A stretch of DNA of 64,000 nucleotides from Yinghuangia soli (lineage in GTDB: Bacteria > Actinomycetota > Actinomycetes > Streptomycetales > Streptomycetaceae), in the NCBI RefSeq assembly GCF_021502675.1, contig NZ_JAKFHA010000008.1, positions 35,644 through 99,643 on the forward strand. The letters are read 5' to 3'. Within the stretch, counting starts at the first letter, position 1, and the number at the start of each line of letters is the position of its first letter. Under the pieces are notes generated by a model. That model made no database searches, was not told the DNA's origin, and saw only the letters and a list, made by a program, of their open reading frames with translations. Positions 1 to 64,000 of this stretch are shown piece by piece. A program made the translations under genes and the position numbers.

Positions 1-32
1 CCGCGGCCGTCGCCGAGGCGCTCGCGGACTGA
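1..32 (+). CDS. 3' end of a gene cut by the window edge
   Basis: The first bases read in one frame as the last nine codons of a protein (ending AAVAEALAD) and a TGA stop at 30-32. A strong hairpin follows 24 bases later, which supports a real gene end. Nothing can be said about function from nine residues. Confidence 0.5.
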   Translation, partial: AAVAEALAD

Positions 33-55
33 CGGCTGCCGGACGCCGGCGCACC

Positions 56-100
56 GGGCGCGGTGCGGCACCTGTCGGGTTGCCGCACCGCGCCCGTTTT
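56..100 (+). terminator. Rho-independent-type terminator
   Basis: A perfect 15-bp GC stem (56-70 pairing with 81-95) with a 10-nt loop is followed by GTTTT. It sits just after the truncated first gene and isolates it from the acyl-CoA dehydrogenase promoter. Confidence 0.8.
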
Positions 101-137
101 CGTGGGGAAAGCGACACCAGGAGAGTGTCGGCAAGAT

Positions 138-152
138 TTTATCTTTGATAAA
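138..152. promoter_or_regulatory. Palindromic operator candidate before acyl-CoA dehydrogenase
   Basis: TTTATC-TTT-GATAAA is a perfect 6-bp inverted repeat in a strongly AT-rich patch, rare in this GC-rich DNA, 43 bases before the ATG at 196. The patch continues as CTATTGAAC. It is likely a repressor or activator site, or overlaps the promoter core; which regulator binds is not known. Confidence 0.5.
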
Positions 153-195
153 CTATTGAACAGATGATGGTCAGGGTGTCGAGGGGAGCGGGTCC

Positions 196-1347
196 ATGCT
201 TTCGCGAGAAGAGCGCGAGTTCGTCGGCGTCGTGCGGCGGTTCGTCGACTCCGAGGTCAAACCGGTGGCACACGACCTCGAAGCGGAGGACATCTACCCC
301 GAGAAGCTCATCGAGGGGATGAAGGAGCTCGGGATCTACGGGCTCGCCGTGCCCGAGCCGTGGGGCTACGGGAAGGTGAGCGCGGCCTGCTACGTGCTGG
401 TCACCGAGGAACTCGCCCGGGGCTGGATGAGTCTGGCCGGCGCGATGGGCGGCCACACCGTGGTGGCCAAGCTGATCCTGGACTACGGCACGCAGGAGCA
501 GAAGGACAAATACCTGCCGCGGCTGGCCACCGGCGAACTGCGCGCCACCATGGCCCTGACCGAGCCCGGCGGCGGCTCGGACCTCCAGGCCATGCGCACC
601 GTCGCCCGCGCCGAGGGCGGCAAGTACGTCGTCAACGGCTCGAAGACCTGGATCTCCAACGGCCGCCGGGCCGGCCTGGTCGCCCTGCTCTGCAAGACCG
701 ACCCCGCCGCCGAACCCGCGCACAAGGGAGTGTCGATCCTGCTGGTCGAGAAGGGCGAAGGCCTGACGGTCTCCCGCGACCTGCACAAGCTCGGCTACAA
801 GGGCGTCGAGACGTCGGAGCTGGTCTTCGAGGACATGCACGTGCCGGCCGACGCTCTCCTCGGCACCGCGGAAGGCCAGGGCTTCGCCCAGATGATGCGC
901 GGCCTCGAAGTCGGCCGCCTCCAAGTCGCCGCCCGCGCCCTCGGCGTGGGCCGGGCCGCGCTGGAGGACTCGCTGCGCTACGCGCAGGAGCGCGAGTCGT
1001 TCGGCCGGCCGATCTGGAAGCACCAGTCCATCGGCAACTACCTCGCCAACATGGCCACCAAGCTCGAAGCCGCCCGCCAGCTCACCCTGTTCGCGGCCCA
1101 GCGCTACGACGAGGGCGACCGCGTCGACATGGAAGCCGGCATGGCCAAACTCTTCGCCTCCGAGACGGCCATGGAGATCGCCCTCGACGCGGTCCGCATC
1201 CACGGCGGCTACGGCTACTCCTCGGAGTTCGACGTCGAACGCTACTTCCGCGATGCCCCGCTCATGATCGTCGGCGAGGGCACCAACGAGATCCAGCGCA
1301 ACGTCATCGTCAAGCAGTTGGTCGGCCGCAACCGCGTCGCCCGCTGA
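196..1347 (+). CDS. Acyl-CoA dehydrogenase
   Basis: 383 residues, the usual length for a soluble FAD-dependent acyl-CoA dehydrogenase, which makes the alpha,beta-unsaturated acyl-CoA and passes electrons to ETF. The N-terminal helical domain is followed by the FAD-contacting stretch MALTEPGGGSDLQAM, the beta-domain segment KTWISNG, and the C-terminal helical domain with RESFGRPI. The likely catalytic base is Glu361 in IVGEGTNEIQ. The ATG at 196 follows GAGGGGAG at good spacing. It faces a CitE-like lyase, hydratase, CoA-transferase and aldehyde dehydrogenase, so its substrate is probably a short branched or dicarboxylic acyl-CoA. Substrate assignment is inference; the family is certain. It ends at strong hairpins, so it is probably monocistronic. 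Confidence 0.93.
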   Translation: MLSREEREFVGVVRRFVDSEVKPVAHDLEAEDIYPEKLIEGMKELGIYGLAVPEPWGYGKVSAACYVLVTEELARGWMSLAGAMGGHTVVAKLILDYGTQEQKDKYLPRLATGELRATMALTEPGGGSDLQAMRTVARAEGGKYVVNGSKTWISNGRRAGLVALLCKTDPAAEPAHKGVSILLVEKGEGLTVSRDLHKLGYKGVETSELVFEDMHVPADALLGTAEGQGFAQMMRGLEVGRLQVAARALGVGRAALEDSLRYAQERESFGRPIWKHQSIGNYLANMATKLEAARQLTLFAAQRYDEGDRVDMEAGMAKLFASETAMEIALDAVRIHGGYGYSSEFDVERYFRDAPLMIVGEGTNEIQRNVIVKQLVGRNRVAR

Positions 1348-1375
1348 GAACCCCGGGCGTTGCGCCCGGCGTCGA

Positions 1376-1407
1376 GCGGCCCGGCGGATCCCGATCCGCC
1401 GGGCCGC
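1376..1407 (+). terminator. Terminator hairpin after acyl-CoA dehydrogenase
   Basis: A perfect 15-bp inverted repeat (1376-1390 with 1393-1407) with a CC loop lies 28 bases past the stop. There is no U-run, as is common in high-GC actinobacteria. Confidence 0.65.
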
Positions 1408-1501
1408 GGGCCGACTGCACGGCCCGGCGCGCCGCGCCCCCCCCCCCCCGCGGGCCCCGCGGGCCGACGGCACGTCCGCGGGGGCGGACGGCGGTACGCA
1501 A

Positions 1502-1533
1502 GAAGGGGGCTTCCCGATCGGGAAGCCCCCTTC
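1502..1533. terminator. Bidirectional terminator between convergent genes
   Basis: A 32-bp perfect palindrome with 14-bp arms around GATC, flanked by A/T-containing ends (AAG...CTT), sits between the acyl-CoA dehydrogenase (+) and the lyase (-), and probably serves both strands. Between it and the previous hairpin is a 13-C homopolymer at 1437-1449. Confidence 0.7.
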
Positions 1534-1597
1534 GCCGTGCGGGCCGTGCGGGCCGTGGGCGGCGGTGGGCCGCAGCGGCCCGTGCGCAGCGGCAGGT

Positions 1598-2428
1598 TCA
1601 GGGCGCGGCGGGCGTCTCAGCGGCCGCGGCAAGGATGCGTTCGGCGCGGAGCAGCACCGGGCGGTCGATCATGTGGCCGTCGATGGCGGTGGCCGAGTCT
1701 CCGGCGGCCAGGACGCTTGCGGCCCAGCGGACCTCTTCGGGAGACGGTGCGAAGCCCCGGGCCGCACCCGGGAGTTGCGCCGGGTGGATGCAGAGCTTGG
1801 CGGTGAAGCCGAGGCGGCGGGCGTGGCCTATGTCGGTGCGGAGGGCGTCGAGGTCGCGCAGCGCGGTGGTGACGCCGTCGACGGGCGGCGCGATGCCGGC
1901 CGCAGCGGAGGCGACGACGAGGCGGGACCGAGCGTAGGCCAGAGCCGTGTGGTCGTCGGGGGCCGTGCCGAGTTGGGCGGAGAGGTCGACGTTGCCGAAG
2001 GCGGCGCGGACCACGCCCGGTGCGCGGCAGACCTCGTACGCGCGTTCCACGCCGAGCGCGGTCTCGACGAGAGCGATGAGGCCGCAGCGGGCGCCGGAGA
2101 GGGCCACGAGGTCCGCGAGCGTCGCCGCGTCCTCGGCCTTGGGCACTATGACGGGGCAGCCGTGCCGGGCCGCCATCGCGACGTCGGCTGCGGACCAGGG
2201 AGTTCCGGGGGCGTTGATGCGGACGATCGCCTGGTTGCCGTCGGCGAGCCATCGGTCCGCGGCGGCGCGGGCTTCGTCCTTGTCGGCGAGGGCCACCGCG
2301 TCCTCGAGGTCGAGGATGACGAGGTCGGCGCCGGAGGAGGCCGCCTTGGCGAAGCGGTCGGGGCGGTTGCCGGGGACGAAGAGCAGCGTGGTCGCGGTGG
2401 CGATCCGGTCGCGGGTTTCGGTGTTCAT
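1598..2428 (-). CDS. CitE-like CoA-ester lyase (HpcH/HpaI family)
   Basis: 276 residues of the citrate lyase beta / malyl-CoA lyase family of TIM-barrel enzymes that split 3-hydroxyacyl-CoA esters, typically malyl-CoA, methylmalyl-CoA or citramalyl-CoA, using Mg2+. Seen: TTLLFVPGNRPDRF at the N-terminus, DLVILDLEDAVALADK (acidic metal/substrate region), VRINAPGTPW, IVPKAED, LIALVETALGV (metal-binding Glu region) and AAFGNVDLSAQLG. No alpha or gamma citrate-lyase subunit lies nearby, so it is a stand-alone lyase. Its ATG overlaps the stop of the upstream hydratase by 4 bp (ATGA), so the two are co-translated. With the hydratase and CoA-transferase it resembles (S)-citramalyl-CoA lyase of itaconate degradation, giving acetyl-CoA plus pyruvate. 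The exact substrate is inference. Confidence 0.9.
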   Translation of the reverse strand: MNTETRDRIATATTLLFVPGNRPDRFAKAASSGADLVILDLEDAVALADKDEARAAADRWLADGNQAIVRINAPGTPWSAADVAMAARHGCPVIVPKAEDAATLADLVALSGARCGLIALVETALGVERAYEVCRAPGVVRAAFGNVDLSAQLGTAPDDHTALAYARSRLVVASAAAGIAPPVDGVTTALRDLDALRTDIGHARRLGFTAKLCIHPAQLPGAARGFAPSPEEVRWAASVLAAGDSATAIDGHMIDRPVLLRAERILAAAAETPAAP

Positions 2429-3315
2429 GCGAAGTCCACCTCGGCCGTGGCGTGTTCGCCCGCGCGGTGGGTGGCGGTGCGGAGGATGGCGCCGGTGGTG
2501 GTCGGCGTTCCGTACGCGGCCAGGCGTTCGCCGCCGAAGATCGGTGCACGGAGGCGGTAAGAGAGGGCGCGGACCTGCCGGGCCGGTGCGTGGCGGCGGG
2601 GGAGTTCGAGCATGAGGAGGGCGAGGAGCGGGCCGTGCACGACGAGCCCGGGGTAGCCCTCCTCGTCGCGGCAGTACGGCGCGTCGTAGTGGATCCGATG
2701 GGCGTTCGCGGTCAGGGCGCTGAAGCGGAAGAGCAGCGGCGGGTCCGGCTGAAGCGCGAGCTGCCAGGGGGCGTCGGCTTCGGGGCGTGCGGACGTGTCC
2801 AGGCTTTGGGGGTGCCGGGCTTCGTTGCGGCCGGAGCGGTAGACGATGTCCTGTTCCTCGACCAGGCACGTGCGACCGCGCTGGCGGAACTCGCGGCGTT
2901 CGGTGACGAAGAGGAGATCGCCGGTGCGGCCGTGCTTCTCGGTGATGGAGAGCAGGCTGCTTGTGCGCTCGGCGGGTTCGCCCACGAGCAGCGGTTCGGT
3001 GATCGTGCAGCGGCCGCCGGCGAACATGCGCTGCCGGTCCGGGACGGGCGGCAGGAAATGCCCGTCGCGCGGGTGGCCGTCGGCGCCGAGGGCCTGGTGC
3101 GCGGGCCACGGGAGGAAGTGCAGCCAGTGCCACAGCGGCGGCAGCGGGTCGCCGTCGCGGGCGACGGGTGCGGGGAGGTCGAGGACCGCGGAGAGAGCGG
3201 CGACCGGCCCGGCGAGCAGCGGGTCTTCGTCGGTGACCGGGGCCGGACACCAGGATGCGACATACGAGCCGAGGGACGCCGTCGCGTCGGGGCCGGTCTC
3301 GGGAGCGGCGGACAT
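2425..3315 (-). CDS. FAS1/MaoC-like acyl-CoA hydratase (mesaconyl/itaconyl-CoA type)
   Basis: 296 residues resembling the double-hotdog hydratases called mesaconyl-C4-CoA hydratase or itaconyl-CoA hydratase. Typical features are the N-terminal ASWCPAPVTDEDPLLAGPVAAL, the tryptophan-rich WHWLHFLPW with a following GHFLPPVPDRQRMFAGG, and a C-terminal hotdog half with RIHYDAPYCRDEEGYPGLVVHGPL, carrying the His/Asp hydratase residues. ATG 3315 follows the promoter segment at 3316-3527. It overlaps the lyase gene by 4 bp. In itaconate breakdown the hydratase makes citramalyl-CoA, which the neighbouring lyase would then split. Itaconyl-CoA and mesaconyl-CoA hydration cannot be told apart from sequence. 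Confidence 0.85.
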   Translation of the reverse strand: MSAAPETGPDATASLGSYVASWCPAPVTDEDPLLAGPVAALSAVLDLPAPVARDGDPLPPLWHWLHFLPWPAHQALGADGHPRDGHFLPPVPDRQRMFAGGRCTITEPLLVGEPAERTSSLLSITEKHGRTGDLLFVTERREFRQRGRTCLVEEQDIVYRSGRNEARHPQSLDTSARPEADAPWQLALQPDPPLLFRFSALTANAHRIHYDAPYCRDEEGYPGLVVHGPLLALLMLELPRRHAPARQVRALSYRLRAPIFGGERLAAYGTPTTTGAILRTATHRAGEHATAEVDFA

Positions 3316-3360
3316 CGGTGCCTCCGGCGGCGCGTGGGGGATGAGGGCATGAGGGCAGAA

Positions 3361-3436
3361 CGAACGGGCGGACGCCTCGGCATAGGCGTCCGCCCGTGTT
3401 CGATCATCGGTGCTGCGCGGCGGGGTTGGACAATAG
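3361..3436 (-). promoter_or_regulatory. Promoter and leader hairpin of hydratase-lyase operon
   Basis: Reading on the minus strand, TATTGT (3431-3436) is a good -10 candidate just after the LysR gene end. It is followed by a strong hairpin (GGGCGGACGCC at 3366-3376 pairing with GGCGTCCGCCC at 3385-3395) in the presumed 5' leader. The hairpin may also end LysR transcription. Confidence 0.4.
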
Positions 3437-3527
3437 AAAGGCGTGATGGGCGCATGAGCGGGAGGCATGGCCGCGGGCGGTGGCCATGGCGCGCGCTCTG
3501 GTGCGGGCGAGGACTCGCCGGGGCCGC

Positions 3528-4481
3528 TCAGGAATCGGCCGGCGGATCCCCGGCGCCGGGTGCCAGGGCCGAAGGCCAGCGGCCCTGCGCCACCGCGGTG
3601 CCGATCAGGTGGACCAGTTCGCGGGCCACGACCTCGACCGCGGGCGGCGTACGGGCGTACCGCGGCGTGGCGAGCACGATCGAGCGCCAGATGTCCGGCT
3701 CGCTCAGCGGTGCCGCGCTGATCGTGCCGGATTCGACGTCGTCGGCGATGCCGAGTCCGGGCAGGATCGTCCAGCCGTGCCCGGCGGCCACGAGTTGCTT
3801 CTGGACGCGCATGGAGTTGGTCTGCACGGCGACGGAAAGCTCGGTGCGGGCCCGGGTCGCGGCGGCGTCGATCAGGCCCCGGAGCGCGTGCCCGGCCGCG
3901 GGCATGACCAAGGGGTGGAGGGCGGCCTCGGCGAAGGGCACCGGGACGTCGGCGCGCAGGCCGGCCTCGGGCGGCGCGACCGCCCACAGGCGCTCGCGGA
4001 CGAGGGGGGTCGCGTTGACGGCCGGAGTGCTGTCCAGGTTGTAGAGCAGGGTGAGGTCCAGGTCGCCGTCCGCGAGCCACTGCTGGAGATGGCCCGAGTA
4101 CGCGGTGATCAGCTGCAGCACGACGCCGGGGTGCTCGCGGCCGAGCGCCGCGACGAGGGGCTCGGCCAGCAGGTCGCTCGTGCTCTCCAGCAGGCCGACC
4201 GCGACGATGCCGGTGACCTGGCCCGGCGGCGGCTGCACCTCGGCGCGGGCGCGTTCGAGTTCGTTGAGGGCGCGGCGGGCCCGGTCGACCATGATCGCGC
4301 CGGCCTTGGTCGGCCGCATGCCCTGCCCGGTCCGCTCGAAGAGCGCGATGCCGAGCTCCTTCTCCAGGCTGCGGATCTGCCGGGTGACCGCGGGCTGGAC
4401 GAGATGCAGCAGCTCCGCCGCCCGGGTGACGCTGCCCGCCTCGGCCACCGTGACGACGGCCCTGAGCTGCTTGATGTCCAC
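3528..4481 (-). CDS. LysR-family transcriptional regulator
   Basis: 317 residues, typical LysR length. The N-terminal winged helix-turn-helix is plain: MDIKQLRAVVTVAEAGSVTR, then AAELLHLVQPAVTRQIRSLE and LGIALFERTGQG. The rest is the effector-binding domain with residues such as GIVAVGLLES and PLVMPAAGHAL. Start is GTG 4481, preceded by GAAAGG. It is divergent from the CoA-transferase gene and lies upstream of the hydratase-lyase pair in the same direction, the classic position for a regulator that controls both its own gene and the adjacent catabolic genes, with a CoA-ester or the dicarboxylate as inducer. Itaconate loci of other bacteria also carry a LysR regulator, which fits, but the inducer is inferred. 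Confidence 0.92.
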   Translation of the reverse strand: MDIKQLRAVVTVAEAGSVTRAAELLHLVQPAVTRQIRSLEKELGIALFERTGQGMRPTKAGAIMVDRARRALNELERARAEVQPPPGQVTGIVAVGLLESTSDLLAEPLVAALGREHPGVVLQLITAYSGHLQQWLADGDLDLTLLYNLDSTPAVNATPLVRERLWAVAPPEAGLRADVPVPFAEAALHPLVMPAAGHALRGLIDAAATRARTELSVAVQTNSMRVQKQLVAAGHGWTILPGLGIADDVESGTISAAPLSEPDIWRSIVLATPRYARTPPAVEVVARELVHLIGTAVAQGRWPSALAPGAGDPPADS

Positions 4482-4540
4482 GGTGGGCCTTTCCGTACCG
4501 CGTCGTGCCGGCTATCCGAGGCCCGCATGGGGGCATCACA

Positions 4541-4585
4541 GAATGCTATTTCAATTGGGACGCCATCACTCATCATGATGGTGGG
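4541..4585. promoter_or_regulatory. LysR/CoA-transferase divergent operator region
   Basis: The 136-bp divergent spacer is AT-richer than its surroundings and holds CTATTTCAATTGG and the perfect 10-bp palindrome CATCATGATG (4571-4580), the latter also framed by CCATCA...TGATGG. LysR proteins usually bind such interrupted dyads between divergent genes, so this is the probable operator. Confidence 0.45.
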
Positions 4586-4617
4586 ACCGGTGCCGGTTCC
4601 CTGCCCTTGGAGGCCGC

Positions 4618-5820
4618 ATGAGCGACGACCCTGCTGCACGGCTGCCGCTCGCCGGCATCACCGTCGTCAGCATCGAGCAGGCGGTCGCCGCCCCGTTCGC
4701 CACCCGCCAGCTCGCCGACCTCGGCGCCCGGGTGGTCAAGGTGGAGCGCCCGGGCGGCGGCGACTTCGCGCGCCGCTACGACACCACCGTGCACGGCGAG
4801 TCCAGCTACTTCGTGTGGCTCAACCGGGGCAAGGAATCGGTCACGCTCGACCTCAAGGCCGGTGCCGGACGCGCGATCCTCGAGGAACTCCTCGCCGGAG
4901 CCGACGTGTTCGTCCAGAACCTGGCCCCCGGCGCGGCCGCCCGCATGGGCCTGGGCGCGGCCGACCTCGCGGCGCGCTTCCCGGACCTGATCGCCTGCAC
5001 GGTGTCGGGCTACGGCACCGACGGCCCCTGGGCCGACCGCAAGGCGTACGACCTGCTCGTGCAGTGCCAGACCGGCCTGGTCTCGCTGACCGGCAACGAG
5101 CACGGCGCGGCCCGGGTCGGCGTGTCGATCGCCGACATCGCGGCCGGCATGTACGCCTACTCCGGCATCCTCACCGCGCTCTTCACCCGGGCCGCCACCG
5201 GCGTCGCGCGGGCCGTGGAGGTCTCGCTCTTCGAGGCACTGGCCGAATGGGTGAGCCAGCCCGCGTACTACACCCGGCACGGCGGCACCCAGCCCCCGCG
5301 CATCGGCACGCAGCACGCCACCATCGCCCCGTACGGCGCCTACCCTGCCGCGGACGGCCGCGACGTCCTGCTGACCGTCCAGAACGAACGCGAATGGGCG
5401 GCGCTGTGCGAGCGGTTCCTCAAGCGCCCCGACCTGGTCGCGGACCCCCGCTTCGGCACTCCGTCGGACCGGGTGGCCAACCGCGCCGAACTGGACGTGG
5501 TCCTCGCCGCGCGCTTCGCCGAACTGGACGCGGCGGAGGCAATGGACCTGCTGGACCGGATCGGCGTCGCCAACGCGGGCGTCAACACCGTCGCGGACTT
5601 CCTCGCCCATCCGGTCCTCGAAGCCCGCGGCCGCTGGCGCGACGTCGGCATACCCGGCGGCACCGCGGTGCCCGCGCTCCTGCCGCCCGCGGACCTGGCC
5701 GGCGTCGAGGCCCGGATGGGCGACGTGCCGGCCGTCGGCGAGCACACCGCAGCGGTGCTGGCCGCGCTGGGCCGCGAGCCGGCCGAGATCGACGCCCTGC
5801 GCGCCGAGAACGTCATCTGA
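4618..5820 (+). CDS. Family III CoA-transferase (CaiB/BaiF)
   Basis: 400 residues, normal for the CaiB/BaiF interlocked-dimer CoA-transferases that move CoA between carboxylic acids through an aspartyl-CoA intermediate. N-terminal PLAGITVVSIEQAVAAPFAT, ARVVKVERPGGGDFAR, WLNRGKESVTLDLK and DVFVQNLAPGAAARMGLG are characteristic; Asp145 in RKAYDLLVQ is the expected catalytic aspartate. ATG 4618 has a GGAGG site six bases upstream. It is the first gene of the plus-strand arm of the LysR locus. With the hydratase and lyase it would activate a dicarboxylate (itaconate, mesaconate or citramalate), using succinyl-CoA or acetyl-CoA as donor. The substrate is inferred from neighbours, not from the sequence. 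Confidence 0.92.
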   Translation: MSDDPAARLPLAGITVVSIEQAVAAPFATRQLADLGARVVKVERPGGGDFARRYDTTVHGESSYFVWLNRGKESVTLDLKAGAGRAILEELLAGADVFVQNLAPGAAARMGLGAADLAARFPDLIACTVSGYGTDGPWADRKAYDLLVQCQTGLVSLTGNEHGAARVGVSIADIAAGMYAYSGILTALFTRAATGVARAVEVSLFEALAEWVSQPAYYTRHGGTQPPRIGTQHATIAPYGAYPAADGRDVLLTVQNEREWAALCERFLKRPDLVADPRFGTPSDRVANRAELDVVLAARFAELDAAEAMDLLDRIGVANAGVNTVADFLAHPVLEARGRWRDVGIPGGTAVPALLPPADLAGVEARMGDVPAVGEHTAAVLAALGREPAEIDALRAENVI

Positions 5821-5842
5821 ACACGGCACGACCGTGCCCCAC

Positions 5843-5870
5843 GAAGCACCTGAAGCACCTTGAAGCACCT
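5843..5870 (+). repeat. Three direct copies of GAAGCACCT
   Basis: GAAGCACCT occurs at 5843, 5852 and 5862 in the 76-bp gap between CoA-transferase and aldehyde dehydrogenase. Purpose unknown; it could be a leader element or replication slippage. Confidence 0.6.
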
Positions 5871-5896
5871 CGAACAGGCGGGATACCGGATACCTC

Positions 5897-7363
5897 ATGC
5901 AGCGCTACGAGTTGTTCATCGACGGCGAGAGCCGCGCGGCGGCCGGGGCCGAGTGGTTCCCGACCGACAACCCCTTCCTGGGCACCCCGTGGGCCGAGAT
6001 CGCCAAGGGCACCGCGCAGGACGTCGGCGATGCCGCCGAGGCCGCACACCGCGCCCTGCACAGCGGCCCCTGGGCCGAGCTGACCGCGAGTGCCCGCGGC
6101 GCCCTGCTGCGCCGGCTCGGCGACGCCATCGCGGAGCACGCCGAGTACCTGGCCGAGCTCGAAGTGCGGGACAACGGCAAGCTGTTCACCGAGATGCACG
6201 GGCAGGTCGCGTACATCCCGCAGTGGTTCCACTACTACGGCGGGCTCGCCGACAAGATCGAGGGCACTGTCCCGCCGCTGGACAAGAAGGGCTACTTCGC
6301 CTTCACGAAGAAGGAGCCGGTCGGGGTCGTCGGGATCATCACGCCGTGGAACTCCCCGCTCCTGCTCCTGGCCTGGAAGCTCGCCCCGGCCCTGGCCGCG
6401 GGCTGCACGGTGGTGGTCAAGCCCTCCGAGTTCACTTCCGCGTCCACGCTCGAACTCGCCCGGCTCTGCCACGAGGCGGGCCTGCCGCCGGGCGTCTTCA
6501 ACGTCGTGGCCGGCTTCGGCCAGGACGTCGGTGCGGCCCTGGTCGAGCACCCCCTGGTCCGCAAGATCAGCTTCACCGGTTCGGACGCCACCGGCCGCCG
6601 CATCAACCAGGCCGCGGCCCGGGACTTCAAGCACGTCAGCCTCGAACTCGGCGGCAAGTCGCCGAACATCGTCTTCGCCGACGCCGACCTGGAGTCCGCG
6701 GTCAACGGCGCGGTGTCCGGCATCTTCGCGGCCACCGGCCAGACCTGCATCGCCGGTTCCCGCCTGCTGGTCCAGGCCGGCGTGCACGACGAGGTCGTGG
6801 CCCGCCTCGTCGACCTCGCGGCCACCGCCCGGATCGGCGACCCGATGGACGCCGCGACCCAGGTCGGCCCGATCACCACCCCGGCCCAGTACGCCAAGGT
6901 CCTCGACTACATCGACGTCGCGCAGAAGGAGGGCGCCCGGCTCGTCCTCGGCGGCAAACCCGCCGACCGCGGCGGCCTGTTCGTCGAGCCGACCGTCTTC
7001 ACCGGCGTGCACAACAGCATGCGGATCGCCCAGGAAGAGGTCTTCGGCCCGGTCCTCGCGGTCGTGCCCTTCCAGGACGAGGACGAAGCCGTGGCGATCG
7101 CCAACGACAGCCGCTACGGCCTCGGCGCGGGCGTCTGGACGAGCGACATCGGCCGTGCCTTCCGCATGGCCGACCGCATCCGCTCCGGCACGGTCTGGGT
7201 CAACACCTACCGCGCAGTGAGCTACTTGGCTCCCTTCGGTGGCTTCAAGGACTCCGGCATCGGCCGCGAGAACGGCATCGCCGCGATCGGCGCGTACCTG
7301 GAGGACAAGTGCGTCTGGATCAACACCGGAGCGCCGACCGGCAACCCCTTCGTCCTGAAGTGA
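5897..7363 (+). CDS. Aldehyde dehydrogenase (NAD(P)+-dependent)
   Basis: 488 residues, full-length aldehyde dehydrogenase superfamily. It carries the active-site cysteine (Cys284 in TGQTCIAG) and general-base Glu250 in SLELGGKSPN, plus the cofactor-binding segments IITPWNSPLLL, VVKPSEFTS and KISFTGSDATGRR, and the C-terminal EEVFGPVL and GGFKDSGIGRENG. It oxidises an aldehyde to the acid. It follows the CoA-transferase by 76 bp on the same strand, probably in one transcript. Its role might be succinic- or methylmalonic-semialdehyde-like oxidation of a product, or an upstream aldehyde step. It lacks features of CoA-acylating dehydrogenases. Substrate unknown. Confidence 0.93.
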   Translation: MQRYELFIDGESRAAAGAEWFPTDNPFLGTPWAEIAKGTAQDVGDAAEAAHRALHSGPWAELTASARGALLRRLGDAIAEHAEYLAELEVRDNGKLFTEMHGQVAYIPQWFHYYGGLADKIEGTVPPLDKKGYFAFTKKEPVGVVGIITPWNSPLLLLAWKLAPALAAGCTVVVKPSEFTSASTLELARLCHEAGLPPGVFNVVAGFGQDVGAALVEHPLVRKISFTGSDATGRRINQAAARDFKHVSLELGGKSPNIVFADADLESAVNGAVSGIFAATGQTCIAGSRLLVQAGVHDEVVARLVDLAATARIGDPMDAATQVGPITTPAQYAKVLDYIDVAQKEGARLVLGGKPADRGGLFVEPTVFTGVHNSMRIAQEEVFGPVLAVVPFQDEDEAVAIANDSRYGLGAGVWTSDIGRAFRMADRIRSGTVWVNTYRAVSYLAPFGGFKDSGIGRENGIAAIGAYLEDKCVWINTGAPTGNPFVLK

Positions 7364-7386
7364 CCCGCCCGGCGAGGTGATGAACA

Positions 7387-7419
7387 GCCGGCCACCGGCG
7401 CCCGACTCCGGTGGCCGGC
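7387..7419. terminator. Bidirectional terminator between aldehyde dehydrogenase and sulfatases
   Basis: A perfect 12-bp stem (7387-7398 with 7408-7419) with a 9-nt loop lies between the convergent gene ends at 7363 and 7424. Confidence 0.7.
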
Positions 7420-7423
7420 GCCG

Positions 7424-9292
7424 TCACGCTTCCGGGGACTCGGGCTCCTCCTGCGGTCGAGCCTGCGCCGCGGCCCAGGCCTTGATCATGGCGTCCATGT
7501 CGAAGACGACCGTGTCCGGCGTGTAGGTGCCGTCCAGCCGGAAGAGCAGGTACCGCGCGGCGGCGCCGACGTACTCGTCGCCTTCGGCGGCCGCGGCGAC
7601 CACGTCGCGGAACCTGCCGACCCGGTCCAGGGGCAGCGCGGTCAGCGCGTCCAGCGCCTCCAGGCGAACCGGCCGCGGGTTCTCCGGCCCGGCCCGGCGG
7701 GCGAGTTCGGCGACCGCATCCTCGTCGCCGGCGTACCGGGCGAGGGCCTCCGCGCACGGGATCCGGACGAACGGGTCGGCCTCGGAGCCCGGGGCGTCGC
7801 CGGAGCCCAGCAGCGGACGCAGCACCGGGACGGCGTCGAGCGCCTTGCTGCCGAGCGCGAGGATGCCGATCGCCGCCCAGCGCCGCACGGTGGCATCGGC
7901 GTCGGCCAGCGCGGCGGTGAGCAGCGGCAGGTCGGCGGGGTCCTGCCGGGGTACCGCGTCGGCCACGGCGAGGATGCGCTCCAGCGGGTACGCACCCGGC
8001 ACCCGGCTTGCCGCGTGGCCCTCCGCCGGTGCCCCCTCGGGGAGGAAGCCGTTGTCGTGCACCTCCAGCATGTGCGCGCGCAGGGCACCGGCGAGCCGGC
8101 GTTCGACGTCCTCGTACGCCGGGTCCCCGGCCAGATTGCGCACCTGGTCCGGGTCGGCGACGGTGTCGTACAGCTCGACGCCCGGCTTGGCCTGCCAGAA
8201 CGCCGACCGGGTGGCGTCGAGGCGGCCCGCGAGGTGCTCGGCCTCCCAGGACCGGTAGCCCGCGGCGAGCCACGCGAACGCCTGGTGCATGCCGTACGGC
8301 CGGTGCGGGGTGTAGTTCCGGATGTAGCGGTACCGGGCGTCCCGGACCGTGCGGACCATGTCGTACCGGGCGTCCATGCGGTTGCGCATGCCGAACGCGA
8401 GCTCGCCTGCCGCGTCGAATCCGGTGCGCAGCAGGCTCGTTCCCTGCATGTGGCCGGGGACCGCGCCGCCGGCCAGGTCGATCAGCGTGGGCGGGATCCG
8501 GATCGTGCCGACCGCGGCCGCGACCCGCGTCCCGGGCGGCGGCAGCAGATGCGCGAACCGCTCGGGTGCGGAGACGATCAGCGGGACGTGCAGGCCCTCG
8601 TTGTAGCACCACCGCTTCGAGCGCGGATTGACGCCGCCGTGGTCGGAGGTGTGCAGGACGACGGTGTCGCCGCGCAGCCCGTCCTCCTCCAGTTGCGCCA
8701 GCAGCGAGCCGAGGAAGGCGTCGAAACCGGCGATCTGCGCGTAGTACCCGGCGATGTCCTGCCGGACCTCGGGGGTGTCGGGGAGGTACTCGGGCACCCG
8801 TACGGCCTCGGGCGGCACGGGCGAGTCGCCGCCGCCGAACACCGCGCTCTCGTGGGTCGCGTCGTAGTTGAACACCGCCAGGAACGGCGCGCCTTCGGGC
8901 CGGTTGCGCCAGTGCGCGGCGGGCGAGGAGTCGTCCCAGACGGCCTGCGGGTCGATGTCGCAGTTGTAGTCGGTCTTGGCGTTGTTGGTGCAGTAGTAGC
9001 CGAGGCCTCGGATGACCTCGGGGTACGTCGGCATCCCGGCCGGATGCCGCGCCTCGGCCCGCATGTGGTGGGCGGGCCCGTTGCTCTCGGGGGCGAGGCC
9101 GGTCAGCAGCGCGTAGCGGGACGGTGCGCACACCGGCGCGGCGCTGTACGCGTGCTCGAAGAGCGTTCCCCGGGCGGCCAGTTCGTCGACGTGCGGGGTG
9201 GCCGCGTGCGGATCGCCGTAGCAGCCGAAGCGCGGCGGGCAGTCCTCGCTGACCACCCACAGGATGTTGGGGCGCGGGTCATGCGGGCTCAC
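7424..9292 (-). CDS. Sulfatase with C-terminal HEAT-like repeats
   Basis: 622 residues. The N-terminal alkaline-phosphatase fold has RPNILWVVSEDCPP (metal ligands), the sulfatase signature Cys55-Ala-Pro-Ser-Arg (cysteine to be oxidised to formylglycine) and a late metal site in HTSDHGGVNPRSKRW. This type I signature resembles N-sulfoglucosamine or heparan-type sulfatases. From about residue 450 the protein changes to alanine/leucine-rich helical repeats (DADATVRRWAAIGILALGSK and similar), as in HEAT/PBS-lyase repeats, probably a protein- or polymer-binding tail. There is no evident signal peptide, so it may act inside the cell. Start is GTG 9292, overlapping the previous sulfatase stop by 4 bp (GTGA). 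The sulfate ester substrate is unknown; release of sulfate fits the sulfur theme of the window. Confidence 0.9.
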   Translation of the reverse strand: MSPHDPRPNILWVVSEDCPPRFGCYGDPHAATPHVDELAARGTLFEHAYSAAPVCAPSRYALLTGLAPESNGPAHHMRAEARHPAGMPTYPEVIRGLGYYCTNNAKTDYNCDIDPQAVWDDSSPAAHWRNRPEGAPFLAVFNYDATHESAVFGGGDSPVPPEAVRVPEYLPDTPEVRQDIAGYYAQIAGFDAFLGSLLAQLEEDGLRGDTVVLHTSDHGGVNPRSKRWCYNEGLHVPLIVSAPERFAHLLPPPGTRVAAAVGTIRIPPTLIDLAGGAVPGHMQGTSLLRTGFDAAGELAFGMRNRMDARYDMVRTVRDARYRYIRNYTPHRPYGMHQAFAWLAAGYRSWEAEHLAGRLDATRSAFWQAKPGVELYDTVADPDQVRNLAGDPAYEDVERRLAGALRAHMLEVHDNGFLPEGAPAEGHAASRVPGAYPLERILAVADAVPRQDPADLPLLTAALADADATVRRWAAIGILALGSKALDAVPVLRPLLGSGDAPGSEADPFVRIPCAEALARYAGDEDAVAELARRAGPENPRPVRLEALDALTALPLDRVGRFRDVVAAAAEGDEYVGAAARYLLFRLDGTYTPDTVVFDMDAMIKAWAAAQARPQEEPESPEA

Positions 9293-11121
9293 GCGGACGT
9301 CCCCTCCGGCGCGCCGGCTGCTACCTGGACCGGAGCCGCTGCGGAACCGGGCAGGGCGGCGAGGGCGGTGGCGATCGTCCGTACCGTGTTCGGCGGCAGC
9401 AGCCCGCCTGCGAGCTGGGCGACTTGCAGCAGGCTCGCATCGCCGACCATGCGGAGCAGGCTGCCGTCCAGGACGCGGCCGAGCCCGGCGTCGCGCAGCA
9501 CCTGCTCGCTCGCGGGGTCCGCGGCGAGCTCGCGGAGCGGGGTGTGCACGCTGCTCGGCCCGTCCGGGAACTCCGACGGATCGAGCGGGAGTTCCTCCAC
9601 CGCCGCGCTGCGCTGCTTGCCGACCAGGAGGTGCTCGGGCCCGACGGGGCCGACCGGCGGCAGGCCGAGGCGCTCGTACTGCTCCGCGGGGGCGTCCGCG
9701 GCGCGCATCACGTCGGCGAGGAGATTGGCCATGCGCAGTTCGAGGTCGTCGTCGACCAGCGGGTTCTCCTGCTCCGGGTCGGTGTGCAGGTCGAACAGCA
9801 GGCTGCCGAACCGGGCGGGGGAGAGCGCGAAGCCGGGCACCTTGAGCACCGGCGTGCCCTTGGTGAAGGCGTAGGTGCCGCCCGGGACCAGCTCGGCGCC
9901 GCGCAGTTCCCCGACCGTGAACAGGCCGCGCATGTGCGCGGGCATGAGGGTGTGCTCGGACAGCGGTTCGTTCGCCGCGGTCGCGCAGGCGCGCATGTAG
10001 ACGTGGCGCCCGTCGGTGACCGAGACATGCCCGCCGAACGCACCGAAGATCCCGGCCTCGCGGACCGGGGTGCCGTCCGCGACGGTGGCGCGCAGCGGCA
10101 CGCCCATCATGTCGGCGGTGCGGTCGACGCCGAAGAATTCGAGGAGCGTGGGCCCGATGTCGATGGTCTGCACGAGGGCGTCGCGGCGTTCGCCCCGCAC
10201 GCGGCTGCGCGGGTCCCATATGAACAGCGGCGTGTGGATGGTCTCGTCGTACCAGGGCTGGACGTTCTTGCCCCACCAGCCCTTCTCGCCCAGCAGGAAG
10301 CCGTGGTCGGTGCAGACGATGAGCATGGTGTCGTCCCACAGGCCCTGCTCGTCCATCGCGTCCAGGACCCGGCCGAGGTTGCGGTCGCACATGGACAGCA
10401 GGGCGGCGTACTCGCGGCGCACGTGCTCGACCTGCTCGGGGGTCTCCAGGACCATCCGGTAGTCGGGCCAGTCGTACTGCGGGCCGTCGTAGTCGTGCGG
10501 GTAGAGATCCTTGTAGTGCTGCTGGCTGAAGAACGGCTCGTGCGGGTCGAAGGTCTCGATCTGCACGAACCAGTTGTCCTCCGCCCGGTTGCGCGCGATG
10601 AACTCCAGCCCGGCGTCGAACGTCTTCGTCTGCGGCTGGTCCTCCTCGCGCGTGAGGTACGTGCGGTTGATCCAGTCCTGGCGCCACGCTTCGCCGCGCA
10701 TCGTCTTCAGGCTCTCCGGGATCTCCGGATCGGCGACGTGGCCCTTCCAGAAGTCGCCCTCCTGGCCGCGGAAGAACTCGTGGGTGCGGTAGCGGCCGTG
10801 GTACGTCGCGCCGCCGTCCTCCCAGTAGTGCTGGTGGTCGGTGGCCAGGTGGGTGTAGACGCCCGCATCGCCGAGCATCTGCGGGCAGGAGTCGTCGAAC
10901 GGCTCCAGCGGGCCCCAGCTCCGGTGCAGGAAGTTGTGCCGCCCGGTGTGCAGTTCGCGCCGGGCCGGCATGCACGGCATGCTCCCCGCGTAGCAGTTGT
11001 CGAAGGTCGCGGTCCGCTCGGCCAGCCGCGCGAAGTTCGGCGCGTGGATCCAGTCCGCGGCGCCGTACGGCGGCAGATAGCGCCGATTGAGGCTGTCGAA
11101 CATGACCATGACGGCTTTCAT
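9289..11121 (-). CDS. Sulfatase
   Basis: 610 residues. It begins MKAVMVMFDSLNRRYLPPYG (metal-binding Asp) and has the signature Cys50-Met-Pro-Ala-Arg followed by RELHTGR, the C-x-P/A-x-R site of formylglycine sulfatases, then LIVCTDHGFLLGEKGWWGKN near residue 290, supplying the second metal pair. ATG 11121 is chosen over an upstream start because GAGGAG lies eight bases before it and the conserved N-terminus starts there. It has no signal peptide. It is translationally coupled to the second sulfatase, so both are likely used on one sulfated molecule. No formylglycine-generating enzyme is encoded in this window. Substrate unknown. Confidence 0.92.
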   Translation of the reverse strand: MKAVMVMFDSLNRRYLPPYGAADWIHAPNFARLAERTATFDNCYAGSMPCMPARRELHTGRHNFLHRSWGPLEPFDDSCPQMLGDAGVYTHLATDHQHYWEDGGATYHGRYRTHEFFRGQEGDFWKGHVADPEIPESLKTMRGEAWRQDWINRTYLTREEDQPQTKTFDAGLEFIARNRAEDNWFVQIETFDPHEPFFSQQHYKDLYPHDYDGPQYDWPDYRMVLETPEQVEHVRREYAALLSMCDRNLGRVLDAMDEQGLWDDTMLIVCTDHGFLLGEKGWWGKNVQPWYDETIHTPLFIWDPRSRVRGERRDALVQTIDIGPTLLEFFGVDRTADMMGVPLRATVADGTPVREAGIFGAFGGHVSVTDGRHVYMRACATAANEPLSEHTLMPAHMRGLFTVGELRGAELVPGGTYAFTKGTPVLKVPGFALSPARFGSLLFDLHTDPEQENPLVDDDLELRMANLLADVMRAADAPAEQYERLGLPPVGPVGPEHLLVGKQRSAAVEELPLDPSEFPDGPSSVHTPLRELAADPASEQVLRDAGLGRVLDGSLLRMVGDASLLQVAQLAGGLLPPNTVRTIATALAALPGSAAAPVQVAAGAPEGTSA

Positions 11122-11202
11122 GCGTGCTGCTCCTCGACGTTCCGGCACCGGGCCCGCCGGCTCCGCGCGGCACGCGGCACCGCCCTGAAGCAGACCTGCC
11201 CT

Positions 11203-11298
11203 CTATATATGCCAGAACACTGCTGCTTGGAATAGCTCCCTGCTCAGGACGACACATGCCGTTCACATCTTCACTCAGCTAGATTCTCTTGTATCTAG
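11203..11298 (-). promoter_or_regulatory. Sulfatase promoter region with inverted repeat
   Basis: On the minus strand a TATATA-type -10 (about 11203-11209) lies 80 bases before the first sulfatase. Upstream is CTAGAT-N8-ATCTAG (11279-11298), a perfect 6-bp inverted repeat that could be an operator. Because it also lies 16 bases after the end of the GT87-type gene, a terminator role cannot be excluded, though an AT-rich 6-bp stem with an 8-nt loop would be weak. Confidence 0.4.
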
Positions 11299-11313
11299 TC
11301 GGCCAGGTATCGG

Positions 11314-12717
11314 TCAGACCGCGGCGGCCGTGACCGGAGGCAGTTGCGGCTCGTCGGCCACCCTGCGCCGCAGGTACGCCCGGGCCGCCGCGGTCCCCGC
11401 GACGACCAGCAGCGCGGCCCCGTACGCGCCGACGTGCACGGTCTCGACCTGCTCCGGTGTGAGCCCGAGCGTCCACAGGAAGTAGAGCGCGTAGCCGGCC
11501 AGGCCGACCGCCATCCACTCGGCCCGCCCGTCGAGGACCACCAGCCCGACCAGCATGAGCGCGTACCAGGGGTAAGCGGGCGCCAGGACGAGCAGCAGGA
11601 CCCCGATCATGGTCAGCGCCGCGCCCCACGGCCGATCCGGATCGGAACGGCGCATCACCAGCACGGCCGTGGCGACCAGCACGGCCACCGCGGCGTACGG
11701 TGTCGCCCGATCCGGCAGCACCAGCCCCAGCAGCGCGAAGCGGGCGCCGTCCTCGTAGCGTTCCTCGCGCAGATAGCCCGGCAGGTAGCCGACGACCGCG
11801 GAGCCGGACATGAGCAAGTACGGCACGTACGAGACCACGACGGTCGCGGCGGCCGTGCCCCAGGTGACCCACGGCCGCCGCCGCGCCGCGCCGACCAGGG
11901 ACGCGGCCGGGAACATCTTCGTGGCCACCGCAGCCCCGGCGAGCAGCCCGCCCAGCACCGGACGCCGCGCCGCCACCGCGGCCAGCCCGAGCACCATGAA
12001 CAGCACGCCGAGCCCGTCCACATGCGCGTTGTTGCCGGACTCCAGCACCACCATCGGGCACCACGCCCACAGCACCGCATGCCGGGGGTCGCGGCCGAAG
12101 CGGCGCAGCACCAGCAGCAGCGCGACCGTGACGGCCAGCGCGACCAGCGCAGCCGCGGCCTGCACCGGCTCACGCCCGCCGTCGGGTGTGACCGCGTGTA
12201 CCGCGCGGTACCAGAACTGCGCGACCGGCGGATAGATCGTGTGCACGGCAGGACGGTTCATCATGGTGCAGGTGCCGTCCGGCAGCGGGTGTTCCAACCA
12301 CCCCGTGCAGTCCCCCGACGGGAAGAGCCACTCGTCGCGCAGTTCCCGCAGTTCCGGATCCTGCGGCGCGTACTGGTACGGCGAGATCCCGGCCGCCTGC
12401 ACACGCCCGTCCCAGGCGTACCGGTAGGAATCGTCGCTTGTCTGCGGCGGCGCGGACATCGCGACGAGCTGGAACGCGACGGCACCGATCAGGATCATCG
12501 GCACTGCGGCCCGGCGCGGCACATGGCGGATCACCACGTACGCCGCCGCCGCGAACAGCGCCCAGGCGGCCCCGTACACGGCGTAGGTGCCGTAGTCGCC
12601 GGGACGCGTGTGCGGGCCGTGCACGGCGTAGGCGAGAGTGGCGCCGAGCCCGACCCCGAGGGCGGCGGCCGACACCGCGATCGCGACGGCGGCACCTTGG
12701 CGACGACGGGATTCCAT
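11314..12717 (-). CDS. GT87/DUF2029-type membrane glycosyltransferase
   Basis: 467 residues with about ten hydrophobic helices. The loop after the first helices carries SDDSYRYAWDGRVQAAGISPYQYAP, the acidic/Trp motif typical of polyprenol-phosphate-sugar-dependent transferases (DUF2029, mannosyltransferase-like); later loops contain HTIYPPVAQFWYRAV and NNAHVDGLGVLFMVLGLAA. It probably adds a sugar from a lipid carrier to a surface glycan on the outer face of the membrane. ATG 12717 lies 49 bases beyond the shared 18-bp promoter box at 12767-12784, with a CAGGGT -10. It is divergent from the molybdopterin oxidoreductase gene. Sugar and acceptor are not known. Confidence 0.8.
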   Translation of the reverse strand: MESRRRQGAAVAIAVSAAALGVGLGATLAYAVHGPHTRPGDYGTYAVYGAAWALFAAAAYVVIRHVPRRAAVPMILIGAVAFQLVAMSAPPQTSDDSYRYAWDGRVQAAGISPYQYAPQDPELRELRDEWLFPSGDCTGWLEHPLPDGTCTMMNRPAVHTIYPPVAQFWYRAVHAVTPDGGREPVQAAAALVALAVTVALLLVLRRFGRDPRHAVLWAWCPMVVLESGNNAHVDGLGVLFMVLGLAAVAARRPVLGGLLAGAAVATKMFPAASLVGAARRRPWVTWGTAAATVVVSYVPYLLMSGSAVVGYLPGYLREERYEDGARFALLGLVLPDRATPYAAVAVLVATAVLVMRRSDPDRPWGAALTMIGVLLLVLAPAYPWYALMLVGLVVLDGRAEWMAVGLAGYALYFLWTLGLTPEQVETVHVGAYGAALLVVAGTAAARAYLRRRVADEPQLPPVTAAAV

Positions 12718-12766
12718 GCCCCGACCCTGGCAGGCCGAACGCCGCCGGGCCGCCCGCCGCGGCGAC

Positions 12767-12784
12767 ACGTCAGCACTCCGTAAG
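12767..12784 (-). promoter_or_regulatory. TCS box A (GT87 promoter)
   Basis: Minus-strand CTTACGGAGTGCTGACGT. It matches box C (20215-20232) at 15 of 18 positions and has the same 37-nt gap to the -10 (12724-12729). Confidence 0.65.
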
Positions 12785-12907
12785 CACCCGGAGCGGTACA
12801 TCAGGCCCGTTTCGGGGATTGAGTGCGGACATGAGCATGCAATGCGAGCGAAGCGAGAAGAGGCCGCGCTCGGCGGATGCGGCCGCCGGGCGCACCGGGG
12901 CCGCGGC

Positions 12908-14134
12908 ATGAGCCGCATCTCCGTCCCGCGCGGGCACGTTCCCGACATCCCGCTGCCCGAACCCCCCGCAGCGCTGCGCCGCGGCCCGCTCCGCGAGGGA
13001 GCCTTCCGCAGCGCCCTGCACGACCCGCGCACGGCAGTCGTCGTCGGCCGCCTGCTGGGCGTCTCGTTCGCGGTGTGCTTCCTGACCGGCCTGCTCAGCC
13101 ACCTGATGCAGCACCAGCCGGGCTGGCTCGCCTTCCCCAGCCGCCCGGTGTGGGGGTACCGGGTGAGCCAAGGGCTGCACGTCGCGACCGGCATCGCCGC
13201 GGTGCCGCTGCTGCTGGTCAAGCTGTGGGTGGTCTACCCGCGGCTGTTCGCCTGGCCGCCGGCCCGTTCGGTACGCCACGCACTCGAACGGCTGTCGATC
13301 GCGGTCCTGGTCGCCGCCGCCATCTTCGAACTGGCGACCGGTCTGATCAACATCGTGCAGTGGTACCCGTGGCCGTTCGCGTTCGTCCCGGTGCACTACT
13401 GGATCGGCTGGGTCGCCACCGGCGCACTCGTGCTGCACATCGGGGTGCAACTCCCGGTCATCACCGAGCACTGGCGCCGCGGTCCCGAGGTACTGCCCGC
13501 GGCGTCGCCCTCCGCGGCCGGCGACGGCAGCTCCGCCGATGCGCCGAGCCGCCGCGGGCTGCTCGCCGTCCTGGGTGCCTCGGTGGGTGTCGTCACCCTC
13601 GCGACGGTCGGCCAGACGGTCTCGCCGCTCGCCAAGGTCTCCCTGCTCGCACCGCGCAAGCCCGGCGTCGGACCCCAGGACCTGCCGGTCAACAGGACCG
13701 CCGCGGCCGCCGCGGTCCTGACCCCGATCCGCGACCCCGGGTGGCGGCTCACCGTGGCCGGCCCACGGGGATTCTCGCTGTCCCGCGCGGAGTTGCTGGC
13801 GATGCCGCAGCACACGGTGACCCTCCCCATCGCCTGCGTCGAAGGCTGGAGCGCGTCGGCGAGCTGGACCGGGGTGCGGATCCGCGACCTGATGGACCGC
13901 GCGGGCGCGCCCCGGGACGCCACGCTCCGGGTGGTCTCGCTGGAACTCGGCAGCCCGTACTCCGTCATGGAGATGCGGCACGACTACACCCGCGACCCGC
14001 TGACGCTGCTGGCCCTCGGCCTCAACGGCGAGACGCTGGACGAGGACCACGGCTACCCGGCACGGATCATCGCCCCGAACCGGCCCGGCGTGCTGCAGAC
14101 CAAGTGGGTGGACCGGATGGAGGTCCTGACGTGA
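12908..14134 (+). CDS. Membrane-anchored molybdopterin-dependent oxidoreductase (sulfite oxidase/YedY fold)
   Basis: 408 residues. The first about 200 residues contain four hydrophobic helices with His residues (LLGVSFAVCFLTGLLSHLMQ, SQGLHVATGIAAVPLLLVKL, VHYWIGWVATGALVLHIGV), like a cytochrome b561-type haem anchor. After a twin-arginine-like helix (RRGLLAVLGASVG) comes a sulfite-oxidase-fold molybdopterin domain with Cys310 in PIACVEGWSASASWTG as the likely Mo ligand, and the C-terminal ARIIAPNRPGVLQTKWVDR. It probably oxidises or reduces a substrate outside the membrane. Start ATG 12908 is the conserved-looking choice; an in-frame ATG at 12842 is possible because the upstream site of 12908 is weak. 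Its stop overlaps the next gene by 4 bp. Confidence 0.85.
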   Translation: MSRISVPRGHVPDIPLPEPPAALRRGPLREGAFRSALHDPRTAVVVGRLLGVSFAVCFLTGLLSHLMQHQPGWLAFPSRPVWGYRVSQGLHVATGIAAVPLLLVKLWVVYPRLFAWPPARSVRHALERLSIAVLVAAAIFELATGLINIVQWYPWPFAFVPVHYWIGWVATGALVLHIGVQLPVITEHWRRGPEVLPAASPSAAGDGSSADAPSRRGLLAVLGASVGVVTLATVGQTVSPLAKVSLLAPRKPGVGPQDLPVNRTAAAAAVLTPIRDPGWRLTVAGPRGFSLSRAELLAMPQHTVTLPIACVEGWSASASWTGVRIRDLMDRAGAPRDATLRVVSLELGSPYSVMEMRHDYTRDPLTLLALGLNGETLDEDHGYPARIIAPNRPGVLQTKWVDRMEVLT

Positions 14135-14673
14135 CGGACGAGCCCGCGGCGGACGAGCCGACGCCGCACGACACCCCGGACCGGCCCGATCCGGACCGCT
14201 CCTCCCAAGGCGGCCCGTCGGGCACCGCCGCGCCCGCGTCCACCGCGGTCCGGGTCGCCCGGACGCTGCTCGGCGCCGCCGGCCTGGCCGGGATCGGCTA
14301 CGGCATCGCCGGACTCCTCGACGAACCGGCCTACACCGACAAGTGGGGAGTCGCCGAGTGGCTCGTCGGCGGCCTGCTCCTGCACGACGCGGTCTTCGCC
14401 GTCCTCGTGTTCGTGCTCGGCGCGGCCGCCATGCGCGCGGCACCCGGCCGCGGCCCGGCGCCCTGGGTGCGGCGCACCTTCCTCGGCGGCCTCGCCGTCG
14501 GCATCGCCGCCACGCTGATCGCGCTGCCGGCCCTGGTGCGGCCCGGCACGCCGCCGAACCCGTCCGTGCTGCCGCTCGACTACGGCCGCAACCTGGCCGT
14601 GGTCTGGGGCGTGGTCCTCGCCGTCACCGGCATCACCATCGCGGTACGCAAATGGCGGGCCGGGCGCGGATAG
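14131..14673 (+). CDS. Small integral membrane protein, unknown function
   Basis: 180 residues starting at GTG 14131, overlapping the oxidoreductase stop (GTGA). A proline/aspartate-rich cytoplasmic N-terminus of about 40 residues is followed by four hydrophobic helices (ARTLLGAAGLAGIGYGIAGL, LLLHDAVFAVLVFVLGAAAM, LGGLAVGIAATLIALPAL, NLAVVWGVVLAVTGITIAV). Similar four-helix proteins accompany molybdopterin oxidoreductases, so it may be an assembly partner or electron-transfer subunit. No recognised catalytic residues are visible. Confidence 0.75.
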   Translation: MTDEPAADEPTPHDTPDRPDPDRSSQGGPSGTAAPASTAVRVARTLLGAAGLAGIGYGIAGLLDEPAYTDKWGVAEWLVGGLLLHDAVFAVLVFVLGAAAMRAAPGRGPAPWVRRTFLGGLAVGIAATLIALPALVRPGTPPNPSVLPLDYGRNLAVVWGVVLAVTGITIAVRKWRAGRG

Positions 14674-14687
14674 CCGCCCGGCCCGCC
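14654..14687. terminator. Bidirectional terminator overlapping the stop codon
   Basis: A perfect 13-bp stem (14654-14666 with 14675-14687) includes the TAG stop in its loop. It separates the convergent membrane-protein and methyltransferase genes, only 26 bp apart. Confidence 0.7.
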
Positions 14688-14699
14688 TGGAAGGACGGG

Positions 14700-15446
14700 T
14701 CAGCCGCAGCGCACGAGCGCCGCGAACGCCCGTCCTTCCGTGCGCCACGCCGCATGCGGAGTGAACGCGCGGGCACCGGCCAGACCGGCGAGCGCGCGGG
14801 TGCCGACGCGCGCCCAGCGGAACGGTGCGCCGCGCCGGCCCTGCGCATCCTCGACGCGCGCCGCGAACCGCTCGTGCGCGCCGGGATCCGCGGCGTCCGT
14901 CTCGACCAGCAGCACGCCGCCAGGGCACAGGAGTTCGCGGACCCGGTCGAGCAGCGCGCCGGGATCGCCGCCGATGCCGATGTTCCCGTCCGCCAGCAGC
15001 GCCGCCGACCAGCGCCCTTCCCCCGGGAGCGGGTCGAACACCGAACGGCGCAGCACCGCGGCGCCGGCCGCGGCGGTCAACCGGACCGCGGCCGGCGCGA
15101 CATCGATGCCCAGCGCCGGGACGCCGCGCCGCACGAGTGCCGCCGCCAGGCGCCCGGGCCCGCAGCCGATGTCGAGCGTCGGCCCGGCGCAGCGCGCCAG
15201 CAGCGTCTCGTCGTCCGCGTCCGCACCCGCCTTCCAGCGGTCGACGTCCAGGCTCTCGCGCCGCCCGTCGGCCCGGACCAGGAAGAGCGGACCGCCGTCC
15301 TGCAAGGCCCGTTCGTACGGCGCGGTGGCACGCGCGTCGCGGATGTCCGGGGCCGGGACCGGCACATCCGCCGGCCGGGGAGAGGACGCCTCCGGCACGC
15401 CCCGCGGCGACCGGAGGCTCCCGGACGGCGACGCGGCCGCCGTCAC
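14700..15446 (-). CDS. Class I SAM-dependent methyltransferase
   Basis: 248 residues. After an unstructured Pro/Ser-rich N-terminus, the SAM-binding motif I reads GPTLDIGCGPGRLAAALVRRG, followed by LGIDVAPAAVRLT (acidic ribose contact) and the motif IV region AALLADGNIGIGGDPGALL, then LLCPGGVLLVETDA. It is the third gene of the minus-strand operon GT2 - DUF2064 - methyltransferase, starting at GTG 15446 with a 4-bp overlap. It probably methylates a sugar or a glycan-lipid intermediate made by the neighbours; the target cannot be seen. Confidence 0.87.
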   Translation of the reverse strand: MTAAASPSGSLRSPRGVPEASSPRPADVPVPAPDIRDARATAPYERALQDGGPLFLVRADGRRESLDVDRWKAGADADDETLLARCAGPTLDIGCGPGRLAAALVRRGVPALGIDVAPAAVRLTAAAGAAVLRRSVFDPLPGEGRWSAALLADGNIGIGGDPGALLDRVRELLCPGGVLLVETDAADPGAHERFAARVEDAQGRRGAPFRWARVGTRALAGLAGARAFTPHAAWRTEGRAFAALVRCG

Positions 15447-16180
15447 GCGAGGACCCCGATGCGGCCCGGAGCGGATACCCGGGCTCCCGGCGGGTGGTCC
15501 GTGAGCGTGCCGTCCGTGGCCGTGCTGTCCGTGGCCGTGCCGTCCGCGACCGTGCCGTCCGCGACGCCCAACGCGCGGGCCAGCCGGGCCGTGCGGGTGT
15601 GCGGGGCCAGGGCGGCCACGTGCGCGAGGTCGTCGGCGGTGTCGATGTCGTCGAGCTGCGGCAGGTCCCGCACGGCCAGACCGGCTGCGGTCAGCCGGGA
15701 CCGCTGCGCCGCGCCGGTGTGCGGCACCGACATCGGTACGCCGCGCAGCAGTTCCGGATCGGGCCGGCGCAGGCCGAGTGCCCAGAAGCCGCCGTCGGCG
15801 GCCGGGCCGAACCACGCGTCGGCCGCGTCCCAGTCGACCGAGCCCAGGAGCGCGGGGGTGACCTGCGGCGTGTCCATGCCGACCAGCAGCGCGGGCCCCC
15901 GGCACAGCGCGAACGCCGCGGCCAGCCGGGCGTCCAGCCCTCCGGCGCACTGCGGGACGACCTCGAAGCCGGTCGGGAACCACGGGCTCGGCACACCGTC
16001 GAGCACCAGGATCCGGCGGGCGGCGGGGGTCGCGCGTACCGCCTCCAGGGTGTCGGCGAGCGCCGCCTCGGCGACGTCGGCGGCCTCGCGGTGCGTGAGC
16101 CCAGGAGTCAGCCGGGTCTTCACGCGGCCGGGTACCGGCGCCTTCGCGATGACGAGCAGAGTGGTGCCGGAATCAGACAC
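15443..16180 (-). CDS. DUF2064 (CofC-like) nucleotidyl/glycosyltransferase
   Basis: 245 residues. The nucleotide-diphospho-sugar transferase N-terminus TLLVIAKAPVPGRVKTRLTP is diagnostic of the DUF2064 family related to CofC and MobA, with ALLVGMDTPQVTPALL and the metal/product loop GPAADGGFWALGL and QLDDIDTADDL. Members are commonly found next to a GT2 enzyme, as here, where its GTG start overlaps the GT2 stop by 8 bp. It probably handles an NDP-sugar or adds a phospho-sugar during surface glycan synthesis. The last about 45 residues are low-complexity Thr/Asp repeats (DGTVADGTATDSTATDGT). Confidence 0.85.
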   Translation of the reverse strand: MSDSGTTLLVIAKAPVPGRVKTRLTPGLTHREAADVAEAALADTLEAVRATPAARRILVLDGVPSPWFPTGFEVVPQCAGGLDARLAAAFALCRGPALLVGMDTPQVTPALLGSVDWDAADAWFGPAADGGFWALGLRRPDPELLRGVPMSVPHTGAAQRSRLTAAGLAVRDLPQLDDIDTADDLAHVAALAPHTRTARLARALGVADGTVADGTATDSTATDGTLTDHPPGARVSAPGRIGVLA

Positions 16181-16877
16181 GGGCCAGCACCGCGCTCATG
16201 TCGCGCACCGCGGTGATCGTCCCGCGTACTGTCCCGGTCACTTTCGAACGCCCGGTGCGCGGGAGGTAGCGCACGTCCGTCTCCCGGATCCGCCACTGCG
16301 CCTCGGCGGCCCGCACCACCATCTCCAGCGGATAGCCGGACCGGCGGTCGGCCAGCCCGAGGCCGAGCAGATCCTCGCGCCGCGCCGCCCGCATCGGTCC
16401 GAGGTCGTGCAGCCGGGCCCCGGTCCGCGCCCGCAGCCGGCGGGCCAGCACGCGGTTCGCGACGCGGGCATGCGGCGGCCAGGCGCCGAGGGTGGCCGGC
16501 CGGCGGCGGCCCAGCACCAGGTCCGCGTCACCGGCGAGCACCGGATCTGCCACGTACGGGAGTTCCGCGGGGTCGAGCGAGGCGTCGCAGTCGCAGAAGC
16601 ACACGACAGGTGCGGTGGCCGCCGAAAGCCCGGCGTGGCACGCCGCGCCGAAGCCGCGGGCCTGCTCGTCGACCACCACCGCCCCGAGGCTGCGGGCCAG
16701 CTCCGCGGAGCCGTCGGTCGAGCCGTTGTCGACGACGATCGCCCGGTAGCCGGACGGCATGCGGGCAAGGACCCAGGGCAGTGCGCCGGCCTCGTCCAGG
16801 CACGGCAGTACGACGTCCACGGCGGGGGAGGGAGGCGGACTCGGGGGCGTGGCCCCGGAGAAAGAGGCGGCATCCAT
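16173..16877 (-). CDS. Family 2 glycosyltransferase
   Basis: 234 residues, GT-A fold: VDVVLPCLDEAGALPWVL, YRAIVVDNGSTDGSAELA, then the metal-binding FCDCDASLDP and GRRRPATLGAWPPHARVANR, resembling polyprenol-phosphate sugar transferases that make lipid-linked donors. Such a donor could feed the GT87-type enzyme encoded 4 kb away. ATG 16877 lies 8 bases after a TAGCGT -10 (16885-16890), so the message has almost no leader; a GTG at 16886 is an alternative. It heads the GT2-DUF2064-methyltransferase operon, divergent from the response regulator. The specific sugar is unknown. Confidence 0.87.
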   Translation of the reverse strand: MDAASFSGATPPSPPPSPAVDVVLPCLDEAGALPWVLARMPSGYRAIVVDNGSTDGSAELARSLGAVVVDEQARGFGAACHAGLSAATAPVVCFCDCDASLDPAELPYVADPVLAGDADLVLGRRRPATLGAWPPHARVANRVLARRLRARTGARLHDLGPMRAARREDLLGLGLADRRSGYPLEMVVRAAEAQWRIRETDVRYLPRTGRSKVTGTVRGTITAVRDMSAVLARV

Positions 16878-16924
16878 GTCCCTCACGCTAGGCAGACCGC
16901 GACCCGATTCCCGGGCGCGGCGTG

Positions 16925-16942
16925 CTTACGAAATTCGTACGT
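16925..16942. promoter_or_regulatory. TCS box B (GT2 operon promoter)
   Basis: CTTACGAAATTCGTACGT contains the perfect dyad TACGAA-A-TTCGTA and matches box C at 14 of 18 positions in reverse orientation. It sits 34 nt before the TAGCGT -10 of the GT2 gene. Confidence 0.65.
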
Positions 16943-16963
16943 CACCCGCTTGCCGTGCGGGGC

Positions 16964-16981
16964 CTTACGGAATCCGAACGG
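16964..16981 (+). promoter_or_regulatory. TCS box B2 (response-regulator promoter)
   Basis: CTTACGGAATCCGAACGG, a second copy 39 bp from box B, placed 37 nt before the TAGACT -10 (17019-17024) and 50 nt before the regulator ATG. Suggests autoregulation. Confidence 0.65.
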
Positions 16982-17031
16982 AGTGCCGAAGGAATCCGGC
17001 GTGCGGGGTGCGCGTCCCTAGACTCGGCCGT

Positions 17032-17934
17032 ATGACAGGCATCGCGGGCACCGTCCTGGTCGTCGACGACGACCCCACCGTGGCCGAGGTGGTCGTCGAC
17101 TACCTGCGCCGTGCCGGGTTCGCCACCGCGCACGCGCCGGACGGCCCCACCGCCCTGGCGATGGCCGAGCAGACCCTGCCCGACCTGGTGGTCCTCGACC
17201 TCATGCTGCCCGGCATGGACGGCCTGGAGGTGTGCCGGCGGCTGCGCCGCCGCGGACCCGTGCCGGTGGTCATGCTGACCGCGCTCGGCGAGGAGAGCGA
17301 CCGGGTGCTCGGTCTGGAGATCGGCGCGGACGACTACGTCACCAAGCCCTTCAGCCCGCGGGAACTGGTGCTGCGGGTGCGGTCCGTGCTGCGCCGTACC
17401 GGCGCCGCAGCCGCCGCGGCCGCGGCGTCGACGGGCGGCCCGGTCGAACTGCTCCGGCACGCCGGCATCGAGGTGGACGTCGCCGCCCACCGGGTGACCC
17501 GGGACGGCCGCGAGCTGGCCTTGACCGCACGCGAGTTCGACTTGCTGTGCTTCCTGCTGCGGCATCCCGGACGGGTGTTCTCCCGCGAGGAGCTGATGCA
17601 CGAGGTGTGGGGCTGGTCGTTCGGCGACCGGTCCACGGTGACCGTGCACGTGCGCCGGCTGCGCGAGAAGATCGAGGACGACCCGGCCGCACCGCGGCTC
17701 CTCGCCACCGTCTGGGGCGTCGGCTACCGGCTCGACGCGGGGGAGCCGCCGGAGCCCGGCGCGCCCGGGGACCGCACCGGGACCGGTCCGGCCCGGGGGA
17801 CGCTGCCCGGGCCCGCCGCGGGCAGTCCGACCGGCAGCCCGGCCGGCCCGCCGTCGCCCGGTGCCCCGCCGCCGCGTTCGTCCGGTCCCGTGCCCCCCGT
17901 CGCCGCGTCGGCTCAGGACACCTCGTGCCGCTGA
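17032..17934 (+). CDS. OmpR/PhoB-family response regulator
   Basis: 300 residues. Receiver domain: TVLVVDDDPTVAEVVVDYL (acidic pair), phospho-acceptor Asp56 in LVVLDLMLPGMDG, VMLTALGEES, and YVTKPFSPREL (Lys). After an Ala-rich linker comes a winged-helix DNA-binding domain: LALTAREFDLLCFLLRHPGR and STVTVHVRRLREKIEDDP with VWGVGYRL. A Pro/Gly-rich tail of about 60 residues follows, unusual for the family. ATG 17032 is eight bases beyond the -10, giving a very short leader. It overlaps the histidine kinase gene. Its own promoter and three neighbours carry a common 18-bp box, so it is the best candidate to bind that box; that is inference. Confidence 0.93.
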   Translation: MTGIAGTVLVVDDDPTVAEVVVDYLRRAGFATAHAPDGPTALAMAEQTLPDLVVLDLMLPGMDGLEVCRRLRRRGPVPVVMLTALGEESDRVLGLEIGADDYVTKPFSPRELVLRVRSVLRRTGAAAAAAAASTGGPVELLRHAGIEVDVAAHRVTRDGRELALTAREFDLLCFLLRHPGRVFSREELMHEVWGWSFGDRSTVTVHVRRLREKIEDDPAAPRLLATVWGVGYRLDAGEPPEPGAPGDRTGTGPARGTLPGPAAGSPTGSPAGPPSPGAPPPRSSGPVPPVAASAQDTSCR

Positions 17935-19058
17935 ACGACTTCCTCCTCATCTGCCTCATCGCCGCGGCCTGCGGCCTGGTGGTGACCGCGGTCGGCATGG
18001 GAGGCCTGCGGTTCACCCGGCACCGCCCGCTCTCCGTCGCGCTCGGCGCGGTGTCGGTGGTCACCGTCGCGGCGATGGCGGCCGGCACGGTCGGCGTCGC
18101 GCAGGCGATGTTCCTGTCCGCGCACGACCTGACCGTGATGATGGTGGTGTGCGGGGTCTCGGCCGTGCTGGCCGTGGGCGTGGCCGCGCTGCTCGGCCGC
18201 CCGGTGGTCGCCGACGTCCGGGCACTGCAGCAGGCCGCCCACGGGCTGGGCTCGGCGTCCGCCGGGCAGGACTCCGCCTACCGGCCTCCGCGGCCCTCGT
18301 CGATAGTGGAACTCGCCGAACTGAGCCGCGAGTTGGAGCGCACCAGCGCCCGGCTGACCGAGGCGAGAGCCCGGGAGCGTGCGGTCGAGCAGTCGCGGCG
18401 CGAGCTGATCGCGTGGATCTCGCACGACCTGCGCACTCCGCTTGCCGGGCTCCGCGCGATGGCCGAATCGCTCGAGGACGGCGTGGCCGCCGACCCGGCG
18501 CGCTACCACCGGCGCATCCGCATCGAGGTCGACCGGCTCAGCGGCATGGTCGACGACTTGTTCGAACTCTCCCGCATCCAGGCCGGCGCGCTGCAACTGA
18601 CCCTGTCGCGCGTGTCGCTGTACGACCTGGTCGGCGACGCGCTGGCCGGCACCGAGGTGCTCGCCCGGTCCCGCGCGGTGCGCCTGGAAGGCGGCGCCGT
18701 CGAGCCGGTGCCGGTGCGGGTGGACAGCCGGGAAATGTCGCGGGCGCTGACGAACCTGCTGGTCAACGCCATCCGGCACACCCCCACCGACGGCACGGTC
18801 GCGGTCGCGGTGACCGGAGTTCCGGACGGCGGCGCGGTGGTGACCGTGACCGACGCATGCGGCGGCATCCCCGAGGAAGACCTCGGGCGCGTGTTCGACA
18901 CCGGCTGGCGCGGTTCGCACGCGCGTACGCCCGGACCCGACGGCGGCGCGGGCCTGGGCCTGGCGATCGTGCGCGGCATCGTCGAGGCCCACCGGGGTTC
19001 GGTGGGCGTGGTCAACGTCAGCGGCGGCTGCCGGTTCGAGGTCCGCCTCCCGGCGTGA
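17925..19058 (+). CDS. Sensor histidine kinase
   Basis: 377 residues starting at GTG 17925, inside the end of the regulator gene (10-bp overlap). Two N-terminal membrane helices (LICLIAAACGLVVTAVGMGG and a pair around VVTVAAMAAGTVGVAQAMFL) and a third near LTVMMVVCGVSAVLAVGVAA precede a HAMP-like linker. The H box is AWISHDLRTPLAGL with phospho-acceptor His167; the ATPase domain has NLLVNAIRHTP (N box), VTDACGGIPEEDL (G1) and GGAGLGLAIVRGIVEAH (G2). There is little extracellular sequence, so it may sense a membrane or cell-wall signal. Paired with the response regulator at 17032. Confidence 0.93.
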   Translation: MPLNDFLLICLIAAACGLVVTAVGMGGLRFTRHRPLSVALGAVSVVTVAAMAAGTVGVAQAMFLSAHDLTVMMVVCGVSAVLAVGVAALLGRPVVADVRALQQAAHGLGSASAGQDSAYRPPRPSSIVELAELSRELERTSARLTEARARERAVEQSRRELIAWISHDLRTPLAGLRAMAESLEDGVAADPARYHRRIRIEVDRLSGMVDDLFELSRIQAGALQLTLSRVSLYDLVGDALAGTEVLARSRAVRLEGGAVEPVPVRVDSREMSRALTNLLVNAIRHTPTDGTVAVAVTGVPDGGAVVTVTDACGGIPEEDLGRVFDTGWRGSHARTPGPDGGAGLGLAIVRGIVEAHRGSVGVVNVSGGCRFEVRLPA

Positions 19059-19066
19059 CGCGGGTT

Positions 19067-19125
19067 CGCCTGGCCGCCGAGCCGGAGTCCCGCTGCGCGG
19101 CGGAGTCCGGCTCGGCGGCCAGGCG
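19067..19125. terminator. Bidirectional terminator after the histidine kinase
   Basis: A perfect 20-bp stem (19067-19086 with 19106-19125) lies between the convergent ends of the kinase and epimerase genes, five bases from the epimerase stop. Confidence 0.8.
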
Positions 19126-19129
19126 GTGC

Positions 19130-20164
19130 TCAGCGCAGCGGAGCGGTCGCGAACTCCGCCATCCCGGCCTCGAACGGCACTTCGGCACGCCACCCCAGCT
19201 CGTCCTGCAGCCGGGCCGGGGACGCGGTGATGTGCCGGACGTCGCCGAGCCGGAATTGCCCGGTGACCACGGGCTCGGGACCGCCGTGCGCATCGGCCAG
19301 CGCGGCGGCCATCTGACCGACCGTGCGCGGCCGCCCCGTACCCACGTTGTACGCGCGCAGCCCCGCGCCGTCCCGGCCGAGGGCCGCCACGTTCGCCCGC
19401 GCGATGTCCGCCACGTGCACGAAGTCCCGCCGCTGGCCGCCGTCTTCGAACACCCGCGGAGCCCGCCCCGCCTCCAGGGCGGAGCGGAAGATCGACGCGA
19501 CCCCGGAGTACGGCGTGTCGCGCGGCATCCGCGGCCCGTACACGTTGTGGTAGCGCAGCGAGGTCGCCGTACCCCCCACCGTCCGCGCCCAGGCCCCGGC
19601 CAGGTGCTCCTGCGCGAGCTTGGTCGCGGCGTACACGTTGCGCGGATCCGGCGCGGCCTCCTCGGCGACCTGGCCCGGCGTCAGATCCTGTCCGCAGCCC
19701 GGGCAGCGCGGTTCGAACCGGCCGCTTTCGAGGTCGGCGGCAGGCCGCGGGCCGGGGACGACGCGCCCGTGCTCGCCGCATGTGTAGTGGCCCTCGCCGT
19801 AGACGACCATCGAGCCGGCCAGCACCAGCCGCCCCACCTCGGCGCGCGCCATTGCGGCGAGCAGGACGGCCGTCCCCAGGTCGTTGCACCCCACATAGTC
19901 GGGCGCGTCGTCCAGGTCCAGGCCCAGCCCGACCATCGCCGCCTGGTGGCTCACCGCATCGACGCTGCGCAGCGCGTCGGCCACCGCGGCCGGATCGCGC
20001 ACGTCGCCGACCCGGAAGTCGATCTCGGCGGGCAGGTACGGCGTGCCGCGATGCACGGCAGGCAGCAGCGCGTCCAGCACGCGCACCTCGTGGCCCGCCG
20101 CCAGCAGTGCTTCGGCCACGTGCGACCCGATGAACCCGGCCCCGCCGGTGACAAGGATCCTCAT
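19130..20164 (-). CDS. NAD-dependent sugar epimerase/dehydratase with Cys-rich insert
   Basis: 344 residues, extended short-chain dehydrogenase. It starts MRILVTGGAGFIGSHVAEAL (dinucleotide-binding glycines) and has the catalytic Ser in VLAGSMVVYGEG and Tyr178-x3-Lys182 in NVYAATKLAQEHL. Between them is an insert (about residues 125-170) with Cys129, His132, Cys154 and Cys157 (HYTCGEHG ... RCPGCGQDL), which looks like a small zinc-ribbon knuckle. It probably acts on an NDP-sugar supplying the locus glycosyltransferases. ATG 20164 is eight bases after a TAGCGT -10 and 50 bases beyond box C. Reaction type (epimerisation or dehydration) cannot be fixed. Confidence 0.88.
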   Translation of the reverse strand: MRILVTGGAGFIGSHVAEALLAAGHEVRVLDALLPAVHRGTPYLPAEIDFRVGDVRDPAAVADALRSVDAVSHQAAMVGLGLDLDDAPDYVGCNDLGTAVLLAAMARAEVGRLVLAGSMVVYGEGHYTCGEHGRVVPGPRPAADLESGRFEPRCPGCGQDLTPGQVAEEAAPDPRNVYAATKLAQEHLAGAWARTVGGTATSLRYHNVYGPRMPRDTPYSGVASIFRSALEAGRAPRVFEDGGQRRDFVHVADIARANVAALGRDGAGLRAYNVGTGRPRTVGQMAAALADAHGGPEPVVTGQFRLGDVRHITASPARLQDELGWRAEVPFEAGMAEFATAPLR

Positions 20165-20214
20165 GCCTCCGACGCTAGGCCCGCCGCCGCGCGCCGGGCC
20201 GCCGACGCGGCCCG

Positions 20215-20232
20215 ACGTCAGCGTTTCGTAAG
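20215..20232 (-). promoter_or_regulatory. TCS box C (epimerase promoter)
   Basis: Minus-strand CTTACGAAACGCTGACGT, 37 nt before the TAGCGT -10 (20172-20177) of the epimerase gene. Confidence 0.65.
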
Positions 20233-20256
20233 AGGCGCTCCGCGGCGGGCAGTCCG

Positions 20257-20922
20257 TCACACCCCGATGAAGCTCACGATCTCCGCGAGGTCCGCGCGCC
20301 CGGTGCGCAGCGGCGGGACGCCCGGCTTCTCGAAGCCGACCGCCATGCCGCAGAACAGCACCAGGCCGTCGTCGGCGCCGACCAGCTCGCTCACCGTCTT
20401 GCGGTACACGGTCCACATCGCCTGCGGGCAGCTGTGCAGCCCCTCCGCGCGCAGCAGCAGCATCACCGTCTGCAGGTACATGCCGGCATCGCCCCACTGC
20501 CCGGTGCCCATCGCGCGGTCGACGTAGCAGTACAGGACCAAGGGGGCGCCGAACGCCGCCGAGTTCATCGTGACGATCTTCCGGCCCCGGTCCGCGTCGC
20601 CGCGTTCGATGCCCAGCGCCTGGTAGCGCTGCGCGGCCGCGGCGGAGTAGCGGTCGCGGTACGGGGAGGCCAGCCCGGCCGGGATCATCGGGTACTCCGG
20701 CTCGTCGCCCGGATCCCCGGCCAGCGCCCGGGCCGTGGTCCGGCGCTTCAGCTCGGCGAGCGGTTCGCCGCCCACCGCGAACAGCCGCCACGGCTGCAGG
20801 TTCCCGCCCGAGGGAGCGCGCGTCGCGGCACCCAGCACCCGTTCGAGCACCTCCTTGGGCACCGGCTTGTCGCTGAACGCCCGCACCGCGCGGCGGCTGT
20901 CCACGGCCTCGTACACATCCAC
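20257..20922 (-). CDS. Nitroreductase-family flavoprotein
   Basis: 221 residues, FMN-dependent nitroreductase fold: DVYEAVDSRRAVRAFSDKPV with the Arg-Ser-type FMN phosphate contacts, ATRAPSGGNLQPWRLFAVGG, the middle helices around AAFGAPLVLYCYVDRAM, and the C-terminal GMAVGFEKPGVPPLRTGR. It probably reduces a quinone, nitro or related compound with NAD(P)H. Start is GTG 20922. It is upstream of the epimerase on the same strand but 92 bp away, with the epimerase having its own promoter. Physiological substrate unknown. Confidence 0.9.
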   Translation of the reverse strand: MDVYEAVDSRRAVRAFSDKPVPKEVLERVLGAATRAPSGGNLQPWRLFAVGGEPLAELKRRTTARALAGDPGDEPEYPMIPAGLASPYRDRYSAAAAQRYQALGIERGDADRGRKIVTMNSAAFGAPLVLYCYVDRAMGTGQWGDAGMYLQTVMLLLRAEGLHSCPQAMWTVYRKTVSELVGADDGLVLFCGMAVGFEKPGVPPLRTGRADLAEIVSFIGV

Positions 20923-21288
20923 GTTGCTTCCGTCCTCTCACCCGGCGACGACCACCCGACCACTGTCCTCACCCGCTGCGGGCCCGAACAAGGGCCGGGG
21001 CGGTCATCGCCCGCCCACCGGGGAAACCGTGTGTACGGCCAACGGGTACACGGCAGTTGCGGCCGGACGGGAAACGCCGAACCCGGGGGGGGGGGGGGGG
21101 GGGGGCCCCCCCCCGGGGGGGGTGGGGGGGGGGGGGCCGGGGGGGGCGGGGGGCAGTTGCGGCCGGACGGTAACCGCCGAACCGGCGGCGGTCCTGGTAC
21201 TGGACCGCCGCCGGTTCGGTATTGCCTTGTGCTGCCCGGTGTCGCCTTGTGCTGCGCGGCGTTGCCTGATGCTCCGGGCGGTGCCGCG
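20923..21288. other. Intergenic region with homopolymeric G/C tract
   Basis: 366 bp without a gene. 21085-21153 is almost only G and C homopolymer runs. It is flanked by two 32-bp direct copies (21052-21083 and 21152-21183, 30 of 32 identical), exactly 100 bases apart. The terminator of the MMPL gene follows at 21177. The tract is likely unreliable sequence. Confidence 0.8.
21177..21219 (-). terminator. Terminator of the MMPL gene
   Basis: A perfect 18-bp stem (21177-21194 with 21202-21219) and 7-nt loop lie 70 bases past the MMPL stop. Confidence 0.8.
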
Positions 21289-23574
21289 TCAGGTGCGGGC
21301 CGGCTCCCGGTCCCGGTCGCCGTCCAGGTCCAGGTCCCAGGCGTCCCTGTCGGAGCCCGCGTCCGTCCCGGCCGTCTTGGCGTCGATGTGCTTGCGCAGG
21401 CTGTCGCCCTCGACGTCGACGTTCGGCAGGATCCGGTCCAGCCACTTCGGGAGCCACCAGGCGGACTTGCCGAGCAGCGCCAGGACCGCGGGCACCAGCG
21501 CCATGCGGACCACGAAGGCGTCCAGGAAGACCGCCGCCGCGAGGCCGAACCCGATCATCTTGATCATCGAGTCGCTGGCCCCGATGAAGCCCGCGAACAC
21601 CGCGATCATGATGATGGCCGCCGCGGTCACCACCCGGGCGCCGTGCCGGAACCCGCTGACCACCGCCTCGCGCGGGCTCTGGCCGTGCACGAACGCCTCG
21701 CGCATGCCGGTGACCAGGAAGACCTCGTAGTCCATCGCCAGGCCGAACACCACGCCGACCAGGAAGATCGGCATCATGCTCATGATCGGGCCGGTCTGCT
21801 CGACCCCGAACAGCTCGTTCAGCCAGCCCCACTGGAACACCATCACCACGGCACCCAGCGCCGCCGTCACCGACAGCAGGAACCCGAGCGCTGCCTTGAG
21901 CGGCACCAGGATCGACCGGAAGACCGCGATCAGCAGCAGGAACGCCAGGCCGACCACCAGGGCCAGGTACGGCAGCAGCGCGTCGTTGAGCTTCTGCGAG
22001 AAGTCGATGTTGAGCGCCGGGGTGCCGCTGACCAGCGTCCGGGCCCCGGTGTCCGCCTGGACCTCCTTGACCGCATCGCGGATGTCGTGGACCAGCGTCT
22101 CGGTCTTCGGGTCGCTCGGCTTGGTGGTCGGGGTCACCTGGAAGGTGGCCAGGTCGCCGGCCGCGTTGAAGGCCACCGGGCCGACCGAGGCGACGCCCTG
22201 GCCCTGCAGGCCCTCGACCTTCTGCCGGACCGCGTCCGCCGCGGCCTGGCCGTTCGGCAGCCCCGCCGTGTCGACGACCAGCATCAGCGGGCCGTTGAAG
22301 CCCGGGCCGAAGCTCTCCGCGAGCATGTCGTACGCCTTGCGCTGCGTGGTGCTCGTCGGGCTCGAACTGTCGTCCGGCAGACCCAGGTTCATGCTCGCCG
22401 CGGGGAGTGCGACGGCACCCAGGCCGATCACCGAGATCAGCAGCACGGCCACCGGGTGGCGCAGCACGAAGCGCGCCCACCGCGAACCCATGTTCGGCTT
22501 CTCCGCGGGAGCCGCGGCCGACCCCGCCGGCGCCGCGGCGGCGGCCGCGGCCCGCTTGCGGTCCTTGCGGCCGAAGATCCGCTTGCCCGCGAAGCCGAGC
22601 AGCGCCGGCACAAAGGTCAGCGCCACCAGGACCGCGATCACCACGGTGAAGGCCGCGGCCAGGCCCATCTCGGTGAGCACCGGGATGTTCACCACGGCCA
22701 GGCCGGCCAGCGCGATCACCACGGTCAGGCCGGCGAAGACCACCGCGGAACCCGCGGTGCCGACCGCCCGGCCGGCGGCTTCCTCGGGTTCCCGCCCCAG
22801 CTTCAGCTCGCTGCGGTACCGCGACACGATGAAGAGCGCGTAGTCGATGCCGACCGCCAGGCCGATCATCATGGCCAGCGTCGACGTGCTCTCCGACAGG
22901 TCGAAGATCCCGGCCACCGCGGTGATGCCCGCGATGCCGACACCGACGCCGAGGATCGCGGTCAGCAGCGGCAGCCCCGCGGCGATCATCGCGCCGAAGG
23001 TGATGGCCAGCACCAGCGCGGCGACCGCGATTCCGATGATCTCGCCGTTGCCCACACTCGACTCGGTGACCAGCGCGTCACCGCCCACCTCGACGCTCAG
23101 CCCCGCGTCCCGGCCCTCGTCGACCGCGTGCTCCAGGGTGTCGCGCGCCGAGTCCGGCAGCAGGTCGGCGCCCACCAGGTAGCCGACCGTGGCGTACGCG
23201 GTGCTTCCGTCCTTGCTGACCGTCTCCGGGGTGAAGGGCTGCGACGCGTCCGCGATGTCCGGGCTGCCCTGCAGGGCAGCCATGGTCTTCTCGACGCCGG
23301 CCCGGTTCTGCGGCGCGTCGATGCGCTGCCCGTCCGGCGCGCGGAACACGATGCGGGCCGTGGCACCGCCGCCGCCCGCGTCCGGGTTCCGCTCGTCGAG
23401 CAGGTCGAACGCCTGCTGCGCCTCGATGCCCGGGATGGTGAAGGGCTTCGCAGCGGGCTTGGACGCGGTCGCGGCACCGACGCCGACGGCGACCAGGATG
23501 GCCACCCAGATCAGGAGGGCGAGGCGCCTCCGGCGGAATACGGTCCGCCCGAGGCGGTAGAGGAAAGTGGCCAT
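21289..23574 (-). CDS. MMPL/RND-family membrane transporter
   Basis: 761 residues. Two repeats, each with one helix, a large external loop and five further helices, as in MMPL exporters. N-terminus MATFLYRLGRTVFRRRR is positively charged and cytoplasmic. Seen: GLAVGIDYALFIVSRYRSEL and GVVFGLAMDYEVFLVTGMRE (the family DY-type helices for proton coupling), and a charged C-terminal tail rich in Asp. ATG 23574 is chosen because GGAGA lies eight bases upstream and the family N-terminus begins here. It probably exports a lipid, siderophore or drug; a regulator is not adjacent. Ends at a strong terminator. Confidence 0.92.
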   Translation of the reverse strand: MATFLYRLGRTVFRRRRLALLIWVAILVAVGVGAATASKPAAKPFTIPGIEAQQAFDLLDERNPDAGGGGATARIVFRAPDGQRIDAPQNRAGVEKTMAALQGSPDIADASQPFTPETVSKDGSTAYATVGYLVGADLLPDSARDTLEHAVDEGRDAGLSVEVGGDALVTESSVGNGEIIGIAVAALVLAITFGAMIAAGLPLLTAILGVGVGIAGITAVAGIFDLSESTSTLAMMIGLAVGIDYALFIVSRYRSELKLGREPEEAAGRAVGTAGSAVVFAGLTVVIALAGLAVVNIPVLTEMGLAAAFTVVIAVLVALTFVPALLGFAGKRIFGRKDRKRAAAAAAAPAGSAAAPAEKPNMGSRWARFVLRHPVAVLLISVIGLGAVALPAASMNLGLPDDSSSPTSTTQRKAYDMLAESFGPGFNGPLMLVVDTAGLPNGQAAADAVRQKVEGLQGQGVASVGPVAFNAAGDLATFQVTPTTKPSDPKTETLVHDIRDAVKEVQADTGARTLVSGTPALNIDFSQKLNDALLPYLALVVGLAFLLLIAVFRSILVPLKAALGFLLSVTAALGAVVMVFQWGWLNELFGVEQTGPIMSMMPIFLVGVVFGLAMDYEVFLVTGMREAFVHGQSPREAVVSGFRHGARVVTAAAIIMIAVFAGFIGASDSMIKMIGFGLAAAVFLDAFVVRMALVPAVLALLGKSAWWLPKWLDRILPNVDVEGDSLRKHIDAKTAGTDAGSDRDAWDLDLDGDRDREPART

Positions 23575-24088
23575 CGAAAGTGTCTCCAGGTCGGTCAGGA
23601 GGCGAAAACGGGCGTGCGGCACCGACCCGGGACAAGGCCGTCGCCAGTCGGGTGGAACGCGGAATAGCCGGCACCGGCCGCAACAGGACGCGGGCATGCC
23701 GGATAAAGGGAGAAGTGCGGACAGTGGGAAAAGGGCTCGTCAGCGCGGGCGAGAGCCGGGGGCCGGACAGCCGCGCATCACGCGGGCCCGGCAGGTCGGA
23801 GCGAAATTCGGATCAGGAAGCGGAGCAGGTCGGAGCGGGTGCCGTACCGGTGACGGAACGGCGGATCGAACACTAAGAAGTATTCCGCCCCGATCCCCGC
23901 GGGAAGTCCTCCGCCAGGTCAGAAGTCACGTACTACAGGGGGCGTACGTCTCGCGCCCCCTGCCTCCCGCGCCGAAGCCCCCCTAATCCCCAGGAAGGCG
24001 CCCCCCGACCGGCTTGCGCCCGCGCAGCGGACCGCCGACCGGCCGGCGCCCTGGGCGACCGCCCGGCCGGTGGTGGTCCCGACCTTGG
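23575..24088. other. Intergenic region, 514 bp
   Basis: No convincing gene. Open frames here have no family-like features and poor start sites. The right part has a hairpin (23936-23944 with 23954-23962) that probably ends the next upstream gene; the left part should hold the MMPL promoter, around the AT-rich CTAAGAAGTATTC at 23873-23885. Confidence 0.5.
23936..23962 (-). terminator. Hairpin downstream of the unknown membrane protein
   Basis: A 9-bp stem CAGGGGGCG/CGCCCCCTG with a 9-nt loop lies 127 bases after the stop at 24089. Confidence 0.45.
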
Positions 24089-25207
24089 TCAGGCTTTTGC
24101 GGACTCCGGTGCGCGGGCGGCCGGCTCCGCCGAGCCCTTCACGGCGTTCAGGACGGCCTGGCCCTGCTGGTCGACGAACCTGGTGAAGAGCTGCTGGGAG
24201 TATCCGAAGATGATCGCCCACGCAATGATCTGCGCGGACGAGTCGAGCGCGGTCAGCCCGGGCACGAACCCGCCGCGCATGAGCAGCAGGCCCAGCGTCG
24301 CGGTCAGGGCCCCGGTCGGCAGCTTGAGCACCGCGAGCGCGACCGGTACGTCGTAGGGAAGCGCGGTGCCGCGGATGTGGCGCAGTGCCGCGGCCGCGGA
24401 GACGGACGCCGCCACGAGGCCGGCCAGGGCGACGACCAGGTAGTCCGCGGTCCGGGCCACCGCGGCGATCTCCTGGGTATCGGGGCGCTGCTCCTGCGGG
24501 GCCGCGTTGTTGGTCGGGCAGACGACCTCGTACGAGGAATTGGCCTCCGGTGCGAAGCACAGCGGCACCGTCTCCGGCCACGTCATCCCGAAGAAGAGGA
24601 CCAGCCCCGCCACCACCGCGAGCGCGAAGCTGACGAACTTCACGATGCGCACGAAGCTGCGTACGCGCAGCGTCTCCTTCTGCAGCAACCGCCGTGCCAG
24701 GCCCACCGTTTCGGCGAGGAAGTAGCGTTGGACCGGGCTGATCTCGTGGGTTTCCTTGACCTCTTTGACGATGTCGGCCATCTCCCGGCGACGCTGGTCG
24801 GTCTCCGGGAGATGCTCTTCGACGAGCGCGGTCATGTGCGGCAGCATCGCCTCGACGTCGTCCGCCGGAGCCAGCCAGACCATCAGGTTCATGGCCGCAT
24901 CGACGTGCGACTGCGCGACGGCGAGGTGGGCCGCGCGGCGGAGCGCGGGATGCTTGTCGTGGGAGAGGACCTGGGTCGCCATGTCCAGTTCCTCGGCGGC
25001 GCGCATGGCGTATCCCGAGGCGACGGGTCTGCGGTCGGGATTGTTGCGGGCGAGGAGTTCGACCGCATCGAGCATGGCGCGCAGCTCGGTGATGCGGGCG
25101 CACAGCGCCTCTTTCTGTTCCCAGGGGCCCCGTTCGTTGCGCGAGCTCCGCGGGTTCGGCTCGGGTGGATCGTCGGTGCCGACATCGTGCTCATGATCAT
25201 CGGTCAT
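24089..25207 (-). CDS. Unknown membrane protein with helical N-terminal domain
   Basis: 372 residues, function not recognised. Residues 1-170 are a charged, helical cytoplasmic region (REMADIVKEVKETHEISPVQ and AVAQSHVDAAMNLMVWLAPA). Four membrane helices follow: IVKFVSFALAVVAGLVLFFG, YLVVALAGLVAASVSAAAAL, VALAVLKLPTGALTATLGLL and SAQIIAWAIIFGYSQQLFTR, the last running into RFVDQQGQAVLNAVKGS. Cysteines sit in the loop after helix 1. ATG 25207 is used; a GTG at 25228 is an equally open alternative because neither has a strong ribosome site. Alone on its strand, divergent from the molybdopterin oxidoreductase gene. Confidence 0.75.
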   Translation of the reverse strand: MTDDHEHDVGTDDPPEPNPRSSRNERGPWEQKEALCARITELRAMLDAVELLARNNPDRRPVASGYAMRAAEELDMATQVLSHDKHPALRRAAHLAVAQSHVDAAMNLMVWLAPADDVEAMLPHMTALVEEHLPETDQRRREMADIVKEVKETHEISPVQRYFLAETVGLARRLLQKETLRVRSFVRIVKFVSFALAVVAGLVLFFGMTWPETVPLCFAPEANSSYEVVCPTNNAAPQEQRPDTQEIAAVARTADYLVVALAGLVAASVSAAAALRHIRGTALPYDVPVALAVLKLPTGALTATLGLLLMRGGFVPGLTALDSSAQIIAWAIIFGYSQQLFTRFVDQQGQAVLNAVKGSAEPAARAPESAKA

Positions 25208-25444
25208 GGGTCGACTATCCGAGACCACGCAGGAAATTCGGCGGTGCTCTCATGTGAGCGCCGCGACTTCACCCGTATGGCTGCACCCGTTATGGCGCGG
25301 CCGGCTTTGCGGCCGGGCCGTGGCCGCGTCCACGCCATGTCTGTGGCCGCCCACTGTCGCGGTGCCGGGGCCTGTCGGAGGTTGCTACTCGTGGGTATGC
25401 TCGCGCTTGCTGGGCGTCGGCGTGGACGCCCCGGGGAGGCCACC

Positions 25445-27652
25445 ATGTCCACCGCCCTGCGTATCTGCCCGTTGTGCGAAGCGACTTGCGGGCTCACCCT
25501 CACCATTGATGCGGGCCGGGTCACCGGTGCCCGCGGGGATCGCGACGACGTCTTCAGCCAGGGCTTCATCTGCCCCAAGGGCGCTGCGTTCCCGCAGGTG
25601 GATGCCGACCCCGACCGGCTGGCCGGGCCGCTCGTCCGGGAGAACGGGCAGCTGCGCGAGGCCAGTTGGGAAGAAGCATTCGAGGTGATCGCGGCCCGGA
25701 TCCGGCCGCTGATCGAGGCGCACGGCGCGGACGCGGTCGCCATCGTGCTCGGCAATCCCAACGTCCACACGGTCGCCGGCGCGCTTTATCCGCCACTGCT
25801 CATCCGCGGCGCGGGCACGCGCAACATCTACTCCGCGTCCACGCTCGACCAGATGCCCAAGCACGTCTCCTGCGGGCTGCTGTTCGGTGATGCGTTCGCC
25901 ATCCCGGTGCCGGACCTGGACCGCACCGACCATCTGCTGATGCTCGGCGCCAACCCCCTGGAATCCAACGGGAGTCTGTGCACCGCGCCGGACTTCCCCG
26001 GGCGCCTCAAGGCACTGCGCGCCCGCGGCGGCACGCTCACGGTCGTCGACCCGCGCCGCACCCGCACCGCCCGGCTCGCCGACCGGCACCTCGCCATCCG
26101 GCCCGGCACCGACGCGCTCTTCCTCGCCGCGCTCGTCCACACGCTGTTCGCCGAGGACCTCGCACGGCCCGGCGGCCTCGCCGCGCATGTCGAGGGGATC
26201 GAGGAAGTCCGCAAGGCCGTCCAGGAGTTCAGCCCCGAAGCGGTGGCCGCGGCGTGCGACCTGGACGCCGAGGACATCCGCGGCACCGCCCGCGAGCTCG
26301 CCGCCGCCCGCACCGCGGCCGTGTACGGGCGCATGGGCGCCTCGACCGTCGCGTACGGGACGCTGGGCAGCTGGCTGGTCGACGTCCTCAACATCCTCAC
26401 CGGCAACCTGGACCGGCCCGGCGGCGCGCTCTTCCCGCTGTCCGCCACCGCCCCCGCGCCTCGCAAGGCCGCGCCCGGCAAGGGCTTCGCGCTGGGCCGC
26501 TGGCACAGCCGCGTCTCCGGGCACCCCGAGGCCAAGGGCGAGCTGCCGCTGGCCGCGCTCGCCGAGGAGATCGACGTGCCCGGCGACGGCCGCGTCCGCG
26601 CGGTGATCACCGTGGCCGCCAACCCCGTGCTGTCCGCCCCGAATGGGGACCGGCTCGACGCGGCTCTGGCGTCCCTCGACTTCATGGTGTCCGTCGACCC
26701 CTACCTCAACGAGACCACTCGGCATGCGGACGTCGTCCTGCCCCCGCCGCCGCCCTCGCAGAGCGCGCACTTCGACTTCGCGTTCAACGCTTTCGCGGTC
26801 CGCAACCAGGTCCGCTACACCCCGGCCGCGCTCCCGCTCGGGCCCGGGCGCATGGACGAGTGCGAGATCCACGCCCGGCTCGTCCTGGCCGTCTCGGGAA
26901 TGCACGGCGCCCCGCCCTCGGCCGTCGACGACCTCGCCGTCGACACCACGCTCGCCAAGGCCGTCGCCGACCCCCAGTCGCCCGTGCACGGCGCGGACCC
27001 CAAGGCCGTCGCCGCCGGGCTGACCGGGACGACCGGGCCGGAACGCCGCCTGGACATGATGCTCCGGCTCGGCCCGTACGGCCTCACCCTCGACGCCCTG
27101 CGGGCCGCCCCGCACGGCATCGACCTCGGCCCGCTGGAGCCCCGGCTGCCCGGCCTCCTCAAGACCCGCAGCGGCCGCATCGAGCTGCTCCCGGCACCCG
27201 TCGAAGCCGACCTGCCCCGGCTGCGCGCCGCCCTGACCGAGGCCCCGGACCCGGACACCCTCCAGCTGGTCGGGCGCCGCCACCTGCGCTCCAACAACAG
27301 CTGGATGCACAACATCCCGGCCCTGGCCGGCGGCTCCAACCGCTGCACGCTCCAGGTCCACCCGGACGACGCGGCCCGCCTGGGCCTGGTGGCCGGCCGC
27401 CCGGCCCGGATCACCGGGGAGGGCGGCACGCTGGAGGCCGAGGTCGAGGTGACCGACGCGATGCGCCCGGGCGTGGTCAGCCTCCCGCACGGCTGGGGCC
27501 ACGACCGCCCCGGCACCAGGCTCGGGGTGGCCGCGGAGCACCCCGGGGTCAACGTGAACCAGCTGCTGGACGGCTCGCGCCTCGACCCGCTCTCCGGCAC
27601 CGCGGTGCTCAACGGCTTCCCGGTGCGGGTCGCCGCAGCCGTGGCGACCTGA
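25445..27652 (+). CDS. Molybdopterin oxidoreductase (MopB family)
   Basis: 735 residues, a bis-MGD oxidoreductase of the nitrate reductase/formate dehydrogenase superfamily. The 4Fe-4S motif is at the N-terminus: ICPLCEATCGLTLT, with the fourth Cys in GFICPKGAAFP. Next come the molybdopterin domains (LMLGANPLESNGSL, VVDPRRTRTARLAD, NILTGNLDRPGGALF, SVDPYLNETTRHADVVLPPP) and the C-terminal dinucleotide-binding domain (GRRHLRSNNSWMHN, LQVHPDDAARLGL, VVSLPHGWGHDRPG). I see neither a Cys nor a Sec codon as an obvious Mo ligand near SASTLDQMPKH. ATG 25445 follows GGGGAGG at good spacing. No small subunit or quinol partner is adjacent, so it is probably soluble and cytoplasmic. Substrate unknown. 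Confidence 0.9.
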   Translation: MSTALRICPLCEATCGLTLTIDAGRVTGARGDRDDVFSQGFICPKGAAFPQVDADPDRLAGPLVRENGQLREASWEEAFEVIAARIRPLIEAHGADAVAIVLGNPNVHTVAGALYPPLLIRGAGTRNIYSASTLDQMPKHVSCGLLFGDAFAIPVPDLDRTDHLLMLGANPLESNGSLCTAPDFPGRLKALRARGGTLTVVDPRRTRTARLADRHLAIRPGTDALFLAALVHTLFAEDLARPGGLAAHVEGIEEVRKAVQEFSPEAVAAACDLDAEDIRGTARELAAARTAAVYGRMGASTVAYGTLGSWLVDVLNILTGNLDRPGGALFPLSATAPAPRKAAPGKGFALGRWHSRVSGHPEAKGELPLAALAEEIDVPGDGRVRAVITVAANPVLSAPNGDRLDAALASLDFMVSVDPYLNETTRHADVVLPPPPPSQSAHFDFAFNAFAVRNQVRYTPAALPLGPGRMDECEIHARLVLAVSGMHGAPPSAVDDLAVDTTLAKAVADPQSPVHGADPKAVAAGLTGTTGPERRLDMMLRLGPYGLTLDALRAAPHGIDLGPLEPRLPGLLKTRSGRIELLPAPVEADLPRLRAALTEAPDPDTLQLVGRRHLRSNNSWMHNIPALAGGSNRCTLQVHPDDAARLGLVAGRPARITGEGGTLEAEVEVTDAMRPGVVSLPHGWGHDRPGTRLGVAAEHPGVNVNQLLDGSRLDPLSGTAVLNGFPVRVAAAVAT

Positions 27653-27671
27653 GCCGCACCGGTCGCAGGCG

Positions 27672-27980
27672 TCAGTCGGCGACCCGGCTGCGCGACTCGT
27701 AGACGACGTCCTGGTACTCGGGATGCCGGGCCAGCCAGCCGCCGTAAAAGGGGCAGGTCGGCAGCACCCCGAGCGCGTCCTGCCGGGCCTGGTCGAGCGA
27801 CGCCCGGACCAGGGCGCTGCCGACCCCGCGGCCCTCGAAGCGCTCGTCGACCTCGGTGTGCACGAAAGCGATGATGTCGCCGCCCCGGATGTACTGCGCG
27901 AAGCCGGCGAGCTCGCCGCCGATCCGGGCCTCGTAGCGGCTCTCGGCGGGGTTGTCGACGACGTCGACGGTGTCGCTCAT
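27672..27980 (-). CDS. Small GNAT-like N-acetyltransferase (YjdJ type)
   Basis: 102 residues. A compact GNAT domain of the YjdJ/Gtn-like class: VVDNPAESRYEARIGGELAG, then IIAFVHTEVDERFEGRGVGSALVRASLDQA, where RGVGSALV is the acetyl-CoA pyrophosphate loop, and the C-terminal CPFYGGWLARHPEYQDVV typical of this short family. ATG 27980 has GGAGGG five bases upstream. It probably acetylates a small molecule or protein amine. Divergent from the nitrate reductase fusion; the two promoters share the 215-bp spacer. Confidence 0.88.
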   Translation of the reverse strand: MSDTVDVVDNPAESRYEARIGGELAGFAQYIRGGDIIAFVHTEVDERFEGRGVGSALVRASLDQARQDALGVLPTCPFYGGWLARHPEYQDVVYESRSRVAD

Positions 27981-28103
27981 GGAAACCCTCCTGCTGTCTC
28001 GGCCGTGGTCTCGTCCGCGGCCGGGTACCCGGTGCCCCGGGCACACAACCGCGTACCGCCGCCCGCGGATCTCACAGGTCCGGAGCGGAGATGTCGGACG
28101 GGC

Positions 28104-28142
28104 GTAAACACCCAAGATCCGTCCGTGTGACGTGGGCGTAAC
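28104..28142 (+). promoter_or_regulatory. GlnR-like box before the nitrate reductase fusion
   Basis: GTGAC-N6-GTAAC (28127-28142) fits the a/b half-sites of actinobacterial GlnR boxes, and 22 bp before it on the same phase is TAAAC. A TAGGTT -10 candidate follows at 28153-28158. GlnR activates nitrate assimilation in Streptomyces, which suits the gene; the match is partial. Confidence 0.45.
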
Positions 28143-28195
28143 CGGGACGTCCTAGGTTCGAAGCGCGCAGACCGGACAGATCGAGGGGGATCCGC

Positions 28196-31100
28196 GTGGC
28201 GGCACAACCGACCGAGCAGGTCCGCACCGCCTGCTCGTACTGCGGCGTCGGCTGCGGCATGGTCCTCGACATCGGCATGGGCCCCGACGGGCGCCGGACC
28301 GTCCTCAAGGCCTCCGGCGACAAGACTCACCCCGCGAACCTCGGCCGCCTGTGCACCAAGGGCGCCACCACCGCCGACATGCTGGCCGCCCCCGGCCGGC
28401 TGGCCACCGCACTGGTCCGCCCGGAGCGGGGCGCCGAGGCCGTCCCCGCGGGCGTCGACGCCGCGGTCGCCGTGACCGCCCGTCGGCTGCGCGCGATCGT
28501 CGACGAGCACGGCCCGGACGCGGTCGCGCTGTATGTCTCCGGGCAGATGACCCTGGAGGCCCAGTACCTGGCCAACAAGCTCGCCAAGGGCTTCCTGGGC
28601 ACGAACCAGATCGAGTCCAATTCGCGGCTGTGCATGGCCAGCGCGGGGACCGGCTACAAGCTGTCGCTCGGTGCGGACGGCCCGCCCGGCTCGTACGACG
28701 ACCTCGACAAGGCCGACCTCTTCCTGGTCATCGGCTCCAACATGGCCGACTGCCACCCCATCCTCTTCCTGCGCATGATGGACCGCGTCAAGGCCGGCGC
28801 GAAGCTGATCGTCGTCGACCCGCGCCGCACCGCGACCGCCGCCAAAGCGGACCTCTTCCTCCAGATCCGGCCCGGCACCGACCTCGCGCTGCTCAACGGC
28901 CTGCTGCACCTGCTGCACGCCGCCGGGCACACCGACGCCGGCTTCATCGCCGAGCACACCGAGGGCTGGGACGCGATGCCCGGGTTCCTCGCCGACTACG
29001 CCCCGGACGCGGTGGCCGCCCTCACCGGCATCCCCGAAGCGGACATCCGCACCGCCGCCGCGTGGATCGGCGCTGCGGGGGAGTGGACGAGCTGCTGGAC
29101 CATGGGCCTCAACCAGAGCACCCACGGCACCTGGAACACCAACGCCCTGGTCAACCTGCACCTCGCCACCGGCGCGATATGCCGCCCGGGCAGCGGCCCC
29201 TTCTCGCTGACCGGCCAGCCGAACGCCATGGGCGGCCGCGAGATGGGCTACATGGGCCCGGGCCTCCCCGGCCAGCGCTCGGTCCTGGCCGCCGACGACC
29301 GGGCGTTCGCCGAGGAGCTGTGGGGCCTGCCCGCGGGCACCATCCGCGAGGACGGCAGCGGCCAGGGCACCGTCGACATGTTCCGGCGCATGGCCGACGG
29401 TGAGATCAAGGCCTGCTGGATCATCTGCACCAACCCGGTCGCCTCGGTGGCCAACCGCCGCAACGTCATCGAGGGTCTCGAAGCCGCCGAATTCGTGGTC
29501 GTCCAGGACGTGTTCGCGGATACTGAGACCAACGCGTACGCCGACGTCATCCTGCCCGGCGCGCTGTGGACCGAGACCGACGGCGTCCTGGTCAACAGCG
29601 AACGCAACCTCACCCTCGCCCGCCAAGCCGTCGACCCGCCCGGCGAGGCGACCGCCGACTGGCGGCTCATCGCCCGGGTGGCCTGCGCGATGGGCTACGA
29701 AGAGGCCTTCTCCTACGGCAGCGCCGAGGAGATCTTCGAGGAGATCAAGCAGGCCTGGAACCCCAAGTCCGGCTACGACCTGCGCGGCGTGACCTACGAC
29801 CGGCTGCGCGAGACTCCCGTGCAGTGGCCCGCGCCCGACGCGGACGGCCCGGCCCGCAACCCCATCCGGTACGTCGGCGATGACGGCCGCCCGGTCTTCC
29901 CGACCCCGAGCGGCCGGGCAGTGTTCCACCCCCGACCGCATCTCGCCCCCGCCGAAATGCCGGACGATGCCTTCCCGTTCGTGCTCAACACCGGCCGCCT
30001 GCAGCACCAGTGGCACACCCTCACCAAGACCGGCAAGGTCGGCAAACTCAACAAACTGAACCCGGCCCCCTTCGTCGAGATCCACCCGGACGACGCCCGC
30101 TCCCTCGGCATCGCCGACGGCGACCCGGTCGAGGTGGCCTCGCGGCGCGGCCGGGCGGTGCTGCCCGCGGCGGTGAGCGACCGGGTGCTGCCCGGCTGCT
30201 GCTTCGCGCCCTTCCACTGGAACGACCTGTTCGGCGAGTACCTGAGCGTCAACGCGGTGACGAACGACGCGGTCGACCCGCTCTCCTTCCAACCCGAGCT
30301 CAAGGTCTGCGCGGTGTCGCTGGCGAAGGTCGCGGCCCCCACCCCGGTGCCGGACGCGCCCGCGGACGAACTCCCGGACGCCGGCACCGCCCCGGACGCC
30401 TTCGCGGCCGCCTTCCCCGACCCTTTCGCGATGCCTGCGGACGGCAGCCCCGAAGCCGCCGCCGCCCGGATCTTCGGCCTGGCCCCGGCCCCGCGGCCCG
30501 AACTGGGCGATGCGGGCCGCCGCTACCTCGCCGGCTTCCTGGCCGGAGTCGCGGCCGGGGCACCGGGCGTCCCGGTGATCCCGCGCAGCGCCCCCTTCAC
30601 CGAGGAGCAGGCCCAGTGGGTGGACGGCGTGCTCGCGGGTCTCTACTCGCGGGACCCCGGCCACCGCCCCGCACCGGGCACCGGCCGCGACCCCGGGCGC
30701 GGACCCGGTACGCCCGGCAGTGGCGCCGCACCCGCGGATCCGGCTCCGGCCCCGGCTTCCGTCCTGACCGCTGCCGCGCCCGGCAGCGACGTCACCGTCT
30801 TGTGGGCCTCGCAGACCGGCAACGCCGAGGACTTCGCCAACGCCACCGCGGCCCGCCTCACCGCCGCCGGGCACCGCGTCACCCTCGAGGACATGGACAC
30901 CGCCGACCCGGAGGCCCTCCCCGCGGGCGACCTCCTGCTGATCACCAGCACCTTCGGGGACGGCGACGCCCCCGACAACGGCGCCGGTTTCTGGTCGGCC
31001 CTGGCCGGCAGCGAGATCGCCGGGCTGGCCGACGTCCGGTACGCGGTCCTGGCGTTCGGGGATTCCTCGTACGACGACTTCTGCGGCCACGGCCGGCGGC

Positions 31101-32479
31101 TCGACGAGCGCATGGCGCAGCAGGGCGCGGTCCGCCTCACCGACCGCGTCGACTGCGAACCCGACTACGAACCGGACGCCGCGGCATGGCTGGACCGCGT
31201 CGTCACCGCCCTCGCCGAGCCCGCGCCCGCCCCGCTGCCCGCGCTCGCCGCCGGGCCGGCGTCCGCTCCCGCACCGGCTGCCCCGCGCTGGATCTCTTCC
31301 CTGATCCCGAGCGCCCCAGCCCCTGCACCAGCCGGCCTCGGCACCGAAACCGGCGTCGCGAAGCCGGTGCCGGCGATGGCCCGCCTGACCGGCAACCGGC
31401 TGCTCAGCCTCCCCGGCGCCGGCAAGGAGGTCCGCCGCTTCGCCTTCGACCTCGGCAGCCTCCCCGGCGCGCCCTCCTACCAGGCCGGCGACGTCCTCGC
31501 CGTCCACCCGTCCAACTGCCCCGACCTGGTAGCCGAATGGCTCGCCGCGACCGGCCTCGACAGCGGCACCGAGGTCGACGTCCCCGGCATCGGCCCGGTC
31601 GCCTTCGGCACCGCGCTCCACCGCCACCTCGACATCACCCGCATCACCGGCGACCTGCTGCGCTTCACCGCGGAACGCAGCGGCGCCCGCGAACTCCGCG
31701 ACATCCTGCGCGGCGACGCCAAGACCCGCCTGGCGCAGTGGTCGTGGGGCCGCCAAGCGGTCGACGTGGTGGCCGAGCACGCGGTCCGGGCCACCGCACA
31801 GGACTGGACGGGCGTCCTCAAGCGCCTGCAGCCGCGCCGCTACTCGATATCGTCCAGTCCGCTCGCGGACCCGCGCGAAGTCGCCCTCACCGTCTCGGTC
31901 GTCCGCTACGAGAACGCCGCGGGCCGCCCCCGCAAGGGCGTCTGCTCGGCCTTCCTCGCCGACGCGGCGCCCGGCACCCCGATCCCGGTCCACGTCCAGC
32001 GCGCCCCGCACTTCCGCCCGCCCGCCGACCCGGCCACCCCGATGGTCATGGTCGGCCCCGGCACCGGCATCGCGCCCTTCCTCGGCTTCCTCGGCGAACG
32101 CCGCGCGCTCGGCCACCGCGCCCCGAACTGGCTCTTCTTCGGCGAGCAGCACCGGGCCACCGACTTCTACTACGAGGACGAGCTGGACGCCTTCCGCCGC
32201 GACGGCACCCTCGCCCGCCTCGACACCGCCTTCTCCCGCGACCAGCGCGCCAAGATCTACGTGCAGGACCGCATGCGCGAGAACGGCTCGCGGCTGTGGT
32301 CCTGGCTGCAGGACGGCGCGCACTTCTACGTCTGCGGCGACGCGTCCCGCATGGCGAAGGACGTCGACCAGGCGCTCCGCGACATCGCCGCCGTGCACGG
32401 CGGCCTGACCTCCGACGCCGCAGCCGCGTACGTCAAGCAACTCGCCGCCGACAAGCGCTACGTCCGCGACGTCTACTGA
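28196..32479 (+). CDS. Assimilatory nitrate reductase fused to a CysJ-type flavoprotein
   Basis: 1,427 residues, a natural fusion. Residues 1-700 are a NasA/NapA-like molybdoenzyme: Cys13, Cys16, Cys20 and Cys53 bind 4Fe-4S, and Cys146 in [10 protein letters not shown] is the expected Mo ligand of nitrate reductases. A linker with CysJ-like [20 protein letters not shown] (about 800) leads to a flavodoxin domain (about 865-1005, [15 protein letters not shown]) and an FAD/NADPH reductase domain (from about 1060: RRYSISSSP at about 1213, [18 protein letters not shown] at about 1285), ending RDVY like CysJ. It would pass electrons from NADPH through FAD and FMN to the iron-sulfur cluster and reduce nitrate to nitrite in one chain. 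GTG 28196 has GAGGGGGA upstream. No nitrite reductase is in this window. Confidence 0.92.
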
Positions 32480-32547
32480 CCGCGCAGCCCGCCCCGGTTG
32501 ACAAAGAGTTCATGTGGGCGTTGCAACTACCTTGCGGGGAGCTCTTG

Positions 32548-32574
32548 TTGACCTTGGGGCCAGCCTCCTAGGCT
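32548..32574 (+). promoter_or_regulatory. Promoter of the leader-peptide operon
   Basis: TTGACC (32548-32553) and TAGGCT (32569-32574) 15 bp apart lie directly before the leader ATG at 32581, so transcription may start at or next to the ATG. Another TTGACA occurs at 32498-32503. Confidence 0.45.
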
Positions 32575-32580
32575 CGCAGA

Positions 32581-32661
32581 ATGCACCTTGACCTGTGCAG
32601 CCGCCGGCACGTGGACTACGGGCGCGTGCACAGCGCGCGCTGTTGCCGCCACTGCCGCTGA
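32581..32661 (+). CDS. Cys-rich leader peptide (attenuator)
   Basis: A 26-codon frame with the sequence start MHLDLCSRRHVDYGRV and end SARCCRHCR. It matches the actinobacterial leader-peptide pattern L-x-RRHVD-x-x-RV-x-S-x-x-CR found before sulfur-acquisition operons. Four cysteines (6, 21, 22, 25), three at the end, fit translation-dependent attenuation: ribosomes stall when Cys-tRNA is scarce and downstream expression rises. It precedes the importer gene by 226 bp that hold alternative hairpins. Too short for ordinary gene finding, but start, reading frame and position are all as expected. Confidence 0.85.
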   Translation: MHLDLCSRRHVDYGRVHSARCCRHCR

Positions 32662-32727
32662 GCCGGCCCGTGCGGGCGCTGCCGTCGAGCCGCCCGCGGT
32701 ATCTGCCGATTCCTGCTTTCGCCTGAC

Positions 32728-32861
32728 CGCGTCGGAGTCCCCGACGCGCCAGGTCCTGCCGTCCTGCCCGGCCTCGCGGTCCGCACCGGCATTGTCCGGC
32801 GGCCCGTCCCCTGGTCCGTTCCCCGGCCCGATCGCCTTCCCGGCTGCCGCCCGTGCGGCAG
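32728..32861 (+). promoter_or_regulatory. Hairpins between leader and importer gene
   Basis: Two perfect hairpins: CGCGTCGG/CCGACGCG (32728-32748) and CTGCCGC/GCGGCAG (32844-32861), the second 20 bases before the ribosome site of the binding protein. They could be the stem structures switched by ribosome stalling on the leader; no U-run follows, so translation control or Rho-dependent control is more likely than intrinsic termination. Confidence 0.4.
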
Positions 32862-32887
32862 TCCGCGCATGCTCACAGGAGCTCCCC

Positions 32888-34534
32888 GTGCTCGTTCCCC
32901 GCCGTACCCGTCTGCTTGCCCACCTGCCCGGCCGCCGCAGAGCCGTCGCGGCCGGTGCCGCCGCGCTCGCGCTGGCCGCCACCGCGGCGTGCTCCGGCGC
33001 CGACCCCGCGGGGAACACCGCGGCGGACGCCGGTCCGCCGGTCTCCGGCGGGACGCTGTCGTTCGCCCTCGCGATCGACCCCACCTGCCTGGACCCGCAG
33101 CAGTACGGCCTCAACGCGAGCCTCAACATCGGCCGCCAGCTCGTCGACTCGCTGACCGACCAGGACCCGGCGACCGGCGAGATCAAGCCCTGGCTCGCGC
33201 AGTCCTGGGAGGTCAACCCGCAGGCCACCGCCTTCACCTTCAAGCTGCGCCCGGGCGTGACGTTCAGCGACGGCACCCCGGTCGACGCCGCCGCGGTCAA
33301 GGCCAACTTCGACACCGTCGCGACGCTCGGCGCCAAGGCGGTCATCGCCTCCGGATACCTGGTCGGCTACCAGGGCGCGACGGTCGTCGACCCGAGCACC
33401 GTGCGCATCGAATTCAAGGCGCCCAGCGCCCAGTTCCTGCAGGCCACCGCCACCGTCTCGCTCGGCCTGCTGTCCACCGCGACGCTCGCGAAGACCCCCG
33501 AAGAGCGCTGCCTCGGGGCGCTGGTGGGCTCGGGGCCGTTCGTGTTCGGGTCGTACAAGGCGAACCAGAGCGTCGAGATCACCCGCCGCGCGGGCTACGC
33601 GTGGGGCTCGCCGCTGTGGACGAAGTCCGGCGAGGCGTACCTCGACAAGGTGGTCTACAAGATCATTCCGGAGTCCGGGGTACGGGCCGGCGCGCTGGAA
33701 TCCGGCCAGGTCGACGCGATCAGCGACATCCAGCCGCAGGACGAGGCCCGGTTCGCGACCGGCTACCGCGTGGTCACGCGGCCCAACCCGGGCTTCGTCT
33801 TCGCCCTGCAGCCCAACGCCGCCCGCCCGGTGCTGGACGACGAGCGTGTCCGGCAGGCGATCCAGAAGGCCGTGGACCGGCCCGAGCTCTCCAAGACCGT
33901 GCTCAGCCCGCTCTACAAGCCGGCCACCAGCGTGCTGGCCGCGGTCACCCCCGGCTACACCGACCTCTCGGCCGCACTCGCGTACGACCCGGAGGGCGCG
34001 AAGCGCATCCTCGACGCGGCAGGCTGGGTGCCCGGCGCGGACGGCATCCGCGCCAAGGACGGCCGCAAGCTGAGCCTGGACGTCGTCTTCGGTTCGGCGT
34101 TCAACGCCAGCCAGTCGGTGCTCGAACTCGTGCAGCAGCAGCTCAAGCGGGTCGGCGTCGACCTGCGGCTGCGCAAGCTCGCGATCGGCGACCAGAACAA
34201 CGTGATCGCCGCGGGCGACTTCGACTTCACCTACTACAACGTCACGCGGGCCGACCCGGACGTCCTGCGCGTGATCTTCGGCACCCAGGGCACCAACCGC
34301 GGCCGCCTGCCCGCCGGCCCCCAGGACACTGCGCTGACCCAGCAGGCGCAGCTCGTCGACCCGGCCGCACGAGCCGCCCAGGTCGCCGAGGCGCAGCGGC
34401 AACTGGTCGACCGCGGCTACGCGATCCCGCTGTTCGAACTCGCCCAGGTGCACGGCTTCTCGGCGAAGGTGCAGGGGGTCACGCTGGACGCGTCGTCGCG
34501 GCTGACCTTCCACGACACCTGGATCAAGGGCTGA
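32888..34534 (+). CDS. ABC transporter substrate-binding lipoprotein (peptide/nickel type, SBP_bac_5)
   Basis: 548 residues. A lipoprotein signal with arginine-rich start (RRTRLLAHLPGRRRAVAAGA) and lipobox LAATAAC places it on the outer membrane face. The mature protein is a DppA/OppA-type solute-binding protein: GGTLSFALAIDPTCLDPQQY, LAQSWEVNPQATAFTFKLRP, GVTFSDGTPVDAAAVKANFD, and YDPEGAKRILDAAGW. GTG 32888 follows GGAGC five bases upstream. It is the first gene after the Cys-leader. The operon content (FMN reductase, three flavin monooxygenases) suggests the ligand is an organosulfur compound, for example a sulfonate- or thioether-containing peptide or a sulfur metabolite; this is inference. 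Confidence 0.9.
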   Translation: MLVPRRTRLLAHLPGRRRAVAAGAAALALAATAACSGADPAGNTAADAGPPVSGGTLSFALAIDPTCLDPQQYGLNASLNIGRQLVDSLTDQDPATGEIKPWLAQSWEVNPQATAFTFKLRPGVTFSDGTPVDAAAVKANFDTVATLGAKAVIASGYLVGYQGATVVDPSTVRIEFKAPSAQFLQATATVSLGLLSTATLAKTPEERCLGALVGSGPFVFGSYKANQSVEITRRAGYAWGSPLWTKSGEAYLDKVVYKIIPESGVRAGALESGQVDAISDIQPQDEARFATGYRVVTRPNPGFVFALQPNAARPVLDDERVRQAIQKAVDRPELSKTVLSPLYKPATSVLAAVTPGYTDLSAALAYDPEGAKRILDAAGWVPGADGIRAKDGRKLSLDVVFGSAFNASQSVLELVQQQLKRVGVDLRLRKLAIGDQNNVIAAGDFDFTYYNVTRADPDVLRVIFGTQGTNRGRLPAGPQDTALTQQAQLVDPAARAAQVAEAQRQLVDRGYAIPLFELAQVHGFSAKVQGVTLDASSRLTFHDTWIKG

Positions 34535-34540
34535 CCCGCG

Positions 34541-35527
34541 GTGGCCAGGTACCTTCTGCGGCGGCTCGGCCAGGCGGCGTTCGTGCTCTGGGCGGCGTTC
34601 ACCCTGTCGTACGCGATCCTGTTCGTCCTGCCCGGCGACCCGGTGGACATCAAGCTGGGCGGCCTCGAATCGAACGCCGCGCCCGAGCAGATCGCCGAGG
34701 TGCGCGACCGGTACGGCATCGGCGACCCGCTGCTCGTGCAGTACGGCAAGGCACTGCGCAACGCGCTCGCGGGCGACTTCGGGCACTCGATCCAGACCGG
34801 CGCGGAGGTCCGCACCACCATCACGGACGCACTGCCCGAGACGCTCAAGCTGACCGCGTTCGCGCTGCTCCTCGCGGTGGTGTTCGGCGCGGGGATCGCG
34901 CTGCTGGCGACCTACGTGCGCGGCCGGGCCCTGCGGCAACTGCTCTTGTCCGTCCCGGCGGTCGGCATCTCGGTGCCGGTCTTCTGGGTCGGGCTGCTGC
35001 TGATCCAGGTCGTGTCGTTCCAATGGCGGCTGCTGCCCGCACTCGGCAACGACGGCTTCGAGAGCCTGGTGCTGCCCGCCGTCACGCTGGCGCTGCCGGT
35101 CGGCGCGATGATCGCGCAGGTGCTGGCCAAGAGCATGACCACCGCGCTGGCTGCGCCGTATATCGGCACCGCGCGGGCCAAGGGCGCCGGGCGGGTCCGC
35201 ATCCACTTCCGGCACGCCCTGCGCAACGCCTCGCTGCCGACCCTGACGCTGTTCGGCGTGGTGGCCGGGAACCTGGTGACCGAGGCGGTGGTCGTCGAGA
35301 CGGTGTTCTCCCGGGCCGGCCTCGGGCGGGTGACTGCGTTCGCGGTGGACCGGCAGGACATCCCGGTGGTGCAGGGCGTCGTCGTGCTGTCCGCGCTGAT
35401 CTTCGTGGCGGTCAGCCTGCTGCTCGACGTGCTCTACCCGCTCCTCGACCCGCGCATCGCCCGCGACCGCGCGCCGCTCCGGCGGTCCGCGGCCCGGGCC
35501 TCGGCGGTCCAGGGGGCGGCGGCATGA
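34541..35527 (+). CDS. ABC transporter permease (DppB type)
   Basis: 328 residues, six membrane helices. N-terminus MARYLLRRLGQAAFVLWAAF is typical of DppB/OppB, followed by FVLPGDPVDIKLGG, the periplasmic loop, and the conserved cytoplasmic coupling region ARAKGAGRVRIHFRHALRNA and VFSRAGLGRVTAFAVDRQD. GTG 34541 starts 6 bases after the binding-protein stop. Forms the channel with the next gene product. Confidence 0.92.
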   Translation: MARYLLRRLGQAAFVLWAAFTLSYAILFVLPGDPVDIKLGGLESNAAPEQIAEVRDRYGIGDPLLVQYGKALRNALAGDFGHSIQTGAEVRTTITDALPETLKLTAFALLLAVVFGAGIALLATYVRGRALRQLLLSVPAVGISVPVFWVGLLLIQVVSFQWRLLPALGNDGFESLVLPAVTLALPVGAMIAQVLAKSMTTALAAPYIGTARAKGAGRVRIHFRHALRNASLPTLTLFGVVAGNLVTEAVVVETVFSRAGLGRVTAFAVDRQDIPVVQGVVVLSALIFVAVSLLLDVLYPLLDPRIARDRAPLRRSAARASAVQGAAA

Positions 35528-35540
35528 AAGAGGGGGAGAC

Positions 35541-36476
35541 ATGGTGACGGCAGTCGAGCGGCTGCCCGTGCCGCCGCAGGACGCGAAAAAGCCGGTGGCG
35601 CCCACGGATCCGGCGGGTCCGGCGAGCCGCGGCCGCCGCCTCGCGCGCCGGGCCGGCACCGCGGCCAGGTTCGTGGCCGCCCGTCCCGGGTTGCTCGTCT
35701 CGTGCGTGGTCGTGGCCCTCGTCCTGCTGGCCGCGGTGGCCCCCGGGCTCCTCGCGGGCGGCGACCCGCTCACCGGGACCCCGGCCGAACGCCTGCAAGG
35801 CCCCAGTGCCGAGCACCTGTTCGGCACCGACCAACTGGGCCGCGACCTGTTCACCCGGGTCGTGCACGCGACATCGCTCTCGCTGCGGGCCACCGCGCTC
35901 GCGGTGGCGGTATCGCTCGTGGTCGGCGGATCGCTCGGCCTGGTCGCCGGGTTCGTCGGCGGGGCGCTCGACGACGCGGTGATGCGGCTCGTCGACGTGC
36001 TCCAGGCGATCCCGCGGCTGCTGATGTCCCTCGCGGTGGTCACGGCACTCGGCTTCGGCACCACCAAGGTCGCCTTCGCGGTGGGCATCGCGGCCGCGGC
36101 CGGGTTCGCCCGCGTGATGCGCGCCGAGGTGCTGCGGGTCCGGCAGGCCGAGTACGTCGAGGCGGCCCGGGCCTGCGGGGTGCGCCCGTCCGGGGTGCTC
36201 CTGAGGCACGTCCTGCCGAACGCCTGGGGGCCGGTGCTGGTCATGGCCGCCCTGGAGTTCGGCACCGCGATCCTCGCCGTGTCCGCACTCAGCTTCCTCG
36301 GCTTCGGCGCCACGCCGCCCACCCCCGAGTGGGGCGCCCTGGTCTCGGACGGCCGCAACTTCGTGGCCACCGCGTGGTGGCTGACCACGTTCCCGGGCCT
36401 GGTGATCGCCGCGACCGTGCTGTCCGCGAACCGCATCTCGCGGGCCCTCGACACCGAACGAGGAGACGACCGTTGA
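35541..36476 (+). CDS. ABC transporter permease (DppC type)
   Basis: 311 residues with a Pro-rich cytoplasmic N-terminus of about 40 residues and six helices. DppC features are seen: [40 protein letters not shown], and the coupling loop [20 protein letters not shown] followed by [22 protein letters not shown] 35541 has AGGGGGAG just upstream. Second half of the channel; its stop overlaps the ATPase start (TTGA). Confidence 0.92.
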
Positions 36477-38278
36477 GCAGCAAGGACGCTTCCTTCCCGG
36501 CATCCCCCGGCCCCGCCGGCCCGGACGAGCCGCTGCTGGAGATCCTCGGCCTGGACGTCGCGTACCGGAGCCGGAACGGCACCTCCCGCCCCGCCGTGCG
36601 CGGTGCCTCGCTGACCGTGGCACCGGGCGAAGTCGTCGCGGTGGTCGGAGAGTCCGGATCCGGCAAGAGCACCACCGCGCACGCCGTCCTCGGCCTCCTG
36701 CCGTACGGCGGCCGGGTCACCGGCGGCACGATCCGCTTCGCCGGCCGCGACCTGCTCACCCTCGGCGAGAAGGAACTGGACGCGGTCCGCGGGCCCGGCA
36801 TCGGCTTCATCCCGCAGGACCCCAACGTCTCGCTCAACCCCGTCCAGCGGATCGGCCACCAGGTCGCCGAGGCGCTGCGCGTGCACGGAATGGCCGTCGA
36901 CGCCCGCGCCGCGCACGCCCGCGCGGTCGAACTCCTCGGCGAGGCCGGGCTGCCCGCACCGCACATCCGCGCCCGGCAGTACCCGCACGAACTGTCCGGC
37001 GGAATGCGGCAGCGCGTCCTGATCGCCATCGCGCTGGCCTGCCGGCCGCGCCTGGTGATCGCGGACGAGCCCACCAGCGCGCTCGACGTCACCGTGCAGC
37101 GCCGGATCCTCGACCACCTGGAGGCCCTCACCCAGGAGCACGGCACCGCCGTGCTGCTGATCACCCACGACCTCGGCGTTGCCGCCGACCGGGCCGACCG
37201 GGTCGTCGTGATGTCCGACGGCGAAGTCGTCGAACACGGCGCCGCGGACCGGGTTCTGAGCGCTCCGGAACACCCCTACACGCGGGCGTTGCTGGCTGCG
37301 GCGCCGGGACTCGACGACCTGCCGCGCGGCGTCGGGGGTGGCGGGGGAGGCGGCGGCAACGAGAGCGGACGCGGCAGCAACGGGAGCGGACGCGGCAGCG
37401 GGGACGGCGGCGCGGACCGGCCGACCGCGCAACTCGTCTCCGTCGCGGGGCTGGTCAAGGAATTCCCGCTGCCCGGCGGCGACCAGCTGCGGGCGGTCGA
37501 CGACGTCGCATTCCATATCGCCCCCGGCGAGACACTCGCGCTGGTCGGCGAGTCCGGCTCCGGAAAGTCGACGACCGCCCGCCTCGTGCTCGGCCTGGAG
37601 CACAGCACCGACGGGCGGATCGACGTCGCCGGTACCCGGCTCACCGACCTGGCCGGCCCCGGGCGGCGGCGCCCGCGGCGGGCCGCCCGGACCGAGCTGC
37701 GGGCCCTGCGGCGCCGCGTCCAGATCGTGTCGCAGAACCCGTACGCGTCCCTGGACCCGAGGTTCCGGGTCGCCGACATCGTCGCCGAGCCGCTGCGTGC
37801 CTTCGGTATCGGCAACCGCAGAGAACGCCGGGACCGGGTGGCCGAGTTGCTCGATCAGGTGGCGCTGCCGCCGGACCTCGCCGACCGGCGTCCGGGGGAA
37901 CTCTCCGGGGGGCAGCGGCAGCGCGTCGCGATCGCCAGGGCCCTCGCGCCCGGGCCCGATCTCGTCGTGTGCGACGAGCCGACCTCGGCACTGGACGTGG
38001 CCGTGCAGGCCCAGATCCTCGACCTGCTGGCCGGACTGCAGCGCGATCTGGGCGTGGCGATCCTCTTCATCTCGCACGACCTGGCGGTGGTGCGGCGCAT
38101 CGCGCACCGGGTCGCCGTCATGCGCGCCGGCCGGATCGTCGAGACAGGCGACGTCGAACGCGTCCTCACCGACCCGCGGCACGACTACACGCGGGACCTG
38201 ATCGACGCCGTGCCCGGCCGTCGCCGCCGCCCCGGCCCGGTCGAAACCGGCGCAGAAGTGGTGGGTGTCCCTGGGTAG
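36473..38278 (+). CDS. Double ABC ATPase (DppD-DppF fusion)
   Basis: 601 residues with two complete ATP-binding cassettes. Cassette 1: Walker [11 protein letters not shown] at about 58, signature LSGGMRQRV, Walker [13 protein letters not shown]. Cassette 2: Walker [11 protein letters not shown] at about 358, signature LSGGQRQRV, Walker [14 protein letters not shown] Gly/Ser linker of about 40 residues joins them ([20 protein letters not shown]), consistent with fusion of two DppD/F-type genes. The start is an unusual TTG at 36473 that overlaps the permease stop and follows GAGGAG. It powers import by the two permeases. Confidence 0.93.
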
Positions 38279-38332
38279 TTCATCGATGGGCCCGCTCCAC
38301 CTGCCTCGACCCCCTCTTCCCGGAGTACCGCC

Positions 38333-38902
38333 ATGGCTTCCGTTCTGACCCTCTGGGGATCCCCTTCCGGGACCTCCCGCACCGGCATCGTCGCCGGCCA
38401 CGTCTCCGACCGCCTCGAGGCGGCCGGCCACCGCGTCGACCGGCTCGCGGTCCGCGACCTGCCCGCCCAGGCCCTGCTGCACGCCGACTTCGGCGACCCC
38501 GCCCTGCGCGAGGCCATCGCCGCGGTCGAGAAGGCCGACGCGCTGGTCGTCGCCAGCCCCGTCTACAAGGCCGCGTACAGCGGCGTGCTCAAGGTCTTCC
38601 TCGACGTACTCCCGCAGTTCGCGCTGCGCGGCAAGGCGGTGCTCCCGGTGCTCACCGGCGGCACTCCCGCCCACGTCCTCGCCCTCGACTACGCGCTGCG
38701 GCCCGTGCTCACCTCGCTCGGTGCGACGCACGTGGCGCAGGGCTGGTTCGTGCACGAGGCATACGTGCACCCCGCCGAAGGCGACGGCGAGCACCGCGTC
38801 GACGCCGAGGGCGTGGCCCCGCTCCTCGACCTCGTCGATGCGTTCGCCGCGCACCTGTCCGCCACTTCCGCCGCGCCCGCCCCCGCGTCGGACCGGCCCT
38901 GA
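38333..38902 (+). CDS. NADPH-dependent FMN reductase (SsuE type)
   Basis: 189 residues, flavodoxin-like. It starts ASVLTLWGSPSGTSRTG (FMN phosphate loop) and has VVASPVYKAAYSGVLKVFLD, the SsuE/MsuE family signature, and LALDYALRPVLTSLGA. It supplies reduced FMN to flavin monooxygenases, three of which follow in the same operon. Its position after the importer genes supports oxidation of the imported compound and release of sulfite. The Ala-rich end is variable. Confidence 0.92.
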   Translation: MASVLTLWGSPSGTSRTGIVAGHVSDRLEAAGHRVDRLAVRDLPAQALLHADFGDPALREAIAAVEKADALVVASPVYKAAYSGVLKVFLDVLPQFALRGKAVLPVLTGGTPAHVLALDYALRPVLTSLGATHVAQGWFVHEAYVHPAEGDGEHRVDAEGVAPLLDLVDAFAAHLSATSAAPAPASDRP

Positions 38903-38920
38903 AAGGAGGGCGAGACCGCC

Positions 38921-40153
38921 ATGACCGAAGCACTCGCGAACAGCCCCGGAACCGAACCTGCCGCACCCCTGCACCTGGCCGTCGCCCTGGACGGCGCCGG
39001 CTGGCACCCGGCCGCTTGGCGCGAGCCGGACGCCCGGCCCGCCGACCTGTTCGGCGCCGCGTACTGGGCCGATCTGGTCCGCGAAGCCGAGCACGGACTG
39101 CTCGATTTCGCCACCCTGGAGGACTCGCTCGGCTTCCAGTCCGACCACCCCCAGCACGCCGACGACCGCACCGACCGGGTCCGCGGCCGCCTCGACGCGG
39201 TCCTCATCGCCGCCCGGATCGGCCCGCTGACCGACCGCATCGGCCTCGTGCCGACCATCGTGACCACCCTGACCGAGCCGTTCCACCTGGCCAAGGCCAT
39301 AGCCACGCTGGACTACACGAGCACCGGCCGGGCCGGGGTGCGCGCCCAGGTGTCGCTGCGCCCCGCGGACCTTGCCCTCTTCGGCCGCCGCGAGGCCCCC
39401 GACGTCGATTTCCTCACCGGCCCGCCCGAGCGCCTGCGCGCCGTGCTCGAAGACGCCTTCGACGAGACCGCCGACTACATCGAAGTGCTCCGGCGCCTGT
39501 GGGACAGCTGGGAGGACGACGCCGAGATCCGGGACGCCGCCACCGGCCGCTTCGTGGACCGCGACAAGCTCCACTACATCGACTTCGAGGGCCGCTGGTT
39601 CGACGTCAAGGGACCCTCGATCACCCCGCGCCCGCCCCAGGGCCAGCCGCTGGTGACCGCACTCGTCCACCAGGAGACCGGGCACCGGCTGCTGGCCCGT
39701 TCCGCCGACGTCGGCTTCGTCACCCCGCACAGCACTGGCGAGGCCCGCACGATCGTCGCCGGGATCCGGGCCGCCCAGGAAGCCGCCGGCACCGCCGCCC
39801 GCCCGCTGCACGTGTTCGGCGACCTGGTCGTCTTCCTCGACGCGACCGAGGCCGCCGCCCGGGACCGCCGCGACCGGCTCGACGCGGCCGCCGGCGCGCC
39901 GTACACCAGCGATGCCGAGATCTTCGCGGGCACCGCGGCGCAACTCGCCGACCTGCTCCTCGAACGGCGTACCGCCGGACTGTCCGGCTTCCGGCTGCGG
40001 CCCGCCGCGCTGCCGCACGACCTCCTCGGGATCACCCGCGCCCTGGTGCCCGAACTGCAGCGGCGCGGCGCCTTCCGCACCGCGTACGAGGCCGGCACCC
40101 TGCGCGGCCACCTCGGGCTGGAGCGCCCGGCCAACCGCTACGCGCACCTCTGA
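38921..40153 (+). CDS. LLM-class flavin-dependent monooxygenase
   Basis: 410 residues, bacterial-luciferase-like TIM barrel of the NtaA/SnaA/DszA type. Features: LHLAVALDGAGWHPAAWREP at the N-terminus, GLLDFATLEDSLGFQSDHP, LTDRIGLVPTIVTTLTEPFHLAKAIATLDY, and VHQETGHRLLARSADVGFVT. The last stretch ALVPELQRRGAFRTAYE is shared in wording with the next gene product, so they are paralogues. GAAAGGAGGG lies before ATG 38921. Needs reduced FMN from the reductase. The substrate is not known; sulfonates, thioethers or polyamino acids are used by relatives. Confidence 0.88.
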   Translation: MTEALANSPGTEPAAPLHLAVALDGAGWHPAAWREPDARPADLFGAAYWADLVREAEHGLLDFATLEDSLGFQSDHPQHADDRTDRVRGRLDAVLIAARIGPLTDRIGLVPTIVTTLTEPFHLAKAIATLDYTSTGRAGVRAQVSLRPADLALFGRREAPDVDFLTGPPERLRAVLEDAFDETADYIEVLRRLWDSWEDDAEIRDAATGRFVDRDKLHYIDFEGRWFDVKGPSITPRPPQGQPLVTALVHQETGHRLLARSADVGFVTPHSTGEARTIVAGIRAAQEAAGTAARPLHVFGDLVVFLDATEAAARDRRDRLDAAAGAPYTSDAEIFAGTAAQLADLLLERRTAGLSGFRLRPAALPHDLLGITRALVPELQRRGAFRTAYEAGTLRGHLGLERPANRYAHL

Positions 40154-40172
40154 GCGAAAGGCACCACCAGCC

Positions 40173-41591
40173 ATGAGCAACGCCGTCGACCCACCGGCCC
40201 GGCACAACGACCGCCCCCGCAAGCGGATCCATCTCGCGGCGCACTTCCCCGGGGTCAACAACACGACGGTCTGGAGCGATCCCCGCTCCGGCAGCCACAT
40301 CGACTTCAAGTCGTTCGTGCACTTCGCGCAGACCGCCGAACGCGCCAAGTTCGACTTCCTGTTCCTCGCCGAAGGCCTGCGGCTGCGCGAGCAGCGCGGC
40401 CGCATCTACGACCTCGACGTCGTCGGCCGCCCCGACACCTTCACCGTCCTGGCCGCCCTCGCCGCGGTCACCGACCGCCTCGGCCTGACCGGCACGATCA
40501 ACTCCACCTTCAACGAACCGTACGAAGTGGCAAGGCAGTTCGCCAGCCTCGACCACCTCTCCGCGGGCCGCGCCGCCTGGAACGTGGTGACTTCCTGGGA
40601 CGCCTTCACCGGCGAGAACTTCCGCCGCGGCGGCTTCCTGCCGCGCGACCAGCGGTACGAGCGCGCCCGGACCTTCCTGCACACCACCTGGGAGCTGTTC
40701 GACTCCTGGCACGGCGGCGAGATCCTCGCCGACAAGGAGTCCGGCACCTTCCTCGCCGACCCCGACGCAGGCCGGTTCGCGCACCACGACGCGCACTTCT
40801 CCATCTCCGGCCGCTTCAACGTGCCGCGCAGCCCGCAGGGCCGGCCGGTGATCTTCCAGGCCGGGGACTCCGAGGAAGGCCGCGAATTCGCCGCCTCCTC
40901 CGCCGACGCCATCTTCAGCCGGCACGCCCGGCTCGAGGAAGGCCAGGCGTTCTACCGCGACGTGAAGAGCCGGCTGGCCCGCTACGGCCGGGCCCGCGAC
41001 GACCTGAAGATCCTGCCCGCCGCGACCTTCGTGCTCGGCGCCACCGACGCGGAGGCCGCCGAGCGGTCCCGCGAGGTCGCCCGGCAGCAGGTCAGCGGGC
41101 GCACCGCGATCGCCTTCCTGGAACGCGTATGGAACCGCGACCTGTCCGACCACGACCCGGACGGCCCGCTGCCCTCGGTCGACCCGTACGTCGGCGAGAC
41201 GACGCTCTCCCGGGGCCGCGCCGACACGGTGTCCGGACCGGACAAGCTCCGGGTGGCCCGCGAATGGCGCGAACTGGCCGAGGCCGAGAAGCTGACCTCC
41301 CGCGAGCTGGTCATCAAGCTGCACGGCCGGCACGCGTTCGTCGGCAGCCCGGCCACCGTCGCCGACCGCATCGACGAACTCGTGCAGAACGACGCCGCCG
41401 ACGGCGTCATCCTCGTCCCGCACATCACCCCCGGCGGTCTCGACGAGTTCGCCGACACGGTCGTCCCGCTGCTCCAGGAGCGCGGCGCCTTCCGGACCGA
41501 GTACGAGGGCGAGACGCTGCGCGACCACCTCGGGCTGCGCCCGCCCCAGCGCCTCGGCCGCGCCGCCGGAGAGGAGCGCAACGCGTCGTGA
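40173..41591 (+). CDS. NtaA/SnaA/DszA-family flavin monooxygenase
   Basis: 472 residues, the usual size for this long LLM group. N-terminal KRIHLAAHFPGVNNTTVWSD is characteristic, then ERAKFDFLFLAEGLRLREQR, ASLDHLSAGRAAWNVVTSWD, and FNVPRSPQGRPVIFQAGDSEEG, with the C-terminal HITPGGLDEFADTVVPLLQERG. It is the second of three monooxygenases and its last codons overlap the next start by 4 bp. It very likely oxidises a C-S or C-N bond of the imported molecule using FMNH2 and O2; the exact bond is not determinable. Confidence 0.92.
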   Translation: MSNAVDPPARHNDRPRKRIHLAAHFPGVNNTTVWSDPRSGSHIDFKSFVHFAQTAERAKFDFLFLAEGLRLREQRGRIYDLDVVGRPDTFTVLAALAAVTDRLGLTGTINSTFNEPYEVARQFASLDHLSAGRAAWNVVTSWDAFTGENFRRGGFLPRDQRYERARTFLHTTWELFDSWHGGEILADKESGTFLADPDAGRFAHHDAHFSISGRFNVPRSPQGRPVIFQAGDSEEGREFAASSADAIFSRHARLEEGQAFYRDVKSRLARYGRARDDLKILPAATFVLGATDAEAAERSREVARQQVSGRTAIAFLERVWNRDLSDHDPDGPLPSVDPYVGETTLSRGRADTVSGPDKLRVAREWRELAEAEKLTSRELVIKLHGRHAFVGSPATVADRIDELVQNDAADGVILVPHITPGGLDEFADTVVPLLQERGAFRTEYEGETLRDHLGLRPPQRLGRAAGEERNAS

Positions 41592-42685
41592 AGTTCCTGA
41601 CCATCACGCTCATCGTGCACACTCCGGACCCGGCCACCGGACGTGCGGTGCCCACCCGGGAGCGCTTCCGGCAGGTCGTCGAATCCGCCCGGGTGGCCGA
41701 GGAATTGGGCTTCGACGGGTTCGGAGTGGGGGAGCGGCACGAGTACCCCTTCGTGTCCTCCTCGCCGCCCGTCGTGCTCTCCCACATCGCGGCGGTCACG
41801 TCCCGGATCCGGTTGTTCACCGCGGTCACCACGCTCAGCCTGCTCGACCCGGTCCGGGCCTACGAGGACTACGCCACCCTCGACAACCTGAGCGACGGGC
41901 GCCTCGAACTGATCATCGGCAAGGGCAACGGCGAGGCCCAGCGCCGCCTCTTCAGCGTCACGCCCGAGGACCAGTGGGCGCGCAACGCCGAGTCGTACGA
42001 GCTGTTCCTGCGCATCTGGCGGGACCACAAGGTCACCGCCCGGCCGCGGTTCCGGCCCGAGCTGGCCGACGCCGAGGTGTGGCCGCTGCCGCTGCAGCAG
42101 CCCATCCGCATCTGGCACGGCAGCGCGACGAGCCGCGAATCGGTCGACCTGGCCGCACGCTACGGCGACCCGCTGTTCTCGGCCAACGTCACCAATCCCG
42201 TCGAGCCGTACGCTCAGCTGGTCCGCCACTACCGCGAGCGGTGGGCGGCGTACGGGCACGATCCGGCCGCCCTGGCGGTGGGGGCGGGGACTGCGGGCTT
42301 CCACGTCGAGAAGCGCTCGCAGGACGCCCTGGCCACGTACCGGCCCGCCTTCGAACACCAGCTCGCCTTCATGCAGCAGCACGGAATCGAACCGGTGTTC
42401 GCCACCTACGAGGACTACCTCGAACGCAGTTCCGCCCTGATCGGCAGCCCGCAGCAGATCGTGGAGAAGGTCCACCGCTACCACGAACACCTCGGCCACA
42501 CCGTCCTGCACCTGTCCGCCGACGCCACCGGCCTGGACACCGCGACCCACCACCGTGCGCTGGAGCTGTTCCAGTCCGACGTCGCACCGGTCCTCCGGCG
42601 CGAGATCCCGGACCCGCCGTGGGGGTGGGGGAGCCCGGCCACCGCCGACCTGTCCGACACGGCGGCCGTCCCGGTGGGCGGCTGA
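41588..42685 (+). CDS. LLM-class flavin-dependent oxidoreductase
   Basis: 365 residues beginning at GTG 41588 (GTGA overlap). It is another luciferase-like barrel but of the shorter group: KFLTITLIVHTPDPATGR, EELGFDGFGVGERHEYPFVS, RLFTAVTTLSLLDPVRAYED, LDNLSDGRLELIIGKGNGEA and WHGSATSRESVDLAARYGD. It completes the sulfur operon, which ends at a strong terminator. It may carry out a second oxidation or act on another member of the same substrate class. Confidence 0.9.
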   Translation: MKFLTITLIVHTPDPATGRAVPTRERFRQVVESARVAEELGFDGFGVGERHEYPFVSSSPPVVLSHIAAVTSRIRLFTAVTTLSLLDPVRAYEDYATLDNLSDGRLELIIGKGNGEAQRRLFSVTPEDQWARNAESYELFLRIWRDHKVTARPRFRPELADAEVWPLPLQQPIRIWHGSATSRESVDLAARYGDPLFSANVTNPVEPYAQLVRHYRERWAAYGHDPAALAVGAGTAGFHVEKRSQDALATYRPAFEHQLAFMQQHGIEPVFATYEDYLERSSALIGSPQQIVEKVHRYHEHLGHTVLHLSADATGLDTATHHRALELFQSDVAPVLRREIPDPPWGWGSPATADLSDTAAVPVGG

Positions 42686-42702
42686 CGGCAGGGGGACGCA
42701 GA

Positions 42703-42746
42703 GCGGCGGCGCCTTCGGGACATCTGTCCGGAGGCGCCGCCGCTTT
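42703..42746 (+). terminator. Terminator of the sulfur operon
   Basis: A long GC stem (GCGGCGGCGCCT pairing with AGGCGCCGCCGC) is followed by TTTT at 42743-42746, 18 bases after the last stop. A clear intrinsic terminator. Confidence 0.85.
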
Positions 42747-42857
42747 TGCGGTGAGTCTGTGCAACCCGGCATGCCGCTCAAGTCTCTTCATGATGACAAA
42801 CTCCCTCCCCCGGGGTGAGCCGGCGGAAGGGAGCCATCTCGGTTTTGGGGGATCTCT

Positions 42858-45245
42858 GTGAGACTCGCACGGCGTCGCACCACAGCACTGGTCACCACGG
42901 GCGCGGTGCTGGTGTCCGGTGGGCTGTTCGCGGTCCAAGGGCCCGCCGCTGCCGCCGATGAGCGGCCGCTCGGGTGTACGGAGGGAGCTTGGGAAAACGA
43001 CCTGCAGATCACCGTGCCGCGAACACCCGGTGCGGCTCCCGGTGTCCTTATGGCGGATCTCGCGTCACCCGGCAGCGGGTGGGGCCACGGCCAGATCGGC
43101 TTCGCCGACGACGGCAGGGTGATCCTGGGGTTCTCCGGCGCCAGGCCGCGCAGCGACACCGGAACGTTTCAGTACCGCGGACAGAGGGTGGTGGTGCACC
43201 GGGTCTTCGGGGGTTGGCATATCCGCGACATGGCCGGGCAATTCATCAGGGAAATCGCCGACCTGGAAGACCGCAGCGGTGTCGAGCACAACCTCACGCC
43301 ATCCGCGGACGGCAACCGCGTCCTCCTGTCGACGTCCGAAAGCGTTCCGGTCGACCTCTCGCCTTACGGCGGACCAGCACAAGGCGTCGCCTTGCAAGGC
43401 GTGGTCCGCGAGATCGACATTGCGACCGGGGAGACATTGTTCGAGTGGAAGAGCCTCGGCCCCGGCGGCATCCCCCTCGGCGACTCGACGGTCGACTTCG
43501 GTTCCTCCGGCGACTACTTGCATCTCAACGCCGCGACCTATGACACGGACGGCAACTTCCTGCTCTCCGCCACCAATACCGGCGCCGTCTACAAACTCGA
43601 CCGGGCGGCCAGGACCATCACCTGGACGCTCGGGGGAAAACGCAGCACGGTCACTGTGTCCGGAGACCCGGTCGGACTCGCCCGCCCGCAAGACGTCCGC
43701 CGCCAAGCGGACGGCCGTCTCAGCGTCTTCGACGACCATCCCGCACCCGGCACTGCCCGAGCGGTCGCGTACACGCTGAACGAGCAGGCGAAAACCGCCG
43801 CGCTGAGCAGGCAGTTCGTCCCCAGCCCGGCGCTGCCGGACGCCGGGACCGGCGGCAGCCAGCCGCTCCCCAATGGCAACTACCTCGTCACCTTCGGCGC
43901 TCAGCGCATCGTCCGGGAGTACACCCCGAGCGGGGCCGTGGCGTTCGAAGGGCGCTTCCCGGAATACGAGCCCTACCGCGTCCAGCGCGAGGTCTGGTCG
44001 CAGTCCGGACTCGGCTTGGTGGTGTACCCGGAATGCCACGACCGCAACATCGGTGGCGACCTGGCCGCGATAGTCAGTCTCGCGGGGGCGACCGACGTGG
44101 CCACATGGGAGGTCTGGGCCGGCGCGCGAGAGACCGCCCTTCGCAAGGTCGCCGCGTTCCCGGCCACGGACTTCTACACGAAGGTGACCGCGACGCTGGG
44201 GTGGGAAGGCGCGCTGTACCGGTTCCGGGCCGTCGACAGCAGCGGACGGGTGCTCGCCACCTCGGCGACGTACAGCCGGGGGCCCATCGAAGAGAAGTAC
44301 GCGGAGCTGGGCGGACCCGGATCCTGGCTCGGCAATCCGGTCGGGGACCGGTACGTCTTCCCCCACCACTTCCCGGCGCAGAACTACGAGCACGGCGCGA
44401 TCATCGCAAGGACCGCGATGACGCTCGGCGCGTTGGGCGCATACCTGCGCAGCAAGGACGTCTACGGCCCCATGGGGATGCCGGCGGCGGACACCGCGGA
44501 CGTCCCCGGCGGGCAGGTCACCGTGTTCGGCGGCGGCGTGGTCCTGGAATCGGCGGCCACCGGGGCGCACTGGATGCGCACCAAGTACGCCGACGCACGC
44601 ACCGCGAACCTGTGGCTCGGCTTCCCCGTCGGCGACGAGGAAACGCGGTGCGAGAACAGTTCCGGCGGAGCGGAGCCGCTCACCCGGGTGCGGTTCGGCA
44701 ACGGGGCGCTGATCGAGACGCCCGGTGAGGGGCGCGTCTTCGAAGTCCATGGCGGCATCTGGATCACCTACGCCTCGTTCAAGGAGCGCTGCGGCTTCCT
44801 CGGCTTCCCGACCTCGAACGAGACCGCCGCGGCGGACGGGCAGGGCCGCTTCGGCACCTTCGAGCGCGGTGCCGTCTACTGGTCGCCCGCGACCGGCGAG
44901 GCATTCGAGGTGCACGGCGCGGTCCGCAACAAGTGGGCCGAACTCGGCGCGGAGCGCGGCTTCCTCGGCTATCCGATCACCAACGAGCTGCCGACCGCGG
45001 GCAATACCGGCGCCTACAACCACTTCCAGCGCGGCTCGGTGTTCTGGAGCCCCGCCACCGGCGCCCACGAGGTCCACGGCGGGATCCGCGACGCGTGGGC
45101 CAGGGTCGGCTGGCAAGGCGGCCGGCTCGGCTTCCCGACCTCCGACGAGTTCGCGCCGTCCGACGGGTACCGGCGGCAGGACTTCCAGGGCGGCTACGTC
45201 ATGTGGAGCGCGGCCACGGGCAAGGCGGAGGTCTTCTACCGCTGA
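42858..45245 (+). CDS. Secreted arylsulfotransferase-like protein with LGFP repeats
   Basis: 795 residues. A Sec signal peptide (RLARRRTTALVTTGAVLVSG, cleaved near AAAADE) sends it out. Residues about 45-470 form a beta-propeller resembling arylsulfotransferases: GWGHGQIGFADDGRVILGFS, SGVEHNLTPSADGNRVLLS, LHLNAATYDTDGNFLLSATN, RPQDVRRQADGRLSVFDDH and GSQPLPNGNYLVTFGAQRIV. The C-terminal 320 residues hold five to six LGFP repeats (SWLGNPVGD, LWLGFPVGD, GFLGFPTSN, GFLGYPITN, RLGFPTSDE), which often bind the cell envelope or arabinogalactan-type glycans. The start is GTG 42858. Arylsulfotransferase activity is not proven; whether the catalytic histidine is kept needs alignment. It may be an anchored binding or sulfo-transfer protein. 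Confidence 0.8.
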   Translation: MRLARRRTTALVTTGAVLVSGGLFAVQGPAAAADERPLGCTEGAWENDLQITVPRTPGAAPGVLMADLASPGSGWGHGQIGFADDGRVILGFSGARPRSDTGTFQYRGQRVVVHRVFGGWHIRDMAGQFIREIADLEDRSGVEHNLTPSADGNRVLLSTSESVPVDLSPYGGPAQGVALQGVVREIDIATGETLFEWKSLGPGGIPLGDSTVDFGSSGDYLHLNAATYDTDGNFLLSATNTGAVYKLDRAARTITWTLGGKRSTVTVSGDPVGLARPQDVRRQADGRLSVFDDHPAPGTARAVAYTLNEQAKTAALSRQFVPSPALPDAGTGGSQPLPNGNYLVTFGAQRIVREYTPSGAVAFEGRFPEYEPYRVQREVWSQSGLGLVVYPECHDRNIGGDLAAIVSLAGATDVATWEVWAGARETALRKVAAFPATDFYTKVTATLGWEGALYRFRAVDSSGRVLATSATYSRGPIEEKYAELGGPGSWLGNPVGDRYVFPHHFPAQNYEHGAIIARTAMTLGALGAYLRSKDVYGPMGMPAADTADVPGGQVTVFGGGVVLESAATGAHWMRTKYADARTANLWLGFPVGDEETRCENSSGGAEPLTRVRFGNGALIETPGEGRVFEVHGGIWITYASFKERCGFLGFPTSNETAAADGQGRFGTFERGAVYWSPATGEAFEVHGAVRNKWAELGAERGFLGYPITNELPTAGNTGAYNHFQRGSVFWSPATGAHEVHGGIRDAWARVGWQGGRLGFPTSDEFAPSDGYRRQDFQGGYVMWSAATGKAEVFYR

Positions 45246-45282
45246 CAGGGCGGGCGCGATCCGGGAAGACGGGCAAATTGCG

Positions 45283-45311
45283 GGCCCGGCAGCCGACTTG
45301 GCTGCCGGGCC
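45283..45311. terminator. Bidirectional terminator
   Basis: A perfect 12-bp stem (45283-45294 with 45300-45311) and 5-nt loop followed by TTCC lies between the convergent genes ending at 45245 and 45371. Confidence 0.75.
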
Positions 45312-45370
45312 TTCCCGTTGCCGGGCTTCGGGTGCGGGATGAGGGCGGATCGGCCGCGGCCCGGGGCCGG

Positions 45371-46633
45371 TCAGCCGCGATCCGCCCAGGCCTTGGCGAG
45401 GAGTTCGTACGACCGCACCCGGTCCGCATGCCGGTGCGTGATCGTGGTGATGGCCAGTTCGTCGGCGCCGGTCGCGTCCCGCAGCTGCACGAGCCGGGCG
45501 GCCACCGTCTCCGGAGAGCCGACCAGTTGCGTCTCCACCCGGTCGCGTACCAGGGCGCGGTCCGCCTCGCTCCACTCGTGCGCGAGCGCTTCCTCCGGGG
45601 AAGGGAAGGGGATCGCCGAGAGGCCGCGGCGGATGCTGCGCACCCAGAGTGCGTAGCCCGCGGCCAGTTCACGGGCGGTCGCATCGTCGTCGGCGACCAC
45701 GATGTCCGCGGAGACCGACACGTACGGCCGGTCGAGGTTTTCCGACGGCCGGAACGCCGCCCGGTACGCCTCCACCGAGTCCACCACCGTGCTGGGACTG
45801 TGGTGGTACGAGGCCGCGAAGCGCAGGCCGCGCGCCCCTGCGGTCCGGGCGCTCTCGCCGCCCGACGCGCCCAGCACCCAGACCTGCAGGTCGGCACCCT
45901 CGCCCGGGTAGGCGTGCGCCGCCGTGCCGTCCGGGGTGCGGTAGTCGCCCGCGAGGAGGTCGAGCACCTGGGCGATCTGCCCGTCGTACTCCGGCGTCCA
46001 GGCCCCCGGCTGCTGCAGCAGGCCCAGCAGCGCGCCGACGCGCGCCGGGTCCGCGATCTTGGCGATGTCCACTTGCGCGGGGAGGAGGAGGCCGTTGGCG
46101 GTACGGCGGTCGGTGCTGTGGTCGACGCCGCCGCGCTTCGCCCGATAGGTGCTGAGCGCGGTGACCGCGGGGTCGGAATGGGGGGTGGGCGGTTCGGCCG
46201 GTGCCTGCTGTGCAGGCTGCGTCGGCGTCTGTGCCGGCTCCCGATTCAGGGCCTGATTCGGGGCCTGATCCGAGGGCTGCTTCGGGGGCTGGCGACCGAT
46301 CGAGCGGCCGATGCCCAGGTCGAGGCGGCCGGGGAACACCGCGTCGAGCAGGCCGAATTCCTCGACCGCGGACAGCGGCGTGCGATGGCCGAAGAGCACT
46401 CCCGCGGACCCGAGCCTGATGCTGCGCGTCGCCGGTCCCACGAGCGCGATGGCCACGGCGGGGGAGACGCCCAGCACACCCGGGTTGAGGTGGTGTTCGG
46501 CGAACCAGTAGCGGGTGTAGCCGAATTCCTCGGCCCGGCGGGCCAGGTCGACGGCGTTCGCCACGGCTTCACGGTGCGTGTCGCCCTGGCTGAGCGGGAG
46601 CAGGTCGAGGACGGCAAGTGGTGTGGGGCTCAC
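45371..46633 (-). CDS. LLM-class flavin-dependent oxidoreductase with low-complexity insert
   Basis: 420 residues; relatives are about 340-370. The barrel is clear: PLAVLDLLPLSQGDTHREAV, GYTRYWFAEHHLNPGVLGVS, IRLGSAGVLFGHRTPLSAVE, FPGRLDLGIGRSIG, and later LQVWVLGASGGESARTAGA and GLRFAASYHHSPSTVVDSVE. Residues about 114-155 are an insert of Pro, Gln, Ala and Asn repeats (RQPPKQPSDQAPNQALNREP and onward), which looks like slippage-born expansion in a surface loop. GTG 46633 follows GGAGGAG. It is preceded by a Cys-leader peptide at 46850-46936, so it is probably another sulfur-salvage monooxygenase. Confidence 0.88.
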   Translation of the reverse strand: MSPTPLAVLDLLPLSQGDTHREAVANAVDLARRAEEFGYTRYWFAEHHLNPGVLGVSPAVAIALVGPATRSIRLGSAGVLFGHRTPLSAVEEFGLLDAVFPGRLDLGIGRSIGRQPPKQPSDQAPNQALNREPAQTPTQPAQQAPAEPPTPHSDPAVTALSTYRAKRGGVDHSTDRRTANGLLLPAQVDIAKIADPARVGALLGLLQQPGAWTPEYDGQIAQVLDLLAGDYRTPDGTAAHAYPGEGADLQVWVLGASGGESARTAGARGLRFAASYHHSPSTVVDSVEAYRAAFRPSENLDRPYVSVSADIVVADDDATARELAAGYALWVRSIRRGLSAIPFPSPEEALAHEWSEADRALVRDRVETQLVGSPETVAARLVQLRDATGADELAITTITHRHADRVRSYELLAKAWADRG

Positions 46634-46849
46634 GGGTGTTCTCCTCCGGGGAGCGGAAGGCCGGAACGGGAGTGCGCATCCCGGCGTGACGGCGGAGGCG
46701 AACGGGGGCGGAGCCGGGCACGCAGGCGCCGGAACGGCCGCGGCGCGGTGCGGCCGTGTCCTCGTACGGAATCACGCGGGGAAGGGAAGAGGAAGGTGCG
46801 TGGCAGAAGGCGGATCGGCCGGGCGCACAGGGCCGAGGCGCGCCGAGGA

Positions 46850-46936
46850 TCAGCGACAGCGCGAACCGGCGGACCGGCACAGGTCGATCGCCCGGCGCCG
46901 GGTCAGCAGCGTGACCGGCAGGCATGTCGGCCGCAT
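46850..46936 (-). CDS. Second Cys-rich leader peptide (attenuator)
   Basis: A 28-codon frame: start MRPTCLPVTL, then LTRRRAIDLCRSAGSRCR before the stop. It matches the actinobacterial sulfur-leader pattern T-L-L-T-RRR-x-IDLCR-x-x-S/G-x-x-CR. It has three cysteines (5, 20, 27). ATG 46936 is preceded by GGGGAAGGA at good spacing. It lies 217 bp upstream of the flavin oxidoreductase at 46633 on the same strand, with a promoter just before it. This makes the oxidoreductase cysteine-responsive by inference. Confidence 0.8.
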   Translation of the reverse strand: MRPTCLPVTLLTRRRAIDLCRSAGSRCR

Positions 46937-46992
46937 CCGCTGTCCTTCCCCGAGTTCCAGGTGAGACCGCCCGTGAACGGCCATGTCCTGGA

Positions 46993-47021
46993 AGCTAACC
47001 CAGGCCCCGCCGCGATGTCCA
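46993..47021 (-). promoter_or_regulatory. Promoter of the second leader peptide
   Basis: Minus-strand TGGACA (47016-47021), a 17-bp spacer and TTAGCT (46993-46998) give a good housekeeping-type promoter about 57 bases before the leader ATG. Confidence 0.55.
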
Positions 47022-47095
47022 CGGCACCGGAAGGGACTTAACACTCCCGGCACAACCCGGCAATGTCGCGGGGGCAGGAAGTGATCAGGTGCGCG

Positions 47096-47341
47096 TCACG
47101 CGGTCAGCGGGGGACCGGAGTCCGGGCTGCGGTGCCCGTCGGCCCGCGGGGCGGGGAAGCGGCGGCGGGCAATGGCCAGTGCGGCGTGCAGCTCCCGCGT
47201 ACCGGTTGCGATGCACAGGTTGTAGACCACGTCCGCGTACCTGCGGCGTGCCGCGGGCGAGCCTTCGGCGGCGTTCAGGCTGCTCAGTGCCTCGTACTGG
47301 TCGAGCAGGTTGCGCAGCAGCACGGGATGCCCCATCAACAT
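47096..47341 (-). CDS. DUF5133 protein
   Basis: 81 residues. MLMGHPVLLRNLLDQYEAL with DVVYNLCIATGTRELHAALA matches DUF5133, a short Streptomyces protein family of unknown function; members often lie near regulatory or secondary-metabolism genes. ATG 47341 has GAAGGA seven bases upstream. Its promoter region holds a GGGTAT-type -10 and a 16-bp palindrome (47409-47424). The C-terminus is basic and Pro-rich. Confidence 0.85.
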   Translation of the reverse strand: MLMGHPVLLRNLLDQYEALSSLNAAEGSPAARRRYADVVYNLCIATGTRELHAALAIARRRFPAPRADGHRSPDSGPPLTA

Positions 47342-47388
47342 GCGCGTTTCCTTCCGCCCGGCGGCACTGTCGGCCGTGTCCGGCACGG

Positions 47389-47413
47389 ATACCCGGTCTC
47401 CGACGTGTCATGC
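47389..47413 (-). promoter_or_regulatory. SigB-like promoter (DUF5133)
   Basis: Minus-strand GCAT-N15-GGGTAT, 48 bases before ATG 47341. The closest of the set to the published SigB consensus. Confidence 0.6.
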
Positions 47414-47444
47414 ACGCGTGCATGCGTCAACGTGCATGCGTCAA
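47409..47444. promoter_or_regulatory. 16-bp palindrome and 14-bp tandem repeat
   Basis: CATGCACGCGTGCATG (47409-47424) is a perfect palindrome that overlaps the -35 side of the SigB-like promoter. CGTGCATGCGTCAA occurs twice head to tail (47417-47430 and 47431-47444). Such phased sites look like operators of a repressor or activator of the DUF5133 gene. Confidence 0.55.
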
Positions 47445-47682
47445 GGAGCCGGGTATTGCCCGGCGAGGAGATTGCCCGGCATGGGAGTTTTCCCGCATGG
47501 AGTGCGATACGCGGGGCAGCGCGCAAGAGAGAGACCGTCCCGGGGAATCGGCCCGGCTGTTCCGGCCTCGGTGCAGACACCAGGTCGCACCCTCGCCGTC
47601 GAACGCGTGTCCGCCCGAGGCCCTCTCGTGAGCTGTGCGGGCCTCCGGCGCCGCGTGGGCCTACCGGAGGTCTCGCTCAGTC

Positions 47683-47904
47683 TCAGTTGTGGGAGTCCTT
47701 GCGTCGGGACTTCGCGCGCGAACGCCGCCAGACCAGCAGCCCGACCGTCGCCGCCGCAGCGCCGAACAGGGGCTTCCGGCGGCCCGCCATGCCCCCGCGG
47801 CCGCGCACGGCACCATGCTCTTCCGCCTTCGCGCGGACGTCGTCAGGGGTCGGCGTGGAGATCGGCGCCGAGTGTTCCGTACGGGGGTCGGGGCCATCGG
47901 CCAC
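47683..47904 (-). CDS. Small basic single-helix membrane protein
   Basis: 73 residues from GTG 47904, with GAGAGGAG upstream. A polar N-terminus (EHSAPISTPTPDDVRAKAEE) is followed by one hydrophobic segment (PLFGAAAATVGLLVW) and a strongly basic end (RRSRAKSRRKD). It resembles small actinobacterial membrane proteins of unknown role. A SigB-like promoter lies 72 bases upstream. Confidence 0.65.
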   Translation of the reverse strand: MADGPDPRTEHSAPISTPTPDDVRAKAEEHGAVRGRGGMAGRRKPLFGAAAATVGLLVWRRSRAKSRRKDSHN

Positions 47905-48228
47905 GGCCGGCTCCTCTCGTCGCGGGCCGTCGCTGCCGTCCGCATGATCAGCAGTCGTTCCGGCCCGCGCCGCCGCTACCCCGTACCGGGACTGCGACAC
48001 ATGCGAACGGCGACGGCCGGCTGTCTCAGCCGGCTGTCTCGGCCGGCGACCCTGGACGGACCAGCCGGAACAGGCGCAGGGTCTTCGTCCGCTGACCTGC
48101 ATGACCATGCGGTCGCCGGGCAGCCGCCACGCGGGTGCCATGATGATCATCTGTGCCGCGGGACCACGTGCCGGGACCGGTGTGCCGGTACCCGTGTGCC
48201 GGGACCCGAGGAGCCCTGAGGAGGCCTT
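47905..48228. other. Intergenic region, 324 bp
   Basis: Divergent spacer between the small membrane protein and the amine-oxidase-like protein. It contains the SigB-like promoter (47976-48000) and three imperfect GTGCCGG(G/T)ACC copies around 48166-48207 just before the ribosome site of the next gene. No gene seen. Confidence 0.6.
47976..48000 (-). promoter_or_regulatory. SigB-like promoter (small membrane protein)
   Basis: Minus-strand GTGT-N15-GGGTAG, 72 bases before the GTG at 47904. Confidence 0.5.
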
Positions 48229-49830
48229 ATGACCGACGCCGCCGATGCCGACGCCGTGATCGTGGGCGCCGGGCCGAACGGGCTCGTGGCCGCCAACATC
48301 CTGGCCGATGCCGGCTGGCGCGTCCTCGTCCTGGAGGCGCAGCCCGCACCCGGCGGCGCGGTGCGCAGCGACCGCGGCGTGCACCCGGACTTCGTGCACG
48401 ACCTGTTCAGCGCCTTCCACCCGCTCGCGGTCGCCTCTCCCGCCATCGCCGCACTCGGCCTGCACGAGCACGGGCTGCGCTGGAGCCATGCCCCCGCGGT
48501 GCTCGCGCATCCGCTGCCCGGCGGGCGTTGCGCGGTGGTGCGCCGCGGCACCGAGGCGACCGCCACCGGGCTCGAACGCAGTTTCGGGGCCGCGGACGCC
48601 GACGCCTGGCGCCGGCTTGCCGCGCTCTGGGACCGGCTCGACCCGCACTTCGTGGACGCCCTGCTCAAACCGTTCCCGCCGGTCCGCACCGGTCTTGCGC
48701 TGGCCGCCCGGCTCAAGCCCTCCGAGGCGCTGCGCCTGGCCCGGTTCCTCACGCTGCCGGTACGCCGCCTCGGCGAGGAGGAGTTCACGGGGCCCGACGC
48801 CGGCGCCGCGATGCTGCTCGCGGGCTGCGCGCTGCACGCCGACCTGCACCCGGAGGCGCCGCCGAGCACCGTGTTCGGCTGGCTGCTGGCGATGCTCGGC
48901 GAGCAGCACGGCTGGCCCGCCCCGGTCGGCGGCGCGGGCGCGCTCACCGATGCGCTCGTCCGGCGCCTGGAGTCCCGCGGGGGTGCGGTGCGCTGCGGTA
49001 CGCGGGTCGCGTCCGTCGTGGTGCGGCGGGGCACGGCGCTGGGCGTGGTCACTGCCGACGGCGACCCGGTCCGGGCCCGCAAGGCCGTTCTGGCCGACGT
49101 CGCCGCGCCTGCGCTCTACGGCGGCCTGGTGTCCTGGGACGACCTCCCGCCCGCGCTGCGCGGCGATATGCGCCGATTCCAATGGGACTTGGCCACCTTC
49201 AAGGTCGACTGGGCGCTCGACGGGCCGATCCCGTGGGAGGCATCCGAGACCGCCGAGGCCGGGACCGTTCATCTGGCCGCGGGCATGGACGAACTCTCCG
49301 ACCACGCGGTCCAGGTCGCCTCGGGGCGGGTGCCCGCGAAGCCGTTCGTGATGCTGGGCCAGATGACCACCGCGGACCCCACCCGTTCGCCGGCCGGCAC
49401 GGAGTCGGTGTGGGCGTACACGCACGTGCCGCGGCGCATCCGCGAGGACCTGGGCGAGGGCGGCCGGGTGACCGGGAGCTGGGACGAGAGCGAGGCGGAG
49501 GCGTTCGCCGCCCGCGTCGAGGCCCAGGTCGAACGCTTCGCGCCCGGCTGGACGTCGCGCATCGTCGGGCGGCGCATCCTGACGCCTCCGGTGCTGGAGT
49601 CCATGAACGAGAACCTGGTCGACGGGGCCCTCAACGGCGGCACCGCGGCGATCCACCAGCAGCTCTTCTTCCGCCCGGTGCCGGGGACCGGCGGTCCGGG
49701 AACTCCGGTCAAGCGCTTGTTCCTTGCCTCGGCGTCCGCGCATCCGGGCGGGGGAGTGCACGGGGCCTGCGGCGCGAACGCGGCACGGGCGGCGCTGCGC
49801 GCCCAGCGCCTCCGCCTTCCGTCGCGCTGA
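48229..49830 (+). CDS. FAD-dependent oxidoreductase, phytoene-desaturase-like
   Basis: 533 residues. The N-terminal dinucleotide-binding motif DAVIVGAGPNGLVAANILAD and LVLEAQPAPGGAVRSD define the NAD(P)/FAD amine oxidase/phytoene desaturase superfamily. Also seen are HDLFSAFHPLAVASPAIAAL, a long middle domain, and the C-terminal FAD contact SASAHPGGGVHGACGANAAR. CrtI-type family members desaturate isoprenoids, but many actinobacterial relatives have unknown substrates, and no carotenoid gene lies nearby. ATG 48229 has GAGGAGGCC just upstream. Cytoplasmic or membrane-associated. Confidence 0.88.
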   Translation: MTDAADADAVIVGAGPNGLVAANILADAGWRVLVLEAQPAPGGAVRSDRGVHPDFVHDLFSAFHPLAVASPAIAALGLHEHGLRWSHAPAVLAHPLPGGRCAVVRRGTEATATGLERSFGAADADAWRRLAALWDRLDPHFVDALLKPFPPVRTGLALAARLKPSEALRLARFLTLPVRRLGEEEFTGPDAGAAMLLAGCALHADLHPEAPPSTVFGWLLAMLGEQHGWPAPVGGAGALTDALVRRLESRGGAVRCGTRVASVVVRRGTALGVVTADGDPVRARKAVLADVAAPALYGGLVSWDDLPPALRGDMRRFQWDLATFKVDWALDGPIPWEASETAEAGTVHLAAGMDELSDHAVQVASGRVPAKPFVMLGQMTTADPTRSPAGTESVWAYTHVPRRIREDLGEGGRVTGSWDESEAEAFAARVEAQVERFAPGWTSRIVGRRILTPPVLESMNENLVDGALNGGTAAIHQQLFFRPVPGTGGPGTPVKRLFLASASAHPGGGVHGACGANAARAALRAQRLRLPSR

Positions 49831-49845
49831 GGAGCGGCTCCTTCT

Positions 49846-49878
49846 TTCTCCTGGCGTTCTCCTGGCATTCTCCTGGCT
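49846..49878 (+). repeat. Three tandem 11-bp repeats
   Basis: TTCTCCTGGC plus one variable base occurs three times in a row (49846, 49857, 49868), then TTTTTCC. It lies just after the oxidoreductase stop. No function is evident. Confidence 0.75.
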
Positions 49879-49902
49879 TTTTCCGCGGATTCGGAACGCC
49901 GC

Positions 49903-49927
49903 GACTCATCGGCGGCGGGCCGGGTAG
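49903..49927 (+). promoter_or_regulatory. SigB-like promoter (74-residue protein)
   Basis: GACT-N15-GGGTAG ending 10 bases before ATG 49938, so the message would be nearly leaderless. Confidence 0.5.
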
Positions 49928-49937
49928 CCGCGGCGGC

Positions 49938-50162
49938 ATGGATACGCTCCCGATCGCTGCTGTCACGTCCGCCTGGCCGTTCACCTGGGTGGCGGTACCT
50001 GCCTTCTTGGTGGTCGCCGCTCTTATGGCCCTGCTCTTCCGGGAGCACGCGGCACGGCGGCGTCGGCGGCATGTGGTCCGGTACGCCGACGTCCACCCAC
50101 TGCGCGGGTTCGGCAACTTCGGTGTGCGGCCCATGAGTTGGACGCAGCGCGACGACCGGTGA
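49938..50162 (+). CDS. Small single-helix membrane protein
   Basis: 74 residues, not recognised. One long hydrophobic helix (FTWVAVPAFLVVAALMALLF) is followed by an arginine cluster (RRRRRHVVRY) and a short tail ending GVRPMSWTQRDDR. The ribosome site is weak, but a SigB-like promoter stands directly before the ATG. Possibly a stress-induced envelope peptide. Confidence 0.6.
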   Translation: MDTLPIAAVTSAWPFTWVAVPAFLVVAALMALLFREHAARRRRRHVVRYADVHPLRGFGNFGVRPMSWTQRDDR

Positions 50163-50318
50163 CGCGGTGCGGGCAGGCGGGACGCGGGGCGGGGCAGGCA
50201 AACCGGACTGCTGCGCTCCCCTTCCCGATCGTCCGCGCATGCATGCCGGCGCGCGGGTCGGGCACCCGCACTCCGGCGGGGACTCCGCCCCCGCACCGGA
50301 ACCGGAAGAGGAAAGCAC

Positions 50319-50915
50319 ATGGCGACCACCATGGACCGCAGGAAGACCACGACCGACCCCAACCCGCTGTACGCCGTCGTCGGCGCGGGCGACCTCGCGG
50401 TCGAGAAGATCCGCGAAGTCCCCTCGATGATCGCCGACCTCAAGATCGACATCCCCACGGACGCCCGGTCGATGCGCTACCGCGTCTCCAACACCGCGTC
50501 GGACGTGCGTGCCCAGGTCGGCGGGACGTTCGACGCCGTCTCCAAGGACCCCGGCGGCTTCGCCAAGGACCAGTACGGCAAGGCCCGCAAGGCGTACGAG
50601 GACCTGTCCGTGCGCGGCGAGCGCGTCGTCGACCGGATCCGCGGCAAGGTCGACGAGGCCACGCGTACGGCCTCCCGCGAGGCCAAGGAGCTCAAGGACA
50701 CCGCGAAGGACCGCGGCCGCGAGGCCAAGCACGAGGTCGAGGAGCGGGCCGCCGAACTCAAGACCCGCGCCGGCAGCGCCGCCCGCGACGCCAAGGACGA
50801 GGTCAAGACCCGCGCCGACGGCGCCGCGGCGAAGGCCAGGACGGCGTCCGGCTCCACGGGCCGCCCGAAGACCGCGCGCACGACACCCAAGCCGGGCCCG
50901 GCCGCGGGTCGGTAG
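50319..50915 (+). CDS. HbhA-like helical, Lys/Ala-rich protein
   Basis: 198 residues. The start NPLYAVVGAGDLAVEKIREV is typical of heparin-binding-hemagglutinin-like proteins of actinobacteria. A long charged coiled-coil follows (KDQYGKARKAYEDLSVRGER, SREAKELKDTAKDRGREAKH), and the end is Lys/Ala/Pro-rich like a histone tail (TGRPKTARTTPKPGPAAGR). GAAGAGGAAAG before ATG 50319 is a good ribosome site. In mycobacteria relatives adhere to heparan sulfate; in Streptomyces such proteins may organise the envelope, septum or storage lipid bodies. Role here unknown. Confidence 0.82.
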   Translation: MATTMDRRKTTTDPNPLYAVVGAGDLAVEKIREVPSMIADLKIDIPTDARSMRYRVSNTASDVRAQVGGTFDAVSKDPGGFAKDQYGKARKAYEDLSVRGERVVDRIRGKVDEATRTASREAKELKDTAKDRGREAKHEVEERAAELKTRAGSAARDAKDEVKTRADGAAAKARTASGSTGRPKTARTTPKPGPAAGR

Positions 50916-50921
50916 GCACGT

Positions 50922-50993
50922 CCAGGCCGTCCAGGCCGGCCAGGCCAGCCAGGCCAGCCAGGCCAGCCAGGCCAGTCAGGCCAGCCAGGCCGC
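50922..50993 (+). repeat. Eight copies of a 9-bp tandem repeat
   Basis: (C/T)CAGGCC plus two variable bases repeats eight times directly after the HbhA-like gene. No stop-free frame of interest; probably slippage DNA. Confidence 0.85.
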
Positions 50994-51310
50994 CCAGAAC
51001 CGACGCAGGGCCGAACCGCGACTGCACCGCGGTCCGGCCCTGCGTCTTGGGGTGCTGTTGCTGGATCCCGCGGCCGCAACCCCCGCGCCCCGCAGCCCGC
51101 GGCCTGCCGGCCGTTGGCCCGGCATCCCGCTCCCGCGTCCTGCTCCCGACCTTCGGTTCTGCGTCCTGCTTTCGCGCCGTACGTCCCTTTTCTCTTTCCG
51201 GCGTCATGCAGTTCCGCCTCCACCGCACTGCCTGTCCCTGGCTAACGTGGGGACGAGACGGGGGCCGCCCCCGCGCCCGACCGCCCGCCCGACCCACCGG
51301 AGGCATCGGT
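50994..51310. other. Intergenic region, rest of a 395-bp gap
   Basis: The 395-bp gap after the HbhA-like gene consists of the 9-bp repeats, the terminator at 51002-51046 and a stretch to the esterase start with a TAACGT-type -10 around 51244 (CTGGCTAACGTGGGG). No gene is visible. Confidence 0.5.
51002..51046 (+). terminator. Terminator of the HbhA-like gene
   Basis: A long stem, 12 bp plus 6 bp with a single mismatch (51002-51020 with 51028-51046), 7-nt loop, follows the repeat. Confidence 0.75.
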
Positions 51311-52309
51311 TTGAGCGTCCGCGACTTCGCGCCGGAACCCGCGGCGGCACCGCCGTTCGACCCCGAGGTGGAAGCAGTCCTGGCCAAGGTGCGCGGGCGC
51401 TCACCCGGTCCGCTCACCCCGGCGAATCTCGCGGACCGCCAGACCCAGGACGCCACCGCCCGTCCGCGCCCCACGCTCGACAAGCTGAGCACCGACGAGC
51501 GCTGCGAGTTCGCGGAGCTGCGCGTCCCCGGACCGCCGGGAGCTCCTGACGTCACCTTGGTGAGCGCCCGTCCGCGCGGCCTGGACGGCCCGCTTCCGCT
51601 GGTCTACTACATGCACGGCGGGGCGCTGGTGATGGGCAACGCCTGGTCCGTGCTCCCGCGCGTCGTCGAGGAATGGGTGCTGCCTCTCGGGATGGCGGCG
51701 CTGTCCGTCGAGTACCGGCTCGCCCCGGAGGCCCCGTACCCGGGTCCCCTCGACGACTGCCACGCCGGGCTCGTCTGGGCCGCCGAACACGCCGCCGACC
51801 TCGGTATCGACCCCGACCGCATCGTCATCGCCGGCAAAAGCGCCGGCGGCGGCCTCGCCGCGGCGCTCGCCCTCCTGAACCGCGACCGCGGCGGTCCGGC
51901 GCTCCGCGGGCAGATGCTGCTCTGCCCGATGCTCGACGACCGCGACCGTACGTACTCCAGCCACCAGATGTCCGGCCGCGGCCTGTGGGACCGCACGTCC
52001 AATGCCACCGCCTGGCAGGCGTACCTCGGCGACCGATACGGCACCGACGACGTCCCGCCCTACGCTGCCGCCGCCCGCGCCACCGACCTCTCCGGCCTGC
52101 CTCCGACTTTCCTCGACGTCGGCTCCGCCGAAATGCTGCGCGACGAGGCCGTCGCCTACGCAAACGCCCTTTGGCAGGCCGGCGGCGAAGCCGAACTCCA
52201 CGTCTGGCCGGGCGGATCCCACAGCTTCGACAGCCTGGCCCCGCACGCAACCCTCAGCCACGACGCCCGCAACGCCCGCACCCGCTGGCTCCGCCGCTTG
52301 TCGGGCTGA
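51311..52309 (+). CDS. Alpha/beta hydrolase, hormone-sensitive-lipase-type esterase
   Basis: 332 residues. Oxyanion-hole motif YYMHGGALVMGN, nucleophile Ser177 in IVIAGKSAGGGLAAAL, acid in LDVGSAEMLRDEAVAYA and His in WPGGSHSFDSLAP give the full catalytic triad of the HSL family. It hydrolyses a carboxylic ester of a small lipid-like compound. TTG 51311 is the start: GGAGG lies seven bases upstream and the frame has no better candidate. No signal peptide, so cytoplasmic. Confidence 0.9.
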   Translation: MSVRDFAPEPAAAPPFDPEVEAVLAKVRGRSPGPLTPANLADRQTQDATARPRPTLDKLSTDERCEFAELRVPGPPGAPDVTLVSARPRGLDGPLPLVYYMHGGALVMGNAWSVLPRVVEEWVLPLGMAALSVEYRLAPEAPYPGPLDDCHAGLVWAAEHAADLGIDPDRIVIAGKSAGGGLAAALALLNRDRGGPALRGQMLLCPMLDDRDRTYSSHQMSGRGLWDRTSNATAWQAYLGDRYGTDDVPPYAAAARATDLSGLPPTFLDVGSAEMLRDEAVAYANALWQAGGEAELHVWPGGSHSFDSLAPHATLSHDARNARTRWLRRLSG

Positions 52310-52365
52310 GTCTGTTCGACAGGCCGCGCTTTCGCGGCGCGGAGCCGACGGGGCGGGCGCGTGGC

Positions 52366-53844
52366 CTACTTGGGCGGGGCCACGGGGAAGACGAAGTAGG
52401 CGTTGCCGCTGTCCTCGCGCACGACGCCGAAGGTGTCGCCGAACGACGGCACCGTGGGCACCTTCTCGGCAAGGAGGGCGTGGGTCCGGGCGTCGAGGGC
52501 CGCGGTGCCACCGCCGTCCAGCAGGGCGTAGAGCACACCCTTCGGGGAGACGGCCTCCGGGCGCAACTGCCGCTCGTCCGCTGCCTGCTCCCACAGCTTC
52601 CGGCCGGAGGCAGTCTCCCAGGCGACGGCGCCCTTCGTCAGGGCCACTACGGCGATGCCGCCGTCCGGCGACAATGCGACACCCGATTTGGTGGGGCCCG
52701 CAAGCTTCACACCGGGCGGCGTGGTCGGGCCCTGGGAGATGAGCCTGCCCGTCGCGGGGTCGTGCGCGGTGAACGTGGTCGCGCCCCCGGAAGGCGCGGT
52801 CCACGCCAGGAGCAGCAGCTTCTCCCGGGCGGCGACCACGGACACCGACGGCGCCTTGCCCGCCGCGGCGGCGCGGATCGGTTCGGGTACGGGAATCGAC
52901 TTGGTGCCCCACAGCTCCTTGTCCGTGAACATGTCGCGGACGACGAGCTTGCTCGGGCACCACCCGGGCTCGCCGCACTCAGTGGTGCCGTGGAGGAAGT
53001 ACTTCAGCGGCTCGCGCCGGTAGTTCTCCGCGGGCGACGCGTGCTCGTAGAGCATGCCGCGCGGCGGCCTGAACTCCGCGCCGCCGCCGATCGGAAGGTA
53101 CGGCCCGCTGGACGGGACGAGGTAGCCGTCCCACACGATGGGGTCCTGGTGCACGTCCCCGTCGAACTCCGAGGTGCCGAGCACCTTGCCGGACGGCGCG
53201 TACATCGTCAGCGTCGTGCGCGTCGTCGCCGCCTTCAGCCCGTCGGCGCCGGCCTGCGCGACTGTGCGGACCACCAGCGCGGGCGAACCGTCCCTCCAGT
53301 AGCCGACCTTCACGAACTTGTCGGCGCTGATGGCGACATCGGACGCGGCCGGCTTCGCTTCGATCGTGGCCCGCTCCGCGCCCGTGGCGCCATCGCGGAT
53401 CGTCGCCTTGAAGCCCTCCTTCGCGTGAGTCGCGGAGACGCTGCGGATGAACACCACCGCGTCGCCGAACGCACAGGCCGGGTCCGGGCTGCCCTGCAGG
53501 CCGCGCACGATGTCCGCGCGCCCGGCGCACAGACCGGCCTCTTCGACGCTCACACTCCACGCCGGACGGTCCGCGAGTCCCGGTATCGCGGGCCCCTTGT
53601 ACTGCGGCCCCTTCGGGGCCTCGGAGCCCTGTCCCGATGCGCCGTCGCCGCCCCTGCCGGCTGTGCCTGCCGCGTTCGCATCCTGGGCCGGGTCGTCGCC
53701 CCCGGAACCGCACGCGGCCGTCATCGTCAGCGCGAGCAAGACCCCCGCTCCGACCACGGCCGCCCGCCGCGAACGCCCCCGCCCGGCAGCGCCGGATGCG
53801 GTCAGGAGGCGCCGGTTTCGGACATGGCCATGCGGTCGGTACAT
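52366..53844 (-). CDS. Lipoprotein with beta-propeller-like domain
   Basis: 492 residues. A lipoprotein signal with lipobox LTMTAAC after a basic start; the first part of the mature protein is Gly/Ala/Asp-rich linker. The rest is Gly/Ala-rich beta strand sequence that resembles PQQ-type propeller repeats (TLTMYAPSGKVLGTSEFDGD, VWDGYLVPSSGPYLPIGGGA, AWETASGRKLWEQ, LYALLDGGGTAALDARTHAL). Likely a surface-exposed binding or assembly protein of unknown partner. The ATG at 53844 is used; a second ATG at 53862 in the same frame is possible because neither has a strong ribosome site. Confidence 0.72.
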   Translation of the reverse strand: MYRPHGHVRNRRLLTASGAAGRGRSRRAAVVGAGVLLALTMTAACGSGGDDPAQDANAAGTAGRGGDGASGQGSEAPKGPQYKGPAIPGLADRPAWSVSVEEAGLCAGRADIVRGLQGSPDPACAFGDAVVFIRSVSATHAKEGFKATIRDGATGAERATIEAKPAASDVAISADKFVKVGYWRDGSPALVVRTVAQAGADGLKAATTRTTLTMYAPSGKVLGTSEFDGDVHQDPIVWDGYLVPSSGPYLPIGGGAEFRPPRGMLYEHASPAENYRREPLKYFLHGTTECGEPGWCPSKLVVRDMFTDKELWGTKSIPVPEPIRAAAAGKAPSVSVVAAREKLLLLAWTAPSGGATTFTAHDPATGRLISQGPTTPPGVKLAGPTKSGVALSPDGGIAVVALTKGAVAWETASGRKLWEQAADERQLRPEAVSPKGVLYALLDGGGTAALDARTHALLAEKVPTVPSFGDTFGVVREDSGNAYFVFPVAPPK

Positions 53845-54075
53845 GAGGAGAGCAGGTCCCATCGGCAGAATGGATCTTGGAATGGACAGCCCACCGTAAC
53901 GCCGCCCACGACACCCGGCCGTACCCGGTAGCCATAATGCGCATCCGTGCCGCACCGGACACCGTCCGTCCCGCAGCGTCCGCAAGGGGATGCAGGCCTG
54001 GGAGCGAAACGGTGCCGTGTCAGACCAGGATGAGAGAAACGGATGAAGCAAGGCGACCTGGAGGGCGACCGACCG

Positions 54076-54705
54076 ATGACCCACACCCCTGAATCCGCCG
54101 GCACCCCAGACGACGGCGACCAGACGGTCATAGACGCCCTCGCGCGCGCGAACATCGTTGCGCTCGCGGCCGAGCTCGTGGAGCGCGGCTGCCCGGCCGA
54201 GGGACTGATCGATCCGGACGCGGCGGAGGAGGACGACGAGGAACGTGCCGAGTACCGGATGTTCGCGGTTCAGGTGCACCCGGGCCTGGAGCGCTGGGTC
54301 GCCATGCCCGGTGTCGACCTCGCACTCGTCCGCGCCGCGGGACCGGACGACCCCTGGGCCGTGGAATGCGACATGGACCCCTACGCCTGGCCCGATCTGA
54401 TCGCCGAGTTGGCCGACGACGCCCTCGGATGGATCGCGTTCGGACGCAACCTCGCGCTCGTCAGGGACGAACTCGCCCGCCGCGGACTCGTGTTCCACGA
54501 CAAGGACGTGAGCACGGACGTGGACGCGTGCGGCGGAGGCTACGAGGCATTCACGTTGCACGCACCGAACTCGGTGGTGATCCGCCTCGGCGTCCCGAAC
54601 CGCGAAGCGGGTCCGGGATCGCGCGCTGAGCTTTTCGTGAACGGCTACGGTCACCTCTTCGAGCAAGCGATCGAATCGATCCTGCAAGCGGCGGCGACTC
54701 CGTAA
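54076..54705 (+). CDS. Conserved-looking cytoplasmic protein, unknown function
   Basis: 209 residues, acidic, without membrane segments. It has MFAVQVHPGLERWVAMPGVD, DPYAWPDLIAELADDALGWI, and LVFHDKDVSTDVDACGGGYE, ending NGYGHLFEQAIESILQAAA. I do not recognise the family. ATG 54076 has GGAGGG ten bases upstream; an in-frame ATG at 54043 would add 11 residues. It stands alone between a lipoprotein (divergent) and a membrane gene (convergent). Confidence 0.7.
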   Translation: MTHTPESAGTPDDGDQTVIDALARANIVALAAELVERGCPAEGLIDPDAAEEDDEERAEYRMFAVQVHPGLERWVAMPGVDLALVRAAGPDDPWAVECDMDPYAWPDLIAELADDALGWIAFGRNLALVRDELARRGLVFHDKDVSTDVDACGGGYEAFTLHAPNSVVIRLGVPNREAGPGSRAELFVNGYGHLFEQAIESILQAAATP

Positions 54706-54818
54706 CCCGACGGCCCACGTTTGCTCGCCACCGAGCCGCCCTAGCCCGGGCGCCCAAGAGTTCGGAACGGGAGGCGGCCTCTGTCGACAGCCGACAGCCC
54801 GACCGCCCACGCCGGAGG

Positions 54819-56114
54819 TCACCAGCGCCAAGCGTCCTCCTCCGTACCGTATTTGGCGTGGTAGTTGTCGTGCGACAGGGGTGCGCTGCCGTCGTCCGGC
54901 TTCGGCACCGAATCCGCCGCTTCGCCGAACGTCGCACGTACCGCGGCCAAGGCGAAGGCGACGCGGGGCAGGCTCTGCCCCAGCTTCTCGGCCTCGCGGA
55001 CGGCGCGCTCCGCGGGTTCGCGCTTGCCTTCCAGGCTGTACGCGATCGCCGCCGTGCACAGCGCATGGGCGGCGACGAGACGCGAACGGGCTTGGAGCGC
55101 AACCCGGTCGGCCATGGTCGCCGTTCCTGCGACGGGCCCGTACGCCAGCAAGTACGCAGCGATCGCATCCGTACTCGGCTGTGCGGGACGCAGGCGCAAA
55201 CCGAGCGCGGCGGCGGTGTCCAGCGCCGCCCGCTCCAGCCATGAAGGCACAGGCGGGGGAGCGGCTGCCTTGGGCCGCCGGACGAACGCTTCCAGCCAGT
55301 AGCAGGCCGCCCGCAAGAAGTGCTGCGCAGCCAGCGCCTGGTCGGGCCCCGGCGGCAGACTCCCACCGACCCGCGCGTACAACTCGCCAGCCTCCTCGTA
55401 CCGCCCTTCGTGGACGAGAAGCTCCAACGCAAAGACGCACGCCGCGCCCGACGCCGGATCCAACGCACCCAGCGCCGTGCGAGCCGCAGCCAAGTCGCCT
55501 ACGTCCAGCAGTTGGCGCACCCGCACCTCGCCCGCCGAGCGCGCCAACTGCGAGAACTCCTCGCGTCCGGCGAACGGCATCACGAAGAGGAACCACCCGG
55601 GCGTCGCCGACAACCCGTACGGCATGAACACTTCGACCGCCCCGAGCCCGATTCCCAAGGCGACCGCGACTCCCCAGGCATCAGGCAACCCTGCGACCCC
55701 AGCGGCCGCAAGCGCGGCGAACACGGCCAACTCCAAGGCGAATCCGCTCCACACGCGCACCCGACCGGTCGCCTCCGCCCGCGGCACGACATCGACCGAC
55801 GCCCCGAGGGCCACAGCTCCCCGCACGATCAGCCGGTCGCCGGCTATCCGGACCTCGTCCGGACGCCCCGACCCGTGCTTCACCGCCACGACCCGCATCC
55901 CGAAGAGCGGCGCGCAGGCCCGCCACCACCCCAGATGCAGCCACTTGCGAGCCACCCACGACCCGGCGAGCACCCCGAGGAACGCGAGCGGTTCACCGTA
56001 CGCCGTCAAGACAAAGAGCACGGCCCCGAACACAGCCGAAATCTGCACAGCCAGCCGCACCCGCACTGCCCGCCGATTACGCAGCACCTGCTCGCCAAAA
56101 GCACTAGTTGTCAC
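54819..56114 (-). CDS. Membrane protein with TPR-like C-terminus, unknown function
   Basis: 431 residues if GTG 56114 is the start. Two N-terminal helices (LAVQISAVFGAVLFVLTAYG, EPLAFLGVLAGSWVA) and another pair near residue 130-180 (FALELAVFAALAAAGVAGLP, WGVAVALGIGLGAVEVF) give a four-helix membrane part. The rest is helical and TPR-like, with VHEGRYEEAGELYARVGGSL. A GTG at 56087 is the alternative start. Upstream is a degraded duplicate of part of this gene (56118-56203), so the native 5' end may have been altered. No function known. Confidence 0.7.
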   Translation of the reverse strand: MTTSAFGEQVLRNRRAVRVRLAVQISAVFGAVLFVLTAYGEPLAFLGVLAGSWVARKWLHLGWWRACAPLFGMRVVAVKHGSGRPDEVRIAGDRLIVRGAVALGASVDVVPRAEATGRVRVWSGFALELAVFAALAAAGVAGLPDAWGVAVALGIGLGAVEVFMPYGLSATPGWFLFVMPFAGREEFSQLARSAGEVRVRQLLDVGDLAAARTALGALDPASGAACVFALELLVHEGRYEEAGELYARVGGSLPPGPDQALAAQHFLRAACYWLEAFVRRPKAAAPPPVPSWLERAALDTAAALGLRLRPAQPSTDAIAAYLLAYGPVAGTATMADRVALQARSRLVAAHALCTAAIAYSLEGKREPAERAVREAEKLGQSLPRVAFALAAVRATFGEAADSVPKPDDGSAPLSHDNYHAKYGTEEDAWRW

Positions 56115-56117
56115 AAG

Positions 56118-56203
56118 CAAGCATGATCCCACCGGCCCACGCGTACAGCCCGCGGATTTCCTCGTACCGGCCTTCGCGGACGCGAAGCTCCACAGCAAGA
56201 CGA
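56118..56203 (-). pseudogene. Duplicated fragment of the adjacent membrane gene
   Basis: 56118-56203 aligns with about 55355-55437, inside the gene at 54819, at roughly 80 percent identity, with a one-base indel near 56195. In translation it reads VREGRYEEIRGLYAWAGG against VHEGRYEEAGELYARVGG. It is a remnant of a second copy, now a stub between the membrane gene and the DUF1062 gene. Confidence 0.65.
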
Positions 56204-56207
56204 GGGC

Positions 56208-56756
56208 TCAGTGCTTGAGCGTGAAGGTGAAGTCGCCGGAGAGCTTGCCGCTCAACCGGGATGCCGAAACGAGCTTCCCCTCCGCGATCAGCCTCTCGGC
56301 CTCGGCCCGCGAAAGACCGCAACCTTCGGCGATCAACCGCACCGGCCGGACTGGGATCCGGGCCGCAAAGCGGACCGCGACGTCGATCACTTCGCGGCCC
56401 ACATGATCCGATCCGCCGGTGTCGAGACGCCAGGCGCCGTCCCAGTCCAGGGCTATGCGATTACAGCGCTTTACGACCGGATCCTGGAGCAACTCGGCTG
56501 CCAGGCCAGGGCCATTCCCATGCATCCGCTCCAGCAGATCAGGCCGTACGGATTGCACGTTCGTCCGCTCGAGAACCGTGAGCTTCGCCGTGTCCCCGCA
56601 AGCGGTACAGAGCACAAGGAGCCAGGCGTCGAGGTTCTTATGGTTTGCGTTGACGCGGAACTTGCCGTTCGCCCGAAAGCGCTCGGACGCGCACACGTGG
56701 CAACGGCGGAGAACGGTCGGCAGGCAGGTGGGCATGACCACCCAGCGATGGAGCAC
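56208..56756 (-). CDS. DUF1062 protein with zinc-ribbon
   Basis: 182 residues from GTG 56756. The N-terminal half is a zinc-ribbon: RRCHVCASERFRANGKFRVN and LLVLCTACGDTAKLTVLERT give two Cys-x2-Cys pairs, as in DUF1062 proteins, which begin with a similar W-V-x-PT-x-x-P stretch. The C-terminal half contains LIAEGCGLSRAEAERLIAEG and a short basic strand, similar to an S4-like nucleic-acid-binding motif. Suggests RNA or DNA binding, not proven. It lies beside the duplicated fragment. Confidence 0.82.
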   Translation of the reverse strand: MLHRWVVMPTCLPTVLRRCHVCASERFRANGKFRVNANHKNLDAWLLVLCTACGDTAKLTVLERTNVQSVRPDLLERMHGNGPGLAAELLQDPVVKRCNRIALDWDGAWRLDTGGSDHVGREVIDVAVRFAARIPVRPVRLIAEGCGLSRAEAERLIAEGKLVSASRLSGKLSGDFTFTLKH

Positions 56757-57116
56757 AGAAGTACACCGATTTCAGTGAGAAGTCCGCAGCAAAGAGGAGC
56801 GCGGCGCACATACGCGACGCGCGACACATCAGCTCTCGGGAGGTCTCACAGGGTGTACAACGGCACGTCCTTGCCTAGGCGACTTGGCTCGGACACAAGG
56901 TAATGACGCTCAGCAACGCATCTCCACCGATTTTCGAGCGCTCGGGGCAGGCGCGGAGGATGACGCGTTCCTCGGGCATGCCGGCGAGAGCGCTTCGTGG
57001 AACCGTCGAGTGATTCCCTTACAGATCAGGGGTGTTCGTACGGCAAGATCCATCAGGCCGAAGGTGCGATGCCGGTCCTTCGCAGCGCGTCGAGTCCTTT
57101 GATACGGAGCAGCGCC
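56757..57116. other. Intergenic region, 360 bp, lower GC
   Basis: No gene I can support. The sequence is noticeably lower in GC than its neighbours and contains only short open frames without family features. Likely remnant DNA beside the degraded HD gene, together with the promoter of the DUF1062 gene. Confidence 0.5.
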
Positions 57117-57614
57117 TCAGCCACGTAGGAAAGTCCGCTGCCATTCGGTGGACGACAGACCCTGCGAGGCGTCGCCCAGAGCGACCGCCGAGGCCGTCTT
57201 CAGCTTGGCCCGCGTGCTGTCGACCCATTCCTGGGCATTGGCATAGCCCTGTTCGAGGTATTCGAGTCCCTGGATCATGCACTCGAGCCGGTCCGCGTCG
57301 TGGGCGACCTGGGCTTCAAGAGTCTCGCCCCGCTCGTACTCGTCGACCGCTTCGGCGATGCCGGCCGCGACAGCCGGATGCGCGTCGGCGAGCTGGTCGG
57401 CAGTGACCTGGCGGTTGTCCGCGGCTTGCAGGTAGCGGCGACCGACCCAGGGGATGTCGCCGACGCGGGTCTCCTGCGAGTCATGGAACGTACACAGCAG
57501 CGCGACCCGTCCGGCATCGGCACCCTCCATCATCGCCAGCACGGAGCCGATGACCGGGGTACGCCAAGAGTGCTCGGCAATGGTCTCAGGATCCTTGACG
57601 CCGACGATCCACCG
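57117..57614 (-). pseudogene. HD-domain hydrolase, 5' end lost
   Basis: The frame 57117-57542 encodes the middle and end of an HD phosphohydrolase (YfbR/HDDC2-like): TFHDSQETRVGDIPWVGRRY has the metal-binding HD pair. The homologous sequence continues upstream in the same frame without an ATG or GTG: RRWIVGVKDPETIAEHSWRT (57614 downward) is the conserved N-terminal helix with the first metal His. The usual 10-20 residues before it are missing and replaced by the 3' end of the next gene, which overlaps by about 28 bases. It is probably a dead or truncated gene. If expressed, it would lack its start helix. Confidence 0.7.
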
Positions 57615-59352
57615 CCGCTGCTGCTGAGGCTGCGGTGAGGAGTTCCCTAACGGTTCCCGAGAACTCGTCGAGGAGAGCCAGGGCGATGGTCCAGGTCTCG
57701 GCTGATTGTGGGGTGGAGAGGTGGGTGGTGATCAGGTCTTGGAGCGCCTTGGTGGCGTTGGTGTGGGCTTGGGGGACTGTTGTCCGGCAGAGATCGACTA
57801 CGGCGAGGGCGGCTGCTGCCGGGTGGGCCTTCGTGATCAGGTCCGCGCCTTCGATGAGGCGGTGGCCGAGGGCGGGCCAGATCCAGCGGGAGCCTGGTCG
57901 GACGGATTCGCTCAGCTGGAGTGGGTGGTCGAGGAGGGCAGCCAGGGCGTCGTCGCGGGAGAGCAACTCTGGGGGTTCTACGGGCATCGGGACGCGGTTG
58001 GGGACGGGTTGGACGACGCGTGGGTGGCCGGTGGCGTGGGCTACTTCGGGGTGGAGGGGGACGCGGCGCCATGTGAGTCCCGAGGCGCGTTCGTGGGGGT
58101 GGAACTGCTCGACGAGCCGTACGGCGGTGGTGGGTGGAGCGAGGAGGAGCAGCAGGGCTTCTGGGTTGCCTCTGGCGCCGTGGACGGCCCATCTGTAGTC
58201 GGGGACTGGGGCGGGTTGCCGGGCTGTGTCGACGAGTTCGGGGAGTGTGCCGGGGAAGTGCGGGCCCAGGCGGATCAGGCGCAGCCATGCGTCCACGTCG
58301 TCGCGCAGGGGGCGGAACGGGGCCAGGCCGAGGAGGGCGTAGAGGAAAGGGAAGGGCGAACCGACCCAGGGGGTACGGCCGATCGGGGAGCAGAAGCGTT
58401 CGATCAGCCCGAGCAGCGGCCAGGCGGGGGCGGTGTGGCGGACTACGTCTTCGGCGGTGAGTGTGCCCGCGTAGATGGCGTCGATCAGGCGCTGGTCGAG
58501 GCGTCGCAGGCCGCGCAGTAGTGGCGCCACCGCGTCGGGTGGGCAATCGGGGTGGGCGAGGAGTGCGGCGCGGACCCGGTCGTTGAAGGGCTGGTGGCGG
58601 TGGACGTGGAGGAGGCCGGCCCAGTCGAGGGTGAGCTCGCCCGCCAGGATGTCCTCGGCGCGGTAGTTGCGGCTGCCGAGGCTTACGCGCCGGGCCTGCG
58701 CGTCGGGGCCGGCGATCGCGGCAGCGTGCTTCGTCAGGCGTTCCCGGCCGGCGGGCGCGGTCAGGTACGGCTGCAGCAAGCGCAGGTGTTTTGCCGTGGC
58801 GCGCATGCCGGTTGGCTGCAGGGCTGCGTACACACCTTCGGTGTCGCGGGCTTGCCACAGGCGTAGTACGGCGTCCACGAAGAGCGGGTCGTCCAGCGGC
58901 GCGGGCTGCCCGATCTGGGCCACGGCTGATGCGACGACGTCCAGATCCGACGTGGCAAGCAGCGGCCGTGCCCGTACCGTGGCGCTCTCCCACATGCGTG
59001 CGACCACGGTGTCGGCAGCGTGCGGTGTGCGGGCGATCAGCGTGCCGAGTACGCCGCCGTCGAGCTCGCGGCGTGCCAGGAGCGCCTCGTCGACCTGCGG
59101 GATCTGGGCTGCGGCGAGACGCCGTTGGCCTGATGGGCCGAGGCGGGTGTTCGCCGCCAGATCAGCCAGGCCGGCCGGGTCGCCGCGGCGTAGCTCGTGG
59201 TCGGTCAGCGCGTCGAGGGACGACCCGGCCGACGTAAGCGCGCGGGTCCGAGTCTCGGCGGGGATCCGCGCCAGGACCGCGTCGTACGTGTCCGCGGGCA
59301 GATGCCGCAGGAGCGCCCCGGCGGCATCTGCCCTGTTCAGCCACCAGAACAT
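57586..59352 (-). CDS. Large protein of unknown function, alpha-helical repeats
   Basis: 588 residues from ATG 59352 (MFWWLNRADAAGALLRHLPA). No recognised catalytic motif. It is Ala/Leu/Arg-rich with recurring LLAHPDCPPDAVAPLLRGL-like units and many ARIPAETRTRAL-type helices, suggesting a HEAT- or LRV-like solenoid, probably a scaffold. The C-terminus (AAASAAAAVDRRRQGS) runs over the lost 5' end of the HD gene in another frame, so its natural end may have been altered by the same event. No partner gene is evident. Confidence 0.68.
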   Translation of the reverse strand: MFWWLNRADAAGALLRHLPADTYDAVLARIPAETRTRALTSAGSSLDALTDHELRRGDPAGLADLAANTRLGPSGQRRLAAAQIPQVDEALLARRELDGGVLGTLIARTPHAADTVVARMWESATVRARPLLATSDLDVVASAVAQIGQPAPLDDPLFVDAVLRLWQARDTEGVYAALQPTGMRATAKHLRLLQPYLTAPAGRERLTKHAAAIAGPDAQARRVSLGSRNYRAEDILAGELTLDWAGLLHVHRHQPFNDRVRAALLAHPDCPPDAVAPLLRGLRRLDQRLIDAIYAGTLTAEDVVRHTAPAWPLLGLIERFCSPIGRTPWVGSPFPFLYALLGLAPFRPLRDDVDAWLRLIRLGPHFPGTLPELVDTARQPAPVPDYRWAVHGARGNPEALLLLLAPPTTAVRLVEQFHPHERASGLTWRRVPLHPEVAHATGHPRVVQPVPNRVPMPVEPPELLSRDDALAALLDHPLQLSESVRPGSRWIWPALGHRLIEGADLITKAHPAAAALAVVDLCRTTVPQAHTNATKALQDLITTHLSTPQSAETWTIALALLDEFSGTVRELLTAASAAAAVDRRRQGS

Positions 59353-59725
59353 CAGCGTTCCCGCCCCATCGGCGCGTGGGGGGTCGTGACGATGAGGCCG
59401 GCTTCGCTGCGCATGGCACTGAACGTACAGGTGGGGTACGCAGCAACGGCGTCTGCCGGGTGGTGGTGGCGGTGAAGGCCGGGCGCACGCGCCGGGCAAA
59501 GGGTCGTGAGGTCTGGCGCGGCCATCAGCCGCGTACAGCCAGGTCCAGTGCCGGCCGCGCCGCCGCGCCGCCGCGCCGCCGCGCCGCTCGCTCACGCCGC
59601 TACGTCGCCACCGGCCGCGCGGCCAGGACCGGCGCCGATGCCGGGCATGCGGTCGTGCGTCCATGCCGTCCGTTCCGCTGCGCCGTCGGCGGACTCGTGA
59701 CGGCCGGCACCGGCACCAGCCCCGG
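59353..59725. other. Intergenic region, 373 bp
   Basis: No gene seen. It must carry the promoter of the 588-residue protein. From 59554 to 59588 there is an 8-bp CGCCGCCG-type tandem run of about four copies; the rest is unremarkable. Confidence 0.5.
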
Positions 59726-60025
59726 TCAGACGGTCGCGCCGGCCGCGGCGTCGGCGGCGTCCGCGGCGTTGCGGCGCCGGCGGCCGCGTACGACCAGGAC
59801 CACCACGAGTACGGCCGTCGCCCCGGTGACCAGCTTGGACGGGCGGCGGGCGCCGCCCCGCGCCGAGTCGCCGGGCGGGTTCAGGATCTCCGGGTCGAAC
59901 CCGTCGTCCGGGCCGAGGCCCGGCACCGGGACGCGGGGCTTCGCCGGTTCGGCGGAGTCGTGCTCCCGGGCTGGTGCGCGGAGGCGGGCGCGTAGCCCTT
60001 CCGCCCGCGTGTCGTCGGTGGGCAA
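59726..60025 (-). CDS. Small single-helix membrane protein, Arg/Ala tail
   Basis: 99 residues starting at TTG 60025 (GAGGAGAG upstream). A polar, Pro/Asp-rich N-terminus is followed by one helix (KLVTGATAVLVVVLVV) and a basic RGRRRR. It follows the SRPBCC gene by 43 bp, so they are probably co-transcribed. Resembles small proteins of unknown function that are common in Streptomyces; no homologue is certain. Confidence 0.6.
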   Translation of the reverse strand: MPTDDTRAEGLRARLRAPAREHDSAEPAKPRVPVPGLGPDDGFDPEILNPPGDSARGGARRPSKLVTGATAVLVVVLVVRGRRRRNAADAADAAAGATV

Positions 60026-60068
60026 GGTGTTCTCTCCTCGGATCGGGCGTCCGGACGCGGCGGACGGA

Positions 60069-60518
60069 TCAGACTTCGCCGCGCCAAGCGCCGGTGGCGT
60101 TGCCGTCGCGGGTCTCGATGAACTCGCGGAACCGTTCGAGGTCGCCGCGGACCTTGCGGGTGACGAAGCCGAGCTTGTCGCCGACGTTCTCGACCATGCC
60201 CTCGGGGTCGTGGTCGAGCTGCAGCATCACCTTGGTATGCGTGTCGTCGAGGCGGTGGAACGTCACCACGCCGCCCTGGTCCGGACCGCTGCGGCTGCGC
60301 CACGCGATGCGCTCGTCGGGGATCTGCTCGGTGATCTCGGCAGCGAACTCCCGCTTCACACCGGAGATGTTCGTCACCCAGTACGTGTGCGTGGCGTCGA
60401 TCTGCTCGACGCGCTCGACGCCGTCCATGAAGCGCGGGAAGTCCGCGAACTGCGTCCACTGGTCGTACGCCGCACGGACCGGGACCGCCACCTCGACAGA
60501 TTCTTCGACCTGCGTCAT
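60069..60518 (-). CDS. SRPBCC-family (polyketide cyclase/Coq10-like) protein
   Basis: 149 residues, START-like fold. VEVAVPVRAAYDQWTQFADF and PRFMDGVERVEQIDATHTYW are the cavity-lining N-terminus, with DPEGMVENVGDKLGFVTRKV later, as in the cyclase/dehydrase-like proteins of Streptomyces that bind hydrophobic ligands. ATG 60518 has AAGGAG nine bases upstream. A SigB-like promoter lies 47 bases upstream, inside the end of the preceding gene, so it may be stress-induced. Ligand unknown. Confidence 0.85.
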   Translation of the reverse strand: MTQVEESVEVAVPVRAAYDQWTQFADFPRFMDGVERVEQIDATHTYWVTNISGVKREFAAEITEQIPDERIAWRSRSGPDQGGVVTFHRLDDTHTKVMLQLDHDPEGMVENVGDKLGFVTRKVRGDLERFREFIETRDGNATGAWRGEV

Positions 60519-60564
60519 GTTGCATCGCTCCTTCTTCGCATAGGGATGGGCCGGAGCCCCGGCG

Positions 60565-60589
60565 CTACCCGCTTCGGCGGCCGCCACGC
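60565..60589 (-). promoter_or_regulatory. SigB-like promoter (SRPBCC gene)
   Basis: Minus-strand GCGT-N15-GGGTAG. Its TAG is also the stop codon of the HGxxPAAW-type gene. Confidence 0.5.
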
Positions 60590-60885
60590 CCCTCGTCCAC
60601 GAACCGGTCGCGCAGTTCGACGTCGCCCTCCTGGTGGTAACCGGGCGGTATCCCCAGGCCCATCAGGGACAGGATCTTCCCCAGGAACGCACCGACCACG
60701 GCCACGCCGACCCCCGTCCAGAAGAGCCAGACCTCGGTCGTCGGAAAGGCGATCGCCGCCATGAGGCAGCCCGCGAGGATGACCGCCACGCCGATCCACG
60801 CGGCCGGGCTGTGGCCGGCGTTGTCGATACGCATGTCGCGGCGCCCGTAGCGCCGCTGCGCCTTCGCATGCGGGTCGTAGCTCAT
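60565..60885 (-). CDS. Small HGxxPAAW-type membrane protein (DUF6704-like)
   Basis: 106 residues. The motif GHSPAAWIGVAVILAGCLMA is the HGxxPAAW-like signature of small actinobacterial membrane proteins, with a second helix LFWTGVGVAVVGAFLGKILS and the tail LGIPPGYHQEGDVELRDR. Two membrane spans, both ends cytoplasmic; function unknown. ATG 60885 has GGAGGC upstream. A SigB-like promoter is located 91 bases before it. Confidence 0.8.
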   Translation of the reverse strand: MSYDPHAKAQRRYGRRDMRIDNAGHSPAAWIGVAVILAGCLMAAIAFPTTEVWLFWTGVGVAVVGAFLGKILSLMGLGIPPGYHQEGDVELRDRFVDEGRGGRRSG

Positions 60886-60975
60886 GTCGCCGCCTCCTTG
60901 TGATCAAGCAAATACCGTCCGGTGTGCCGGCTGCGTCCGCTGTTCGTCCGTTCTGCGCCGGCTGTGTGCCCGGCG

Positions 60976-61000
60976 CTACCCGCATCGCGCCCGCTGATAC
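60976..61000 (-). promoter_or_regulatory. SigB-like promoter (HGxxPAAW gene)
   Basis: Minus-strand GTAT-N15-GGGTAG in the divergent spacer with the YihY gene. Confidence 0.5.
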
Positions 61001-61007
61001 GTCGCCC

Positions 61008-61032
61008 GCATGCGTCCGCAGGTTCCGGATAG
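61008..61032 (+). promoter_or_regulatory. SigB-like promoter (YihY gene)
   Basis: GCAT-N15-GGATAG ending 9 bases before ATG 61042; one base off the GGGTAG core. Confidence 0.4.
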
Positions 61033-61041
61033 CTGCTCTGC

Positions 61042-62070
61042 ATGGCGTGGATCCGACGAAGAAGACAAGACCCAGAACCACCGCCCGGGCCTGACCCCGC
61101 GGTTCTGCGGGATGCCCCCGACGAGCCTTCGGAGCTGCCCAAACGGTCGTGGTGGGCCGTGCTCAAGCGCACCGCCGCCGAGTTCCAGGAAGACGAACTC
61201 ACCGACCGGGCAGCAGCCTTGACCTACTACGGCGTGCTCTCGCTCTTCCCCGCGCTGCTGGTGCTCGTCTCGCTCCTCGGCCTCGCCGGCGCCGCTGCCA
61301 CCCGCGAAATTCTCGACAACATAGGCGAGTTGGCTCCTGGCGCGGCACGCGACGTGCTCACCAACGCAGTACGCGACCTCCAGTCCAGCACCGGCACCGG
61401 ATCAGTACTCGCCGTCGTCGGCCTGGTGCTCGCCGTATGGTCGGCGTCCGGCTATGTCGCGGCCTTCATCCGGGCCTCCAACGTCGTCTACGACATCCCC
61501 GAAGGCCGCCCGGTCTGGAAACTCACGCCTCTCCGCCTGGCCATGACACTCGTCCTCATGGTCCTGGCCTGCGCGAGCGCGCTGATCGTCGTCTTCACCG
61601 GAGCGCTCGCCCGCCAAGCCGGTGCCGCGCTGGGGGTCGGGGACGCGGCGGTACGCGTCTGGGACATCGCCAAGTGGCCCGTCCTCGTGGCCCTGGTGAT
61701 CCTCATGATCGCGCTGCTCTACTGGGCCGCCCCGAACGCCAAGAGCCGCGGATTCCGCTGGATCACCCCGGGCAGTTTCCTCGCCCTGGTGATCTGGCTG
61801 GTCGCCTCGGCCGGCTTCGCGTTCTACGTGGCCACCTTCGCCACCTACAACAAGACGTACGGCACCTTCGCCGGCGTGGTCGTCTTCCTGGTCTGGCTGT
61901 GGGTGACCAACATCGCCGTGCTGCTGGGCCTGGAGTTCGACGCCGAGTTGTCCCGCCAGCGGGCGATCGCGGGCGGCCACCCGCCCGACGACGAGCCGTA
62001 CGTCCGGCCCCGCGACACCCGCAAGTGGCCACCGGAGGAACGGCTCCGCGCCAAGAAGGCCCGGGGCTGA
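61042..62070 (+). CDS. YihY/BrkB-family membrane protein
   Basis: 342 residues. After a polar N-terminus of about 30 residues comes TAAEFQEDELTDRAAALTYYGVLSLFPALL, then six hydrophobic helices and the family motifs ASGYVAAFIRASNVVYDIPE and TYNKTYGTFAGVVVFLVWLW with LLGLEFDAEL. The family was once called ribonuclease BN but is now held to be a membrane transport or permease-like protein of unclear substrate. C-terminus is charged. Confidence 0.92.
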   Translation: MAWIRRRRQDPEPPPGPDPAVLRDAPDEPSELPKRSWWAVLKRTAAEFQEDELTDRAAALTYYGVLSLFPALLVLVSLLGLAGAAATREILDNIGELAPGAARDVLTNAVRDLQSSTGTGSVLAVVGLVLAVWSASGYVAAFIRASNVVYDIPEGRPVWKLTPLRLAMTLVLMVLACASALIVVFTGALARQAGAALGVGDAAVRVWDIAKWPVLVALVILMIALLYWAAPNAKSRGFRWITPGSFLALVIWLVASAGFAFYVATFATYNKTYGTFAGVVVFLVWLWVTNIAVLLGLEFDAELSRQRAIAGGHPPDDEPYVRPRDTRKWPPEERLRAKKARG

Positions 62071-62256
62071 TCAGCCGTCCTCCGGAAGCCCCTCCCCGCT
62101 GCGCCGGACGACGAACGCCCATCCGCGCCGATAGACCGCGACCCACCCCTGCGTCATCGCCGACACCACGACGACCGCCACCATGGCGTTGTCGCGATAC
62201 CGCCCCGCCGAGTTGCCCGCGGGCCTGCCGATAAGTGCGCCAAGGCTGTACATCAT
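62071..62256 (-). CDS. Small membrane peptide
   Basis: 61 residues with two adjacent ATG codons (62256, 62253) after GAGGAGGTC. One hydrophobic segment (NAMVAVVVVSAMTQGWVAVY) and basic flanks. Unknown; it overlaps no other gene and is convergent with the YihY gene by one base. Confidence 0.55.
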   Translation of the reverse strand: MMYSLGALIGRPAGNSAGRYRDNAMVAVVVVSAMTQGWVAVYRRGWAFVVRRSGEGLPEDG

Positions 62257-62336
62257 GACCTCCTCAGGCCCTTCCAGGCCGCTTCCCGCACGCTGCCCCG
62301 GCCCGCCCCCGCCAGTCCCCGCCGACCCCGATTCCC

Positions 62337-62361
62337 GCGTACGAAGACCATCTCCGGGTAG
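62337..62361 (+). promoter_or_regulatory. SigB-like promoter (decarboxylase gene)
   Basis: GCGT-N15-GGGTAG, 9 bases before ATG 62371, giving a near-leaderless message. Confidence 0.5.
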
Positions 62362-62370
62362 CCGCGCGCC

Positions 62371-63882
62371 ATGAAGACGCGCATGAACCACTCGCGAGCT
62401 CCGGTCCTCGACGCGCTCGCCGCCTACCACCGCCGCGGATTCGTGCCCTTCACACCACCCGGGCACAAGCAGGGCCGCGGCACCGATCCCCGCGTCCGCG
62501 AGGTGCTGGGCTCCGACGTGTTCGGCGCGGACGTCCTGGCCGTGGCCGGACTCGACGACCGCACCGCGTCCGGCCGGGTCCTGGAGCGCGCCGAGGCCCT
62601 CATGGCCGACGCGGTCCGCGCCGACCGGGCCTTCTTCACCACCTGCGGCAGCAGCCTGTCCGTCAAGAGCGCCATGCTCGCGGTCGCCCGCCCGCACCAG
62701 AAGCTGCTGATCTCGCGGGACGCGCACAAGTCCGTGGTCTCCGGCCTTGTCCTGAGCGGCATACGCCCGTGCTGGATCGACCCGAGCTGGGACGCCGAGC
62801 TCCACCTGGCCCACCCGCCCGGGCCCGAGGCGTATGCCGCGGCGCTGGCCGCCGACCCGGACGCCGTCGGCGCCCTGGTGACGAGCCCCACCCCGTACGG
62901 CACCTGCGCCGATCTGGCCGGGATCGCCGAAGTGTGCCACCGCCACGGCGTACCGGTGATCGTCGACGAAGCCTGGGGAGCGCACCTGCCGTTCCACCCC
63001 GAGCTGCCGACGTGGGCGATGGACGCGGGCGCGGACGTGTGCGTGACCAGCGTGCACAAGATGGGCGGCGGCCTGGAGCAAGGGTCGGTCTTCCACCAGC
63101 AAGGCGACCGCGTCGACCCCGCGCACCTTGCCGCATGCGCCGACCTCCTCGGTACCACCAGCCCCAACGTCCTGATCTTCGCGGCGATGGACGGGTGGCG
63201 CCGGCAGATGGCGGAGCGCGGCGAACGCCTGCTCTCCGACGCCCTGTCCCTCGCCGCCCGGGTCCGCAGCGAACTGGGCCAGATCCCGGGGCTGCACGTG
63301 GACGGCACCGAATTCCTCGGACCGGGCCTGGCCTACGCACTCGATCCGCTGCAGGTCGTCGTCGACGTCTCGGCCCTGGACATCACCGGCTACGCCGCCG
63401 CCGACTGGCTCCGCGACCACCACCGGATCAACCTGCACGTGTGCGACCACCGGCGGATCAGCGCCCAACTCTCGTACGCCGACAACGACGCCACCGCGCA
63501 GGTCTTGACGACCGCGCTGCGTGCGCTGCCCGAACACGCCACCGGCCTGGCCAAGGCGTCCTTGCCGGTGGCCGTCCCCGATCCGGCGGAACTGCGCCTG
63601 GAGACCGCGATGCTGCCGCGCGACGCGTTCTTCGCCGACACCGAGCAGGTCCCGGCCGCCAAGGCCGCCGGGCGCATCGCCGCCCAGATGATCACGCCGT
63701 ACCCGCCGGGCATCCCCGTCGCGGTCCCGGGCGAACGCCTCACCGCCGAGGTACTCGACTACCTGCAGTCCGGCGTGCGCTCCGGCATGGTCCTGCCGGA
63801 CGCCGACACGGGCACCTCCGCAGAAGGGAACGAGCAAGACGCCGACGCAGCCGAACTCCGCACCATCCGCGTGGTCGCCTGA
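62371..63882 (+). CDS. Orn/Lys/Arg decarboxylase-family PLP protein
   Basis: 503 residues, aminotransferase-fold PLP enzyme of the Orn/Lys/Arg decarboxylase major domain group. N-terminal FVPFTPPGHKQGRGTDPRVR, FFTTCGSSLSVKSAMLAVAR, LLISRDAHKSVVSGLVLSGI, VIVDEAWGAHLPFHPELPTW, and the PLP lysine in CVTSVHKMGGGLEQGSVFHQ. The C-terminal domain has TPYPPGIPVAVPGERLT. It decarboxylates a basic amino acid or has a related PLP activity; substrate not fixed. ATG 62371 is taken over ATG 62383. The ribosome site is weak, in line with a near-leaderless message from the SigB-like promoter. Confidence 0.9.
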   Translation: MKTRMNHSRAPVLDALAAYHRRGFVPFTPPGHKQGRGTDPRVREVLGSDVFGADVLAVAGLDDRTASGRVLERAEALMADAVRADRAFFTTCGSSLSVKSAMLAVARPHQKLLISRDAHKSVVSGLVLSGIRPCWIDPSWDAELHLAHPPGPEAYAAALAADPDAVGALVTSPTPYGTCADLAGIAEVCHRHGVPVIVDEAWGAHLPFHPELPTWAMDAGADVCVTSVHKMGGGLEQGSVFHQQGDRVDPAHLAACADLLGTTSPNVLIFAAMDGWRRQMAERGERLLSDALSLAARVRSELGQIPGLHVDGTEFLGPGLAYALDPLQVVVDVSALDITGYAAADWLRDHHRINLHVCDHRRISAQLSYADNDATAQVLTTALRALPEHATGLAKASLPVAVPDPAELRLETAMLPRDAFFADTEQVPAAKAAGRIAAQMITPYPPGIPVAVPGERLTAEVLDYLQSGVRSGMVLPDADTGTSAEGNEQDADAAELRTIRVVA

Positions 63883-63892
63883 CGGGACCGAT

Positions 63893-63958
63893 CCCTCAGC
63901 CCCGGGCCGCCGCGGCCGGACCCCTCAGCCCCCGGCCGCCGCGGCCGGACCCCTCAGC
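63893..63958. repeat. 29-bp tandem repeat containing a stop codon
   Basis: CCCTCAGCCC followed by a GGCCGCCGCGGCCGGA-like part repeats with a 29-bp period at 63893 and 63922 and begins a third time at 63951. On the minus strand each copy contains GGCTGA, the stop context of the gene entering from the right. Confidence 0.8.
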
Positions 63959-64000
63959 CCTGGCCGCCCCGCCCGGAGAGGAAGTCGCGGACCCGGTCGA
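63954..64000 (-). CDS. 3' end of a gene cut by the window edge
   Basis: Reading on the minus strand, the last codons encode DRVRDFLSGRGGQG followed by TGA (63954-63956). Function cannot be told from this tail. Confidence 0.5.
   Translation of the reverse strand, partial: DRVRDFLSGRGGQG

Follow-up and report, generated by a model that had tools for sequence, protein, structure and literature searches.

Results

Seven sites of the form GNNT-N15-GG(G/A)TA(G/T), found in a 64,000-nucleotide stretch of the Yinghuangia soli genome (the window), are with a probability of roughly 0.87 real SigB-class promoters of one common regulon, as judged from sequence comparison. All seven belong to the original prediction, and a pattern search of the window recovered them with correct coordinates and strands (Table 1), the spacer being exactly 15 bp in 7/7. 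Each site lies upstream of a gene and points toward it. The -35 element reads GNNT in 7/7 sites and GYRT in 6/7, and the last base of the -10 element is G in 6/7 (one of these being GGATAG) and T in 1/7. The search additionally returned an eighth match, at 25215-25239, which had not been named.

Table 1. Promoter-like sites and associated genes in the window.
Feature	Position	Strand	Basis or context
Promoter GCAT-N15-GGGTAT	47389..47413	-	47 nt before DUF5133 gene
DUF5133 protein, 81 aa	47096..47341	-	Pfam PF17196 E 2.3e-19
Promoter GTGT-N15-GGGTAG	47976..48000	-	69 nt before GTG 47906
Small protein, 81 aa, one hydrophobic segment	47661..47906	-	Sequence and ribosome site; start re-assigned to GTG; no Pfam match
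Promoter GACT-N15-GGGTAG, probably leaderless	49903..49927	+	ATG 10 nt past -10
Predicted membrane protein, 74 aa	49938..50162	+	Sequence; no Pfam family above cut-off
Promoter GCGT-N15-GGGTAG	60565..60589	-	46 nt before SRPBCC gene
SRPBCC / polyketide cyclase-like protein, 149 aa	60069..60518	-	PF03364 E 5.3e-22
Small membrane-type protein, 99 aa	59726..60025	-	Directly 3' of SRPBCC gene
Promoter GTAT-N15-GGGTAG	60976..61000	-	90 nt before HGxxPAAW gene
HGxxPAAW family protein, 106 aa	60565..60885	-	NCBIfam NF041681 E 3e-13
Promoter GCAT-N15-GGATAG, probably leaderless	61008..61032	+	Before YihY gene
YihY/BrkB family membrane protein, 342 aa	61042..62070	+	PF03631 E 2e-67, TIGR00765
Promoter GCGT-N15-GGGTAG, probably leaderless	62337..62361	+	Before decarboxylase gene
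Orn/Lys/Arg decarboxylase family protein, 503 aa	62371..63882	+	PF01276 E 1.1e-50
Eighth match GAAT-N15-GGATAG, weaker	25215..25239	-	7 nt before start of 372-aa ORF
Weaker variant GCAT-N15-GGGCAG	48099..48123	+	Before FAD-dependent oxidoreductase gene 48229
Weaker variant GCAT-N15-GGGCAC	50241..50265	+	53 nt before 198-aa helical protein gene 50319
Weaker variant GACT-N15-GGGCAG	62293..62317	-	Before 61-aa ORF 62071-62256

The eight matches compare with 1.61 expected (sd 1.25) from shuffled sequence, and eight were reached in 0/100 shuffles. When spacers from 8 to 23 were scanned in the window, N15 gave 8 matches, N19 gave 4 and each remaining spacer 0-2; two of the four N19 matches use the same -10 as an N15 site. 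Given the genome density (169 in 9.706 Mb), 8 matches per 64 kb correspond to a Poisson P of ~2e-5, which is not a clean P value, the pattern having been chosen after the sites were seen. An automatic gene caller, a simple codon-position model that had been given neither the small genes added by hand nor the extended YihY start, placed 5/8 of the N15 sites between genes with a start within 250 nt.

The genome-wide count proposed as a check gave a divided answer. The raw pattern occurs 169 times in the whole genome compared to 170 times for the reversed control, so that its global enrichment is rejected and a single raw match proves little. The tight form GYRT-N14-CGGGTAG, however, is specific in spacing and in position before gene starts: it has 21 copies in 9.7 Mb, 18/21 of them intergenic and 17/21 both intergenic and no more than 250 nt from a start, compared to 6/80 for six other spacings, all 6 at N16 (80 sites counted of 103, a few of them twice). 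The signal in the window is consequently one of local clustering and position before genes, not of a raw genome-wide excess. Since L291 and L031 have 4 kb in common, and L038 and the window ~0.6 kb, a few sites are double-counted in the tight-form spacing, last-base and variant, and back-to-back counts, and since stretches L021-L040 were mostly picked for N15 GGGTAG sites, last-base proportions there are biased toward G. A 1-mismatch search was uninformative (518 matches vs 782 for the control), and a variable-gap search gave 124 matches with 172 in the control; among roughly the first 100 places listed for the latter search, most look like coding-frame matches.

Within the genome, the same promoter is carried by paralogues of the HGxxPAAW gene (C23:272666), the SRPBCC gene (C23:279622 and C42:53085) and the DUF5133 gene (C23:302946). 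Among orthologues, the core GNNT-N15-GG(A/G)(T/C)A was tested in non-redundant upstream regions against shuffles, for the SRPBCC, DUF5133, decarboxylase, YihY and HGxxPAAW genes. It was found in 25/29 SRPBCC regions (shuffle mean 0.76, max 3), 15/29 DUF5133 regions (0.78, max 4) and 14/29 decarboxylase regions (0.66, max 4), the last with 9 further matches at N16, and in only 16/73 YihY regions (1.74, max 5). For SRPBCC, DUF5133, decarboxylase and YihY, respectively, coding-region controls gave 0, 5, 0 and 2 and reverse-strand controls 4, 3, 6 and 5. Similar sites stand 30-65 nt before the start in 20/30 DUF5133 orthologue loci. In orthologues of SRPBCC and DUF5133 the start lies some 40-63 nt past the -10, within preset search distances of 35-70 nt for SRPBCC and 30-65 nt for DUF5133 (7-12 nt for decarboxylase and YihY). 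The last base varies, with C 14 and G 10 among SRPBCC orthologues and G 10, T 9 and C 1 among DUF5133 orthologues. For HGxxPAAW, the strict core was present in 2/35 regions, both own-genome copies, and a looser core in 4/35 (shuffle 0.47), yet also in 4 at N21; at ~35% identity, most of these homologues are probably not orthologues, and they were rejected as a conservation test. The predicted SigB-type regulon with its unknown small proteins is thus sustained by the paralogue promoters, the N15-centred conservation and the spacer-specific position before genes.

Three start codons were predicted to lie only 9-10 nt past the -10, which holds for 49938 (10 nt), 61042 (9 nt) and 62371 (9 nt). From this spacing we infer that transcripts from the 49903, 61008 and 62337 promoters are probably leaderless. 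A -10 placed in this way, 9-11 nt before the start, occurs in 19/29 decarboxylase loci, our own included, compared to 3/199 of the own background genes. Judged by its GGAG ribosome site, GTG 47906 (81 aa) is more likely than ATG 47945 to be the start served by the 47976 site. Rather than occupying an intergenic gap, the 60565-60589 promoter covers the last part of the HGxxPAAW ORF (60565-60885), and the TAG in its GGGTAG serves as that ORF's stop codon; the downstream SRPBCC gene probably shares an operon with the gene of the 99-aa protein. Two pairs stand back to back: the 60976-61000 (-) and 61008-61032 (+) promoters, 7 bp apart, and the decarboxylase promoter (+) with the weaker 62293..62317 variant (-).

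Eight strong matches to TIGR02980 are present in the genome, six above the cut-off and two just below. Among the candidates to read the sites is the C23 sigma (C23:382850-383788), for which TIGR02980 is the best-scoring NCBIfam model (231.9 bits, cut-off 234.35), which has regions 2, 3 and 4, and whose gene carries GTGT-N15-CGGGTAG 202 nt upstream. It is followed by genes for an RsbW-like ATPase (L024:13785-14312; HATPase_c_2 E 1.5e-9) and a SpoIIE phosphatase (E 2.8e-45; both Pfam), the adjacent RsbW-like kinase and PP2C phosphatase by which we recognised a partner switch. N15 sites likewise precede the sigma genes of C44 and C34 (GTTT..GGGTAT and GCAT..GGGTAC).

In the tree, the C23 sigma clade has a support of 0.93. 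A site was found upstream of 7/17 clade relatives, namely L247, L254, L257, L258, L260 and L261 (GGGTAG at N15 or N16) and L262 (GGGTAA); for the other 10/17 (L248-L253, L255, L256, L259 and L263), the 250 nt upstream of the start assigned in this analysis contain no exact site. Outside the clade, L271 has GGGTAC at N15 and L267, L272 and L273 have GGGTAG at N13/N14, so the G ending is not a clade-specific feature. Fourteen stretches from 9 other genomes, chosen for clade or regulon genes (several for SRPBCC or HGxxPAAW rather than sigma genes), contain 33 promoter-placed N15 sites, 26/33 ending in G, 10 sites at N16 and 1-4 at each other spacing, with no N15 site in the sigma stretch of G044 or the HGxxPAAW stretch of G001; six control stretches (120 kb total) contain 0 promoter-placed N15 sites. 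G endings make up 10/12 in genomes with a clade member vs 13/31 without (Fisher P 0.019), for SRPBCC and decarboxylase only, DUF5133 being left out, with labels and last bases entered by hand and with "with" meaning a sigma inside the tree clade and "without" a lower-scoring best match rather than a tree placement. The association with the clade is, like the sites, their spacing, positions and conservation, directly seen.

Discussion

The published SigB consensus of S. coelicolor is GNNT-N14-16-GGGTA(C/T) (as cited in PMC5402319), and the window sites share its GNNT -35, its GGGTA core and a spacer within N14-16, but are all N15 and mostly end in G. Mapped promoters do include this ending: in Table 2 of PMC8346170, SCO1566p, SCO7446p and SCO1276p end in G, the SigB-dependent SCO1566p reads GCTT-N15-GGGTAG when counted in the same way, and GGGTAG occurs among promoters of SigB and of SigFHN dependence. 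The window regulon suggests that GGGTA(C/T) is too narrow at the last base. Table 1 of that paper lists 14 genes or operons and describes none of them as SRPBCC, YihY, DUF5133 or decarboxylase. Sigma-8 (SAV741) of S. avermitilis is an autoregulated SigB homologue (PMC5402319) and in being SigB-like resembles the C23 sigma; its consensus was likewise derived with N15, but BGVNVH-N15-GSNNHH is loose, unlike the window sites. With its HATPase_c_2 and SpoIIE-phosphatase genes behind the sigma gene, the C23 locus recalls SigB/RsbW/RsbU modules, from which it differs by the ANTAR, GAF and PAS domains of the phosphatase and by the lack of a STAS gene among the three genes adjoining the sigma gene.

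A loose pattern picked by eye in GC-rich DNA could produce such sites by chance, and the equality of the genome-wide count with the reversed control as well as the definition of the pattern after the sites were seen count in favour of this reading. We nevertheless reject chance as very improbable on account of the 8 matches reached in 0/100 shuffles, the single spacing, the placement of the tight form before gene starts (17/21 vs 6/80 at other spacings) and, for the SRPBCC, DUF5133 and decarboxylase sites, conservation across genera at the same spacing. Conservation alone cannot separate a promoter from an operator, and other regulators are often found in stress islands; a role of the element as operator, bound by a regulator instead of RNA polymerase, is still very unlikely, given two unlike half-sites at a fixed spacing with no inverted repeat, an orientation toward the gene, the resemblance to mapped SigB-class promoters (PMC8346170, Table 2), and distances to the start of 9-10 nt where transcripts are probably leaderless and, within the preset ranges, of some 40-63 nt for orthologues of SRPBCC and DUF5133.

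Regarding the sigma factor, most sites ending in G had been taken as a hint of a related sigma. The G ending around the C23 clade (26/33) favours this, but the last base alone is weak evidence, since orthologues vary and mapped promoters include GGGTAG (PMC8346170, Table 2); as proof of a different sigma it is rejected. We give the C23 sigma, from these comparisons, about even odds of being the main driver. Slightly short of an even chance is the alternative that the promoters are real but common to several of the eight SigB/F/G-like sigmas, C44 and C34 included, with no dedicated GGGTAG sigma. The number of strong TIGR02980 matches, the N15 sites before the C44 and C34 genes, GGGTAG before the non-clade sigma genes L267, L272 and L273 and the variable last base are all consistent with such sharing. 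Moreover, SigB homologues of S. coelicolor are reported to recognise each other's promoters (PMC8346170), so the assignment of one sigma may be artificial, and other sigmas must read SRPBCC and DUF5133 promoters in some genomes, where these persist and none of the best matches belongs to the clade. Against sharing stand the enrichment and G ending near the C23 clade in other genomes and the commoner G ending where a clade member is present (10/12 vs 13/31).

We put forward a model for the preferred reading of one SigB-class regulon, in which transcription, stress induction and the sigma in charge are inferred. RNA polymerase with a SigB/SigF-family sigma would read GNNT (-35), exactly 15 bp and (C)GGGTAG (-10), and would jointly switch on the small membrane proteins, DUF5133, SRPBCC, HGxxPAAW, YihY and decarboxylase genes, within a larger regulon of probably a few dozen genes in islands along the genome. 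The phosphatase side would free the C23 sigma and its own promoter copy would add self-amplification; a rising and self-amplifying activity is suggested because the partner switch adjoins the gene and the gene carries that copy. It is a speculative and rather doubtful extension that Yinghuangia and some other genera of the family have their own SigB-like clade with a GNNT-N15-CGGGTAG island regulon and back-to-back pairs, and that this regulon also yields a half sigma (118-147 aa; C23:283958-284401 here). Matching a SigF-type sigma over that protein's first half only and without regions 3 and 4, the half sigma could in this reading act as a decoy for the anti-sigma factor or core polymerase, tuning the sigma that induces it.

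While the promoter kind is known, the gene set and the likely sigma look little studied. In the literature searched, which leaves out most subscription papers, no paper was found on DUF5133, on leaderless Streptomyces sigma-factor promoters with GGGTA or on Yinghuangia sigma factors, and nothing on point was among the matches listed for half-sigma decoys and divergent promoters. The system offers a stress-type regulon outside Streptomyces that lends itself to clean tests, with one switch over function-unknown proteins (DUF5133, HGxxPAAW, small membrane proteins) and one named sigma clade that can be compared with its paralogues in promoter preference. With its recurring leaderless and back-to-back promoters, it is also useful for studying how promoters are built in GC-rich bacteria.

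Promoters of the SigF/SigH/SigN type in S. coelicolor include GTTT...GGGCA (PMC8346170, Table 2). Many decarboxylase orthologues resemble this type with GTTT-N15/16-GGGCAG, unlike the GCGT-N15-GGGTAG of the decarboxylase promoter in this genome. GGGCAC at N15 shows no enrichment here (2/30), and GGGCAG at N15 was promoter-placed in 17/54 own-genome sites examined, with 1-8 at spacers 12-14 and 16-18.

Results

All seven GNNT-N15-GG(G/A)TA(G/T) sites (N, spacer between the -35 and -10 half-sites) that the original prediction had placed before the genes for DUF5133, a small membrane protein, a 74-residue protein, SRPBCC, HGxxPAAW, YihY and an Orn/Lys/Arg-family decarboxylase were recovered by pattern search of the window, together with an eighth match at 25215-25239. 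Shuffled versions of the window held 1.61 matches on average, and eight were reached in none of 100 shuffles. The shared 15-bp spacer likewise stood out as predicted, with eight matches at 15, four at 19 and 0-2 at every other length from 8 to 23. In six of the seven named sites the -35 reads GYRT, and in six the -10 is preceded by C (CGGGTAG four times, CGGATAG and CGGGTAT once each), the exception being the 47976 site with GGGGTAG. In the SRPBCC promoter, the last three bases of GGGTAG (60565-60570) double as the TAG stop codon of the HGxxPAAW gene. The gene at 50319-50915, with a related GCAT-N15-GGGCAC 53 nt upstream, encodes a helical protein of 198 aa that is apolipoprotein-like (PF01442 with E 1.8e-8, which falls short of the cut-off).

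The genome-wide count by which the pattern was to be judged spoke against its raw form, which shows no excess over a reversed control in the 9.7-Mb Yinghuangia soli genome (169 vs. 170), and in favour of a tighter form specific to spacing and gene starts. A single raw match therefore carries little weight; what calls for an explanation is that the sites cluster locally and stand before genes. The tighter GYRT-N14-CGGGTAG has 21 exact copies genome-wide, many of them clustered (contigs C23 at 272-303 and 382 kb, C42 at 52-56 kb, C44 at 4-43 kb, and C78, which holds the window). By gene calls, 18 of the 21 are intergenic and 17 additionally lie within 250 nt of a start, while among 80 sites examined at other spacings (N11-N17) 19 are intergenic and six, all N16, also precede a start at this distance; 16% of the sequence examined is intergenic. 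Since 253 kb of the same genome not picked for N15 contained one promoter-placed site of the raw pattern at N15 (0-3 at other spacings), the motif is concentrated in islands.

Three window genes have paralogues in the same genome that also carry the promoter (table); a third, distant HGxxPAAW match on C8 (31% identity) lacks it.

Coordinates of promoter-bearing paralogues and of half-sigma copies (C23, C42 and C44, Y. soli contigs; L, compared loci)
Feature	Location	Promoter
HGxxPAAW paralogue	C23:272666	60 nt
SRPBCC paralogue	C23:279622	48 nt
SRPBCC paralogue	C42:53085	80 nt
DUF5133 paralogue	C23:302946	59 nt
Half-sigma copy	L022:3958-4401 (= Y. soli C23:283958-284401)	
Half-sigma copy	L027:6588-6944 (C44)	
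Half-sigma copy	L337:2958-3341 (Y. seranimata)	

For each gene, the best 28-35 family-wide loci from 81 genomes, own copy included, were compared over 150 nt of non-redundant upstream sequence, using the looser core GNNT-N15-GG(A/G)(T/C)A. This core occurs in 25/29 SRPBCC, 15/29 DUF5133 and 14/29 decarboxylase regions, against 0, 5 and 0 in coding controls, 4, 3 and 6 in reverse-strand controls and shuffle means of 0.66-0.78; the decarboxylase regions also gave nine matches at N16 and six at N17. With the stricter GG(A/G)TA, 8/29, 6/29 and 2/29 remain. For YihY (80 named loci) the looser core was found in 16/73 regions vs. 1.74 in shuffles, with two coding and five reverse-strand control matches, and for HGxxPAAW in 4/35 vs. 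0.47, the GG(A/G)TA core being confined to the two Y. soli copies. In a search limited to preset distances upstream of the start, sites were 40-63 nt away at 24/30 SRPBCC loci, 38-63 nt at 20/30 DUF5133 loci and 9-10 nt at 19/30 decarboxylase loci, and their last bases are C 14 and G 10 for SRPBCC, G 10, T 9 and C 1 for DUF5133, and G 13, C 4, A 1 and T 1 for decarboxylase. The last and fourth bases of the -10 thus vary among orthologues, the core being mostly GGGTA or GGGCA.

At 19/29 decarboxylase loci a GG(A/G)(T/C)AN precedes the start codon with its end 9-11 nt away, compared with 3/199 background genes of Y. soli, 5/80 YihY loci and 0/125 in the other four gene sets. In YihY of Streptomyces muensis, S. 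spongiae and S. caeruleatus, the -10 lies nine nt before ATG, as in the window. From this position we infer that such transcripts would be leaderless. In Y. seranimata, the decarboxylase gene appears as an 85-aa ORF (L337:10231-10523; L047:9577-9869) that runs from the protein start through to the C-terminal part and still has an intact promoter of the leaderless type.

Discussion

The window sites are very probably real, conserved promoters of the SigB class and ordinary in kind; their reality is best shown for SRPBCC, DUF5133 and decarboxylase, less strongly for YihY. SigB homologues of S. coelicolor are described as having promoters in common (PMC8346170), mapped promoters SCO1566p, SCO7446p and SCO1276p end in GGGTAG, and SCO1566p reads GCTT-N15-GGGTAG if counting of the spacer starts from the fourth base; N15 also features in the sigma-8 consensus (PMC5402319). 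Table 1 of PMC8346170 lists 14 genes or operons, none of them described as SRPBCC, YihY, DUF5133 or decarboxylase, and the literature searched held no description of this regulon.

First genes after 108 N15 sites (GG(A/G)TAN or GGGCAG) were clustered from Y. soli and nine other genomes, in stretches picked for motif, sigma or SRPBCC. Recurring targets are a 107-110-aa MPRGSSPKR protein (seven genomes), full-length sigmas of the clade discussed below (five), SRPBCC (four) and catalase (two), further hemerythrin-like, small membrane, EF-hand, CBS-like and DUF5709 proteins (some assigned by Pfam, CBS-like from reading the sequence), besides 40 singletons. By analogy, this set resembles a general-stress profile. 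A second -10, GGGCAG, is probably accepted as well, since every copy of a 46-56-aa membrane protein, three in Y. soli and two in Y. seranimata (L023, L027, L031, L336, L337), is preceded by GNNT-N15-GGGCAG.

Y. soli has eight strong SigB/F/G-type sigma genes, six over the cut-off and two just below. The likely driver of the regulon is the clade of one of them, C23:382850-383788, which carries GTGT-N15-CGGGTAG 202 nt upstream and is followed by genes for an HATPase_c_2 and an ANTAR-GAF-PAS-SpoIIE protein. About 5 kb away is a catalase gene that likewise carries the promoter. A tree of 56 sigma proteins places the C23 sigma with the C44 sigma and relatives from 17 other family genomes (support 0.93), while none of 18 sequences from 12 named Streptomyces genomes, best matches included, falls inside. 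Seven of the 17 relatives (L247-L263) have an upstream N15/N16 site, ending GGGTAG in L247, L254, L257, L258, L260 and L261 and GGGTAA in L262; in the other ten, the 250 nt before the assigned start lack one. Outside the clade, GGGTAG occurs at N13/N14 upstream of L267, L272 and L273, and GGGTAC at N15 upstream of L271.

In nine other genomes, fourteen stretches of 20 kb picked around clade sigma or regulon genes held 33 promoter-placed sites at N15 (26 ending in G, three each in A and C, one in T), ten at N16 and between one and four at any other spacing in the range 11-19, compared with zero at N15 and three at other spacings in six control stretches; two of the fourteen (G044 sigma, G001 HGxxPAAW) have no N15 site. 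The distance between the sigma and SRPBCC genes is 4-21 kb in G064, G001, G080 and G076 and about 66-106 kb in G068, G060, G017 and Y. soli; in the remaining clade genomes the two are further apart or on separate contigs. In a small, hand-labelled set, the G ending is commoner where the clade is present (10/12 vs. 13/31, P 0.019). Genomes in which a different paralogue is the best sigma match have the SRPBCC and DUF5133 promoters too, which argues against the C23 clade as sole driver.

Together with this likely sigma clade, we rate as the most novel lead a 'half sigma' of 118-147 aa, similar to SigF-type sigmas solely over their first half and devoid of regions 3 and 4 (PRK07122, E 3.6e-5; 24-40% to the full sigmas of Y. 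soli). The L022 and L337 copies, 62% identical with dN 0.28 and dS 1.53 (YN00) or 0.32 and 0.59 (NG86), stand behind a GGGTAG N15 promoter, the third not directly. It is a candidate anti-sigma or core decoy.

Among 107 GGRTAN N15 sites over 1.116 Mb, stretches picked for the motif included, seven pairs are divergent, their -35s separated by 1-22 bp, and none is convergent; uniform density predicts 0.13. Clustering in islands inflates the excess over this uniform expectation, but alone would not account for a lack of convergent pairs beside seven divergent ones. One pair is 60976-61000/61008-61032 in the window; back-to-back pairs elsewhere are in L336, L338, L339, L340, L341 and L346.
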